Assembly: GCA_964017185.1 (NCBI GenBank)
Contig: OZ024870.1
Span: forward strand, 61,482,812-61,546,811
Length of the DNA stretch: 64,000 bases
Source: Rugalucina vietnamica
Taxonomy: Eukaryota > Mollusca > Bivalvia > Lucinida > Lucinidae
Direction: 5' to 3'
The notes below the pieces were generated by a model. The model saw nothing but the letters and a program-made list of their open reading frames with translations. It had not been told where the DNA came from and made no database searches. Below are positions 1-64,000 of the stretch, one piece after another. Position numbers and translations under genes: made by a program. Each line of letters opens with the position of its first letter. The first letter of the stretch is position 1.

Positions 1-332
1 TGATCTCTCTTTGATAAGTAGTTGCCAAGATCTGGACTGCTAGAAAACTTTGACGTAGTACAGACAATTTTTACAGTGTTCTAGATATTAACTCCCAGCC
101 CCACCCCCGGGCATGGACCCAGGGGTCCGACAACATGTAATGAAAGCCAACCCTCCAAGGTACCTATAGTCCAAGTTTGAACCCTCTATCATAAGTAGTT
201 GCCAAGGTGTGCACTTCTAGAAAACTTTGATGCAGTGTGACGGGAACGGGAACGGTAACGGGAACGGGGACGCGGACGACCGAGGTGACTACAATAGCTC
301 TTTGCACTTCGTGCAGTCGAGCTTAAAATGAA
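1..332 (+). repeat. 3' end of a tandem-repeat composite element (family F8)
   Basis: Two diverged monomers share the run ATAAGTAGTTGCCAAG and CTAGAAAACTTTGA (near 14 and near 190, period about 176 bp). They are followed by a (GGGAAC)n-like microsatellite at 240-280 and a hairpin at about 295-330 (AGCTC..GCACTTCGTGC..GAGCT). This is the same order of parts as in the other composite repeats of the window: monomers, microsatellite, 3' hairpin. The element continues off the left edge, so its 5' end is unknown. Confidence 0.6.
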
Positions 333-1135
333 AAAGATTAATATGATTGACGATCATGGCAAGTAAAACAATCCAGATATATTTACACATTTAAACACAA
401 AGACAATACGAAAATTTCCAACGTTGGTTGGTCAAACACTTACATCGCTCGTAATCCCTTTTGCAACCCCCAACAGCACAGAAGTTATTTTTGCGAAATT
501 TGTCCTTTTGACGTTCTTGTTTGTGGGTATATATACATTGTGGACGGTCTTAAGTTCTCTCTGGACTCTACGTTGGGCCAGCGTTGGTCTTGTGATGAGC
601 AGTGTTGGCTCGGTGCTGGATTTGTGCTGGTATTGCGTCGAGTTTTTGTTGGATTTTGCTTTTTATTTCTATGTATTCCATTTTATTTCTATTTATTCCA
701 TCACTGTTTCTCATTTTGCTTTGTCGTAAATGTAGGTCTGTGTCCACAGAATTCATTAATGTCGGATTGTCTTGTGACACTAGCACTCTGTTATCATAGG
801 TTGAGCCGAAATTGATAACACTTCAACTGTAAAATTTGCAAGTGAGAGCAACAACATAATTAATCGCAAAGGCAACATGAAAGTTCCAACTAGTGAATGA
901 AAGCACAATCAAATTCATTAAAAAATCATTGCAAGTGAAATAACAAAACGTTCACCAAGTTTCACAACAAAACACGAATCTTTCCAACTCTGTTGTCCAA
1001 CATTGCTATCCCACATGCATATAATCTTTTTTCCGATTTAAATTGAAGAATAAAAGTGTCTGTTTAAGTCCAAGTTCTGACTTTTTATAGCAAATACCAG
1101 TAGGCAATAAAACTGTCGACCTCTTATATGACGCC
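333..1135. other. Intergenic, no supported gene
   Basis: AT-rich DNA downstream of the GPCR gene. Short overlapping open frames at 424-815 are low-complexity (T- and TG-rich) in several frames at once and resemble no family I know. A 3' UTR of the GPCR gene probably lies in the right part, but I could not settle on a poly(A) signal. Confidence 0.5.
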
Positions 1136-2047
1136 TTAAGCTAAAGTTGCTTGGGTAGCATTTTCAGATAGGTTGATTTGATATATTTCGATTCGCATTT
1201 TCTCGATCTTTGCCTTAAATGCAGGACAAATTCCTTGGACGAGTTTCATGAGCTCCATGCGAGTCTCCCTGAACCAGAAAACATAGATCAATACGTCCAC
1301 GATGCAGTTGAAGATATTTACCCAATCTGTGAGGGTTGCCACAACTCCGTCGTCTTGTATACCCTGCGCCGTGCGGGTAAAATATAGCACCGACAACCCT
1401 ATCCACACAACCTGAGAAAATGTGGTGTTGATCAACAACATGAAAGACGCCGCTGTTCCCTTGTACTGTCGAAAGGTTTTCATTGTCGTTGAATTATTTT
1501 CACTAGCACGAATTATTCTGTGTATCTTTACAAACGAGATAAATGAAATCGTCGGCACCAGAACAGTATAAATAACAAAATAGATTGGCATCCCCAGTCC
1601 ACAGTTTAAGACCTTATTCCTCGCATAGCACATTCCGCCTCTAACAACGGCGTACTGCAGAAAACCAAAGATGAAAATCGTTATACAAACGATTTTCGTC
1701 CGCATCTCTGTGACTACTTTAAGATACTTGTACGGCCAGTTCAAAACGAACAATCTTTCCAGCGCCATGCTACAGACAATTATCTGCGAAGCGAGTTGAA
1801 ATCCTCTAGCGACATGCCATATGACGTAGACGTCATTATAATTAAACATCTTGGGAACACACGATATGAGCAAAAACAGATTATCGTATGTAAGTAATCC
1901 CATAGAAAGCAACTTTGTGGCATAGGGTGTCCGCTTGGTGCGAGAAATGGCAATAAATGCGAGGAAACAAACCGTGAATGTTGCTAATGCTAATCCTAAG
2001 TAAATCACTACAAGTGGAATAGGCATCCAAGGATTAAACATGGCCAT
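1136..2047 (-). CDS. Class A (rhodopsin-like) G protein-coupled receptor, intronless
   Basis: An uninterrupted 303-codon frame with seven hydrophobic segments at about residues 9-35, 45-65, 78-100, 117-136, 152-178, 198-223 and 238-260. Class A marks are visible: TM2 has LLTYDNLFLL with the usual Asp (D55); TM3 ends ALERLFVLNWPYKY, the E-R-L form of the DRY motif (E97-R98); TM7 carries NCIVDVLIYVFWF in place of NPxxY (D251, Y255), followed by a basic helix-8-like stretch. The N-terminus is only about 8 residues and lacks a signal peptide; the third intracellular loop is short. It should sit in the plasma membrane and signal through a heterotrimeric G protein. The ligand cannot be read from sequence; a peptide or chemosensory receptor of a mollusc-expanded clade is possible. 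The start is the first ATG of the frame (ATGGCCATG, A at -3). Single-exon GPCRs are common in molluscan expansions. Confidence 0.85.
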   Translation of the reverse strand: MAMFNPWMPIPLVVIYLGLALATFTVCFLAFIAISRTKRTPYATKLLSMGLLTYDNLFLLISCVPKMFNYNDVYVIWHVARGFQLASQIIVCSMALERLFVLNWPYKYLKVVTEMRTKIVCITIFIFGFLQYAVVRGGMCYARNKVLNCGLGMPIYFVIYTVLVPTISFISFVKIHRIIRASENNSTTMKTFRQYKGTAASFMLLINTTFSQVVWIGLSVLYFTRTAQGIQDDGVVATLTDWVNIFNCIVDVLIYVFWFRETRMELMKLVQGICPAFKAKIEKMRIEIYQINLSENATQATLA

Positions 2048-2612
2048 CTTTGCAACGTCTCTCTGATTAGTTAACTGGTCCTTGAGACAAAGTTAGTCAA
2101 GAATGTATAAGCGGTAAGATAAATGGGTTCAAAATTTAATATACTTTGTTTCTACTAAGACAGGTGATATTTTATTCGGAGTTGCTTATTCTGAGAGTGC
2201 AAGCAAGATTTTTTTCAAACTCTAAAGCCATTCCAGTTGACCTGTTAACTTAGAAATAAGGCTCCTTTTGTACAATGCCGTGTGATTCTCTCCTAATTCA
2301 GGAGAAAGTGAAGTTCTAAGTGCATGACAACCTTACGCATATGAGCGTGTTTTACGACGTCCTATTCTTTGACATTACTAGCATAGTCGACTTTTGGCAA
2401 TCTCTTGAACATTCTGTTGTTTCTAAACAGTCTTCACAAACGCTCCAAGTTTGTCCACATGACTGGAATGACTTTGCTACTGTGAATATCTAAAATATAA
2501 AACATTTAAAAATATAATCTCAGTCTACTCAAAATTATTCGAATTTTCATTAGTATTGTCTCTTTCAATGAATTAACTTTTTTCACACGACATACAAAAC
2601 GTGTAATTTAGA
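2048..2612. other. 5' flank of the GPCR gene, no other feature
   Basis: AT-rich non-coding sequence. It should contain the GPCR promoter (minus strand), but no TATA or initiator site stands out enough to call. Confidence 0.4.
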
Positions 2613-2655
<43 letters not shown>

Positions 2656-2658
2656 ATA
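2613..2658. repeat. (AAAT)n microsatellite
   Basis: About eleven uninterrupted ATAA units in a row within AT-rich flank. Confidence 0.95.
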
Positions 2659-2836
2659 CCTGTTGGTTTAAATCATATTCGACAGTATCTATAGTACTAT
2701 CTCTAATCCTGTATTCATTTATAAAACTTATTTCTGCATTCTAATATTTTGTCACTTAGTATGAAAACTAGTTTTTGTGACTTGATGCTTTGTTTGAGGA
2801 AGATCGACTTGTATAGCTACAATGCTGGAATTATGT

Positions 2837-3066
2837 GAGCCCCCGCGTGAGAGACCAACAATTTAGGTTTCCGACCAGGTCCTACACAAAGCGGCCTGCA
2901 CAGTCACAGAGGGCAACTAGAAGCTCGAAATTTCAGACTTGAGAAGATGGATTGTACTATCCGTGTGGCGAAAAAAAAAGACGCTGTGCAGTTAGGCCTA
3001 CTGCACAACTGATCTGCGTCTTTGTTTTCGCATAGGCAAAAATCCGGTTTTCTCATGATGCACCTC
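2837..3066 (+). mobile_element. 234-bp palindromic MITE family, copy A
   Basis: Starts GAGCCCCCGCGTGAG and ends CTCATGATGCACCTC. It holds the family marks TTTCCGACCAGGTC, TACTATCCGTG and a central CTGTGCAGT / ACTGCACA stem. Diverged; the stem is imperfect here. Confidence 0.8.
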
Positions 3067-3300
3067 AATTACCTTGGTACAGGTATACAGTTGCTTTGAA
3101 GAAATTAATGCGGGCACTAATCAAATTGTGGATGGACAATTAGCGGCACTTTTACAAGCAGTTGTGTTATACTTATTTTCACATTATGTGACACAATATT
3201 AAAAGTAATAAAACACCTACCTATATACATATTGTCGCTTGTTATTTTGCATTTCCAATAATGAGAAATAATTCAGCCTCAGCTACAGAAAACTTCATAT

Positions 3301-3503
3301 GAGCAGCCGCACAAGTAAACAATTTGCTTATGCGAAGCGAAAACACAGGCGCAGATCAGCTGTGCAGTAACTGCACAGCTGATCAGCGCCTTTGTTTTCA
3401 CTACACGGATAGTACAATCCCTCTTCTTCTTGAATACGAAATCTCAAGCTTCTAGCCTGCTTCTGTGACCTGGTCGAAACCCCAAAACGTTGGTTCTCTC
3501 ATA
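3301..3503 (-). mobile_element. Palindromic MITE family, copy B
   Basis: Inverted relative to copy A. The central hairpin is perfect in its inner part (AGCTGTGCAGTAACTGCACAGCT, 23 bp read as two arms) followed by CGCCTTTGTTTTC and GGATAGTACAATCCC. The right terminal repeat is eroded. Confidence 0.8.
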
Positions 3504-4029
3504 TTCATTAGGCTGGGGAGCTTCCACACTAACTTTACGTAACTAGAAACTGCTGTTTCAGGCGTGTGTATAATAATCACAGAATGAAAATTGACAGCTG
3601 AACTCACATCAATTCTTTAATAATTGTTAATAAAATGTTTTACAGCATAAAACGCATTTTTCTATTGCAAAGGTGTGACACATAAAGCAATACAAACAAT
3701 AAAGACGCTGATAAATCTGCTACTCCTGCTTTTGTTATAAGAATTTTATCATGGTCGTCAAAATCGTTGCATCACAAGACAAGACTCGACAAGATACATA
3801 ACAATGAACATACGTAAGGTCCATGGAGTATCACAAATATGTGAGAAACTATCTGCTTTTAAGAAAAAAAAAACTAACCGAAACTAACTGCTTTTAAGTG
3901 AGGCCCCCGCCCCATTGGGATCTAAAGAAATAGATGGGTTGCTTGTGCCTCTAGGCAAAGCTTCTACGCTACTGACTGACCATCTGATTGCTGGTTAACT
4001 GAGCCTACCCAGGAAAAGTGGTTCGTCAA

Positions 4030-4196
4030 ACCATCCATACATATAGGCCTTACTGGTAGTTGGGTGGTTATAAATGAAGCACTTTTTTGATGTCATGACG
4101 TCCTAAGTTTGGGTAAGTCCCATAAAATGGAGGCAACGTCCCGACATGACCATAGCTGTTGACTGGGGCGTTAAGCACCAATTCAAACAAACAAAC
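4030..4196 (+). repeat. SINE-like 3' tail with (CAAA)n
   Basis: Sequence ending GACTGGGGCGTTAAGCACC then AATTCAAACAAACAAAC. An unstructured 3' region with a short tandem tail is typical of molluscan SINEs. No tRNA-like head is visible, so the copy is 5' truncated or of another class. Confidence 0.45.
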
Positions 4197-4379
4197 AAAC
4201 GAACAAAGCTTTTAAGTGATGCTAACCTAGACTGGTGGCTCTTGTATATCTGCAAGACAGTTTTACTTGTAGATGATTTTAAGAAAACATAATCTGCACT
4301 ATAGATGATGCACGGGGAGAATTTCTAGGGCCGCTACACGGCACAACACCAGCTGCTGTAATAGCAAATAAAGATTTAA

Positions 4380-6929
4380 ACTAGAAATAAGTGTTTGTAA
4401 AACACTATGCCCCCAACTGTATGCTTGCCACTAACCTGGCACAGTTTTTTCATTATTTTTGAAAATCATGTAAGCAAACAGAGTTGACCTGGGCACAAAT
4501 AGCAAACTTGAGGACTAACAGTGATAACAGATGCACACTTAAATCCGAAAGTGGTAAAATTGATACATATTCAAAATTCCGTTATTTTGTCAAAATTTGA
4601 CAAAAAGTTCTCAAAAGTTAATCAGGTGATCTACTCATTTACCCCAATCAGCATACCAAATATGAAAGCACTAGCTCAAATACGTTTTGAGATATCTTGC
4701 ACGGTATACGGACAAAACACCCCACGGACATAACCCCCCACGTCCATTTTGTTATAGGTGGACGAAAACCACCACATGTTTTTTTGAAGGCTGACAAAAC
4801 ACCCCACGCCCAATAGTATAACGTGGACAAAACACCCCATGCAGATTTCAAAATTAGGACAAAACCCCCCTCATGTTTTTCTTAGTTCCCCATATGACAT
4901 GACTGAAAATTGATGGCTGTAAAATTTAGGCATAACCAAATCTTATGTTTTCTTTATCCAAGATAATATGAATCATATAACATGACTAAAAATTGATGAC
5001 TTGGACAAGAAACCATAACCAAATTTGATTTCAATCAGAATGTCTTATGTTTTAGCTCCACATATAACATAACAAAATTGATGACTTGGACATGAAACCA
5101 TGGCCAAATTTTATTATTTCTTTACATTAGTTATAGTGAAAGCTGCATATGAACTTATTTAAGATTTAAACTTTTTAATGAACAAATGTGTATATGGGCT
5201 GTTACAAAAATAATATCACAACATATTTCAAATCATTTTAATCAGACAATCAAGCAATTAACAATTTGACTTCAATTGAAAAACAACCATTTTAGCGCAG
5301 ACAGATTATAAAGGTGTTTGAGTTAATTGTGAAAATTAATTAAATGATTAAAAAATTCAATTACCTTAATAGCACTCAATTAGCACATTATGAGTTTAAA
5401 AAATGTACAATCACAATCAGTATACATGCATTTGTTTTAATAAGTGATAATTGGAATGGCATCAAAGAAAATACATCTACATAGAATTGAAAGAAGGAAA
5501 AAGAAGTGATATTAATGCCAGAAAATGCATGTGTTGTTTGCATTAGGGTGCTTCTGTCTGCCTCCATCTGCTTATCTACACTGCAAAAACATGAGGGGTG
5601 TTTTGTCCTAATTTTAAAATCTGCATGGGGTGTTTTGTCCACGTTATACTTTTGGGCGTGGGGTGTTTTGTCAGCCTTCAAAAAAACATGTGGTGGTTTT
5701 CGTCCACCTATAACAAAATGGACATGGGGTGTTTTGTCCGTGGGGTGTTTTGTCCTACACTCATCTTGCACACAAGATTTTCAAGATTTTTTTTCAAAGG
5801 GAGATAATTCAGAAAGGGGGCATAACTCAGAAAAGAAAAAAATACGGGTCATCTTTTTTTTCATGAGGAATCCATATATAAAATTTCAAGACACTAGCAT
5901 CCACTGTTTAAAAGTTTCAAATTTCATCCGAAAGTGGTAAAATTGATAAATTTTCAAAATTCCATAATTTTGTCAAAATTTGACAAAAATGTCTCAAAAG
6001 TTAATCAGGTGATCTACTCCTTGGCCCCAATCAGCATACCAAATATGAAAGCACTAGCTCAAATACTTCTTGAGATATCTTGCACACAAGATTTTCAAGA
6101 TTTTTTTTCAAAGGGAGATAATTCAGAAAGGGGGCATAACATACGGGTCATCTTTTTTTCATGAGGAATCCATATATAAAATTTCAAGACACTAGCATCC
6201 ACTGTTTAAAAGTTTCAAATTTCATCCGAAAGTGGTAAAATTGATAAATTTTCAAAATTCCGTAATTTTGTCAAAATTTGACAAAAATGTCTCAAAAGTT
6301 AATCAGGTGATTTACTCCTTGGCCCCAATCAGCATACCAAATATGAAAACACTAGCTCAAATACTTCTTGAGATATCTTGCACACAAGATTTTCAAGATT
6401 TTTTTTCAAAGGGAGATAATTCAGAAAGGGGGCATAACTCAGAAAAGAAAAAAAATACGGGTCATCTTTTTTTTCATGAGGAATACATATATGAAATTTC
6501 AAGACACTAGCATCCACTGTTTAAAAGTTTCAAATTTCATCCGAAAGTGGTAAAATTGATAAATTTTCAAAATTCCGTAATTTTGTCAAAATTTGACAAA
6601 AAGTTCTCAAAAGTTAATCAGGTGATCTACTCCTTGGCCCCAATCAGCATACCAAATATGAAAGCACTAGCTCAAATACTTCTTGAGATATTTTGCACAC
6701 AAGATTTTCAAGATTTTTTTTTCAAAGGGAGATAATTCAGAAAGGAAGCATAACTCAGAAAAGAAAAAAAATACGGGTCATCTTTTTTTCATGAGGAATC
6801 CATATAAGAAATTTCAAGACACTAGCATCCACCGTTTAAAAGTTAAGAAAAAGTGGTGCGGACACACGGACACACGGACAAGCCCAAAGCAATATGCCCT
6901 ACCAACTTTTTCAAAGTTGGGGGCATAAC
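4380..6929 (+). mobile_element. Composite tandem element, family F1, copy a (interrupted by a foldback element)
   Basis: Begins ACTAGAAATAAGTGTTTGTA, then a hairpin-prone stretch and CTATGCCCCCAACT; ends CCAACTTTTTCAAAGTTGGG then GGCATAAC. The 5' arm TATGCCCCCAACT is the complement of the 3' arm AGTTGGGGGCATA. Between them are about 307-bp monomers with GAGATATCTTGCACACAAG and AAATTTGACAAAAA. Monomer copies start near 4540, 5925, 6225 and 6540. A short CACGGACACACGGACA run precedes the 3' hairpin. The insertion at 4703-5762 is later. Architecture resembles bivalve pearl elements, often treated as non-autonomous Helitron/Helentron relatives; that link is inference. Confidence 0.75.
4703..5762. 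mobile_element. Foldback element FB1 with repeat-built arms and 9-bp target duplication
   Basis: Inverted arms of about 165-170 bp (about 4709-4876 and 5585-5755) nearly mirror each other. The arms are largely made of the unit GACAAAACACCCCA. The flanks carry an exact 9-bp direct repeat ATCTTGCAC at 4694-4702 and 5763-5771. Removing the element plus one repeat restores the GATATCTTGCACACAAG of the host F1 monomers, which proves insertion into F1. The core has no coding frame. A 9-bp duplication and long arms suggest a Mutator-like (MULE) source, by inference. Confidence 0.85.
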
Positions 6930-6930
6930 T

Positions 6931-7684
6931 AAGGATGGGAACGAATATTCGAATATTCGTATTTCTAACGAATATTCGAATGCGTTTCCAAATTCGAATA
7001 TTTGTATTTTTTCAAGTTCATATTTTTCATTCTTCTTTCTCTCGAGTTTTTGCCTAAAATTCGCATAGATTCTCGCGGCGCCTTTCTCTCTTAACGCAGT
7101 TTTCCGTGAAAGTCATCCTTGCAAATTGCGTTGTCAGTTTGACACTTTGTTGTTTTAACAATTACTTTAATTAGTCAAAAGTCGATCATTACCTGCCTCA
7201 GACGAGTTTGTTTTTTGAAAGGTGCGATTATTGTGCATGTAATTGACACCTTAAACAAGGGATTAATAGAAGATGCCACCCAGAACGAATTGCGGCAGTT
7301 TTACAGTAAAACAGCAAACCAATCAAACATAATTACTCATTGAAATACAGCCAATCACGGAGCGTGGCATCATTTTCGTTCTAGCGTTTCTTCAAATTTA
7401 CACAACCAAATTATTCATTTCATAGTTCTGAAAAAATAGTCATTCATTACAAATCCAAAATGCCGCCATCAACGCCGTCACGTGCTTGGAAGTGTAGTGA
7501 AAACAAAGACGCTGATCAGCTGCGCAGTTGATCGGCGCCTATGTTAATGAGAAAGGGAACTTACTCTAACGTCTCTCCGAGTTGAAATCTCAATGAAAAC
7601 ATTGATAATTTCTCTATCCGAATACATTCGAATAATGTATACGAATATTCGAATAGCATATTTGTCATTCGTTCCCATCCTTAA
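6931..7684. mobile_element. hAT-like non-autonomous element with GAATATTCG arms
   Basis: Terminal inverted repeat AAGGATGGGAACGAATATTC at the left and ATTCGTTCCCATCCTT at the right. The subterminal part is rich in the self-complementary word CGAATATTCG. No transposase frame. It abuts the 3' end of F1 copy a, and I found no clear 8-bp target duplication. A fragment of the palindromic MITE lies inside it (about 7490-7545). Confidence 0.65.
7490..7545 (+). mobile_element. Fragment of the palindromic MITE (copy C)
   Basis: Only the internal hairpin part is left: GTGAAAACAAAGACGCTGAT, CAGCTGCGCAG, CGGCGCCTATGTT. It lies inside the hAT-like element at 6931-7684. Confidence 0.55.
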
Positions 7685-8499
7685 TTTAAACTGAGAATTC
7701 TGAGATCCTTTAAGAGCAGTGAACATATCAATGAGCAAGGGGTGGTCCATATCGCAGTTTCGGCTACTTAAGCCTCATCTGTGACCCTTTAATTTGGCAA
7801 CATGCAGCCGAAAATTGCTGTAATATGCAGCTTTCAACAGAGTAGTCAATATACCAGCTCGACACAACACCAGCTGCAGTAATAGCAAATAAAAATTAAA
7901 TTAAAATCCAGATCATTTTAGAGCAGTGAACATTACGTGAAAATAAATATATATATACATAAACACAAGATGAATACCAAAGACAAATAAACAAAATACA
8001 AATGCAAGTATCTATCTCTATATACTGCCATACGCCCTCGCGGACATTCTAGGCAGGGTACAATACTACTTCACAAACATGTGCACACAAGAACTCCGAG
8101 AACGTTTACATTTGAATAACGCGCTTTAACGGAGTACATGCATTTACGACACGGGAACAGCTTGTGTGCTAGGTAATAAATAATGCACGGTTTCACAAAT
8201 GTATCTATCATTGCTGTAGAATAGCATACTTTAACCTGACTACATAGAATCATCTTAAATTAAATGGAGTGTTATTTTTTACAAGTATTTTAACACTGAA
8301 AATGGTTCCAAACGTCTCGCAATAACAATTTTGTGGCTTCTAAGATATCTTGACCAGTAAAAAGAGAATTTGCCTACTACAAACTGACATGTAACTTGCA
8401 TTTGTGATGTTATGTGCTTGAGAACATTTCAACAATGCAAAACCCTTCATTATGATCAACATGTTATGTTTTATCACACTAACAGTACTGTGAGTACGT
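7685..8499. other. Unique AT-rich sequence, no feature seen
   Basis: No exon-like frame with splice signals and no repeat shared with the rest of the window, except a short stretch near 7857-7895 (CGACACAACACCAGCTGCAG, AATAGCAAATAAA) that echoes 4335-4375. Confidence 0.4.
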
Positions 8500-8730
8500 A
8501 ATTTAAGGTGATTTTAAGGCGGCCATTTTGAAAATAGTCGCAATCTTAGAAAATTTACGAGTTTATTTTCATAATTTGATATCTTGAAATGTTTATTTAT
8601 TGGATTTACAGCTTTTAATACTTTCAAAGAAAACATTACTGTTAACGTATAACTAACTGTAAAGGCTGTAAATGGGAAAAAGCCGCCATTTTGAAATTCA
8701 AGATGGCGGCCTTCACAGGGCGAATTTCGC
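8500..8730. repeat. Small inverted repeat with GGCGGCC ends
   Basis: Left AAGGCGGCCATTTTGAA (about 8517) is mirrored by TTCAAGATGGCGGCCTT (about 8697-8713), with a further GCCGCCATTTTGAAATTC hairpin next to the right arm. About 200 bp apart, so it could be a short MITE. No target duplication identified. Confidence 0.45.
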
Positions 8731-9869
8731 GTGGCACTGACCCTCAAAGATATAGCCGTGTACCAAGTTTCATGCTTTTATCAAAAAGTGCACAATCATT
8801 TCACATATCCGCCCTGCTTCAGGATTAATTACATGACGCAGATGATTCTTACAGTCATGCTACGTAAACAATAATTGCATTAAAGCAAAAACCTTGGAAT
8901 TGATTGCCGGTTACGGGTGTAATCGTAGACGAGATGGCAGATCACTGATCATTATTTCAATTTTCGTGTTGGATTTCACAAACAGATAATGCTGCTAAAT
9001 AACAAGTTGCGAGCTTGGAATGAAATGAATTATAGATCCTGAAGTTTTATGAAAACCGTTATAAACAAATAAAATCCAACTCATCCGCGTTTTAGGGTTT
9101 ACTAAAAAATCTCCTCGTACATCTTATATTTTCCGTTCGGTCATTTGAGGTCGACGGGGGTGTTCTGAGAAATCAGAAATTAACTATCGCCCAAAGATGC
9201 AGTAGTTTTTTTGTTGACTTCAACCAAAAATGTTTAAAACAATCATCACATGCATGTGGCGCATGAAAATATTGTGACGTTCTGCCCAAAATACATAAAG
9301 TGTTGCGGCTATCTTCTGACATTTTGTAATGTTTCTTTTGCAGTATACAGCAAAATTAATTACGCAAATATATAAAGACATCAGGCATCAGGAATATTTT
9401 GGTCTGTGGTGACATTATTATTGGACGCCTTCATGTTTGGTCGCAACTTGCCATTTAATTCCGAAAGACCGAAATAATTCGGGATGCATCCAGACAATGC
9501 CTCTGTAATATACACATTTAATATTGATAAACATGATGAAAAAGGGTTTCTTACGAATCGAATTGAAAACTAAAAATTTCTCTGACGGGGAATGAATTTC
9601 TTACAACTTGCGAGAGACCTTTTACGCTTGATTCATTTTTTTTAAATTTCTTCACGATTGTTTAAATTCCAGTTTTATATTATTTAATATGTTGGATTTC
9701 TATATTGACCATGAGAAAAGTTAGTTATATGTTTATAGGAGTGGGTAATATTTGTTAACACTACGTCAAAACAGCAATCATTCCCGGTAAAGCGGGAGAC
9801 TATCCTGCATCGTTCCAACACTGAGGTTTTGGACACAGTTTCACTTTCTTTCTAAACATGGTCGGTTTG
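8731..9869. other. Unique AT-rich sequence, no feature seen
   Basis: No supported gene or repeat. The right end may include the upstream part of the decayed Gypsy polymerase. Confidence 0.4.
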
Positions 9870-11220
9870 AATACAGCCTGAAAGACGACATAGCCAAAGA
9901 AGGGGGACTTAGATTTTACGAGGTAAATGCATGCCATTTGGCTTATGTAACTCTCCCGCAACGTTCTTATTGCTAATAGAGAGATGTATGGGTGACATAA
10001 ACTAAAGGGCCTGTCACACACTCACGAGTTGAAGCCCCGACATGCTACGAGTTGGTACGAGTTATAAGTCGCCGCTTGTCGCGAGAGTTGCCACGATTTG
10101 TGTTGAAAAAGTTTAAAAGCTGTCACACACTCACGAGCTGAAGCTACGAGTTAGCGCAAATCATAACTCGCCGCTTGTCGCACGAGTTGCCACAAGTTAC
10201 AATGCCCTACGAATTCTACACGACATCTCTACGATAAAAGTCTTGGGAACTCGCAGGCATGTCAAAGTAAACTCGTGATATGTCGTAGGAACTCGAGAGG
10301 TCGCCTTCAATGTCGTAGCAACTCGTAGGTATCGTTGGCAACTCGCCATGTTTGACAAGACGCCGAGAACGCATGACATCCGACGACATTACTACGAGTT
10401 CTGTACGATAAGCTACGAGATCAGTACGAGTTATGCCCAGCCCATGCCCCACCCACTTTAAGACGGCGAGTTGCTACGACTTGCTACGATAATTTTAAAC
10501 CGTTTAAAATTCTCGTAGCCTTTCCACATGCTACGAGTTGAGAAGACTTGTGTGCGCTAACCGCCGACATAGGGCGAGTTCTCTACGAGTTGCAACGAGT
10601 TCACCTAAAAAGTGGGCCGAGCTTAACTCGTAGGTCCAACTCGTGTGTGTGTAACATGGTCTTTAGTTTACTAAACTACATCGTTTATTGCGATGACATT
10701 ATCATTCCTCAAGCATTCTATGAACGCTTGGGTAACTTGAAGGCCGTATTCGATTGCAGGAGCAGATTTTTAATCATACACCAAGCAAGTGCGAGTTCTT
10801 TCGTAACCAGGCGCTGATTACAAATAACCCACTAACTGCCCATAATAAAGTCCTCAAAAGAATTAGAGGCAGTTTTGTATCAGCAACAGGATCGACACTG
10901 AAGAATTGTCGCATACGCCAGTTAAAGTCTGGATCAGTCGGAAATAAACTATCCTACACACAAGCTTAGTGCAGCGTTTAGCTCAGAAGTGTGCTACACA
11001 AGTGCGAAAAAATTCTTATGACCTAAAGTTTAAGGTGGTCAAACAACAATGCTCTCGCGTCTTTACAAAAGCCAGTCTGGGCATCATAATAAGTCAACGC
11101 TGGCTAGCCGCACTTCAAGGCTAATTTAACAGATATAGAAGTGGCAAAGAAATACTGATGCCGACACCTTATCCCGCATGCCCGAAGACAATCATCTTCT
11201 CTGAAATCAAATATTAAAGA
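9870..11220 (+). pseudogene. Decayed Ty3/Gypsy LTR-retrotransposon polymerase
   Basis: Frames 3' of position 9870 hold reverse-transcriptase blocks in order: KCMPFGLCNSPATF (about 9926-9967), then, after the insertion FB2, YIVYCDDIII (about 10677, YxDD-type catalytic box) and PSKCEFF (about 10785). Further on, DADTLSRMPEDN (about 11158-11195) matches the end of the Gypsy RNase H domain. The blocks fall in different frames with stops between, so the copy is dead. No LTRs, gag or integrase could be recognised. It lies between the GPCR gene and ODR4. Confidence 0.75.
10005..10671. mobile_element. Foldback element FB2 built of CTACGAGTT repeats
   Basis: A 667-bp block of degenerate, both-strand TACGAGTT / AACTCGTA words. 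Ends mirror each other: CTGTCACACACTCACGAGTT (left) against AACTCGTGTGTGTGTAACAT (right). It splits the Gypsy reverse transcriptase exactly between GDIN and the YCDD box. Flanks share TAAACTA at 9998-10004 and 10672-10678, probably a worn 7-9 bp target duplication. Open frames inside (10197-10452) are by-products of the repeat. Confidence 0.75.
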
Positions 11221-12434
11221 CCAAGAAAACTGTCCATTTGTAGTGAGCTTGGCATTCACTTGTCAGGCTATGGGTCTTTGAGTCATTGTTGCAAGTGCAT
11301 GCATTATCCTCAATAGTTATGAGGAAGGGACAGTGGCAATTCCATACTTTGAGTATAATCCTTGATACCATTGAGTTTGGGTTTAAGGTTTCTTCTCAAC
11401 AGACCCAGATTGATTGAAGTGACCTAAAAATGGGAAAAGAACTATAATCTGAGTCGGATATCCTGTATCACAGAGGCCAGCTAAAAAGTCCTCTTCAGCA
11501 AGTTGGCATCCCGTTGGGATTCAGATATAGTGTTTGAAACACTAAATGACCTAGGGCATCGCGGAAACAGAATACACAAAATATAAAAACTCTGTTCCTA
11601 GTTGTTTCAAGAGATTTTTTCAATTTCTTTCCTACTATTGAGTCTATGGTGCCATTAGTTGCCATGGAATCCACATTTTTACAAGCTGCTCAAAAACCTT
11701 ATATGCTAATCATTCAATCAAATTGTTTTACATAAAGTGTTATCAAGACTGGCCCACTAGCTTCAGGATTTCTTCATTGAAAGTGTGAATAGAATACAGT
11801 GGATGGACGGGCAACAAAACATGGCTATACTATAAATTATTAATAAGCCTTTGGCTCAGGTGTTTAAAATACATAGTCACGGATATTGTGAACCCAGATT
11901 TTTCCAAGATTTATTTTTGTTTTCTCTTAAAGAAAAACCCACGAAACAACAACACTCAACGAAATATTCTTAACATTTATTGCATCATCTTCATACATAG
12001 TATTTGAGAAAATATAGTGTTATTTTTTAAATCTATGTACACAATGCAAAAGAAAAACGATTAGGAAACAATCATGCAAAGATACAGAAACATGCATATG
12101 GTCTAGTGGTGAAGCTTTTTGACTGTGGACTGAAAGGTCATTGAACTCCACGGTCACCAATTGTGACCATGAGTATGACACAATTCCACACAGTACAGAT
12201 TCTTATACAGGAGCTAAAACGGTCCATCTCAATTTGACTGAAAAATATTGACTGGGATCTTAAACGACGTAAACAAAATACATAATTCTGGCATTGAAGC
12301 TCTACAAGAGTTCTTTCAGAACTGAAAACAAAGCAATAAACAGAACATTCACTTGACAAAAATGGTCCAAATACCTATAATATAAATTCTGAAACAATAA
12401 AGTTATGGCAACACATTAGATCAATGCAATGTCA
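11221..12434. other. Unique sequence, no feature seen
   Basis: No convincing exon or repeat. The left part may still be Gypsy-derived but too decayed to recognise. Confidence 0.4.
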
Positions 12435-13628
12435 ACTAGAAATGCGTGTTTGTAAAACACTATGCCCCCAACTGTATACTTGTCCCTAAACTGGCAGCTT
12501 GTATGATTCATTTATTTCATTTGAATGAAGTGAAATTTAATTTCCTAAAGAAGCTGTTCGGTTGCCTCTGTTTTTGACCTCCATCCAGAAACAGAATGAA
12601 AGCTTTTTGTAGACAAGTTATAAATGGAGTAAAAATTTCGAAATGGAGTTATTTTATCAAAATTTGACAGAAAGTCCTAAAAAGTTAATCAGGTGATCTT
12701 CTTTTCAACCCCAACCAGTATACCAAATATGATGGCTCTAGCTTAAATACTTTTTGAGATATCTTGCACACAAGATTTTCAAATTTTGTTTTAAAAGGGG
12801 CATAACTCCAAAAAGGCGCGTAACTTGGACATGAAAAAAAATACGGGTCAACTTTTTTTTCATGAGGAATTTGTATATGAAATTTCAAAACCCTAACATT
12901 CTCCGTTCAAAAGTTTCAAATTTCACCGAAAAGTGGAAAAATTAATCAAAATTTCAAAATTCCATATTTTTGTCAAAATTTGACAAAAAGTTCTCAAAAG
13001 TTAATCAGGTCATCTACTCATCAGCCCCAACCAGTATACCAAATATGAAGGCTCTAGCTCAAATACTTTTTGAGATATCTTGCACACAAGATTTTCAAAT
13101 TTTGTTTTCAAAGGGACATAACTCAGAAAAGGGGCATAACTTGGACATGAAAAAAAATATGGGTCAACTATTTTTTCATGACGAATCTTTATATGAAATT
13201 TCAAAACCCTAGCATTCACCGTTCAAAAGATTCAAATTTCACCGAAAAGTGGAAAAATCAATCAAAATTTCAAAATTCCGTATTTTGGTCAAAATTTAAC
13301 AGAAAGTTCTCAAAAGTTAATCAGGTCATCTACTCATCAGCCCCAACCAGTATACCAAATATGAAGGCTCTAGCTTAAATACTTTTCGAGATATCTTGCA
13401 CACAAGATTTTCAAATTTTGTTTTCCAAGGGAAATAACTCAGAAAAGGGGCATAACTCGGACAAGAAAAAAAATACGGGTCGACTATTTTTTCATGAGGA
13501 ATACTCACATAAAATTTCAAATCCCTAACATTCACCATTCAAAAGTTAACAGACGTACACACAGACAGACAGACAGACAAGCCGAAAGCAATATGCCCTT
13601 CCAACTTTTTCAAAGTTGGGGGCATAAC
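12435..13628 (+). mobile_element. Composite tandem element, family F1, copy b
   Basis: Same ends as copy a: ACTAGAAATGCGTGTTTGTA and CTATGCCCCCAACT at the 5' side; CCAACTTTTTCAAAGTTGGG then GGCATAAC at the 3' side. Three monomers (near 12640, 12940 and 13250) with GAGATATCTTGCACACAAG. An (ACAG)n microsatellite at 13556-13579 takes the place of the ACGG run in copy a. Uninterrupted, so it shows the layout of the family best. Confidence 0.75.
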
Positions 13629-14340
13629 AATTTAAAATGAGGAACATGTGCCACAATGCTGGTCTGAATATACATCAAATATTTCATCCTTTTTTTCATG
13701 CCTTCTAAATTATTTTTGAAAATTACCTCTCTGCTCATTGCTTGCCTATTTCCATGAAAATTTGTCTAATTTGCTGGTTAGGCCAACATTTTATACAACA
13801 TTTATAAAACATATAGCGGCTAACATCACAAACTGCTAACAGAGTATAGGCTTTTAAGCTTGCCATCTAACCATAACCGTAATTTTATTAAAATTTCAAT
13901 AAGTGTCTCGCTGACAGCCAACAATCAAATTCAGCATTGTGGCCAAAGTTCAGATGAATTGTTGAGGGCAACTCAAGAAAATTTCTTTATTAAAAAAAAA
14001 CTGAGTATCTTGAGCATGAAGTGACATGATATACTTCAATTCCCATTTTAAGCCAATACCAAGATACCTTTAGTAGCAACCCCCCACAACTTTTATTTGT
14101 TTTTAACCAAAGGACAATAATTCATTTTGTTTTCCACATAGAGATAAAATATTTGTAATGTATAAATCAGACATGTAGCATTAGTAAAGTGTCAATTGAA
14201 AAATATTAACGGCAGACATGCAGAAATACATGCATAAACTGTAAACTCAACTATGAACCTTAGGCTCAGTTAAGTGACCATTAATATTCAAGAATATGAA
14301 AAAGAAGACAATAAACAGACATGTTACTTTTTAAGTTATC
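13629..14340. other. Unique AT-rich sequence, no feature seen
   Basis: No gene or repeat recognised. Confidence 0.4.
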
Positions 14341-14344
14341 ATCA

Positions 14345-14590
14345 GGAAAACATATCCATGTAAAGTTTACCCCCTTGTACCCCACTTTTATATAGCAAAA
14401 CTGGGGTATGCAGGGGTTTACCTATTTTTCTTATTTTTGCTCCAAAACATAGATTGTGGGTACTCGTGTGTACCCACAATCTATGTTTTGACCAAATATA
14501 TCAAAAATATCTTTTTTTTTTCTAATGAAATTTTCATTTTTTAACGCTGAAAAAATTCTCTGTATATTGCATGGGCAAGTTTTCGTAATG
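14345..14590 (+). repeat. SINE family A, rearranged 3' part with a palindrome
   Basis: Shares CATATCCATGTAA, ACAATCTATGTTTTGA and CTGTATATTGCAT with copies at 45245-45425 and 56570-56897. At 14448-14489 the segment CATAGATTGTGGGTA faces TACCCACAATCTATG, a near-perfect hairpin absent from the other copies, so the copy looks like a foldback rearrangement. Confidence 0.55.
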
Positions 14591-15345
14591 TGTAGTGACA
14601 GAGACTTATAACTACATGTGTGTATTTTATTCTGTAGGTTCAGAAATGTTATTGAGATTTTATTTTTAATATATGCAAAATTTCAAAGTTCTTAATAAAA
14701 AGCCTTACTAATACTGTAAGGACTTAAGAATCCAAGTATACTCGCTTGTAAATTAAAGAACTTGTGAATAATTCTGGAATAGTAAATTAACAAAATAAAG
14801 GTCACATTAACATTTCTGATCATGTAGTATAAGCATGTTTTAAACAGACAAAAGCATAAATAGTTTTAAATACATCTAAGATCACATATTTTAACAAAAA
14901 ATATTGTATTTCTTGGAAAACAATATTAAAATAACAATCTCAAAGTTATACCCTGTGTTAGTGCTTATTCTGAATATTATTCTATTCAACTCATAAGAAG
15001 TTGAGAGGCTTCTAGTTTTTGCTACACAGACTTTAATATAGCATAAAGAAAGCCATATTTTTTAGTTTCCAGTGTTCTACTCCATGAATTCAAAATTTAA
15101 AGCCTGTAGCATGTTTTTGTACAAACATTTAGACCTGGACAGAAAGTATGTGGACAGAATTTCTTAAAATTATTCTGTTTAACATTGCTTAGATGGGTGT
15201 TATTTTTGTTTGTTGTTTTATTTTCCAATTAAACCTTATTTGAAGAAACAAGAAGGCAAGACTTTTTATGATCATTTGTTCCAAGATCTGCTTGATCCTG
15301 GTCCAGGTCACTATGAGAAGACTGAGATTATTTCCATTTCAATTT
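14591..15345. other. Unique AT-rich sequence, no feature seen
   Basis: No gene or repeat recognised. Confidence 0.4.
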
Positions 15346-15568
15346 GAGCCTGTGCATGAGAAAAACAACAATTTGGCTTCCGACCAGGTCTGACACTAAC
15401 CAGCCGAAGATGGTTAGAGGCTGGAAATTTTGGATTTAGAAAGTAGAGGAAATGTACTATCCGTGTAGCGAAAACAAAGGCGTTGAACAGCTTCGCAGTT
15501 ACTGCGAAGCTGATCTGCGCCTTTTGTTTTCGCCTATGCTGATTGTTGCTTTTCACTTGCGGCGGCTC
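15346..15568 (+). mobile_element. Palindromic MITE family, copy D
   Basis: GAGCCTGTGCATGAGAAAAA at the left and GCGGCGGCTC at the right; flanks AATTT and ATTTT. Inner hairpin AGCTTCGCAGT / ACTGCGAAGCT. Confidence 0.85.
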
Positions 15569-15792
15569 ATTTTTCATTTTCATGCTCAGTTCGGCTATAT
15601 TGCGCAGCATTTCAATTGCTCATAAGTACAGAAATATCCAAAATCATAGGAAAACCCGTGTTTCAATAACAAAGCCACCCTACTTAAACTTTAGACAAAA
15701 CAGTCATGAAGCATCTTTCAGCTATGATGTCAAGGATAAGTGAGTTCATAGAACTTAATGTTACAATGTCAACAATTTTTGACATTTTAACA

Positions 15793-15934
15793 CATGGGTG
15801 AAAGTTCCAAAAATTCTCAATACTGAAAAGCCATTTTTCCAATACTGAAAACTAGGGTTTTCCTATACCAATACATTGGGTAAAAATCTTTCCAATACTG
15901 AATTCAGTATTAATACTGAAAACTTTCACCCATG
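15793..15934. mobile_element. 142-bp MITE with TTAACA target duplication
   Basis: Inverted ends CATGGGTGAAAGTT and AACTTTCACCCATG. Direct repeat TTAACA at 15787-15792 and 15935-15940. The interior is made of repeated CAATACTGAA words. Copy E of the 234-bp MITE starts three bases after the right duplication. Confidence 0.8.
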
Positions 15935-15943
15935 TTAACATTC

Positions 15944-16177
15944 GAGGCGCCCCATGGGAAAACCAACATTTTGCGTATGCGAAAACAAAGGCGCAGATCA
16001 GCTTCGCAGTAACTGCGAAGCTGATCAGCACCATTGTTTTCGCTACTCGGATAGTACAATCCCTCTACTTACTAAACACGAAATTTCATGCTTCTAGCTG
16101 TCTTCTGTTACTGTGCAGTCCGGTTTGTGCCGGACCTGTTCGGAAACCACATTGTTGGTTTTCCCACGAGCCGGCTC
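15944..16177 (-). mobile_element. Palindromic MITE family, copy E
   Basis: 234 bp. Ends GAGGCGCCCCATGGGAAAAC and CCCACGAGCCGGCTC. Inner hairpin AGCTTCGCAGTAACTGCGAAGCT read as two arms. Flanks ATTC / ATTT. Confidence 0.85.
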
Positions 16178-16298
16178 ATTTATGAGGGGGTTAGATTTAA
16201 GTCTGAGCATGGAAAAAGATTATAACCTCAGAACCCAATCTATTTTCCAGGTTATCTTAATGAACACTAATGTTATGGCACTTGTAATCAACATAATT

Positions 16299-16533
16299 GA
16301 GACGCCTCATGTTGAAAACCAACAATCTGCATAGGCGAAAACAACGACACAGATCAGCTTCCCGGTAACCGCGAAGCTGATCAGCGTCTTTGTTTTCGCT
16401 ACTCGGATAGTACAGTTCCTCTTCTACTTAAATCCGAAATTTCAAGATTCTAGCTCTTTTCTGTAACTGTACAGGTCGGTTTGTGTTGGACCTGATCGGA
16501 AACCACATTGTTGGTTTTCCCATGAGGCGGCTC
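16299..16533 (-). mobile_element. Palindromic MITE family, copy F
   Basis: Ends GAGACGCCTCATGTTGAAAA and CCCATGAGGCGGCTC; inner hairpin AGCTTCCCGGT / ACCGCGAAGCT with one mismatch. Lies downstream of the ODR4 stop codon. Confidence 0.85.
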
Positions 16534-16600
16534 ATATTCTCACCACTTGTCAGTATCAGTGACCATATGAATGAGGGATTTGAATGATAAATACCAGACT

Positions 16601-16606
16601 TTTATT
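16601..16606 (-). promoter_or_regulatory. Candidate poly(A) signal of ODR4
   Basis: AATAAA on the minus strand, about 245 nt past the ODR4 stop codon. Chosen by position only; no cleavage site evidence. Confidence 0.35.
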
Positions 16607-16849
16607 AATTCTCCATAACAATTAGGTTGTTGAGACACATTTGAAGTGTCATAAAAAGCACTTATATAAGTACCTTCGCTGTACTTAAATGAGTATCTTC
16701 AATGTAGTTGAAAAGGCCCCTTCAATGTACCAAAATGAGTACCTTCAAGTCATATTTATATGGAGAATTTTAACACAAATTTTAATTAACTATTGAAGTA
16801 CCCCCAAATTAAAAATGCTAAAATAGAATTCAGATGTTGTAGTTCTGTG

Positions 16850-16920
16850 CTAGGTGTCTTGTGTGACATAGTAGGATAGACCTGCTGCTATGAAAGCCAC
16901 CGCTGCACTTAATCCTGCAA
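16850..16920 (-). CDS. ODR4: ODR4 exon 12 (C-terminal membrane helix, stop)
   Basis: AGLSAAVAFIAAGLSYYVTQ plus two residues and TAG; human AAFTVAVLAAGISFHYFSD. A single tail-anchor-like helix that holds the protein in the ER membrane. Confidence 0.9.
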
Positions 16921-19900
16921 CTAGAAAGGAATCAACATTAATCAGCCATGTTGAGAACCCATTTATATGCAGACATATCAACAAGGATCTGAGCTGCCTC
17001 GTGGGAAAACCAACAATGTGGTTTCCGACCAGGTCCGACACAAATAGACCTGTACAGTCACAGAAAAGAGCTAGAAGCTTGAAATTTCGGATTTAAGAAG
17101 AAGAGGGATAGTACTATCCGTGCAGCAAAAACAGGCGCTGATCAGCTTCGCGGTAACCGTGAAGCTGATCTGCACCTTTGTTTTCGCATATGCAGATTGT
17201 TGGTTTTCTCATGAGGCAGCTCATTTGTTAGTTGGTTTTGTGGTTTTAGGTCCCAGTCAACAATAATTCAGTCATGTTGGGAAAGGGCCACCTCTTTCTT
17301 GTACTTTAGGGTGTATAGGTGTTTTGCTTAAGGACAGAACATGATTCAAAGTCTGACTTCAACTATGTGAATTATGGTACATGTAAAGGGAAGGAAAATA
17401 TGAATTATGCTTATAGAAGACAATACATTCAAAGGCAGTGAACTTTAGGCAATTTGGCAATATAAATTTGTGTCCTGGTCAACAGCTATAGTCATGTTGG
17501 GACATTGCCTCCATTTAGTTAAGCTATATTTTCCAAGAGACAGCTTTCCTCATAATAATCATAATACTGATTACCTATGAAGTAATTGAGTCCCTTTTTC
17601 ACCTCCTCTGTCTCGTCATACTCACTGCCCTCCTGACTTTCTGTCCCCGCCACCGACCCCACTGCTGACCCTAGGGACACACAGTCTTTTTCCTCTGGAA
17701 CACATGGCAACAAATATAAGCTAACTGACAGAGACTACATGCTACTTGGGCAATTTATCAGGAACAAGGTTATTCTGTGTGTTCATGGTGTTAAGTTTAT
17801 GTTTATACATTGAAACAAAGCAATTTTTTTAATCCAAATTTCAATCACATGTTAAACTAAAAGTCATACATGTACAAATCTCAATTAATCATGTTGCAAA
17901 TCCTACATGATCTATCTGTAGGACTTTAAAAGTATAAACATTTTCAAAAATGATATTCTTCTTCATTTTCCAACTCCAAATTGACAATGCAATAAACAAG
18001 ATTTTTACACCTCCAAACATAGATTTTTAGTACAAATCTCAATTCTCAGAATGCAGATTGTGTGTACAAGGACTCAATAAGGGGACAACATGGTAAGTAA
18101 CAAAGTAAATCATACTCCTGCTAATGGTTGGAAGTTGGAGCTAAAAAACGTTAAAATCACTCCAGACAGTTAACTTACACAAATTTGAACAACAACAACT
18201 AAAACAAATTTGAACAACAACAACTAGAATTGTCAGAGGATCTGACTATAGCCCCGCTTCTGAGCCTTTTTCAAGGGTGAGAAAAACAATGACGGGTAAC
18301 AATCCCATGCTAGATCTTGTTAATGTTGATGCACATAAAAAGATTGTCAGATTCTGTCAATTCGTTTTCAACATATTGAGCGGAAACGAAAGTCTGATGT
18401 CAATCAAGGGCCGTAACTCCATCAAAATTTTGCGAAAAATTATGGGCAACAATCCCAAGCTAGATCATGTCAATGTGATGTGCATACAAATTTTGGTCAG
18501 ATTCTGTCAATTAGTTCTCAAGATATTGAGCAGAAACAAAAGTCTGATGTCTATCAAGGGCTGTAACTCTGTCAAATTTTGCGAAAAATGACAGGCAACA
18601 ATCCCAAGCTAGATCTTGTTAATGTTGATGTGCATACAAAATTTGGTCAGATTCTGTCAATTTGTTCTCAAGATATTGAGCGGAAACGAAATTCTGACGT
18701 CAATCAAGGGCTGTAACTCCATCAAAATTTTGCGAAAAATGACAGGCAACAATCCCAAGCTAGATCATGTCAATGTGATGTGCATACAAATTTTGGTCAG
18801 ATTCTGTCAATTTGTTCTTAAAATAATGAGCGGAAACGAAATGTTCACGGAATGACAGAACCACGGAATGACGGAATCACGGAAGGACAGGGTGAATCCA
18901 GTATAGCCCCACTTTTCAAAAGCAGGGCTATAAATAAGAAAATACATTCATTTGTGAAAGTTTTAGTGGGGACAAGTTCAAATCCCAAGGGACAAGTTCT
19001 AAACACTCGGACCAGTTTCTGTATGGGTCTTATTTCTAACACTGAATTGTAACTTACTAGCATTCCTCTCGCTGTTTAGATCCAGATCATTTTCTTCTAG
19101 TGATATATCTAACAATTCTTTAATCCTTTCTAGTACTTCTTGGACCTTTTCATCAGCAAACATGTAGTCACATAGTCGGATATCAGAGTGAGGCAGTTTG
19201 AAGAAAACTCTCATTGGTGTGTTGTAGTTTTCTTCCATAGCTGCAAAGAGTTTAAGGATTATACAAAACTTGTACGGTATTCTTCTTCTACATTTTATTG
19301 AAAACAATATTTGAAAATGTTTTCTTTGATTTGAGCAAATAAAAACTATGGGTCACTGAGCTAAATGTTGATTTACACTGGCTGAAAAAACACTTTCACT
19401 TTTGGGAAGCATTGAGTGTGATTTTAAACTTTTATTTCATTGTTGAATGAAATTCTAGGCAAACAGAATAGTTCCAAATGGGGTGCAGTATTTTGAGGTG
19501 TCACACCTGGGGCTATTCTACTTTCGGTTATGCAAATACATTTCACCTGTATCTTCCTCTACCACCTGTATATCAGCACACAGAAGATCACAGCGGGATA
19601 GCACACTTCTTACTATGTCTGTCTTTAAAGCCTAAAGATCAACAGAAGAATGTTGTTGGTTCGGTTACAAGACTGAATATTTAACCAGCGCTATGTATGG
19701 GGATAATTTGCCATGCTCAATAATACAACATTGCGGCCATAGGATTTTTATCAGAAATCTGTATTTTACAAGCAACTGCATGGCAGACGTAGCTTTCAGA
19801 AAGTAGATTCGCTTGCTTTTAGTTTGTATTGAGATTAAACATCCCTGTCAACAGTTTTTCAGTTATTTCTAGATGGAACCACCGCTTCCTGGGTATTAAC

Positions 19901-22900
19901 CAATACTGTGGGGAGTTAGTCTTGCCCAAGGACACAACATGGTACCTTGTGTGGGGATCGAACCCAGAACCTCTTAATTTTAATTTCAAGTCTGATGCTC
20001 TACCGCTTGGTCATCTTTCTCCCCTTAAGAAAATAGTCATTTTATTTAAAATTACAATGTATAAAGAAGCAAATTACAAAGCCTTATTAGCTGACCTTTT
20101 CAGCATCTTCCACTGCTGCCTTTGCTATGATGTATGCTTCACTGTGGATTGTTCCCTTCATTATGACAGATCCAATCTTATCCTCCGATACTGGATCCTC
20201 TATGGTTTTACCCTGTGTATGACACTGAAATGTTAAGGTACAAAATAAATTTGGGTATTAGAGTTTTAAGTCTTACAGCTAAGGTCATTTTGAGACTAGA
20301 CCTTGGTATTTTTAGTCTCATTCAAAAGACTGGATAAGCATGAACTCAAACTTGTGACTATTCCTCTAGGTTTTACAAGGCAAGTGACTTAACTACTATG
20401 CTACACAGACTCCTAAAGTTTTAGATGTTGGATGTTATAAAATTAAGTTTTGCTTTTCAGTGTCAGAAATTTTAGTCTATTTACTGACATTATACAATTG
20501 TTGCCCTTGAGTGAGGGTGACATGACGATTTGTTCACCCGAGGCAGGTAATATTGCCCGAGGGCAAGGCCCGAGGGCAATATAACCTGTCGAGGGTGAAC
20601 AAATCGTCATGTCACCCTCACTCAAGGGCAACAATTGATTTAATATACCAAACCACTTTTAAAACAAATCAGCGGCATGCCACACGACAAACGCATGTAA
20701 CTACAAATGCAACTGCACATTTAGGCGAATATGACGTCAGAGGGTAATAAGATCATGCGACATGACAGAATAGCACCCTCCACGTGCACTGTAAACAAAC
20801 GCATGTGACTACAAGTGTAGCTGCACGTTTTAAGGCAGATATGACGTCAGAGGGTAATATGATCATGCGACATGACAGAATAGCACCCTCCACTTGACAT
20901 GCTCTGGACCAATCAAAATCCACGCTCAGCCAATGAATATTAATGAGGTATAATAAAATGCCTTTAATATAGAAATTAACAGAAAGTGCTCACAAATTTA
21001 AGTGAAAATCTTACCTTATCAACTACATAAGAAATGGCAACATGTAGTATCCATGTGAATAGTCTTACCAATTTTACAAGAAGATTGCAGCTATACTGTC
21101 GTGGAATTGTCTGCCCTTTGTCTCGACCTTTACCCTTTTTCTCTGTGGACGGGTCCAAAGCTTCTGTTTGCGTTCTCATTTTACCATCAATTAGGATAAG
21201 GCTGTCATAAATTCTCGTACAAAATGGATGAACACAATACTGAAACATACAAATTATTCTTAACCCATATAAGGCTGGCGTCCTTTTAGTAGGACATAGG
21301 CAAACAGTGGGGCTATTCTGTTTGCACGGAGATATTTCATCGAAAAATGAAATAAAAAATAAAATCACTCCTAACACCCCACAAATGAAAGTGGACTCAT
21401 CCAATTAATAATGATGGAAGAATCCATTCGTCAAATATAAGTTAAATCATTCACATTCAAGTTTGAACAATGCTGGATTAAAACTGATTTTACTAGAGGT
21501 ATGATTATCAAAGAAAATGAATATCAAAGAAATAGGTATTTCAACTGTTTATGGCCCGTATTCAATGTCTTTTGAGACCAAATGAGCCGCCTCATGAAAA
21601 AACCAACAATCTGCATATGTGAAAACAAAGATGCAGATCAGTTTCGCGGTAACCGCGAAGCTGATCAGCGCCTTTGTTTTCGCTACATGGATAGTACAGT
21701 TCCCCTTCCTCTTAAATCCAAAATTTGAAGGTTCAAGCCTGCTTCTGTGATTGTACAGCCTGATTTGTGTCAGACCTGTTCGGAAACCACATTTTTTGTT
21801 TTCCCATGAGACGGCTCAAATGGTAAAGCAATAATCAGAAACTGGTGCAATCAGAACCAAAGTCTAACTCTAAAACCCAGGTGGGAAAAACTATTTGACA
21901 ATCAAGTATTTATGCAAAGAGAACATACCATAAGCTGAGTGAGCAGCTATTTCCCTAAAGGTGGCAACTCAGTAACCTGAACATAACTAAAGCAGACGAA
22001 CAACACATCTTATAGAAAACCATCTAAATCTTAAGGTATACAAAAATCTCCCCTTACTTGTGTCTGTATTAAACCTGAGGTGTTATGCAGTTTGGGGAAT
22101 TCATAGTATTATAGCAATAGTTCTTACCTGGATCTGTTTTAAGACTGAAGAGTTCTGTAGTTTAGGAGGTAACTGTACAGGAATGTCAACTGAGATGTTG
22201 GTGGAGAGTTGATGCCACGTCTCGGAGGAACCCTGGTACTTCCAGTCGGCTGGACGAAATGCACTCTAGAAATAGTGGATTATATGAGCCGCATTGTTAG
22301 AAAAGCGGATTGCCTATGCAAAAACGAAGGCGCAGATCAGCTTCCCAGTAACTGCGAAGCTGATCAGCGCCTTTGTTTTCGCTACACAGTTTCTCTTCTT
22401 CTTAAATTCGAAATTTCAAGCTTTTAGCCTGCTTCTGTGACTGTACAGGCCAGTTTGTGTCAGACCTGGTCAGAACTCCTGAAGACCCGTTTTCTCACCT
22501 CCTGGCACATATATAAGTAAAATATGTTGTTCAAATGAGAATATATGAGAATAAAGTTTAAATAAATGAGCCGCCTCATGGGAAAACCAACAATTTGCAT
22601 ATGCGAAAACAAAGGCTCAGATCAGCTTCGCGGTAACCGCGAAGCTGATCAGCGCCTTTGTTTTCGCTACTCGGATAGTACAATTCCTCTACTTTCTAAA
22701 TCCAAAATTTCCAGCCTCTAACCATCTTCTGTGACTGTGCAGCCCGGTTTGTGTCAGACCTGTTCAGAAACCACATTGTTGGTTTTTCCACGAGGTGGCT
22801 CAAATGTTCTATGTGGGAGAATAGTAAGTTATTTATAGAAACCAGCTATTCAAATGATTACTGTAATCGCTATTATCAAAGTAATTGACACTCTCAATTT

Positions 22901-25900
22901 ATTAATGCTCAAATAAACAATTTTTCAGTAATACTGAGACAAAAGCCACCATTTACCAGGTTTTAACTATAGATATTTATGTTAATGAGTCTTGCTCAAC
23001 ACTGGTGGAATTGGAAATTTTGGAACATCTTTATTTGAAATCTGACAAACAACTGACTCTCCTTGTGTATTGTGGTCATGAAAAATTATACAGTTTACCT
23101 TTGGATCTGAGACATCTATGGTTCTACAGGTGTACCTAGAATTGTGTTAAGGATATCAGGACAAGAGCCTTTAAAAGAAAAAACAACAAACAAATAAAAA
23201 CACAGACATACATCTTGAGTAACCAGCACTGTAAAGAAAAAGTTAAAACCACATTAAACAGCCAAATGCTTTCTGTAGGCGTACTGTAAATCCAACAAAG
23301 ATTTGCTTAACAATACATCAACCTTATTGGGTCATTAGAATCTTCCATTAAAGAGCTTACATGTATTTCATGGTATAGCGTGTGAAACATGCCGTCCCAT
23401 GGTTAAGAGAACAATGGTACTAATTACCATCAGCTTCTTGTGCATATTACAATTTGTGCTGCATGCACATGGGTACTCTGTGGTAGGTGCATGAGTTCTC
23501 TCAGTAACGAGAATTAGATTATTAGACTGTTCATTTGTGTTAGAAATACATGTATACAGAATAATTCAATTATGTACTCAAAGGATACTTTCTAGTTGTT
23601 GAACAAATCTGTAGTAACACCCTGTCCATATGTACATCTGTCTGCATGTCTAAACTGGACTTCTTTTCTAACTTCTGAAGGGCAAACATTATCTGGAATT
23701 GTAAAAGGCTATTATTATAAAATGAAAAAAAAAAAGAGTCAATAAGCAATGCTTATCCTGCCCATAACCCTGTATACTAAAGCCATACTTGAATTATAAA
23801 GGGAAATAACTCTTTAGAGGATTGGCACCTAGACTAAGCATTTGTCTCATAAATATCAAGATGCCTGCAAAATTTCATCTATAAATTCCATCAATGTGTC
23901 TTCAAGATATTAACGAAACAAAAGTGTTACGGACGGACGGACAACCTGAAAACAGCATTCGTTGTGGCAGGTGATATAAGCACTAATTCAGAAGGAAAAC
24001 CATGGTTGGAAATTAATGCCAAAAAACTATAATTATAATTATTATCTAACACAACCTGTATAATACATGTACCTGTCTTAGTTTAGCCTGAGAGCTCTGT
24101 ATCATCGGTGGCGGTGCCAGGGCAAACACACCGATCACCTGGAGACCACCTGGCAACATGGTGCTCACCTAGGAAAACAAAAGTGGTGTCATTTAAGAAT
24201 GTTGACAAGCATACTTTTATACCAGAGGACCAATGGTCCTGTAAACGCTCACCTGAGTCTGCTGCATATACCAATAAACATGTTTGAATATTATGGTATT
24301 TAACCCCAGTGCAGGGGCAGATGAAGCCCTTGGGCCGTTTTCTTTTTTCAGAATAATCAATATTCTGTCCATTTGCCAATTTCTTGCTGGCTTTTCCCTT
24401 CAAATGACGTTTTAACAGTTTTTCCCATTCAAATGCATGGGCAACCCATGTTGACCTTGCCATAAACTTGGTCAAGGTCATCACAGGGTCATGATTTATA
24501 TATACATTGTAGTACTATAGCCATGGATGCTTCACGCCAAGTTTCATTGAAGTCAATCTATTGGTTTCAGAGAAGAAGATATTTGAAGGGTTTTTACCAT
24601 ATATGGGCATGGCGGCCATCTTGGTCATGTGACCTAGATTATTAATATATACATTGGTTCCCCCATCCTATAGATGCTTCACATAAAATTTGGCTTCAAT
24701 TGGCCAAGTGGTTTTAGAGAAGATGTTTGAATATTATGGTAATATACATGTATATTGCCCCGGGGTGTGGGCATATGAGCCCTTAGGTCCATTTTTTTTT
24801 TCAGAATCATTAATATTTAGTCCTACTACCCATTTCCTGCAAGATTTTCACCTCAAATGACTTTTTAAAAGTTTTCCCCATTCCAATGCATTGGCGACCT
24901 ATGTTGACCTTGTCCTAAAATAGGTCAAGGTCACCACAGGGTCATATTTTATATACACATTGTAGTACTTCAGCCATTGGTGCTTCATGCCCAGTTTCTT
25001 TGAAATTGGTCCACCAGATTCGGAGAAGAAGATTTTTGAAGGGTTTTTACCTTATATGGGCATGGCATGGCCATCTTGGTCATGTGAACTAGATAATCTA
25101 TATACACATTAATTCCCACATTCCATAGATGCTTCACATAAAATTTGGCTTTGATTCGCCAAGCGGTTTCAGAGGAGAAGATGTTTGAATATTATGGTAA
25201 TATACATGTATATTGCCCCGGGGTGGAGGCAGATGAGCCCCTGAGGTCCATTTTTTTTCAGAATCATTAATATTCAGTCCTACTGCCCATTTCCTGCAAG
25301 ACTTTCACTTTAAATGACATTTTAAAAGTTTTCCCTATTCAAATGCATTGGCGACCTATGTTGACCTTGCCATAAAAAAAGGTCAAGGTCATCACAGGGT
25401 CATGATTTATATATACATTGTAGTACTTGAGCCATTGATGCTTCATGCCAAGTTTCATTGAAATCGGTCCAGTGGTTCCGGAGAAGAGAGTTTTTGAAGG
25501 GTTTTTACCATATATGGGCATGGCGGCCATCTTGGTCATGTGACCTGGATTATTTATATACACATTGGTTCCCCCTTCCCATAGATGCTTCATGTAAAAT
25601 TTGGCTTTGATTGGCCAAGCGGTTTCAGAGAAGAAGATGTTTGAATATTATGATAATATACATGTATATTGCCCCGGGGTGGGGGCGGATGAGCCCCTGG
25701 TGCCCAATTTTTTTCAGAATCATTAATATTCAGTCCTACTGCTCATTTTCTGCAAGATTTTTCCTTTAAATGACAATTTAACAATTTTTCCCATTCAAAT
25801 GCAAAGGCGACCTATGTTGACCTTGCCGTAAAATAGGTCAGGGTCACCGCAAGGTCATGATTTATATATACATTGTAGTACTTGAGTCATCGATGCTTCA

Positions 25901-28900
25901 TGCCAAGTTTGGTTGAAATCGGTCCAGTGGTTCCGGAGAAGAAGATTTTTGAAGGGTTTTTACCATATATGGGCATGGCGGCCATCTTGGTCATGTGACC
26001 TGGATTATTTATATACACATTGGTTCCCCCTTCCCATAGATGCTTCATGTAAAATTTGGCTTTGATTGGCCAAGCTGTTTCAGAGAAGAAGATCTTTGAA
26101 AATGGTGGACGACGGACGGACGACGGACGGACGACGGAGCATGGGTATACTATAAGCTCACCTTGTGAGCCTGACGGCTCAGGTGAGCTAAAAAACTGAT
26201 TATGTGGTATTATTTGAGCCTATCATTAATTGAAGTATGGCAACATTGCCACATCAACCAAAACCAATATCATAATGTCTTTGTCTATATACAGTTGTAC
26301 TGCCAAAATATTTACTTTATATCTAAAATGACTATGAAAACCAACCTGTTTTGCATGTGTAGCAGGCCATTGCTCATTCAGCAGCTCCAGGCTTGTTGGT
26401 TTACTCTGGGATTTCCGTCGCTTTTTCTTGGACTTTTCTGCATCTGCTTGATCATCATCATCACTGGCTTGGTCCTCCATAGGTTCTGGAGTCCGGACAA
26501 TGTGTACTGCATAGTCTTTCTGTGTAGATAACTAAAGCAGAACAAGAGAACTGTTTAATTCTTAAATTCTGTTGTATTGTAAGACCATTGTTTGTATGCT
26601 ATTTTTGTTCCCCTATATTTCCACAATCACGCATGACAATCATATTAAATTTTCAAACCATCAGAATGAATAATACGAATAATCATACTTTGATCTAACT
26701 GACTGCTTTTGATTCAGCTTATGGGAATACTCAGCCAATGTCCAGACTGTCAGTTATCCAAACCACTTTTCTCCTTGGCAGTCTTTAACCAAGGTCTCTC
26801 CATAGAAAAGTTCAGGAAACTCTGTACTGAATTTACAAATAATCCAAAAATCCCAAGTATCAAGTCAGGTATCATATATGGACGGTGCTGGAAGCAGTCA
26901 TATAACTTACTCTAATTGTGAGCAACCATTTAATACAAATTAAGGTCATGATACACTCCATTACAGAATACATGATCATATCAGCTTCACAATCAAATGG
27001 GCCACAACATTGGAAAATGTACCTTTGCACAATATATTGAGTACTTGAAAAACTATTATAATTTAAATGTATAATGTTTCTAGACTCTAGAGTCTAGTAC
27101 TAAGTCTTTATTTGACCAAATTATTCAAGTTATTTTGTGAGATATTACATAATCACAATATTAACCCTACAGACGTCATTGTTCTGAAAACTGACGTCAA
27201 AGTTACTTAATGCATTTCTGCATGTTAGCAGAGCCTACAAAACTCGATGCATTTGCTTAAAATTGCTTAAGCTTTTGGTCAGAATCTATTGTTTAGATAG
27301 AAGCAGACTATACTTACAAACAATATGTCAAAATCGTTTTGTCTATTTTTGTGACTATGTGGTTGCTATGGTAACCGTTTGACAATTGATATAGGAAATT
27401 AAGTATATTATGTGCTAAAACAAGGGCAGATAACTCCAAATATTAAAAATAAATATGTTTAAACCCCCATTTAAGCGATAGCCCTGTGTTCAAAGATAAC
27501 AAATACAGCGTTAATTCTGAATCATGTTTTACATGATTTTTCCGCTTCTGTGCAGTTTTTCCATTAATAGCATCAGAATGTCCGAAGGCACTTTTTGTCG
27601 CGTTGAGGTTCATATAATTTTCAAGAAAATAAATTGTGCAAATTCTCAAGAAAAATGTTCCGTAAAATTTTATATGAATAAAAGTTGTAAAAATGGACAC
27701 TGAGGTACATTGTAAGACAAAATGGACTCAAGCTCTAATGTTATTATTAATGTGGACTGGATAATTCAGTATGGTCTGGTGTAAAAAAATGAATGCTTCA
27801 AGAATATCAGGCTTATGTAAAACTGACACTAACGGTAAATTTTGAATGTACACTTTCTTTGTGATTAGGCCTAAATAAAATATATGTGTGGTTCCTGTTA
27901 CATGCCCCAAAAAATTAGGGTAGGTAGGTAGGGAGTATTATTTAATTTAGTCAAAACATGTAACACAGAATTCGGAAAACGGCCTCAAAATTGGAAAATA
28001 AGGCTATTTTTAGTTGTTTTTCTCTTTAAAGACCATTTTAATGTTTAGGGTAGGATGAAAAAATTCGGGTAGGTAGGGAAAGCTGAACCACACATATAAA
28101 TCATTTAGGCCTTATATACAACACTTGCATTAAAGGGTTTAAAGAGAGACATTGCTTTAACCAAGCAGATAAGATAAGCAGTACTCAGTGACTGTGTCCA
28201 TCCTTTGACCATAACTGGAAGCTGCAGGATCCAGAAATTAGACATCAACAGCACAAGACTGCTGATTGTCAAGAGTTAGATTGAGAAATATTAATAAAGA
28301 GGGCTTTGTTGGATCGGCAGATTTTCCATTTTCTTTGTTTACATGCCTTTGCAAGCATTCTAGACAGGTACCAATGATGACAGCAGCTAGAGGTTTTTAT
28401 AATCTATGTGGTAGGGACTACACATCTATATACGTAGCATCTTCCGATATAAGGTCAGACACCTTTGACAGTCAACAGACCTGGGTTAATCTTAATCGTT
28501 AATCATGATTACTACTTTTATTCAATTGAATTTTTTTTCAATTGAAAATTATTCTGTAATCGTAGATTTTTGTGATTGAAATTAATCTTATTCTTATTCG
28601 AATACTTTTCAAAAATGCCTGTAATCGTGATTGATTGTATAAATAATTTTCGATTACATTCCAAGATGTGCTGAAAATTCTTTTTCTGAAAAAAAAGAGA
28701 GAAAAAGAAAGTAAATAGACTAATATTTAAGATTATGTTCACAACAAGAATTCTGTGATTTTCCAAAAAAATTAATATATCAAATGGGAATTCTGATAAA
28801 GTAACAGATCAGATGTGCAGAATGCCATAAGTTTTGGCTTTTATCTCTAAATGTGAAAAAAAAACAACAACACACAAACAGCATTTTCTTTATGAAAATG

Positions 28901-31855
28901 ACATGGGCACATAATAAAGTTATTCATGCATACAGGTCAACAATTTAACAGTATTATATTTTTTTCTTGTCCTATTTGGGTATTTTTTCTGGCTTTACCA
29001 TATCATTTCAGAAGTCTTCTTAGTACACTCCTTTTTTCCTTCATTTCTTTGACCTCACCATGCTTATAAACATAGAATTGACCTATTCCGCTTATCGGAA
29101 AAGATGGCAATGACGTCATCGATAATATTACCTGTGAACTCACGGGTACAGAGTCAATTAAAACAGTGTTTTCTGAGGAAAACTATGTCCCCCCAACCGT
29201 TTAGTAATTGAAGTGTAGCTACCTTGTGATATGAAGTTTTTCTAGGGAAGACACCATGTAAGGTGTGATAGTTTAAACTTGTTTTGGACCCTGTCTAAAA
29301 TTGGGTCACAATCACCAAATTCTTATTAACTCTGAACCTCCTCACAACAATGCTTCTGAGCAAGTTTGGTCAAAATCCATCAATTATTAGTTTACAAGAT
29401 ATCGTATCAGAAAAACTAATTTCAACAGTTTTTATGGACCCGTGACCTTGGAAATTAGGTCAAGGTCATCAAAATCTAATCAACTTTGAGCCTCCTCCAA
29501 ACAATGCTTCTGTGCAAGTTTGGTCAAAATCCATCAATTGGTTTACAAGATATTGCAGTGAAAAGACTAATTTCAACATTTTTTTATGGACTCGTGACCT
29601 TGAAAATTAGGTCAAGGTCACCAAAATCTAACCAACTCTGAGCCTTCTCGCAACAATGCTTCTGTGCAAGTTTGGTCAAAATCCATCAATTGGTTTACAA
29701 GTTATCGTGTTGGAAAGATTAATTTCAACATTTTTTATGGACTCGTGACCTTGAAAATTAGGTCAAGATCACCAAAATCTAATCAACTCTGAGCCTCCTC
29801 CCAACAATGCTTCTGTGCAAGTTTGGTCAAAATCCGTCAATTGATTTACAAGATACTGCGTTGGAAAGACTAATTTCAACATTTTTTATTGACTTGTGAC
29901 CTTGAAAATTAGGTCAAGGTCACCAAAATCTAGCCGACTCTGCGCCTTCTCGCAACAATGCTTCTGTACAAGTTTGGTCAAAATCCATCCATTCGTTTAC
30001 AAGTTATCGCGTTGGAAAGACTAATTTCAACATTTTTTATGGACTCGCGACCTTGATTATTAGGTCAAGGTCACCAAAATATAATCAACTCTGAGCCTCC
30101 TCCCAACAATGCTTCTGTGCAAGTTTGGTCAAAATCCATCGATTGGTTTACAAGATACTGCATTGGAAAGACTAATTTCAACATTTTTTATGGACTCGTG
30201 ACCTTGAAAATTAGATCAAGGTCACCAAAATCTAATCAACTCTGAGCCTTCTTGCAACAATGCTTCTGTGCAAGTTTGGTCAAAATCCATCTATTGGTTT
30301 ACAAGTTATCGCGTTGGAAAGACTAATTTCAACATTTTTTATGGACTCGTGACCTTGAAAATTAGGTCAAGGTCACCAAAATCTAATCAACTCTGAGCCT
30401 CCTCCCAACAATGCTTCTGTGCAAGTTTGGTCAAAATCCATCAATAGGTTTACAAGATATTGCATTGGAAAGACTAATTTCAACAGTTTTTATGGACTTG
30501 TGACCTTGAAAATTAGGTCAAGGTCACCAAAATCTAGCCGACTCTGCGCCTTCTCGCAACAATGCTTCTGTACAAGTTTGGTCAAAATCCATCCATTCGT
30601 TTACAAGTTATCGCGTTGGAAAGACTAATTTCAACATTTTTTATGGACTCGTGACCTTGATTATTAGGTCAAGGTCACCAAAATATAATCAACTCTGAGC
30701 CTCTTCCCAACAATGCTTCTGTGCAAGTTTGGTCAAAATCCATCGATTGGTTTACAAGATACTGCATTGGAAAGACTAATTTCAACATTTTTTATGGACT
30801 CGTGACCTTGAAAATTAGATCAAGGTCACCAAAATCTAATCAACTCTGAGCCTTCTTGCAACAATGCTTCTGTGCAAGTTTGGTCAAAATCCATCTATTG
30901 GTTTACAAGTTATCGCGTTGGAAAGACTAATTTCAACATTTTTTATGGACTCGTGACCTTGAAAATTAGGTCAAGGTCACCAAAATCTAATCAACTCTGA
31001 GCCTCCTCCAAACAATGCTTCTGTGCAATTTTGGTCAAAATCCATCAATAGGTTTACAAGATATTGCATTGGAAAGACTAATTTCAACAGTTTTTATGGA
31101 CTTGTGACCTTGAAAATTAGGTCAAGGTCACCAAAATCTAGCCGACTCTGCGCCTTCTCGCAACAATGCTTCTGTACAAGTTTGGTCAAAATCCATCCAT
31201 TAGTTTACAAGTTATCGCGTTGGAAAGACTAATTTCAACATTTTTTATGGACTCGTGACCTTGATTATTAGGTCAAGGTCACCAAAATATAATCAACTCT
31301 GAGCCTCCTCCCAACAATGCTTCTGTGCAAGTTTGGTCAAAATCCATCGATTGGTTTACAAGATACTGCATTGGAAAGACTAATTTCAACATTTTTTATG
31401 GACTCGTGACCTTGAAAATTAGGTCAAGGTCACCAAAATATAATCAACTCTGAGCCTTCTTGCAACAATGCTTCTGTGCAAGTTTGGTCAAAATCCATCA
31501 ATAGGTTAACAAGATATTGCATTGGAAAGACTAATTTCAACAGTTTTTATGGACTCGTGACCTTGAAAATTAGGTCAAGGTCACCAAAATCTAATCAACT
31601 CTGAGCCTCCTCCCAACAATGCTCTTGTGCAAGTTTGCTCAAAATCCATTCATTTGTTCAGAAGATATCGCGTCAGAAAACCTAATTTGATCAGTTTTCA
31701 TGGGCTGGTGACCTTGAAAATGAGGTCAAGGTCACCAAAATCTAATCAACTCTTTCCCCCCTCCCAACCATGTATCTATGCAAGTTTGGTCAAAATCCAT
31801 CCACTGGTTCAAAAGATATCGCGTAAGAAAGAAGCTACGCGGACGCGGACGCCGA

Positions 31856-31907
<52 letters not shown>

Positions 31908-34900
31908 AACCGCACCAAAAACAATATGTCCCCCACCTTCGGTTGGGGGGACATAATAAATACACAGACTTAATACACATATCTGTGCGGGTAAATGTGT
32001 CTTAAATTGTAAATATACGTTGAAATCAAAGCTGAATTAAATAAAATGAATTTAACTTAATATAAGAACCACTGAAAAAGAATTATCCGCCATCTGTCTG
32101 AAAAATTATTCTGGCAAGGTTTGTTTTAAACTCGGAAAACTTAATGATCTACAGAGAATGAGTTATATGTAGTTGGATAACTTTATCCAATGCATTCACT
32201 TATTATTTTCAGCTCACATTTTTTCTAGATTTGTTTTTATATAACGGCAGCTTATATTTCACCATTTTATTTAGTAATTATAATAATTTAATATGATAAT
32301 AGATAGAAATGTACAATAACCGTGCCGTTGAAGTTGTTGGAGTTGTTGGAGTTTTAAAATCCACGCATGTGTGGTATGTTATTTTAAAAAATCTTAAACA
32401 TGTCTCCTCCGAAAACAGATGCAGAAATACTACAGCGTAAAATTGTCATAAAATTTCAATGTAATCTGAGACTGAATTGCCAGAAATTGTGTGCATATTA
32501 AATAAAGAGATCAAAGCCGCCCGCGCTTGCCAAAAAATCAAAATATTTAACTATAAATAAACCCGGAAATATTGCGCTTTTCACGATATTTCCCTTCCAA
32601 ATTCAAAATATATGCATTCTGGAAACAGTCTTTTCTCATTACACAACAAAACTTTTAAAGGTTTGGGCGTTTTAGGTCATACAATATAACGTATATTGGC
32701 TTTTAATAAAGCCGCCATTACTGATATGTACCCGTGAGAGTGACCCGGATGCTGGCTGATGACGTCACGCCATCTTTTCCGATAATCGGAATTCTTACCT
32801 GTTTGTTCACACCTTTACGGATTAACTAATAAACAGGTGTCATATCGTTTGTGTTGTCAAAACACCCTAGTTAGTGACAATATACAAGGATTAGCAGAAT
32901 CAATGTCTCTATCTATAGAGACACAATGACAGAATCAACAACTTTGAGAGTCATATTACAAAACTGATGTCAAAATTACACCAGTAAAATTTTTTGTCCA
33001 ATTTGGAGTTGTTAGCCAAATTAACACACACAAACACACACACAACATCATGAGACCTTATAAAATTATGTTTTATGATTCACTGTTTTGTAAAGACTAC
33101 AATCTGAAGATAAAGTGCCCAATACACCAAGAGGATTCCAATAATCCAACATAAAACCATATACAGTTAAATCATAACTGCGTAATTCAAGACTGGCTAG
33201 ATTATAAATGCAAAAACTAATCGATTGATTATTCGATTACTTTTGCAAATCAATTGTATTTGTAATCGATTACATTGTGTAAAAAATTATTTTTAATCGT
33301 AAGATTAAAAGTAATTGTAATCGTTAGTGATTAACTTTGAAAGTAATCGATAACAGGTCTGACAGTCAAGTACCTGTAGTGGCAATGAGAAAGCAGACAA
33401 GCTCACTAAGGATCAGGGGAAAAAATGACAGATGATGCAGGAATTGCAAACCAGTCTGAAGTTACATTTGATTTAGGACACATATTGATGCAGAATTCAA
33501 TCAAATTGGATTTGGAAAAATTGCTGAAATCGCCAAAAACCACAAAATAAGCAACATGATAAAATATGAAGATATCAATATACCGACTACCGAGTGACTG
33601 TAGCAGTTGTGGCTTGAATACTTTTTCAATGAACAGTTTAACTTGGAAAGTGAAAATAGGTTTGACCTACTTGCAAGAGGTCATGAAACCAAGTCCACTG
33701 AAACCTTGAATAGCAAAAACAGTTTTATTAGTGGTCTGAAATTTTCCAGTATCAACATAAACAGTATAAGAGGAAAAAAACTTGAGTTGTTGGCCTTCAT
33801 TGATTTTCATCAATCGCAGATTTTTGTGATTCAGGAAACAAAAATTGACAATTCCATATTAACGTCTGAATTATTTCCGGAATCTTTTCCATACAGCGTG
33901 TACAGAAAGGATAGAACCTTAAATGGTGGTGGTGTTATGCTTCTTGTACACAAGGACATCCCACACATTGGACAATGACTCAGAGTCAGTTTGGGTCAAA
34001 CTTTTTGTAAATAAGAAAACTCACTTTGTGGCTAGCTGGTATCGACCACCTGTCGATGGTCATTTAACAGTATCGGACAATGGAAATGACTTATTGAATT
34101 CCCTGGAAAAGTTTGACAATTTATTTAGAGAACAGCTTGACAAAATCAAAAATATTAATAAAGGCAACAAACCCCCCTTAATTCATGTTTTAGGTGATTT
34201 TAACTTTAGAGATATTGTATGGCTGGACAGACTCAGCAAATCTGGGTCATCATTGAGTCAGACGGAGGGTCAGATTTTGACAGATATCATGAATGACCAT
34301 GGTTTGGAACAATTAGTAAATTTCCCCACCAGAGAAAGAAATACTTTGGACTTAATTTTGACCTCTCTTCCTGGTCAGTTTGTAGACATTCATCCCCCGG
34401 ATAAGCTCAGTGATCATGACATTGTTTCTGTCACATTGAAAATTGCTATCCCCCCTATAAAGAAACCTAGGAGAAAAGTGTATCGTTATCAGAAAGGTGA
34501 TTATGAATCTATGAGAGCAGAAACACTTAAATTTGCAAAGGAAAGATACTTCAACGGTTACTCAGATACTCGGTCTGTCCAGGAAAATTTCAATCTCATT
34601 ACATCGTTTATTCAGGAATCGGCAGATAAACATATCCCCTCAAAAACTAGTTGCTCAGTTTCCTCTGTCCCTTGGATAACACCTGAAATAAGAAGGAAGA
34701 TTCGCAGAAAAAATGCAACTCATGCAAAAGCTAAAAAGACTGGTAGTGCAAAATTTAGATCTAAATTTGAATCTTTACGGAAAGAGATCAAAGCTGATAT
34801 CAGGAAGCAGCATGATCTTTATGTGAACAACTTGGTAGGAGATGTTAAGGCTATTCCTAGAGATTTTTACAGGTACATAAACAGTCAGAAAAAAGATACT

Positions 34901-37900
34901 CAAGGCATTCCCCCGTTGAAAAAGAGAAATGGAAGTGGAATAGCACAATCCGAATTTGAGAAGGCGGAAGAATTTAATGGTCAGTTCTCAGATGTTTTCA
35001 CTAAAAGTGAATACAAACAGGTCCCTCCTATGGATAGATCTGCCCCATTCATGCATGATATTGTGGTCACAAAGTAAGGGGTGACCAAACTCCTCAAAGG
35101 TCTAAACCCGTCTAAAGCCTTAGGGTGATGAGCTTCATCCCAGAGTCCTAAAGAAACTGGCTATGGAATTAGGGCCGGTATTCGCCCATCTCTTCCAGCA
35201 GTCAATTGATACAGGTGAAATTCCTAAAGAATGGTCTCTTGCTAATATTTGCCCCCTGTTTAAGAAGGGCGACAGGTCACTTGCCCGCAATTACCGCCCT
35301 GTTTCTTTGACATGCATTCCTTGTAAGCTTCTTGAACATATTGTATGCTCTAATATTATGGCCCATCTTGACGAACATGAACTCCTGTCGGACAGGCAAC
35401 ACGCATTTAGGAAATGGCATAGCTGTGAAACTCAGTTGACTACAGTGATAAATGACTGGGCCAAAATCTTGGACAAAAAAGGCCAGGTCGACACTTTTAT
35501 ACTCGATTTTGAAAAGGCTTTCGATACTCCTCCCCATGAACTCCTTAAAAGCAAATTGTTCAGCTATGGAATAGGTGGAACAACACTGAATTGGATAAAT
35601 GCTTTCCTTTGTTTCAGACAACAAAGGGTAGTGGTTAATGGTATTAAATCGGATTGGGCTCCAGTTGTGTCGGGTGTCCCTCAGGGCACCGTTCTCGGCC
35701 CCTTGCTGTTTTCCTTGTATATAAATGACATCTCAGCAGACATCGAGTCTGAAATAAGACTCTTTGCTAATGATTGTGTTTGCTATCGTGAAATCAAGAA
35801 TGAAGAGGATACATTGAAACTTCAAAGAGACATTGATCGCTTAGGCAGTTGGGCTAGAAAATGGGGAATGAGATTTCAACATGTCAAATGCAACATGATG
35901 CAGCTGACAAATAAACGGTCTAGTAAGATACAGGCTAACTACACCCTTGAGGGCACTTTACTGGAAAACGTTGAAAGCATAAAATACCTGGGAGTAACAA
36001 TCACAAATGATTTGAAATGGAATACTCATATTTCCAATGTTTGTACAAAGGCTAACAGAACTCTCGGATTCTTGAGGAGAAATTTGTATTCTTGTCTCCC
36101 AGATGTGAAAGAAGCAGCTTATAAAGGACTGGTGCGGCCAGTCTTGGAATATGGAAGCTCCGTTTGGGACCCTCACACTCATGGCCTCCAGCCTCCAGGA
36201 AGAACTGGAAAAGGTCCAAAATCGTGTGGCAAGGTTTGTGACGGGAAATTATGTTTTTGAAACCGGGAGCATGACTGGCATTTTAGGTCAACTGAAATGG
36301 GAATCTCTTAAGAAAAGGAGAAAGGATAGTAGACTTATATTGCTATACAAAGGTCTAAAGGGTAAAGCCAGAATGACACTGGCTATCCGCACGACGGTTG
36401 TGCCGATAATGCCGCTTATCGGCATGACCGTCGTGCGGATAAGCGGCGTTATCCGCACGACAGGAAAATAGATTTTTAAATATTAAATGCTTAGAGAATT
36501 GGTAACATTTTAAGTTGGTATATATTATCCATTTGTCCCAAACTGAAACAGATTATTTACCCATGCAAGAAATTTTACTTTTTAATTAACACAATTATTA
36601 TTTTGCTGAAATTGGCTTTCCTGTGAACTTACCTGTAAAAATCAGACATGCAAATTATCGTAGCTGAACTAATAAAAGAATGTGGTAATCCAAAACAATA
36701 AACAGCCTTTTAATTTAATAACAATGGATCGATTAGTATGAAACATTTCATTAAGACAAAGATTAGATCTTGCATAAAATGTACAATGGTGATAGTTTTC
36801 CGCTTTTTAATAAGTCTATTGAATCTCTATTCTTTTTTTGTATTTTTATTATTTTTATTCATTCATTTTATTTATTTACACAAAAGATGTTTTTCGAATA
36901 AACTTCAATAGTCAAACTTATCATTAATTCATTTAATTGCAAATTAATAATGTAATGCATAAGAAAGCTTGTTAGAAAATTTCATACTCCCGTCGTGCCA
37001 ATAGCCAATACCTGTAGCATTGGCTATCCGCATGACAGTCGGGCCGATAACGCCGCTTATCAGCACGACCGTCGTGCGAATAAGCGGCGTTATCGGCACG
37101 ACGGGACCGTCGTGCGGATAGCCTCAGCCAGCCAGAATACCCACAGATGACCTTATCCCAAAGAATAGGCGTCGTAGAAATCAACACTCTTTGGCTTTTC
37201 AGATACCTTCAGCTAGCAAAGAAGCGTACAAAAGTAGTTTCTTTCCACAGACTATCAGGGACTGGAATGACCTCCCCGATTCACTTGTCTCCTCTGCTGA
37301 AATGTCTGATGACTGTGTGTCCAAGTTCGCTTCACTCGTGCGTTCAAGGGACTAATTTCTCCCCCATCCGAACCCCCTGGTGAAATAATGTCATTTGGCG
37401 TGTCACCAGTAAACTATTCAGATTCAGATAACCAAATTACGGAATCTGAGATCGTGAATTGAATTACCCTTGAAATTATGACAAAACAGTTGACAATTTA
37501 GTTTGAAATGAGACCCGACCACTGACACAAATTTTGACGCAATTGTCGATAAAAAATTAATGAATTTATAAAATAAATAATATGAACTTAGGCACTGCCT
37601 AGAACGGGCATGCAATCATGATTTTGAAATTATTATTCATGAAACAACTTCTAAACTGCACTTACTGTAAAAGTATATGTTGTGTCATTGTCCTGTCCTC
37701 CCCTATCCAATACCCTACCCTACCCTACCCTACCCTACCCTTACTCCTACCCTAACTTTACTCCTACCATTACACCTAACCACCTACCCAACACCTTACC
37801 TCCTACCCTATCCTTACGACTACCCCTACCCTCCCCCTACTCCTAATCCTTCCCCTACCATACCCTTACTCCTACCCCTACACATAACCTCCTACCCTAC

Positions 37901-39581
37901 CCTACTCATACCCATACTCTACCCTTACTCATACTCTTTGCCCTTACCCTTACTCCTTCCCTTACTCTACCAATACCATACCCTAACTTCTACTCCTAAC
38001 CATAACCTACCCAAACTCTTACCCCTACCAGGCTACCCTTACTACCATTGCTGCTACTCCTTAACCTACCATACCCTTACTCCTACTTCTACCCTACCAG
38101 TATTCATATTCTTATCCAACCTTACGAGTTACCATTACACCTACTCATTACCCTACCATCCCCTTACTCCTACTCCTACCGTACTCTTCCCTTCTTCTAT
38201 CTTACCGTACTCTGCCTTGCCGTGCCCTACCCCACCTAACCCTACCCTATCAAACCCTATCCTTACTCCTACTATTTACCCTACTCTACCCTACCCTTAC
38301 TCATTACTCTACCGTACCCTTACTCCTACCCCTCTTTTCACTATCCCTACCTTACCTAGTACCAGGGTGTTCCCCTCGACCTCGAGTATTAATTTAGGGG
38401 ACCAATGTCCCACTACTGACAACTCCTAAACAACATTCTGACAAAATAGGACAATATCAGGAACAAGAAATATTTGTTAATTTTGGGGGACATCATGGTC
38501 CCTCTGGACAGAACTGCATGTTTGGGGGTCATTTTGGGCCAAAACGTTCATTTTGTGCGCCAGGTAAAACCCTCGGGTAGCTGACTGAAGAACGAACGAC
38601 TTACGGAGCCGAAACGACCAGTTACTTGCATTTGGATGTGTATCGGCGATTCGCGGCCGAAACGACCGGATTTCGCTATTTAGACGCATCGTTCTGGTTC
38701 CGGTAAATAGTAACACCGGATATTAGAATTTCTTCGCACGTGACTGTGACGTAGTTTTTATTTATTTTTTGTAACTTTAGAAAGAAAGCTGATCTCAAAT
38801 GGAACATATGCATACCGTTTGGGACATTATCGGAACATTATCCGACTCAATACCGAAACCACCCGTTGGGGACCTGACTGTAAATCGCATCACTGGCGTA
38901 GGGCTCCGATGGATGTAACGACTCGCGGCCGAATCGACCCACTTTCGCTATTAAGACGCACCTGTTTCGCTAAATTGTGATACCCGATTATGGCGATAAT
39001 CGAGCATTCTCGCGCGCTGAGAAAGTGACGTAACCTGCTTTTTTTTTGTAATTTTGCAAACAAAATTGATCTCAAGTGAAACGAAAAAATATATTGTCCA
39101 CAAAGAATCTAAACTGTATAATCATGGGCGGAAAAGGGATGTATATTTTATCTAGAACTGTCGATGAGATAGCGAATTATCGCGAGATAGGGAGATTAGC
39201 GATATCCCCCGAGACTAGGACCGGCGTTCAGGTGCACAAAGTTAGTTAGGTAAACAACACCAGAGTTCATTTACCCGTGTGTACGCGTTACCTATAGGCG
39301 GGCACGCAGCTGGGCCTTCGGCCCAGCCTCAGTGCGCTTCGCGCACTTCGTGCTATGCCCGTATTACCCCACCCACTATTTTAATGCGGTTGACGTGTCC
39401 AAACACCATTAGAACTTTCGTTAAAGCAGGTCCTTCGGCCTAATTTTAATTTCATGCAACAAACTGAAAGGGTTCAGTATTTTACCTGTCCTATGATGAG
39501 CCCAAAGTACCATTGACCAGTACCAAATAAACTATTGACATATGTTTGGATCGCGTCGTCCGCTACGATTGTGCGCCCCAT
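16850..39581 (-). CDS. ODR4: ODR4 homolog (GPCR-trafficking ER membrane protein), 12 exons
   Basis: Twelve exons assembled by hand: 39486-39581, 26346-26519, 24073-24168, 23589-23692, 23099-23135, 22128-22265, 21015-21239, 20096-20224, 19547-19631, 19058-19240, 17575-17694, 16850-16920. All have GT donors and AG acceptors on the minus strand and all phases join, giving 1458 nt (485 codons plus stop; human ODR4 is about 454). Family matches along its length: MGRTIVADD start, EQWPATHAKQ-VSTMLPGGL, CRTIDVSDPK then RPADWKYQ, GSVIMKGT, RVFFKLPHSDIRLCDY, and one C-terminal membrane helix ending in a Tyr-rich tail. ODR-4 in C. elegans is needed to place odorant receptors in cilia; the human protein binds UFSP2 at the ER. 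An acidic/Lys-rich insert lies in exon 2. Intron 1 is 13 kb and repeat-filled. Confidence 0.93.
16991..17222 (+). mobile_element. Palindromic MITE family, copy G (ODR4 last intron)
   Basis: Ends GAGCTGCCTCGTGGGAAAAC and CTCATGAGGCAGCTC; hairpin AGCTTCGCGGT / ACCGTGAAGCT. Lies 70 bp upstream of the acceptor of ODR4 exon 12. Confidence 0.87.
17575..17694 (-). CDS. ODR4: ODR4 exon 11
   Basis: 120 nt encoding an acidic, poorly conserved linker (EKDCVSLGSAVGS.., EYDETEEVKKGLNYFI). Joins in phase with exon 10 and with the membrane-helix exon 12. Confidence 0.85.
18223..18933 (+). mobile_element. Composite tandem element, family F4 (ODR4 intron 10)
   Basis: Begins ACTAGAATTGTCAGAGGATC and CTATAGCCCCGCTTC. 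Four monomers of about 150 bp (CAATCCCAAGCTAGATC, GGTCAGATTCTGTCAATT, CTCAAGATATTGAGCGGAAA). Then an ACGGAATGACGGAATCACGG run and a 3' hairpin TATAGCCCCACTTTTC / AAAAGCAGGGCTATA. Same plan as F1 and F3 with different sequence. Confidence 0.7.
19058..19240 (-). CDS. ODR4: ODR4 exon 10
   Basis: 183 nt, MEENYNTPMRVFFKLPHSDI then RLCDYMFADEKVQEVLERIK..; human RVFVPLPGSTVMLCDYKFDD. Donor GCTA|GTAAGT. Confidence 0.92.
19547..19631 (-). CDS. ODR4: ODR4 exon 9
   Basis: 85 nt, ALKTDIVRSVLSRCDLLCAD.., matching human AVKRDILNTVADRCEMLFED. An inner GTGGTA could be an alternative donor, but only the GTGAAA donor at the 19547 side keeps the frame into exon 10. Confidence 0.88.
19838..20030 (-). repeat. 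tRNA-derived SINE, family B (ODR4 intron 8)
   Basis: On the minus strand a tRNA-like head reads GACCAAGCGGTAGAGCATC (A box) and GGTTCTGGGTTCGATCCCC (B box), followed by TGTCCTTGGGCAAGACT and GACAGGGATGTTTAATCTCA. The spacing between the boxes is tRNA-like but the acceptor stem is not closed, so this is a SINE and not a working tRNA gene. Confidence 0.7.
20096..20224 (-). CDS. ODR4: ODR4 exon 8
   Basis: 43 codons, CHTQGKTIEDP.. GSVIMKGTIHSEAYI.. EDAEK; human GSVNLKGAVKCRAYI. Acceptor CATTTCAG, donor AAG|GTCAGC. Confidence 0.9.
20495..20637. repeat. 143-bp near-perfect palindrome
   Basis: Outer arms of about 45 bp start CAATTGTTGCCCTTGAGTGA and are mirrored by TCACTCAAGGGCAACAATTG. An inner stem (CAGGTAATATTGCCC / GGGCAATATAACCTG) leaves almost no loop. 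Lies in ODR4 intron 7. A foldback remnant or a very recent inversion duplication; on RNA it would form a long hairpin. Confidence 0.8.
20687..20902. repeat. Two-copy 108-bp tandem duplication
   Basis: Units start ACAAACGCATGT at 20687 and 20795 and share ATATGACGTCAGAGGGTAAT and GATCATGCGACATGACAGAA. Confidence 0.8.
21015..21239 (-). CDS. ODR4: ODR4 exon 7
   Basis: 75 codons, YCVHPFCTRIYDSLILIDGK to HVAISYVVDK. Acceptor GTATGTTTCAG, donor AAG|GTAAGA. The open frame runs on at both sides (20976-21404) but the splice signals and the joins set the limits. Confidence 0.88.
21584..21817 (-). mobile_element. Palindromic MITE family, copy H with AAAT duplication
   Basis: Exactly 234 bp. Flanked by AAAT at 21580-21583 and 21818-21821. 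Hairpin AGTTTCGCGGT / ACCGCGAAGCT. In ODR4 intron 6. Confidence 0.9.
22128..22265 (-). CDS. ODR4: ODR4 exon 6
   Basis: 46 codons, SAFRPADWKYQGSS.. to ..VLKQIQ; matches human SSARPADWKYQSG. A palindromic MITE (copy I) begins 20 bp upstream of its acceptor. Confidence 0.9.
22286..22500 (-). mobile_element. Palindromic MITE family, copy I next to ODR4 exon 6
   Basis: Starts GAGCCGCATTGTTAG; hairpin AGCTTCCCAGT / ACTGCGAAGCT; right end worn. Only 20 intron bases separate it from exon 6, so the branch point is probably inside the repeat. Confidence 0.8.
22568..22801 (-). mobile_element. Palindromic MITE family, copy J with AAAT duplication
   Basis: Exactly 234 bp. AAAT at 22564-22567 and 22802-22805. 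Perfect inner hairpin AGCTTCGCGGT / ACCGCGAAGCT. One of the least worn copies. Confidence 0.92.
23099..23135 (-). CDS. ODR4: ODR4 exon 5 (37-nt micro-exon)
   Basis: Encodes YTCRTIDVSDPK after borrowing two bases from exon 4; human has FCRTYDIHDPK. Acceptor AATTCTAG, donor AAG|GTAAAC. Its 37 nt are needed to keep the frame. Confidence 0.87.
23589..23692 (-). CDS. ODR4: ODR4 exon 4
   Basis: 104 nt, IMFALQKLEKKSS to LLQICSTTRK, matching human LMFAVEKS...LHICASTKK. Starts in phase 0, leaves two bases for the next exon; donor AAA|GTATCC. Confidence 0.88.
23745..23981 (+). mobile_element. Composite element, family F6, single monomer (ODR4 intron 3)
   Basis: Begins AGCAATGCTTATCCTGCCC and ends GTGGCAGGTGATATAAGC, inverted to each other. 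Between them a single unit with TGCAAAATTTCATC, TTCAAGATATTAACGAAAC and an ACGGACGGACGGAC run. It is the shortest example of the plan in this window. Confidence 0.55.
24073..24168 (-). CDS. ODR4: ODR4 exon 3
   Basis: 32 codons starting VSTMLPGGLQVIGVFALAP, the most conserved block of the family (human VSRMLPGGLLVLGVF). Acceptor TTTCCTAG, donor CAG|GTACAT, phase 0 at both ends. Confidence 0.92.
24231..26195 (+). mobile_element. Composite tandem element, family F5, copy a (ODR4 intron 2)
   Basis: Begins ACCAGAGGACCAATGGTCCT (a 5' hairpin) and GCTCACCTGAG. Monomers of about 455 bp recur (TTGAATATTATGGTAATATA, GCCCCGGGGTGGGGG, GGTCAAGGTCA, GCCAAGTTTCATTGAAATCG). Ends with (GACGGAC)n at about 26107-26140 and the hairpin GGCTCAGGTGAGC, whose arm answers the 5' GCTCACCTGAG. 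Short frames inside are by-products. Confidence 0.75.
26346..26519 (-). CDS. ODR4: ODR4 exon 2
   Basis: 58 codons, KDYAVHIVRTPEP to EQWPATHAKQ. Acceptor CTACACAG; donor CAG|GTTGGT is a weak site. The middle is a low-complexity acidic then lysine/arginine-rich stretch (SDDDDQADAEKSKKKRRK) longer than in human. Confidence 0.9.
27868..28111. mobile_element. 244-bp MITE with TTA duplication (PIF/Harbinger-like)
   Basis: Inverted ends GGCCTAAATAAAATATATGT and CACACATATAAATCATTTAGGCC (first 20 of each compared). TTA at 27865-27867 and 28112-28114. A 3-bp TTA/TWA duplication is typical of PIF/Harbinger elements. Interior has GGTAGGTAGG runs. Confidence 0.7.
28266..28475 (+). pseudogene. Possible 5' (ORF1-like) part of the LINE, cut by the hAT-like element
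   Basis: An open frame runs to the insertion point and, when the element and one target duplication are removed, stays open through 33370-33432 to a TGA. No domain is recognisable. It may be the first ORF of the LINE whose second ORF begins near 33600; this is inference from position and frame. Confidence 0.35.
29085..32792. mobile_element. Second inverted-repeat pair nested in the hAT-like element
   Basis: ATTCCGCTTATCGGAAAAGA at the left and, inverted, ATTCCGATTATCGGAAAAGA at the right, followed in both by TGGC, TGACGTCATC and CTCACGGGTACA-like sequence (about 65 bp compared). No target duplication found, so limits are approximate. No coding frame; encloses the F2 array. Confidence 0.6.
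29181..31955 (+). mobile_element. Composite tandem element, family F2 (151-bp satellite-like array)
   Basis: Starts AACTATGTCCCCCCAACC and ends ACCTTCGGTTGGGGGGACAT followed by AATA, i.e. mirrored ends. About 18 monomers of 151 bp contain GTGACCTTGAAAATTAGGTC, AAGGTCACCAAAATCTAATC, and TGTGCAAGTTTGGTCAAAAT. Some variants recur every 604 bp (30419, 31023, 31627), i.e. four-monomer higher-order units. The array ends in a (GACGCC)n microsatellite at 31843-31903 before the 3' hairpin. Monomer sequence resembles the bivalve BIV160/pearl class by layout; I did not compare sequences. Confidence 0.8.
33600..37355 (+). pseudogene. Decayed LINE ORF2: AP endonuclease plus reverse transcriptase (CR1/Jockey type)
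   Basis: Endonuclease blocks: SININSIRG, QETKID (catalytic Glu), LGDFNF, SDHDIV. Reverse-transcriptase blocks: FKKGDRSLARNYRPVSLT, DFEKAFD, SGVPQGTVLGPLLF, then LFANDCVCY where an intact enzyme has (F/Y)ADD, so the second catalytic Asp is lost. Tail block SFFPQTIRDWNDLP and stop at 37353. Breaks: frame change near 33950, stop near 35075, frameshift near 35127, frame change near 36230, and the foldback FB3 at 36375-37129. A short ATTCAGATTCAGATA tail near 37418-37433 is the 3' end. Lies antisense to ODR4 in its first intron. Confidence 0.88.
36375..37129. mobile_element. Foldback element FB3 with CCGTCGTGCGGATAAGCGGC arms
   Basis: Ends share GGCTATCCGCACGACGGT inverted; the arms are built of CGTCGTGC / GATAAGCGGCGTTATC units that also pair locally. 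Exact 9-bp duplication AGCCAGAAT at 36366-36374 and 37130-37138. Taking out the element and one repeat restores the LINE frame (K-A-R-I-P). Middle part is plain AT-rich DNA without a gene. Confidence 0.85.
37690..38360. repeat. Degenerate CCCTA/CCTTAC pyrimidine tract
   Basis: About 670 bp almost free of G on the plus strand, starting with pure TACCC TACCC units and drifting into CTCCTACCCTTA mixtures. The minus strand is G-rich. The open frame across it is a result of the composition. In ODR4 intron 1, directly 3' of the LINE. Confidence 0.85.
38600..39075. repeat. Diverged tandem duplication of about 280 bp
   Basis: CGCGGCCGAAACGACC, TTTCGCTATTTAGACGCA and GTGACGTAG near 38645-38755 recur as CGCGGCCGAATCGACC, TTTCGCTATTAAGACGCA and GTGACGTAA near 38925-39032. 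Locally GC-richer than its surroundings; CpG-containing motifs lie within 0.5 kb of ODR4 exon 1. Confidence 0.6.
39296..39362. repeat. Pair of CTTCGG-loop hairpins
   Basis: GCTGGGCCTTCGGCCCAGC and AGTGCGCTTCGCGCACT stand side by side, then GCACTTCGTGC. The last word also occurs in the 3' hairpin at 295-330, so this may be the end of a related composite element. Confidence 0.5.
39486..39581 (-). CDS. ODR4: ODR4 exon 1 (start codon)
   Basis: 32 codons from ATGGGGCGCACAATC (MGRTIVADD..) to LIIGQ, donor CAG|GTAAAA, phase 0. The MGRT start and the GLIIGQ end match the human N-terminus (MGRT..., GLLIGQ). The ATG has A at -3 and G at +4. Confidence 0.92.
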
Positions 39582-41379
39582 TTTGTTGACTGCTACTTCG
39601 GAAATTTATTTTTAGCGTCATTTGATAGGTAATTTTGAGACCACCAGTCTACAGTGTAATATCCATCAACAATGTCGAAATCAAATCGAGACGTTTCGGT
39701 ACCACTTAAACGCGGTCCAATTAAACACCCCCTAGAGACATATTTCCCTGTCTATTGAGGGCCATTAGCTGATCAATGATAGGGGACAGGACACTTGAAA
39801 ACCTGGTGGTCTGACATTAACTCTGAATACAGGTAGGGACACAAACAGGTAAAATCAATAATGATTGCAGAGGGAGGCAGTTTTATTGCACAGGTTATCA
39901 AGGATCATAAAACCAATAAACAGTGGATCAAAGGTATTATCCTTTAGGGGCCTCTCTATTGCCCCCTGCAGAGATGAGGTAATCACCTAATTACGAGTCC
40001 TATGATCTCTGGACCATATTGCACCATTAGGGGCCATTAACCAAATAAACAGTGGTACCAATATCACTCCTTCAGGAACTAAGCCTTTAAATGCTACCTT
40101 GATGCTCCTTGAATACACTGCTTTAGATGCAAACCCTTGCATTTTTTTACAGTACAAGTACTTTCCAGTCCAAAGTTTCAAAATAAGCTGTCTCCTGCTG
40201 AGGCTGTATAGTCTTTTCAGTTGCGGATCCAGCATGAAACCCAGACAAAAAAAAGAATTCTGTGGAAGATGGCATTTTTGTTGCTTAAAGCTGAGATAAA
40301 GATGAAGAGATAAGAAAGTCCACCTAGCGGTCACTTTTGATTGACGCGCCTCTACCTGTGGCTCCACCTACTTCCGCCATTTTGTTTTTTTTTTACTCTA
40401 AACGAAGACAATTTCAACGCTATAAAAATCAACTTCCATCGGGGATTTTATACGTCTGATGAAGCAATATTTTAGTCCTAAAGAAATGATAAGCATTTTA
40501 TCTTAAATTTTTGAACCAGATTCTGAAATTTGTAGTGTTCTTATTGGGTTTTTACTCGTGTATTTTACGTTGATAAAACGATGCAATCCTTGTTGAAGGT
40601 TTCAAAATGGCGACCAAGCGTAAAATAGTCGGTACTTTTTTTACTGCAACGCGTTGTTATTAATAGGCTAGGTAATTTTTAATCAACAAAATATGAAAGA
40701 AGAAAGATGTAAAAGTCGTTTTATTTGTAAATTAGCACTCAGCGCGTGACTGCGTTTGGGTTATGATCGTATAAATATTGACTATTTTTGTAATTTTAGG
40801 AAAATCTGTTCCGTCCGATCTCAAAACGATGCGTTTTATTTTTCATTATAAGGCTTCCATGAATGACATTTTTTTGATAAACATCATCAATATTCTTAAA
40901 GAACAATGTCTTACAAATCGTTTTATTGCCCTTTGATACTGTTTGGGTATTTTTGACAGGGTCAAATCGTCCGAATTAAGCAGCTGTTTTTCACAACTTT
41001 TCGCGCTTTTGAATTTAAAATGGCGATATTTTCTACACCTTATTTGGCAATGCAAATAAGATGAAAAAGTTACATTTTGAAAGAAAAAATGACAAATGAT
41101 TTTACAGGACATCCTAAATGTTAGCTTCTGAACTGAATTTAGCTAAATTGTGGCTAAAAGGAGCTTAAAACTGATGATGATCAGAAATTGATCGACTCAG
41201 TATAGCTATGAAGATAGATAGATAAAAATTGTGTATAATTATTTTAATTCACAAGTTCGTTAAACATTGTGAAAACATTGCAGGAAAACACCTGATAAAA
41301 AGTCATTTTTGGGAAAATCGAGAGAAAAAAAATCGAACAATGAAATATACAAGATCAAAATATTGAATGGCCTCCTTAC
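39582..41379. other. 5' flank of ODR4 and presumed first intron of the zinc-finger gene
   Basis: Should contain the ODR4 promoter just above 39581 (no TATA box seen). The 126-codon open frame at 39987-40367 (minus) has no recognisable domain. I could not find a second exon for the zinc-finger transcript here. Confidence 0.35.
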
Positions 41380-41665
41380 CTTTTGCATTTGTAATTCCAT
41401 GTTTTTTTCGTAGATGACCGCGTAACCCAGATATCGACGCATACGAATTAGTACACTCGGAACAATTGTACGTTTTAGCCTTAGCACTATTTTCACTATT
41501 GTCACTTTTCACTTTTTTTTTTTTTTTTTTTTTGCTTTCTGTTTTTTTTGTCGATGGTTCATCATCGTCCGTGAGTTCAATTTCACTACACGTATAATCA
41601 CCTAGCAAAGAATCAAGATCAATATCATCATCCCAATGTAAAAAATCGTCTTTTCCGTAAGACAT
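41380..41665 (-). CDS. First exon of a C2H2 zinc-finger protein (partial)
   Basis: ATG at 41665 opens 95 codons and one extra base up to donor AAAG|GTAAGG. Order: acidic N-terminus (HWDDDIDLDSLLGDY), Ser/Asp-rich region, a run of seven Lys (residues 45-51) and one C2H2 finger at residues 66-89 (YNCSECTNSYAS..LRGHLRKKH; C68, C71, H84, H89). The Lys run is coded by an A21 tract (T run at 41513-41533), a likely slippage site. Later exons must lie further left, on the same strand as ODR4; none was identified. Without splicing the frame ends at 41303 (120 codons). Likely a nuclear DNA-binding protein. Confidence 0.65.
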
Positions 41666-43672
41666 TCTGACGCGCGTTTAACGTAAATTGCGAATTTGAA
41701 ATGCCTTGAACTGTCGGAGTTAAAGCTTGAATATGCATTTTATTTTAATTAGCGCCTTGTTCACTAATTATCGTTTCTTTTTTTTCGGCGTTAAATATGA
41801 TTAGTATTACGGCGAGATTAATCAATCGGCGATTTCTTTAATCTAAAGATAATCCGTAAATAATTGTTTCAAAAATGGCGCTCTGATATGCGGATTGCAT
41901 TTTGACTTGATTTCATAAACTGAGTCGATCAATTTCTGATCATCATCTCAGGTGTGAAAAGCATCCCATTGTTGAATTTTCGTGCAAGTGTACATAAACA
42001 GCTAGAGTATTATTTCTTTTCAAAATTTTGAGTATGACTATATCATGATGAGAGCTAACAGGGCAAGAAAAGTGTGGTTGAATGTTGGCCTATAGTTTAC
42101 GATAATTTTTTCATACTGTTTTTTTTTTTTTTTTTTTTTTTTTTAATTATGTTTCCGAATACAATCTTCAATAAAGTGTGTGGATAATGTGTGTGGTATC
42201 GGTTATTAATTAATGCGGCACGTGCCTGCAACGTGACATAAGTGCGAAGATCAAACAAGTCACCGAATCAACAGGTATTGCACGGTGCAATACAGGTAGC
42301 TGGTAATAAAAGTGTCATTTTATCTTTTGAAATCCGGTGGTGACAAAATAGTCACTGAATCAACAGGTATTGCTTGGTGCAATACGGTAAGTGTCATTTT
42401 TTCTTTTGAAATCCGGCGGCGACTTCTTAGAATATACATGAATGCAAGAATGAAAGATAGAGAAAAAAGAAGAATGTTCGAGTTCATGCCTGACTGAGTC
42501 CATTAAATTCACATAATCCGTCCCGCCACTGCCCGAGTGTAAAATAAGACCAACAAAATGAAGTGCAAAATTGAATTATATTGGCGGTATTCTTCATTGA
42601 ACTCGATAGATATACTCGATGTGTCAAAGAACTGCCCGTTGTGTCTAAAGATAATCCGTAAATAATTGTTTCAAATGTGTCCAGTCGCGTAGATAATAAG
42701 CATAATTAAAAACGTATTAATTTGTGGGAGAAAAAAAAAAAACAACAACAACGGCTTTTACAAATCGTAGGACAAAGGATAATAATTATATAAATTATCA
42801 ACCGTAAATAAATAACTCTTTTTAACAAAGATACCGGGCGTGTTTAGTGTCTATTTGTTGGAAATTCGAAGGCCTATTTAACAAAAATAAATATTTCTAC
42901 TATCATCTAGATAATAGCGAACCAAACGAAGAAAATATTAACAATATATTTTTGCTAATATACAAACTTTCAGAACAGATTCAGCGGCCGATAAAAATAT
43001 TGATTTTTTCCCTCGATTTACCTGTCTACCTGAGCGACAGTCATAGCGGGGGCAAATATCGATGTTCAATAGCAGTTTCAAATCTCTGTATAGTATATAT
43101 CTCTGCTTAAAGGAATCGATTCGGAAACGCATATTTGGCCCTGTACATATTCATTTAGATGTTACAGTACGTGTTACAAATCAAATTCCACCGATTTACC
43201 CCATAATAAGAACACAATCATCGTTTGAATATTACGCTAAAATGCCTCTCGAATCACGAAGGTTGCCGCCATATTTGTTTACCTGTGACGTCACTCACTC
43301 ACTTTCGGTTGAGAGCCATTTACAAGCGATCGTACTCCACTTCATTTTATCGATAAAATTCCCACATTAAGGTAAGAAAAAAAAAGAAAAACAGAAAAAA
43401 ACTCTGTCACAGGGATCTCGCGGACGCAGGACCCGGCGTCCCAGGACAAGTAAATCTGGGCTCAGACACATGTTTTCCTCAGTGGTGATTCCCGGGGCGC
43501 AAGTTGTTTTTGCCGCGATACGTCCCAATATTTACCTGTGTTTTGTTGTCTATGAGCCAAAAAAGCATCTTAGAGACATCCATCCAAGTGTATTTCGCAC
43601 CTTTATGATGTAAATCCAATCAAAATTATGTAACGATAGTTAGGTAGTCGATAATCTTTCATACGTATAATA
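41666..43672. other. AT-rich intergenic DNA with small local repeats
   Basis: Contains a T run at 42120-42144 and a 92-bp duplication (42259-42423: GAATCAACAGGTATTGC .. CTTTTGAAATCCGG twice, each with a GTATTGCnnGGTGCAATAC palindrome). No supported exon. Confidence 0.5.
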
Positions 43673-43818
43673 GCGATCAAACGATTTAAAGAATGGCGGT
43701 CGCATCTTTTGATGGCGCGTGTCTTTATGTAAACAACTTATAATTGCGATCAAACGATTTAAAGAATGGCGGTCGCATCTTTTGATGGCGCGTGTCTTTT
43801 TGTAAACAACTTTGATTG
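43673..43818. repeat. Two-copy 73-bp tandem duplication
   Basis: GCGATCAAACGATTTAAAGA, ATGGCGGTCGCATC and GGCGCGTGTCTTT occur twice, offset by 73 bp, with two or three differences. Recent duplication. Confidence 0.9.
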
Positions 43819-44027
43819 CAGTCATTGTTGACAGGTCAGCTGACCGTTTGAGGCGTGTTTACCGTGTCACATGCTAAAAATAATTATCCGCATGAATGAA
43901 AATCTTTTCTGGATTGGTGGTTAACAAATTAGAAAAGCATGCGCATTGAAAAACAATTAGTGATGGGCGGTTCACCTCCGATTATAAATTTAATAAAATA
44001 GATAACTGAAGCAAATTAATCAAATTA

Positions 44028-44030
<3 letters not shown>

Positions 44031-44061
<31 letters not shown>
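44031..44061. repeat. Poly(A) tract of 31 bp
   Basis: Uninterrupted A run; no retroposed gene body was recognised next to it. Confidence 0.9.
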
Positions 44062-44063
<2 letters not shown>

Positions 44064-45244
44064 TTACCCCTTGAGTGTGAACCGATTCCGTTTTGGAATA
44101 AAATGGATGAAAAACTTGCGAATTCCTATTCTTTTTCTATTGTGCGCGATTCTTTGACGAATTGTATGTGAAATGCCAAAATTCGGAATAAAAACTACCA
44201 TGCGTAGATACATGTAACAGTAATTCCATTCCGTTCAAACTGGATTATTAATAAGAATTAGTGAAAATGTCTACACCTACGATTTTTTATCGCTTTGGGG
44301 GAAGCGAAAAGCCGACGACAGGTATCTGGAAAAAACTTTTACCTTATTTCTGTGGCTTGTTTTTACAGTTAATCGTCTGGCACTGAGGCATCTTCGGTAA
44401 AAATTATTCTCCTGTATTATCACATAAACCCTTCTGTCAAGTTAAACGTAGATCCACAAATACAAAATAAAATAACGAAATTATCGCGAGAATATATGAA
44501 CGTCTTGCAATTGAAATGAGCGGCTTAAAGAGAAAGTGAGTGAGTGACGTCACAGCTTTATACTGGTTACCGCGTTCACCGTGTAATTATCGATAAACCA
44601 GTAACCATACCCGATAAAGATGGCGATTCACTCAGAATGAGATGCAGGAAAAAACGAAGGTTTCCCAACTTTGAATACGAATATTTTGCGTAACTACCCG
44701 ATATGCATTCTCTTTTACCAGGAATGAATTTATGATGGTATTTTACGTATACATACGGCGTCTTATGCGGTTCCGAATCCATTCCTTTAACATCCCGGTG
44801 AACATCTAAAGCTATGGTCATGGTTGAATACTGTCTCCTTTTTATGAAACTACTACATGTACTCAATACTGCTAGGACATACTAGATAATGTCATCCACA
44901 ATGTGCTGCATATACATGTATAATCACCACCCAAGCGAACTCCTTCAATTTAAGGTTAACATGTATGAATTGAATGACTTAAGCTGCTGTTCCTCAGTGT
45001 GGTTCTACCAGTTCTCAGGTGATCAGTCAGACTGTAAGCAGCGTTGCAGAGGCATCAAGTAGTCCATCTATTTCTCAAAGTTCCAGTTTACATTGCCTTT
45101 TCAAGTTTCCTTCACAAACTGGGACTTTTTACTCTATGAAATAACCTAAGTTATCTAAATACTGCATTTAACATGTTGTCAGGTTGATCAAATATTCAGG
45201 CAAATCATGTCAGTTGAAAGTACTAAATCCTTTATCATCACACT

Positions 45245-45425
45245 AACATATCCATGTAATATTCACCCCCTTAAATTCCACTTTTATTGGCCTCGGCGAG
45301 GCGGTTCTAACATGTACCTACAATCTATGTTTTGAGCAAATATCTTAAAAATATTGAAAATTTTCTGATGAAATTTTCAATTTTATAGCTGAAAAATATC
45401 TCTGTATATTGCATAATGTCGTAAT
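45245..45425 (+). repeat. SINE family A, 5'-truncated copy
   Basis: GGCGAGGCGGTTCTAACATG, ACAATCTATGTTTTGAGC and CTCTGTATATTGCAT match the 3' half of the SINE at 56570-56897. Confidence 0.65.
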
Positions 45426-45665
45426 GGCTTGTCTGAGTATTGTTTAGTTCAAAGCTGGGTTTGAAGAGAGAGAGAGGAACAAAGGATACAAATAATCATT
45501 TTATTTATAACATTAAAAAAAACTTAACAAATTTCATTTCATCAAAAGACTTCCAAATATGACAAAAAAATCTCATTCCATAATATAAGCCACATCTTAG
45601 GAAAATCTGCTTATTGCATATGCAAATAAAAAATCATAGGCACAGGCGTACTGCACCTTTACTTC

Positions 45666-45898
45666 CACAACATAGGCACACTGGTTATCCAGAGACAACA
45701 AAGTGCTTCAACACTAAGGACAACCAATGCAGATAAAATCAATATGTGATAATAGGTAATAAATACCTGTCTGGCAACAACTGAGAATGATCCGTGGTAA
45801 GCTGTTATCAGGCAGGTACTTGAATACTACGGTCTTACTTGTATATTGATTTCATCTGTGTGGTTGTAGTACACTCTGGATAACCGGAGTGTAGTACA
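45666..45898. mobile_element. Possible MITE with CTGGTTATCCAGAG ends
   Basis: ACTGGTTATCCAGAG at the left and CTCTGGATAACCGGAGT at the right; inner CAACCAATGCAGATAAAATC mirrors GATTTCATCTGTGTGGTTG. No duplication identified. Confidence 0.5.
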
Positions 45899-46062
45899 GC
45901 CAAATTAGTTTATACATCAGACATCCAGTTATTCTCTGTTGCTGTTATTTAAAGCTGGGTTTGTCTCACTTTTGGTTGGAAATACTAAAGATTGTTTTTC
46001 TCATGATACAGATCACACTTGTCATATTAAGTTTAAATCTGAAAAACTTTCTAATATGATAT

Positions 46063-46307
46063 CAGCTGCGATGCAAGAAAGCCGGCCTCCAAGGTTTCTG
46101 ACCAAGTCTGACACAAACCAGTCTGTGCAGTCATAGAAAAAGGCTAAAAACTTGAAATTTCTTATTAGGAAGGAGAGGAATTGTACTATCTGGTAGCAAA
46201 GTCGTTGATCAATTGTGCAATTAAGGCACAGCTGTGCAGTTACTGCACAGCTGATCTGCATTTTTGATTTCATGTAACCAAAAAAAGATTTGCTCATGAT
46301 GCGGCTC
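46063..46307 (+). mobile_element. Palindromic MITE family, copy K
   Basis: Diverged left end, right end GATGCGGCTC. Contains TTCTGACCAAGTCTGACAC and the hairpin AGCTGTGCAGTTACTGCACAGCT (two arms). Confidence 0.7.
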
Positions 46308-46663
46308 ATATACCAATAATATAAGTTGGCAGCAACATAACTTTCTTCACAATAGGAAGAATTTACCAATTTACCAACACTGTAACAAATGTCATTTTAA
46401 GTGCAGTCACACATTAGCGTATAAGACAAACAATCAACTTTGTTTCGGCACCAGTTCACTCAAAACTACTTCACCATATATCACATTAGTTTAACATTCC
46501 AATGTGGATCAATAATTTTTCAGTTCTATAAGGACAAAGTCAACATTGGTTACTTAACCAGTACTATCGGAAGTAAATGGTAAAACACAGAACCTTTCGA
46601 TATATTTCAGAATAAACACATACTTTATGGTTGCCAGTCTACATAAAATGCCTCTGATAATTT

Positions 46664-46889
46664 AAGCCTGTGCGTGAGAAAACCAACCATTTGGGTTCCG
46701 ACCAGGTCTGACATAAACTGGGCTGTACAGTCACAGAAGATGGTTAGAGGCTGGAAATTTTGGATTTAGAAAATAGAGGAATGGTACTATCCGTGTAGTG
46801 AAAATAAAGGTGCTGATAAGCTTCGCAGTTACTGCAAAGCTGATCTGCGCCTTTGTTTTATCCTATGTTGGTTTTCCCATGCGACAGCT
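46664..46889 (+). mobile_element. Palindromic MITE family, copy L
   Basis: AGCCTGTGCGTGAGAAAACC at the left, CCCATGCGACAGCT at the right, AATTT on both flanks. Hairpin AGCTTCGCAGT / ACTGCAAAGCT. Confidence 0.82.
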
Positions 46890-47186
46890 AATTTATAACT
46901 GCTTCTTAGTTGGCTGCTTCTTATGGTGAGCAGATCTGAGCAGATCTTTTAACCAGTCCCATAATGCATTAGCGTAATGGTCACAGGGCATCAAAAGTAG
47001 TGCCAGTGGCTACCTTGCTTGGTGCTCAGCATTAAAAGGCAAGCACTGGGTCACACCTGTCATATGGTGACCGATGTTAATCCTGACTTAATGAAGGCAA
47101 ACCGCCCATAGGGTTTCCACTGACTGTTCTATGCTTTCTCTTGCCAGACATTTCTGGGGTCTGCACTGACTGTGCACTGACTGTAT

Positions 47187-47229
47187 TCAGCCTTCTATCA
47201 CAGCTTCATCCCAGGGACCATAGATGTTG
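47187..47229 (-). CDS. PIGC: PIGC exon 7 (C-terminus, stop)
   Basis: 43 nt: [14 protein letters not shown] and TGA; human ENIHGPWDEAEIKED. Acceptor ATTTTTCAG. The tail after GPWDEA is shorter than in human, which accounts for most of the length difference. Confidence 0.92.
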
Positions 47230-50200
47230 CTGAAAAATATGCAAGAATATCATTCAAAATATGATGCCATGCGAGAAAACTGGTCTTCAGGATTTCCGCT
47301 TAGGTCTGACACAAACCGGCCTGTGCAGCCACAGAAGATGGCTAGAAGCTTGAAATTTCAAATTTTGGAAGAAGAGTACATGTAATTGTACTGCCAAAGC
47401 CATTAAAACAATGGCACTTATCAGCTGTGCAGTAACTTGTGCATATGCGAAAAAAGATACAGATCAGCTATGCAGTAACTTCACAACTGATCTGTCTTTG
47501 TTTTTGCATAGGCAAAAGTTGGATTTTCTCATGACATGGCTCAAATGGACCAAAGCAACCATGGTCTAAGATTCATGTACATTTAAAAAATTTTCTATTG
47601 CATGTGCTGTTCTAATCTATTCTCGCTGCATTCACTAAGACTAGGTGATAGCAAATAGATCTCAATAAGTGATCAAATGGAACCAATTACTCTATCAAAA
47701 ACTAGAAATTGGCTGCAAGCAAGGCTTTCAGTATACCCCCCGCAAAATTATCTGAAGCTGGCCAATAACTTCCTAAGTCAAACATGCAGAAAATTTGTCA
47801 AAGATATCTTTTCAGCATTATAATCCTTCATGTACATCCCCAGTATCCTACTCACATCTATAAGATATTAAAAGAATATATTGAAAGCTTGAGGTTGATT
47901 TCACTGTATGCACTATGATCATTGTTTATCATGAGAAATGGTAAAAATTGGCTAAGTTAAATAAAAGCTGTAAGTTTGTCAAAAGTTAAATTTTCAGCAT
48001 GAAAATTATTCATGCACATCTAAAATATATCTGGAACAAATCTACAAAGAATCTAAAAGAAACATTGAAAGCCCTAGGAGGAGTTGATTTCACAAAGTAT
48101 GCACTACCAACCATTATTGTATATACACAATGGTCAAGAAATGGCTATGTTGAAAAATGATGTAAATTTGTCAAATATCACTTTTTCAGTATTATAATTA
48201 TTCATGCACATCTTCAATATGTGTGGAACATGTCTGCAAAGTATTGAAAAGAAATACTGAAAGCCCTAGGAGGAGTTGATTTCACAAACCGTCATTGTAT
48301 ATAAGCAATGGCCAAAAAATGGCTATGTTAAAAAATGCTGTAAATTTGTCAAAAATTAATTTTTCAGTATTATAATTCTTCATGCACATCTTCAACATGT
48401 GAGGAACATGTCTGCAAAGTATCAAAAAGAAATACTGAAAGCCCTTGGAGGAGTTGATTTCACAAAATGTGCACTACCAACCATTATTGTATATACACAA
48501 TGGTCAAAAATGGCTATGTTGAAAAATGCTGTAAATTTGTCAAAAATTATTTTTTCAGCATTATAATTCTTCATGCACATCTTCAATATGTGTGGAACAT
48601 ATCTGCAAAGTATTGAAAAGAAATACTGAAAGCCCTAGGAGGAGTTGATTTCACAAAATATGCACTACCAACCATTATTGTATAAGCAATGGTCAAAAAA
48701 TGGCTATGTTAAAAAATGATGTAAATTTGTCAAATTTTTTTTTTTTCAGCATTATAATTCTTCATGCACATCTTCAATATGTGTGGAACATGTCTGCAAA
48801 GTATTGAAAAGAAATACTGAAAGCCCTAGGAGGAGTTGATTTCACAAACTATGCACTACCAACCATTATTGAATATGGCAATTATCGAAAATTGGCTAAG
48901 TTCAAAATGCTGTAAATTTGTCAAAATTCATTTTTTCAGCATAATACTTCTTCATGCATATCTTCAATATCTCTGGCACATATCTGCAAAGTATCAAAAG
49001 AGAATATTAAAAGCTGTAGGAGGACTTGATTTCACAAAGTATGCACTATTAGCACTATGGCAAACATTCTATGTATAGGTTTAAAAAGTCCCATAACTCT
49101 TGCAAAACTGACCCTTTGGCCCCTAAATTCATACCACACATGTGTTGTCTTATGGTGCAGGTGTGTTGCAAATTTGAAGAACATCGGGCAAAAACTACTT
49201 AAGTTATTCAGCAAAGATGTAAAAATGTTGACGGAATGACGGAATTACGGACAGACTGAAAACAGTATACCCCCCTAAAACTTCGTTTTGCGGGGGGTAT
49301 AACAACCACCAGATTTAGCTCATCTCCTGTTTTTTATTGGTCTTCTTTACTACACATAATAAGCCATAGTCTTTACTTTATTTCCCTTTTGAAAGTAGAC
49401 ACATACCCGGTAGACATGATAAAAGAAAATTACAATAGTTGTCCCACCATTACTTTGTTTATCTACTTGTATTTAAATAATGGCTGTTTTAAAGATCTTG
49501 CAGTAGCCGCATTGTTTATTGTCGCCTCCACGTGAGCAGATCGTCACGTTTTAACCGTTTAGTTAATGGAACATGGAAACAAAATGACCTTTGACATGAC
49601 ATGTTTACAAATTGGCGTTATAATAAAGTAATTCCACTTACTTTTTAAATGGCTGTAGGGTTATAAGCCAGGCTGGACAGACAAATGTAATGAAGATGTT
49701 GACTATCGTAAACAAGATGGCTGCCGACATGGAAACTGACATCAATGCAACTAATGTGATTATGCTTAATGTAACTGTCAGAACTGTATGTGATGCTGGA
49801 ATTCCTTGCTGTAATAAACACCAGAGGACCAATGGTCCTGTAAACGCTCACCTGAGTCTGCTGCATATACCAATAAACATGTTTGAATATTATGGTATTT
49901 AACCCCAGTGCAGGGGCAGATGAAGCCCTTGGGCCGTTTTCTTTTTTCAGACTAATCAATATTCTGTCCATGGATGCTTCACGCCAAGTGAAATCATTAA
50001 AATCAATCGATTGGTTTCAGAGAAGAAGATATTTAAAGGGTTTTTACCATATATGGGCATGGTGGCCATCTTGGTCATGTGACTTAGATTATTAATATAC
50101 ACATTGGTTCCCCCCGTTTTCCCCATAATGCATTGGCGACCTATGTTGACCTTGTCGTAAAATAGGTCAAGGTCACCACAGGGTCATGATTTATATATAC

Positions 50201-53200
50201 ATTGTAGTACTTCAGCCATTGGTGCTTCATACCAAGTTTCTTTGAAATCGGTCCTCAAAATTCAGAGAAGAAGATTTTTGAAGGGTTTTTACCATTTATG
50301 GGCATGGCAGCCATCTTGGTTAAATGTGAACTAGATAATTTATATATACATTAATTCCCCCATTCCATAGATGCTTCACATACAATTTGGCTTTGATTCG
50401 CCAAGCGGTTTCAGAGGAGAAGATGTTTGAATATTATGGTAATATACATGTATATTGCCCCGGGGTGGGGGCAGATGAGCCCCTGGGGTCCAATTTTTTT
50501 CAGAATCATTAACTTTCACTTTAAATAACATTTTAAAAGTTTTCCCCATTCAAATGCATTGGCGACCTATGTTGACCTTGCCGTAAAAAAAGGTCAAGGT
50601 CATCACAGGGTCATGATTTATATGCACATTGTAGTACTTCAGCCATCGATGCTTCATGCCAAGTTTCTTTGAAATCGATCCACCTGTTCTGGAGAAGAAG
50701 ATTTTTGAAGGGTTTTTACCATATATGGGCATCGCGGCCATCTTGGTCATGTGACCTGGATTATTTATATATACATTTATTACCCCTTCCTATTGATGCT
50801 TCACATAAAATTTGGCTTTGATTGGCCAAGCGGTTTCAGATGAGATGATGTTTGAATATTATGGTAATGTACATGTATATTGCCCCGGGGTGGGGGCATA
50901 TGAGCCCCTGGGGTCCAAATTTTTTTTTCAGAATCATTAATATTCAGTCCTACTGCCCATTTCCTGCAAGACTTTCACTTAAAATGACTTTAAATGACAT
51001 TTTAAAAATTTTCCCCATTCAAATGCATTGGCGACCTATGTTGACCTTGCCGTAAAATAAGTCAAGGTCATCACAGGGTCATGATTTATATATACATTGT
51101 AGTGCTTGAGCCATCAATGCTTCATGCCAAGTTTCTTTGAAATCGATCCACCTGTTCTGGAGAAGAAGATTTTTGAAGGGTTTTTACCATATATGGGCAT
51201 CGCGGCCATCTTGGTCATGTGACCTGGATTATTTATATACACATTGATTACCCCTTCCTATTGATGCTTCACATAAAATTTGGCTTTGATTGGCCATGCG
51301 GTTTCAGAGGAGATGATGTTTGAATATTATGGTAATATACATGTATATTGCCCCGGGGTGGGGGCATATGAGCCCCTGGGGTCCAATTTTTTTCAGAATC
51401 ATTAATATTCAGTCCTACTGCCCATTTCCTACAAGACTTTCACTTTAAATGACTTTAAATGACATTTTAAAAGTTTTCCCCATTCAAATGCATTGGCGAC
51501 CTATGTTGACCTTGCCGTAAAATAAGTCAAGGTCATCACAAGGTCATGATTTATATATACATTGTAGTGCTTGAGCCATCAATGCTTCATGCCAAGTTTC
51601 GTTGAAATCAGTCCACCGGTTCTGGAGAAGAAGATTTTTGAAGGGTTTTTACCATATATGGGCATGGCGGCCATCTTGGTCATGTGACCTGGATTTCTTA
51701 TATACACATTGGTTCCCCCTTCCTATAGATACTTCATATAAAATTTGGCTTTGGTTGGTCTAGCGGTTTCAGAGAAGAAGATCTTTGAAATTGTGGACGG
51801 ACGGACGGACGGACGACGGACGGACGCCGGATCATGGCCATCCTATAAGCTCACCTTGTGAGCCTAACGGCTCAGGTGAGCTAAAAATGGTATACATAAG
51901 CCCCATTATATCAGATCTGTTTCTGCATATGCCAAAATGAATTTACAGATCAGCTACAATGTAACCAAGCTGACAAAACAGGCTTTCTCATTTGAGCTGC
52001 ATCATGAGAAAACCAGAGTTTTGCCTAGGCAAAAACAAAGGAGCAGATCAGCTGTGAAGTAACTGTGCAGTAAATGTACAGCTGATCAGCGCCTTTGTTT
52101 TCGCTAGATGGACAGTTCAATTACTCTTCTTCCTAAATCTGAAATTTCAAGCTTATAGCCATCCTCTGTAGGTGCACAGGCTGCTTTGTTTCTGACCAGG
52201 TCGGAAAGCCAGAAGACCGGTTTTCTCAGGTCACGGCTCATAAATTGGCTTTTGTCTCAAGAAACCTGAATCCTATCTATCTACTCTGCCTGCTCAGCTG
52301 CAGAGACTAACAGACATGGCTGGAAAAGGGTTTTACCACCTACAGTGGCCACCTATTGGAAAATAGCTGCTCACTTGGCTTACAATATTTTTTCTTAGCA
52401 TAAGTACCTAATTTGTTTTAGCATAAGTACCTAATTGTCAATTTATTTTTTCCCACTTCGGTTTTCAGAGTGGGATTTTCTTTCTGATTGCGCAATTTCC
52501 TGATCATTACTTACTTGTACCTTATTATAATGCTCATCTGAAAGAAATTAATCAGAATGTAGCCTAAAAGTTCTGTGATGTATAAGATTTAAAAAGTAGA
52601 AATGTATAAATCACTTATTTTGGAAACACAAGAAATATTTCACTCAACTTACTCTTAAATTTCTCCTTAACGCAGGCCAGAGGGCAAACACTTGTATGGC
52701 AAAGGTGACTAGAGCAAAGGAATGCCAGGCAGTGTGAAGTCTTGACGCCATACAGACAGAAGCAAATAATCCAGTGTTTAAAGACAGCACTCCTGAAACC
52801 CTGAAAGTCAGAAATGCTTCACTTTATCAACCTGAAAAATGGTAAAATGGAACATAACTAAAGAAATAAAATTTTAGTCCTTGAACACTGATAGTTTTAT
52901 GGAAAACTTTGTTCAAAATAGATGCTTTTATTAAATAGATAAAAGCATAGCAAGATGCCTGGCATAAAAAAGTGGCATTTGAGATCAAAATTAAGAACAA
53001 AAGTGATCATTCATAAGGCATTGCAAAGTCAAAAATATTTCTTTCTTTCAAATTAAATTTTAAGTTTACATCCAACTCACTGGTCACAAACATCAAATTT
53101 TCAAAAGGCTTACATTTCAGCATCAGCTCCATAATCATGACAAAAGAGATTGGCCAGTAACATGATGGTTGTCATGGCGTAGATTGTGTCTGTTGCTATG

Positions 53201-56200
53201 GTTTCAGTCAAGGAAACCAAAACAGGAGACAGACTGTAGCTAAATCCAGCAAATATTAGCAAGGTTTTTACATCATCTAACACTGAAAGAAACACAACTT
53301 CCATAAACTTCCAATACTTGCATCTACTCTTACAACCTGTGAATTAACACTTACTCTGAAAGATCAAATAGAGGTTGCCCCTGGTGCAAATTAAAGACTT
53401 TACAGGAGCAGTCTGATCTGTGTCCTACCCTCATACCAAATTGTTATAAAATGATCTACCGGTACATTAAAATATGTCCCTGATATAAAAGAATAGTTTC
53501 CTTTATTTAGGATTTCAGCAAATGATTTCTTAAGACTCTATTATATTAACATATACACATGTACTTAGAGGAAAAAGTTTAGTCAGTAACTTTAAATAGC
53601 CGGATTACTATAATACCCTGCTGCTTGCCTTAGATGTCCCCCTTAATAAAATTGAAAAAGAAACTCCCCCAGTTGTCCATTTCAACAGAGTTATTGGCCT
53701 ATTTCGTAAAATATCATTTTTGTAATTACCCGATAATTGATAAAATCGGCCCTTTAATAAATAGTGCTTTCTGATAGAGGTTAATGTTGCCAGTTACAAA
53801 AAAAAGAAATAATCTTTTGAAAATTCAGCCACAGTCTCGAGAAATAACAAGTCAAATATTCATTATTTTGCAATTACCTCCCTTTCATTTAAAATAAGAA
53901 CGAAAATTGGTTTATGCACTTAGGCAAAACCACATGCAATATTTCAATCTTTTTTGTTGGAAATGTTAGGTTTTATTTACAGTTTTATGACTGGTAATTT
54001 AAATCCCAAACTATCTAGGGGTTTTGAAGTTATAGTGATTTTAACAGTCCCAATGGGATCTTACATGTATTTTCACTGACTAAACTTTTGCCAGTGAGCA
54101 TATAAGCTCTGAAAAAAAAATCTTGCATGTGTGCAGCTGTTCATGAGAGCTTTTGCTATATTGTACTTTCCTTTTACTTTCTCAAACTGAAATTATATGC
54201 CTCATATAATACTAGATTTGAGCCGCCTCGTGGGAAAACCAACAATCTGCATATGCGAAAACAAAGACGCAGATCAGCTTCGCGGTAACCGCAAAGCTGA
54301 TCAGCGCCTTTGTTTTCGCTACTCGGATAGTACAATTCCTCTTCTACTTGAATCCAAAATTTCAAGCTTCTAGCTCTTTTCTGTGCTTGTACAGGCCGGT
54401 TTGTGTCGGACCTGTTCGGAAACCACATTGTTGGTTTTCCCACGAGGCGGCTCATTTATAACAATGATAGTTACATGTTCTTGTTCCTTTATCTCCCACT
54501 TTCTTCATCAGCCCCCAGTTGATGGTGTATCCAATCAGAGTGAGAACAGCTGACGTAACAACCAGGGCCTCAGGTGACAACACATGGTTATCCATGTAGA
54601 TAAATATCACAACAAAGATACAAACACTGAAATAAAAATGAATGTTATTTGTCATTTGTAACCATCCCACCCCCACAAACACACACAGCCTGGGGCAATG
54701 TGGGTGAGCTTTGACTTTTGTCTAGCAAACCCCTGCTACAAACCTTTGCACTGAATGGGACAGTCGGTCTGCTATCATGCCCATGTAATACAAACTCCAG
54801 GTATTTTCTCCACATTGTGGAGACAATGAATGGTCTGTGTTATTGTCAAAACAGTTAACCTGGCAAGGTTCCCTGCCCTCCCCGAGGCTATAGACAAGTA
54901 CAAAGCTTACGTCATCAGACAATGTTACTATTTTCCAGTATCGAACGCCAATTCCGGTGGGTGGCAAAACATCAATATCGGCGTATGGAAACTCTGTGTT
55001 AATTATTTCGCCCAATACCATGTTTTTCACATGTATAATAGATTTGATAATTGTTGATTTACTTATCTAATCCATATTTGACGAATTAGTAGTCTTTTTA
55101 AAAGATTTCCATTGTTTTTTTGATAGATTTTATTGAATTAAAATAGATCTACCTCCTTTATTGACAATATTTCCAAAATATATTCTGATCCCAAAAATAA
55201 CATAAATATTTAATTTAAAAGGTGAAATTGGCTGGAACTTACAATTAAAGATGTTTATTTATTTATCCATTGTCTTTAAACAAAGTTTTTATTTGATATT
55301 TCTACAAAATAAATTGACACATTGAACCTATATCATAATGTGTTTATATGAAGATCGGCACTTTCTGCCGACCAGAAGGGAAGACAATCCAGGTAATCGG
55401 AGTTATCTCTGGATCTGTGCGCATGCGCATAGCAAATGTAAACACAGTTGGAACTGCCTCGTCCAATCAGAGTTCATCGATTTTTGATTAGGCGAGGAGT
55501 TCCGAATGATATAAACAATAACACTGTATGTGTGTATAGGTGTGTGTGGTTACAAATGACTGGGGCATAATTTACCGGTTTTTATTGGCAATTTGTTTCA
55601 AAAGTTACTGATAATTGCTCTCTTGCTATCATAGGGAGGAAATTGTCCTCGCCAAAGAATTAGTAGTAGTAGAATGCAGGCTTTTTTACATCATCCTGGG
55701 CTGAGCGGACTTAATCCATTACCCCACCACAAAGACATACATGTACCAAAGAATTTGTCTGAAGATTTAGCTTAAAACATGTTACGCTGATATTATGCTC
55801 TACCTGAATTATTCCTGCCTTTGGTAATCATTGCATATTTTATTTCTTGGTAAGACCTATAGTGATTGTGAATAAAGCTGTACTGTATTGAGAATGATAA
55901 TACATGTACTGTAATGCGCTTATTCAATTAAAAAGGATGTTTTATTATGATTCTAGCATTCAAAGCACCTATAGTTTTGTAGAACTTAATGCATACATAA
56001 GATACACAGCAAAATCAATTCTGCCTTTTCTGAAGAAGAAATCAGGACTAACAAGTTGCACTGAATACCATACAGAATTTCGCACTGTCTGCACTTGTGC
56101 ACATTAATCTTTGCATTATTTTAGCATCGGTAACTCAGTACCTGAAATGCTGTACTGTGATTTTCACAAGATGAAAAAGTAAAACTTCCTGATTGCTAAA

Positions 56201-59200
56201 ACATAAATTGTAGGTACTTAGAAATGTTAAGAGTTCAACTTAAGATTAAGATTAAAAGATGACCTTGTGGAACCCAGACTGGTCATACAATTCTTCATAA
56301 TCTAAGGTCTGGACAAGCTTACCTGCATAGCTGGTGAATAACAACCCCCGACTCTTTAACAACTTTCCAATACTCATACTCTCTGATGTACACTGTAAAA
56401 ATAATGAACACTGTAGTACTAAGTGTATTACATTCCCTAAAATATTTTAGCCCTAGCATTAATAAAATGCACCTCTAGTGGAAAGTTGGAAATGTATGAC
56501 AAAGATAATAGGCTTTTTATAGCACTTCGACAAACAAACACCAATTCATGTAGTCCCAAGAAATAAAACTTGACATTACAAAAACATGCCCATGCAATAT
56601 ACAGAGAATTTTTTCAGTTGAAAAAAAAAGAAAATTTTCAGTAAATTTTAAAATATTTTTCTTATTTTTGCTCAAAACATAGATTGTGGGTACACGTTAG
56701 AACCGCCTCGCCAGGCACAGGGGGCCTCCAGTTAATGTCCCGATCCGAAGGACGGCGCAATGTATCATGTCATTCCTGCAAATGACACGAAGGGAAACAT
56801 GTTCTCACCAACAAATTTTCCTCACCGCCGGCGGGGATCGAACCCGGGACCTCTAGCACAAGAAGCCAGTGCGCTGACCACTCGGCTACCTGGCTTCTAT
56901 ATACTTCTGGCAAATTATGATTTTATGAGTGTCAAAAACGATTAAATCACAATGATATTGACCGAGTAAAACCTGTAACTGAATAAGCAAAAAGACAGGA
57001 AAGGTGCAGTTCTGGTGGCCAATGTTGATTTCTTCACACAAAAGCTAGAGTAGACGACTAGCTAGTCTGTCAGTTGAAATGCTATCACCAGAGATGGGGT
57101 CAATTACTTTTGAAAGTAATGAATTACATTACCATTACATTGCATTTTCTTCATTACCATTACCATTACACCCTTTTTAGAAAAGTAATCATTACCATTA
57201 CATTGGAAATGTAATCATTACCATTACACATTACTTTTTGTCCCGATATGACGGTTGTCCCGATATGACGGACTTGTCCCAATATGGCGGATTTGAACAA
57301 AGTTCACTTTGGACTAAACATACAATTACAAGTGCCTGACATTATAAAAACATGGTGTTAAATTTTTATACTGATACCTTACCAAAAATGAGTGTACTGG
57401 ACAAATTCTCCCTCAGACATTTGCCCCAATTTGAAAAATGATGTTTGCGGATATCTGCCGCACACCAACTTAGGAGAAGGTTAGACATATTAAAACAAGA
57501 CTGTCTGCAACTGCTTCTTTGTGCAACAAAAAAAGTAAGATTTGTAAAATCTGTTTATAGAGGAATATCTTAATTCTTTTGAAATTCTTTTTCTTTATTC
57601 ATGTAAGCTGACTATCAAATTTGAGAGGACTGTTTCACAGAAACAAATTATCACTGGATGAAGTTGTTTAATATGTTTAATATGATGTTTTGCTTTGAGT
57701 TAAAATCAATTTTCATTTTTATTAAAATTAACTTTCATGTTTTTGTATGCACAGCTAACTTGTTTTATGTTTTTGCAAGATTGAAATTGAAGCCCCTTGT
57801 GACTTTATAGACTGATTCATGAGATTCCGGGACATCTCGGCCCATAACAAACTCGGCCCATGACAAACTCGGCCCTTGACAAACTCGGCCCATGACAAAC
57901 TCGGCCACCAAATCTAGGACCATACAAACTCGGCCCATACAAACTCGGCCCATATCTATAGATAATATGACAACCACATTTCAGAGTATTGTAGGAAGTT
58001 ATATACAGTGATTTGATATCAAAATATCATTTTTAGCATTTTTCAAGATAATACATATTAGCAACTCTAGGTTACTTTCCAATCCATATTCTCAATGAAT
58101 TATGATTGATATTAAGAACTGCTGCCTGAACAAATGATTTCAAGTAATGCAGAGTTTGTCATTATGCCGAGTTTATTATCGATCGTGGGTATAGTTGAAA
58201 GAAAGAAATAAGAAAGAATGAAAGAACTGGTAGTGAGTATTCTATGTAAAAGAAAGTTAGTCAATAAAAAATAAAATGATCATTGTCAATGTTTTGTCAC
58301 ACCTGGTCAGTAATTAGACAATGACGTCGACAGTATTTGTTTGGATGAAGAACTCAGTCAATTATGCAAAACAAACAATTACTGAACAAACCAATATAAT
58401 TATCACTGTTCAGACTGCATGCATCCTATTTATTAAAAATAATTGGTTTACTTGCTTGAATTAAATTGGTAAAATGATTCAATCAGAAAACACAAAATTA
58501 AACTTTGTTGTGTGTCCTTCTTTATTTTTACCTTCTTCCCTTCTGTTTGTCTGTTCTAACAGAATCATGGTGAAAACATTATTCTCTAGTCTTATGAAAA
58601 AAATAAGTCCACTGAAGTTCATTAAAGTTTTTGAAGTTTAGGAAACGCGATTTTCAAACCAATCTGCAACTGGTCGTATAATTAATAGAATATATTTTTC
58701 CAAAAACAATGTCAATAAAATTTTCTTACATTATAAAATAAATACATGACTCTAACATAATGTCCTCAATTGTTTCTCAAATGAAAAAATACTACATTTT
58801 ATATCAACACAAGTCAAGTAACCTCGTATAAAGATGAGTATATAAATAATAAGAGAATTGTATCATGTATATGAAGACTTCGTAATTTGTTTTTATCAGT
58901 ACTTGTAAGTAACTATAATATACTCGAATATTCCTTTAATGATTCTAGGAAATCCATATTGTATCAATATTATAAGTAGATGCCGAGTTGGATATGGGCC
59001 GAGTTTGTCATGGGCCGAGTTTGTTATGGGCCGAGTTTGTCATGGGCCGAGTTTGTTATGGGCCGAGTTGTCCAGTTACCATTCATGAGTGCATCTGTCA
59101 AACAATGTATCAGGGTAGTCTTTAATTTGAGTTAATCTTGAGGAACTGTTTTCACACTTTGCAAACTCTTTTGTTCTACTTTGTCACCTTTAGTAACAAC

Positions 59201-60367
59201 CGAGTAGATTATTAAGGTTGATTTAGATAGATGTATTGCTTTAGAATTGAATTGTACCATAGTGAACAATAATAAAAAAAATATTACCTTCTGGGAATAT
59301 AGGATTTTTAAATCCTAAATCAACAATAATATTGTTTTTCATCAACATCATCATCACAACTGTTGTTCTCTTTGTTTCTAACATTATATAAATTTACAAC
59401 TTGGTGAAGAAAATGTATTTGGTTATTCGTTTGTTGTTGAACCACATCATTCTGAACTGATGCACAGAATGTGAAGTTGTAGAAGCTGTATCATTTTTGA
59501 TATACAAAGTAATGATAATGTAATGAGAAGTAATGGTGGCATTACAGGCATTTTTTCAATTGTAATTCATTAAATTACCATTACTTGTAATGATAAAATC
59601 CTTCATTACACATTACTTTTCATTACTTTGAAATTTGTAATGCATTACAATGCATTACCATTACACATTACCATTACCCCATCTCTGGCTATCACTACTG
59701 AATCCTTACAGGCACATAGTCTGTCAGGAGTCAGTCTTAAAAAATTAATTTTTGATACCTGATTGTTTCAAAATGAACCATTGGATATTTCAATGTGACG
59801 GCTGACTTATCTGACAACTTGCCAACCAATCAATTTTTAAGGCCCTTAAGCTCAAGATATTTTCTTTCAACATCATCTGAAGTGCAGTTTAGTAGGGTGT
59901 AGCTTATTCATTACATATTCATGACTTGCATGTATAAAACATTCTTGTTGGTCTGGACTGCTTCTTGACGGTATGAATGAAATAAGCTATCACAGTTAAT
60001 CGTACATATCAGGTTAAAGACTGATTCCAAGTCCTATTTTTGAATCTCTGAAGTTTCTCATACACATAAAATGCTGTTTAAACAAAATATGAAGAAGAAA
60101 TTAACATAAATCTGCTTCTTGTCGGGTCTTGACAGTTCTCGTCACCAGGTCTTCTTGTTGGGTTTCAGTGAGACCCCACCCCCATCAGTATCAGGGGACA
60201 GGTAGCAACCACGACTATGGTCTGACATTACATAAAAGTAGCAATGTGTAAAATGAATCAAAGTTACAATTTTTCTTTAGTTCATCCAAGAAAGTTTCAT
60301 CTACGTAATGATCTGGAACCCCTTGATTTTCATACAAGATTTTTCTCCATTTCGGTTTAGCCGCCAT
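47187..60367 (-). CDS. PIGC: PIGC homolog, GPI-GlcNAc transferase subunit C, 7 exons
   Basis: Exons 60268-60367, 56323-56392, 54475-54626, 53114-53282, 52653-52800, 49642-49808, 47187-47229. All GT-AG, phases join, 849 nt, 282 codons plus stop (human PIGC 297). Matches run along the whole protein: [146 protein letters not shown] is a polytopic ER membrane protein of the complex (PIGA, PIGC, PIGH, PIGP, PIGQ, PIGY, DPM2) that moves GlcNAc from UDP-GlcNAc to phosphatidylinositol, the first step of GPI-anchor making. The start chosen (60367) has AAT before ATGG; an in-frame ATG at 60400 would add 11 residues. Confidence 0.95.
47264..47542 (+). mobile_element. Palindromic MITE family, copy M (near PIGC exon 7)
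   Basis: Diverged, with a partly duplicated centre (CAGCTGTGCAGTAACTTGTG and CAGCTATGCAGTAACTTCAC). Right end CTCATGACATGGCTC. Its left edge is about 34 bp upstream of the exon 7 acceptor. Confidence 0.7.
47701..49302 (+). mobile_element. Composite tandem element, family F3 (PIGC intron 6)
   Basis: Begins ACTAGAAATTGGCTGC and GTATACCCCCCGCAAAA; ends CTTCGTTTTGCGGGGGGTAT then AAC, with the left arm AGTATACCCCCC at 49264. Six or seven monomers of about 191 bp (one of 178) share GAAAGCCCTAGGAGGAGTTG, ATGCACTACCAACCATTATT and CTTCATGCACATCTTCAATA. An ACGGAATGACGGAATTACGG run precedes the 3' hairpin. Confidence 0.78.
49642..49808 (-). CDS. PIGC: PIGC exon 6
   Basis: 167 nt, [20 protein letters not shown].. 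[12 protein letters not shown]; two helices. Donor AAAAA|GTAAGT; reading through would stop at once. Only 11 intron bases lie between its acceptor and the F5 copy b repeat. Confidence 0.92.
49820..51886 (+). mobile_element. Composite tandem element, family F5, copy b (PIGC intron 5)
   Basis: Same 5' end as copy a (ACCAGAGGACCAATGGTCCT) and same 3' end (GCTCACCTTGTGAGCCTAAC, GGCTCAGGTGAGC). Four or five monomers of about 430-460 bp with internal deletions, then (GGAC)n at 51797-51830. It fills most of PIGC intron 5. Confidence 0.78.
51910..51985 (-). mobile_element. Remnant of a palindromic MITE
   Basis: CTGCATATGCCAAAATGAAT, CAGATCAGCTACA and AGGCTTTCTCATT recall the family, but the hairpin is lost. 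It abuts copy N. Confidence 0.4.
51994..52239 (-). mobile_element. Palindromic MITE family, copy N (PIGC intron 5)
   Basis: GAGCTGCATCATGAGAAAAC at the left, CAGGTCACGGCTC at the right. Hairpin arms AGATCAGCTGTG and ACAGCTGATC with an extra GTGCAGTAA in the loop. Confidence 0.78.
52653..52800 (-). CDS. PIGC: PIGC exon 5
   Basis: 148 nt, [20 protein letters not shown].. [17 protein letters not shown]. The acceptor is the first of two AGs (GACTTTCAG|GGTTTCAG); only this one keeps the frame. Confidence 0.93.
53114..53282 (-). CDS. PIGC: PIGC exon 4
   Basis: 169 nt, [20 protein letters not shown].. [11 protein letters not shown].. HDYGADAE; human [24 protein letters not shown]. Donor AAT|GTAAGC. 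The most conserved exon. Confidence 0.95.
54220..54453 (-). mobile_element. Palindromic MITE family, copy O (reference copy)
   Basis: Exactly 234 bp, with 27-bp perfect inverted ends (GAGCCGCCTCGTGGGAAAAC CAACAAT) and ATTT at 54216-54219 and 54454-54457. Inside is an asymmetric hairpin at about 54255-54320 (GCGAAAACAAAG .. CTTTGTTTTCGC around AGCTTCGCGGT / ACCGCAAAGCT). No coding capacity. It lies 21 bp past the donor of PIGC exon 3. Confidence 0.93.
54475..54626 (-). CDS. PIGC: PIGC exon 3
   Basis: 152 nt, [20 protein letters not shown].. [16 protein letters not shown]; two membrane helices. Donor CAT|GTAACT; a palindromic MITE (copy O) starts 21 bp after it. Confidence 0.92.
54722..55030 (-). 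other. Open frame of unknown meaning in PIGC intron 2
   Basis: 102 codons, ATG to stop, GC-richer than the intron around it, with phrases such as [15 protein letters not shown] and [10 protein letters not shown] and several Cys. No family recognised. The opposite strand is also open over much of it. Could be a retroposed fragment or chance. Confidence 0.25.
55060..56322. other. PIGC intron 2, right part, no feature seen
   Basis: AT-rich intron sequence without recognisable repeats or exons. Confidence 0.4.
56323..56392 (-). CDS. PIGC: PIGC exon 2
   Basis: 70 nt, [20 protein letters not shown] then LC; human [21 protein letters not shown]. Acceptor TTTTTACAG, donor CAG|GTAAGC. Confidence 0.92.
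56570..56897 (-). repeat. tRNA-derived SINE, family A, complete copy (PIGC intron 1)
   Basis: Minus strand: head GCCAGGTAGCCGAGTGGTCA (A box) and CCCGGGTTCGATCCCCGCC (B box), a body with CCGTCCTTCGGATCGGGAC, then GGCGAGGCGGTTCTAACGTG, ACCCACAATCTATGTTTTGA and a tail CTGTATATTGCATGGGCATG. The 3' half recurs at 45245-45425 and 14345-14590. Confidence 0.75.
57089..59687. mobile_element. hAT-like element with 8-bp duplication and TAATGG/CATTAC arms
   Basis: Ends CAGAGATGGGGTCAATTAC and ATTACCCCATCTCTG. Exact 8-bp duplication GCTATCAC at 57081-57088 and 59688-59695. Both ends carry 100-180 bp of TTACCATTACA-type words. No transposase frame in 2.6 kb. Contains foldback FB4. In PIGC intron 1. Confidence 0.85.
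57824..59080. mobile_element. Foldback element FB4 with GGCCCATGACAAACTC arms
   Basis: Left arm (57834-57950) has seven or so CTCGGCCCATGACAAA units; right arm (58983-59066) has the inverse TTTGTCATGGGCCGAG. Exact 9-bp duplication ATTCATGAG at 57815-57823 and 59081-59089. Nested in the hAT-like element at 57089-59687. Interior AT-rich, no gene. Confidence 0.85.
60268..60367 (-). CDS. PIGC: PIGC exon 1 (start codon)
   Basis: 33 codons plus one base: [20 protein letters not shown] to FLDELKKN; human [29 protein letters not shown]. Donor ATT|GTAACT. Cytosolic N-terminus. Confidence 0.93.
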
Positions 60368-60599
60368 ATTTTGATCACGTGTCTTTTTTAGACTGAGCAT
60401 GGAAGATTCAGAATTTATGCTACAGGGTCATTTCACTCCAATGCCAATTAAGGGCGTCGTCTGTTATGGCCTTGAGCAAGTCACATTTCCACAGCTCAGT
60501 GTGTACACTCTACCAAAGTTCTAAGCAGTCACTTAGAAAATAATTAATAACGAGAAAATTAAAGATTAAATATTTCCATTATCACACACATTTGTATAT
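60368..60599. other. PIGC 5' flank
   Basis: Should hold the PIGC promoter and 5' UTR (minus strand). No core promoter motif stands out. Confidence 0.35.
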
Positions 60600-60771
60600 A
60601 AGCCGCTGCTTTAGAAAACCAAAATTTGTGGTTATTCCTACATAAATCGACCTTTCACAGAAAAATGCTAGAAGCTTAAAATTTCGGATACATTTAAGAA
60701 GAGAGCTTGTACTATGTATCTGCGCCTTTGTTTTCACATATTCAGATTGTTGGCTTTTTAATACGGCTGTT
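60600..60771 (+). mobile_element. Palindromic MITE family, copy P (hairpin deleted)
   Basis: AGCCGCTGCTTTAGAAAACC, GCTAGAAGCTTAAAATTTCG, GCGCCTTTGTTTTCACATAT and AGATTGTTGGCTTTTTAA are in family order, but the central hairpin arm is missing. Confidence 0.65.
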
Positions 60772-60837
60772 CTGCATATTATAATATTATTTGCCATTCA
60801 ACAAACGCCCCAGAAATAGCCACCCAGATAGCATGGC

Positions 60838-61265
60838 AACGTTGGCCCAACATTTGCATTGAAGCGCATCGTTGGTAAATGGTTAGCCGTTGGCAGTGTA
60901 ACGTTGGGCCTACGTTGAGCCTATGTTGGCCCATTTTTTGACACAAAATCTCTTTTTTATTATTTTGACAGTCAAATAATACTTAGCTGGCATAGTAATG
61001 GGTAAACGTTATCCATTTCTTGAAAAAAAAATAAAACTTTAATTTTTAATTATTGCTACGTTGGCCCAACAATGGCCAAACCACATAGGTTTCCTCAAAT
61101 GTACGTACATGTGTATCACGTTGGCCCAACGTTGGCCCAACATCGTGGTTTTCTCAAATGTACATACATGTGTATAATGTTGGCTCAACGTTGGCCCAAA
61201 ATCGTAAGATCCCTAAGATGTACATACATGAGTATAATGTTGGCCCAACGTTGGGCCAACGTAAG
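60838..61265. repeat. Tandem repeat of self-complementary GTTGGCCCAAC
   Basis: ACGTTGGCCCAACGTTGGCC and variants occur about ten times; from 61050 the unit is about 65 bp with TCAAATGTACATACATGTGT between. Each word is its own reverse complement, so the block can fold at many points. Confidence 0.8.
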
Positions 61266-61649
61266 CACATCAAAACTGAAAACGTGACAATCCAAACACT
61301 TTAAAGGTTAAAATTATAGCAAAGCCCTTACATTATCTGATCAGGCCATAGAGGATCATAGAGGCGTAAGAAATAGGTTGACCAGGACATTCGATTCCGG
61401 TCTAAAGCATTCCCGAATTTGACCAATCTTTCTTGTGTTTCTAGATTACTATTTTCTGTGCTACATCTAGTTGAGAGAGGATTGTCATGATGCTGGAGAT
61501 CTGCACATGGAGGTATCATTATAGCTTCATGATCTGCATGACTGAAACTTTCCCGTTAAGGTTTTTTTCTGCATATATGTACCGAAGCCGTTTACTGGGC
61601 GGCTTACCTCAAAGCAACAGTCCATTGACATGTGCTGTACAAAAGAAAA

Positions 61650-61790
61650 CATGCATTTCGCTCATGCAAAAACAAAGATACGGAACAGCTGCACAGTCAA
61701 CCCACAGCTGATCAGTGCCTTTCTTATCGCTGTCTAAATGTTGAACCCATCTCATCCTAAATCTGAAATTTGTACTGTCCTGTTTCTTAC
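61650..61790 (-). mobile_element. Palindromic MITE family, copy Q (diverged)
   Basis: CGCTCATGCAAAAACAAAGA, AGCTGCACAGTCAACCCACA, GCTGATCAGTGCC and TAAATCTGAAATTTGTACTG keep the order of the family. Confidence 0.55.
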
Positions 61791-61845
61791 CATGTGATGA
61801 AATTCGCAAAAGACAATTTTTTTACGACATCACCTTTATAATAAA

Positions 61846-62047
61846 TGGGCCGCCATATCAGAAAACCAACATTGTGCATATGCAAAAAACAAAGACGAAA
61901 ATCAGCTGTGCAGTACATGGAGCGAAAACAATGCCTATTCTTTCTAAATCCAAAAATTTCAAGCTTCTGTCTTCTTCGGCTCTACTGTCTGGTTTGTGTC
62001 AGACCTGGTCAGAGACCCAGATTGTTGGTTTTCTTGGCAAACGCTCA
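61846..62047 (-). mobile_element. Palindromic MITE family, copy R
   Basis: GGGCCGCCATATCAGAAAAC and CATTGTGCATATGC at the left; TTTGTGTCAGACCTGGTCAG and ATTGTTGGTTTTCTTGG at the right; half of the inner hairpin is lost. Confidence 0.65.
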
Positions 62048-62709
62048 GATAGAAAATGACCTGCACTGATTGACTGTGTAGATGCACACGCTGACCTGCA
62101 CACTTACTGTACACAATAGCATGTATAGCTAAAGGTTTTTGTGTAGTAATGTTTAAAAAGTTTAGATTAAATATTCATATAAATTTCTGTTTGCATTGAT
62201 AAAACTTTATTTTTTCTTATTTGTTTAGATTTTTGATGCACATGCTTAGATAAGAAACATACTAGGTATAATTAATTGTTATCATAAAACAGACAGGTCA
62301 CCTACTGCTTTCACAACAAATTAATCTGAAACATGATAACATGGGCAGCAGAATATGTGGCCACAATTATCTATGCATAATTAGCAACAGATACTAATTG
62401 CAGTTTGCAGAGACAAAAGAAGTGTTAGTTTAAACATATTTATTCAAATAAATCACATACATATATAAATCGTACATTTACATGCAATACAAATTAGGAT
62501 TAGAATGGAAGCTTAGAGCTTATTTAATTCTCCTCCTGACACATACGAAGAAATAACAGACATTATGGCGAGCGGTTTAACGTATGTTGTGTTTTCCAAA
62601 AAAGTGTATGTGTATATAATGTGATATGTAAATAAATATTTTGTAATTCTAAGAATTTAACTGAGCATAAAGGTGTAGACGTTTAGGATTAGTCTAATAA
62701 TTCAGTGTT
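62048..62709. other. AT-rich sequence, no gene seen
   Basis: Possibly the 3' UTR of the LINE fragment that follows on the minus strand; otherwise nothing recognised. Confidence 0.35.
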
Positions 62710-63235
62710 AAATCATGTTAAATATTTCCGTAAACAGCTTATGAATAAATTATAACAAAGTAAATCAAAGTGCCTACGTATGTCTAGGTATGTATAGAGA
62801 ACTAGTAAGTAACAGAAGAAAGTCAAGACAAAATAAAGATGGATAGTAAAAAGAATTGCCATGAGTGGGTCCGTTGGGATGATTTGGGTTTTACATACTG
62901 GTAATTGCATTGCAGCATTAAAATCGTTTACTTTCTTTAATGTAATTGTGAACAGCTTCAAAAATCGCAATATTTGCATTGTAAGGTAGTATGTTACTTC
63001 CATATAGTATGACATGTAAAGAAACCTGAGTGTACCTGGAGATGATGTTGATAAGATCAGTGCGCTGGTTCCGGTAAAGGTGACATGATAGAAAGTAATG
63101 TTCCGTGTTTTCAACTTCTCCACATCGACATAACGGCGAGTCAGTGATGTGACTGGTACATAAGTCGTGATTAAGCGAACTACATCTCGTCCTGAGACGA
63201 GTGTGCAAGATTTGGAGCTTTCTAGAAAAAGAAGT
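62710..63235 (-). pseudogene. LINE ORF2 3'-terminal fragment
   Basis: The minus frame at 62918-63208 reads RLRTRCSSLNHDLCTSHITD then SPLCRCGEVENTEHYFLSCH, the C-terminal cysteine motif (C-x-C...H...C) that closes many molluscan and arthropod non-LTR polymerases. No reverse-transcriptase core is present, as expected for a 5'-truncated copy. Not the same family as the LINE in ODR4 intron 1, which ends in SFFPQTIRDWN. Confidence 0.7.
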
Positions 63236-64000
63236 GTTGCAGAAGAAAGAAATGGTAAATGATGTTCTCTCTCTATTTTATTCTAAGTGTTCTTTTTTTC
63301 TGGTAATGTTCGTTTTTGTTGTTCCAAAAGCATGTTTTGTTATTATTATATGAAAATTACATAAATATGCGATTTAAAAAAAAAAATAATTAAATTATGC
63401 ATTTTATTAATTGTTTTATTTCCAGATTTGCATAAATTGTGTTGTGATTTTACCGCATCCAGAACCAGATCAGCATGTACGCATTCTAACAAAGAAATGG
63501 AAGCGTCTAACGGAGGAACAGATCGGTCTCCACAATCGAACAGTTAAACAAAGGAATGGATCCCTCTGCACATCTACGAAGTCTATCAACGAAGAATCAG
63601 CCTGCACAGTCTATACAAGAAAAAGACAGTTATGCAAAATCACTAGACCAGCGAATGAACAGACGAGTCTGCGCGTTTGTGTAAGCCCACCCACACAGAC
63701 TTACTAGGAAACAGATCTGGCTTAAAACGCTCATGTCGTTTTTAAAACAAACAGATCGGCATGTACCGCAGTCACCGCACAATCAGAAAAAGAACAGAAT
63801 AGCCGTAACAATGATGACGGCTACAAAGGACAACATCGGATACATCCGCACAGCCTAACAAAGGAACTGATCTACTTGCATATCTGTTGTTTTTTTTTTT
63901 CTAATAAAGATACCAAAACATGTGCAGTCTTTTTTGACCATTTCAGTCTTCTTGTCAACAATTAGTGATCATTAGTGCGATGAGGTACAGCAATAAGGTT
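63236..64000. other. Degenerate CAAAGGAA/ACAGATCGG-rich sequence, no gene
   Basis: From about 63460 words such as AACAAAGGAA, CAGATCGG and CCGCACAGTC recur irregularly, suggesting an old tandem repeat. The open frame at 63411-63707 follows it and looks compositional. Confidence 0.35.

Follow-up and report, generated by a model that had tools for sequence, protein, structure and literature searches.

Four elements, FB1 to FB4, characterized by arrays of short repeated words, lie within a 64,000-nucleotide stretch of the Rugalucina vietnamica genome (the window), raising the question of whether a common look reflects a common source. The original prediction assigned all four an identical plan, with repeated-word arms around a plain AT-rich center, and placed them all inside other repeats, which is true within the window. 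Exact arm words were counted genome-wide at 358–1089 copies per family (FB1 word, 1089; FB2 19-mer, 358; FB3 20-mer, 652; FB4 21-mer, 359) versus 7, 0, 0, and 0 copies of the respective reversed controls. FB1–FB4 are real high-copy transposon families. That the arms arose as hairpins by chance or as artefacts of the assembly is hardly conceivable, given hundreds of copies against reversed controls of 0–7 together with exact duplications and empty sites, and this explanation is already refuted. Quite probably, Mutator-like (MULE) transposases supply the activity in trans that mobilizes FB1, FB3, and FB4 as non-autonomous cut-and-paste elements, FB2 is of another kind, and the common plan is a product of convergence.

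The predicted plan holds for three of the four elements. FB1, FB3, and FB4 feature the long inverted arms of short direct repeats typical of a foldback structure, with a GC content of.43–.60 in the arms versus.24–.29 in the center. In FB2, arms (.51/.48) and center (.47, computed with bounds 10007–10671) are similar, so that the center is not AT-rich, and words occur throughout.

Duplications flanking FB1, FB3, and FB4 were scored at tips fixed beforehand from other copies of each family; the chance of an exact 8-mer or 9-mer at a set place is 2.6e-5 or 7e-6, respectively. FB1, a putative non-autonomous foldback element of MULE type (4703–5762, plus strand; tips GGTATACGGACAAAAC and GAGTGTAGGACAAAAC), has arms at 4703–4880 and 5585–5762, complementary at 96% over 171 nt, with word periods of 16 and 32–33. 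Its ends read GGTATAC/GAGTGTA, followed by GGA and then by the words. The exact 9-bp duplication ATCTTGCAC stands at 4694–4702 and 5763–5771. FB1 resides in a satellite monomer of ~315 bp: the joined flanks match six uninterrupted monomers at 82–96%, and ATCTTGCAC is single and uninterrupted in the five monomers at 6077, 6375, 12761, 13077, and 13393. Among 12 copies (11 of 20 fetched loci with both tips, plus the window copy, with L014 and L018 belonging to a single copy), 10 bear an exact 9-bp duplication. FB3, likewise a putative non-autonomous MULE-type foldback element (36375–37129, plus strand; tips GACACTGGCTATCCGC and GGCTGAGGCTATCCGC), carries 33-bp words, although in autocorrelation of its right arm some shuffles were not exceeded. 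It is flanked by an exact 9-bp duplication, AGCCAGAAT, at 36366–36374 and 37130–37138, and interrupts a LINE RT gene whose reading frame is kept across the joined flanks. The duplication measures 9 bp in 7/11 cases (the window copy and 10 pairs obtained in 9 of 20 loci; two rows, L047 and L054, are mispaired).

Exact 9-bp duplications had been predicted for three elements; this applies to FB1 and FB3, whereas that of FB4 is 8 bp long. FB4 (57823–59080, plus strand; tips GATTCCGGGACATCTC and GGTAACTGGACAACTC), presumably a non-autonomous foldback MULE of Phantom-like layout with 16-bp words and 77-nt arms that are 96% complementary, is flanked by ATTCATGA at 57815–57822 and 59081–59088. The family begins with GATTCCGGG, so the G in ninth position is already part of FB4. 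With family-fixed ends, an exact 8-bp duplication flanks 14 of 17 copies, and a 9-bp one flanks a single copy (16 of 20 loci plus the window copy, with L028 and L029 counted together as one). The host is a hAT-like element (57089–59687; target duplication GCTATCAC), which we take to be a hAT by the type of its ends; the single flank piece scanned gave no Pfam match. Duplication length is thus constant among copies of each family (FB1, 9 bp in 10/12; FB3, 9 bp in 7/11; FB4, 8 bp in 14/17), and each family keeps its own conserved, asymmetric tips. Precise insertion is documented by empty sites for FB1, in the uninterrupted satellite monomers, and for FB2, in gypsy relatives.

FB2 (10002–10666, plus strand; tips CTAAAG) is an inverted-end element in which exact TACGAGTT-like words, seven forward and two reverse, are spread over the entire length; its terminal inversion spans only 43 nt at 79%, so that the foldback structure is present only in part. 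The worn 7–9-bp duplication originally ascribed to it was not confirmed: two gypsy relatives read gacatAAATTTacgag across the insertion point, and the window copy has AAA on one side and TTT on the other, without any duplicated base. The host scores 0.032 with Pfam RVT_1, below the cut-off; its relatives read GDINLRDCLVYLDD, presumably an RT motif, and on this assumption the host is taken as a gypsy-type RT. In other FB2 copies, TWAA tends to stand at the ends. FB2 is probably a different kind of element, PHIS/Spy-like, that shares with FB1, FB3, and FB4 the repeated-word look only; the data lend no support to a Mutator-like source in its case. It might instead be PIF/Harbinger-like with a 3-bp TWA duplication, a reading for which identical 3-bp flanks, read by eye, are possible in 5 of 11 paired copies (L062, L070, L073, L076, and L080), five of the 16 pairs (L061, L067, L069, L071, and L078) being omitted because of mispairing or a damaged end. 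However, the 3-mers are inverted rather than direct in the window copy, L065, L068, and L079, L066 and L077 match neither pattern, direct repeats are without excess in the 16 pairs (some rows mispaired), and the empty site shows AAA|TTT without loss or gain. We therefore regard a Harbinger-like origin as possible but doubtful, and a Spy-like insertion without duplication as the better description of FB2.

What might have moved the other three elements can be approached from the MULE transposase loci of the genome, five of ten of which, among those read, have word-array ends. Tips of the transposase-bearing elements, except those of L093, were placed by duplication scan and not fixed beforehand. 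In L087, together with L091 and L092, a MULE open reading frame (ORF; 1.8e-14) lies between inverted arrays of 16-bp words (7 and 6.4 copies), with tips GGTTACA/CGTGACA and target duplication CTTTATAAC. L088 combines FLYWCH (7.7e-12) and MULE (1.8e-11) matches with words of ~15–17 bp, for which some shuffles were not exceeded in autocorrelation, and a duplication of GTTTCAATG. The label Phantom-like refers to this FLYWCH + MULE layout, which is listed in other groups too in the portion of the classification consulted (PMC6446971). The MULE transposases encoded by L083 and L084 match PHD at the C terminus (5e-6, above the cut-off, in L084; 5.8e-4, below it, in L083), and these elements have arms of 36- and 43-bp words and 9-bp duplications. 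Eight loci of FB1 and FB2 show similarity to a segment from the N-terminal part of the L089 frame; because the matches lie outside the elements in the three loci checked against bounds (L008, L017, and L062), this segment is taken for a dispersed repeat.

The search suggested along with the original prediction, for MULE transposase copies with matching arms, yielded a copy with a transposase fragment for FB4; for FB1 and FB3, none was found in the copies examined. L093, an FB4-family copy with FB4 tips at 315 and 3727 and an exact 8-bp duplication, TTGGGGAT, on both sides, contains a 221-aa ORF that aligns with the MULE transposase of L087 (33.6% identity in 137 aa, E 2e-14) and also matches L088 (8e-11). 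It covers only the part aligning to the C-terminal half of the transposase and is without Pfam match, and no FLYWCH was found in the three L093 ORFs scanned. Judged by these alignments, a MULE-like transposase fragment lies between FB4 arms, which supports a Mutator-like source for this family. Eight base pairs is also the usual duplication length of hAT and P elements, which would favor a hAT or P-type transposase as the mover of FB4. Foldback ends can moreover belong to the P superfamily, as in the P-type Galileo, according to the sections of that work cited here (PMC3688188). Yet such an origin appears very improbable in view of the fragment in L093 and of Muta1, a MULE reported, in the part of the paper considered, to make 8- or 9-bp duplications (PMC5225508). 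The FB4 duplication, 8 bp in 14/17 copies and in L093, fits the 8–10-bp Phantom-type range. FB1 also shows this trait, with 9 bp in 10/12 copies, and has the Phantom-type asymmetric tip leading into GGA and words.

For FB3, a Mutator-like source is supported because its tips are common to ZSWIM/PHD MULEs: they match four ZSWIM/PHD tips at a mean of 9.0/16 versus 3.0 for four Phantom-like tips, a difference reached in 0/20000 shuffles (the L082 tip, 15/16 identical to that of L083, was omitted). FB3 thus combines a tip like that of transposase-bearing members with a 9-bp duplication and long words, all traits of the ZSWIM/PHD type. No transposase was found in 20 fetched FB3 loci, including the 6.2-kb copy L060. 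Nor were L083-like places seen by eye near the FB3 words listed (100 of 652, all on contigs C1 and C2), 3 of 55 such places being on C1 and none on C2. A Mutator-like source is more weakly supported for FB1, since it is suggested by the resemblance of FB1 to FB4 tips (best of four pairs, 15/22 ungapped, p 2e-5; 11/16 by shuffling, 0.0007). The fetched FB1 copies yielded no transposase. Comparison of 100 of 142 FB1 tips, covering contig C1 through part of C10, with 59 PF10551 places and 117 places resembling L093 gave none inside an element either; the closest is 5.8 kb off and, by orientation, outside the element. At two further transposase places, L094 and L095, the 1.9 kb inspected on each revealed neither FB1 nor FB4 arms; L095 has one weak FB1-like tip with five mismatches. 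The long FB1/FB4 copies L014 and L021 were considered as autonomous, but their long RT-like frames, apparently LINE by reading of the translation, are insertions, and the copies revealed no transposase.

If one promiscuous Mutator-like transposase could mobilize every element with arrayed arm words, whatever their sequence, this would explain why the plan and 8–9-bp duplications are common to three word sets; a likeness of the FB1 and FB4 words was not shown (circular alignment 8/16, reached by 2651/3000 shuffles). We consider such a source very improbable, since the tips of FB3 and FB4 lean to different transposase branches (moderate discrimination only for FB4, 594/20000 shuffles; none for FB1, 9037/20000), duplication length is constant per family (9, 9, and 8 bp for FB1, FB3, and FB4), and FB2 lies in the same window without a duplication. 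A common source for all four is rejected on the basis of tips and duplication lengths: no fewer than two branches of MULEs are involved, together with one element of a different kind. The predicted evolution of arms by repeat expansion fits the data, tips being alike and words different. Homogenization of arms within elements was not seen, A–B arm identity being nearly equal within and between elements (FB4,.800/.801; FB3,.791/.788; FB1,.862/.857; the FB1 center could not be scored).

In the mechanism we favor, MULE transposases would act in trans on the gene-less elements FB1, FB3, and FB4. The tip, an asymmetric outer ~6–7 bp plus a motif common to both ends, is the expected cutting place, the family-specific word array inside it may provide transposase binding sites, and the AT-rich center would be dispensable filler. 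FB4 and, probably, FB1 would belong to a Phantom-like branch with ~16-bp words, and FB3 to a ZSWIM/PHD-type branch with 33–43-bp words. FB2, probably PHIS/Spy-like, would have entered without target duplication, and the plan shared by the four elements would have arisen by convergence. That tips track the transposase branch while words vary is possibly novel. A rather speculative extension is that tip and words are separate modules: the tip (first ~16 bp, cut site) would follow the catalytic transposase branch, and the words (~16- or 33–43-bp spacing) would be swapped wholesale as the zinc finger (FLYWCH/PHD) changes. If so, word period predicts zinc-finger class.

The foldback shape itself is already known from Tm1, Muta1, and Galileo, which are compared here as far as described in the portions of the literature cited. 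Tm1 of root-knot nematodes, a Mutator/Foldback element of the Phantom subclass, makes 9-bp duplications; its ends start with asymmetric outer motifs of 7 bp, continue with GGA, and lead into 13–15-bp tandem words, and its copies are mostly gene-less (PMC3169594). FB1 and FB4 resemble it in the succession of 7 bp, GGA, and 16-bp words; the sequences differ, however, and FB4 duplications are 8 bp. Muta1 and Muta5 of Aedes aegypti are MULEs assigned to the Phantom group (PMC6446971), with 8- or 9-bp duplications and terminal inverted repeats of 145 and 151 bp that consist of a terminal motif (10 or 8 bp) and nine copies of a 12-bp repeat with 3–4-bp spacers (15–16-bp period) or a 15-bp repeat; they have >300 and >200 derived copies, and the authors class Muta1 as a foldback element of type 2 (PMC5225508). 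Duplications, motif-plus-repeat ends, and many derived copies recall the FB elements, whereas word sequences and tips differ and FB3-like words are longer (33–43 bp). Galileo and Tetris share the foldback shape with internal tandem repeats, but Galileo, of the P superfamily, depends on a P-type transposase, and the repeats of Tetris measure ~220 bp (PMC4079207). Spy/PHIS elements insert within AAATTT without duplication (PMC4482050), as does the FB2 window copy; in contrast, words fill the entire FB2, and no transposase was seen with it. A single genome thus holds two MULE branches and another element with the repeated-word look, plus copies still holding transposase sequence. Among the systems compared, and in the portions of the sources cited, binding by word arrays is described only for Galileo, whose internal tandem repeats contain transposase binding sites (PMC3688188); with families of similar tips and different words, word-array function is directly testable here.

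The four foldback elements flagged in the window are present at 4703-5762 (FB1), 10002-10666 (FB2), 36375-37129 (FB3) and 57823-59080 (FB4), and each represents a family rather than an isolated oddity. In the genome searched (1.09 Gb, 47 contigs), the FB1 word occurs in 1089 exact copies against 7 for a reversed control, and an FB4 21-mer, an FB3 20-mer and an FB2 19-mer in 359, 652 and 358 exact copies, respectively, against 0 for each reversed control; the exact tips of FB1 and FB4, i.e., their outermost bases, are found 142 and 130 times, with 0 for each control. The identical plan originally ascribed to all four describes FB1, FB3 and FB4, whose inverted arms consist of short words. FB2 is less alike: its terminal inversion comprises 43 nt at 79%, its words (TACGAGTT, seven exact forward and two reverse) spread over the entire element, and its centre almost equals its ends in GC richness. 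Twenty loci were fetched for each family, and arm versus centre conservation was scored for FB4 and FB3. Between copies, each arm is conserved at.95-.97 versus.85 for the centre in FB4 (n=13), and at.94-.95 versus.84 in FB3 (n=7). Arms taken from different elements resemble each other as closely as the pair within a single element does, so there is no sign of within-element homogenisation.

The elements were inserted precisely. The joined flanks of FB1 match six uninterrupted ~315-bp satellite monomers of the same window, which serve as empty sites, at 82-96% identity; this satellite forms two arrays (5841-6844 and 12652-13547), and FB1 lies inside a monomer of that kind. FB3 interrupts a LINE reverse-transcriptase gene (RVT_1 upstream, 1.5e-32) whose reading frame is preserved when the flanks are joined; a degenerate CCCTAC-type microsatellite (37711-38331) lies ~350 bp past the end of that frame. 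FB4 is nested in an element at 57089-59687, with ends CAGAGATGGGGT and the target duplication GCTATCAC on either side, which we take to be hAT-like from its type of end. Two gypsy relatives of the FB2 host (C5:37903580 and C5:42742199), which align at 73% identity to bases 51-295 of the joined flanks (311 bases in all), both read gacatAAATTTacgag through the insertion site, whereas the window reads gacatAAA, the element with CTAAAG tips, and TTTAC, with zero bases duplicated. The worn 7-9-bp duplication once assigned to FB2 is a chance likeness of tip and flank. Elsewhere, an FB4 copy is nested in an FB3 element (L027 with L048, C1:21853700-21858500), giving the relative order of insertions, and long, uninterrupted RT-like frames lie within FB1 and FB4 copies (L014, 2280-4985, 902 aa; L021, 2368-5439, 1024 aa; LINE by reading); both are expected where repeats are dense. 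The window also contains a tandem array of 16.8 151-bp units and two apparently related arrays of 455- and 465-bp units, together occupying 29297-31832, 24343-26100 and 50518-51796, as well as a hairpin (20495-20637) whose 70-nt arms are 91% complementary and separated by 3 nt.

With element ends fixed from family copies, each of FB1, FB3 and FB4 has two differing tips, both conserved: GGTATAC and GAGTGTA, then GGACAAAAC, in FB1; GACACT and GGCTGA, then GGCTATCC, in FB3; GATTCCG and GGTAACT, then GGACA, in FB4. At these ends, an exact 9-bp duplication flanks 10 of 12 FB1 copies and 7 of 11 FB3 pairs, two of these pairs being mispaired. FB4 copies show exactly 8 bp in 14 of 17 cases and 9 bp in one; the FB4 duplication is therefore 8 bp long, and the ninth base of the predicted 9-bp duplication is the element's own first base.

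The MULE (Mutator-like) transposase domain PF10551 is found at at least 59 places in this genome, 10 of which were read. Tandem-word arrays stand at element ends in five of the ten, both ends being identified in four of these. The four are L083 (36-bp words; PHD match at the C terminus, below cut-off), L084 (43-bp words; PHD match at the C terminus, above cut-off), L088 (~15-17-bp words; FLYWCH plus MULE) and L087, extended by L091 and L092 (16-bp words; 33% identical to L088 over 250 aa). A single end was found for L082 (34-bp words). The 160-bp inverted repeat of L081 contains no tandem word, and the stretches read of L085, L086, L089 and L090 contain no word-array arms. An OTU protease domain lies beside or fused to the MULE transposase gene at L086 (9.5e-13) and L089 (8.8e-8). 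Scanning found 9-bp duplications around L081, L083, L084, L087 and L088, that of L084 being low-complexity. Arm word periods across FB1, FB3, FB4, L087, L083, L082 and L084 are 16, 32-33, 34, 36 and 43 bp; several of them lie close to a multiple of 16 bp, or ~1.5 helical turns.

A search with the L088 protein gave a match 1.6 kb from an FB4 tip, in a 3.4-kb FB4-family element (L093) with both FB4 tips and an exact 8-bp duplication, TTGGGGAT. Its 221-aa open frame aligns with the MULE transposase of L087 at 33.6% identity over 137 aa; the frame has no Pfam match, and a PHD-like finger upstream falls below cut-off (5.7e-4). FB4 tips around a MULE-like transposase fragment correspond to the transposase copy with matching arms that the prediction had proposed to look for, and the link of FB4 to MULEs is direct. 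Relatives of the L093 fragment (51% identical, near-equal scores) at C7:16226283, C7:25119486, C13:14648895 and C5:20352375 have frames of 230-233 aa, with one stop in the C5 copy, and are perhaps a recently amplified family. FB3 appears linked to ZSWIM/PHD-type MULEs through its tips, which over 16 bases match four tips of that branch at a mean of 9.0 versus 3.0 for four Phantom-like tips, a difference reached by 0 of 20000 shuffles. The same comparison does not discriminate between the branches for FB1; its tips resemble those of FB4 (15/22, best of four pairs), and no transposase was found near the 100 of 142 tips covered, suggesting a weaker link than for FB4 or FB3. The postulated Mutator-like source is supported for FB4, by tips for FB3 and less firmly for FB1, and is not supported for FB2.

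It is quite probable that FB1, FB3 and FB4 were moved by MULE transposases, FB4 by a Phantom-like one; our confidence stops there because the putative Phantom label comes from layout (FLYWCH plus MULE, the Phantom arrangement; PMC3169594) and one PHD match lies below cut-off. Trans-mobilisation of the foldback arms is the most likely mechanism: a MULE transposase produced elsewhere would bind the arms and cut at the tips, and the element would be inserted at a cut staggered by 8 or 9 bp. Arrayed words may provide multiple transposase binding sites; in Galileo, binding to internal repeats of this sort was demonstrated (PMC3688188).

Foldback MULEs of this kind are already known, and FB1, FB3 and FB4 add new families to them. 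Titles and abstract openings of the papers listed yielded no account of such elements in molluscs, subscription literature lying mostly outside the search, and the words foldback and Phantom are absent from the available text of a bivalve transposon survey with 39 curated MULEs (PMC10294476). What may be new is modest: the tips of FB3, less clearly of FB4, appear to track the branch of the transposase even as the words vary. Word spacing, too, seems to follow the branch (~16 bp versus 33-43 bp) among the few elements read. The window copy of FB2 fits the Spy transposons, described as inserting inside AAATTT with no duplication (PMC4482050). In Tm1, asymmetric 7-bp motifs are found together with GGA and words of 13-15 bp, and its authors state that foldback shapes occur with different transposase classes (PMC3169594). 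In the reports available, the closest precedent for FB1, FB3 and FB4 is Muta1 of Aedes, with 8- or 9-bp duplications, more than 300 derived copies and ends in which a terminal motif precedes nine 12-bp repeats spaced 15-16 bp; 10 of 12 long-TIR Muta families have repeats of this kind (PMC5225508).
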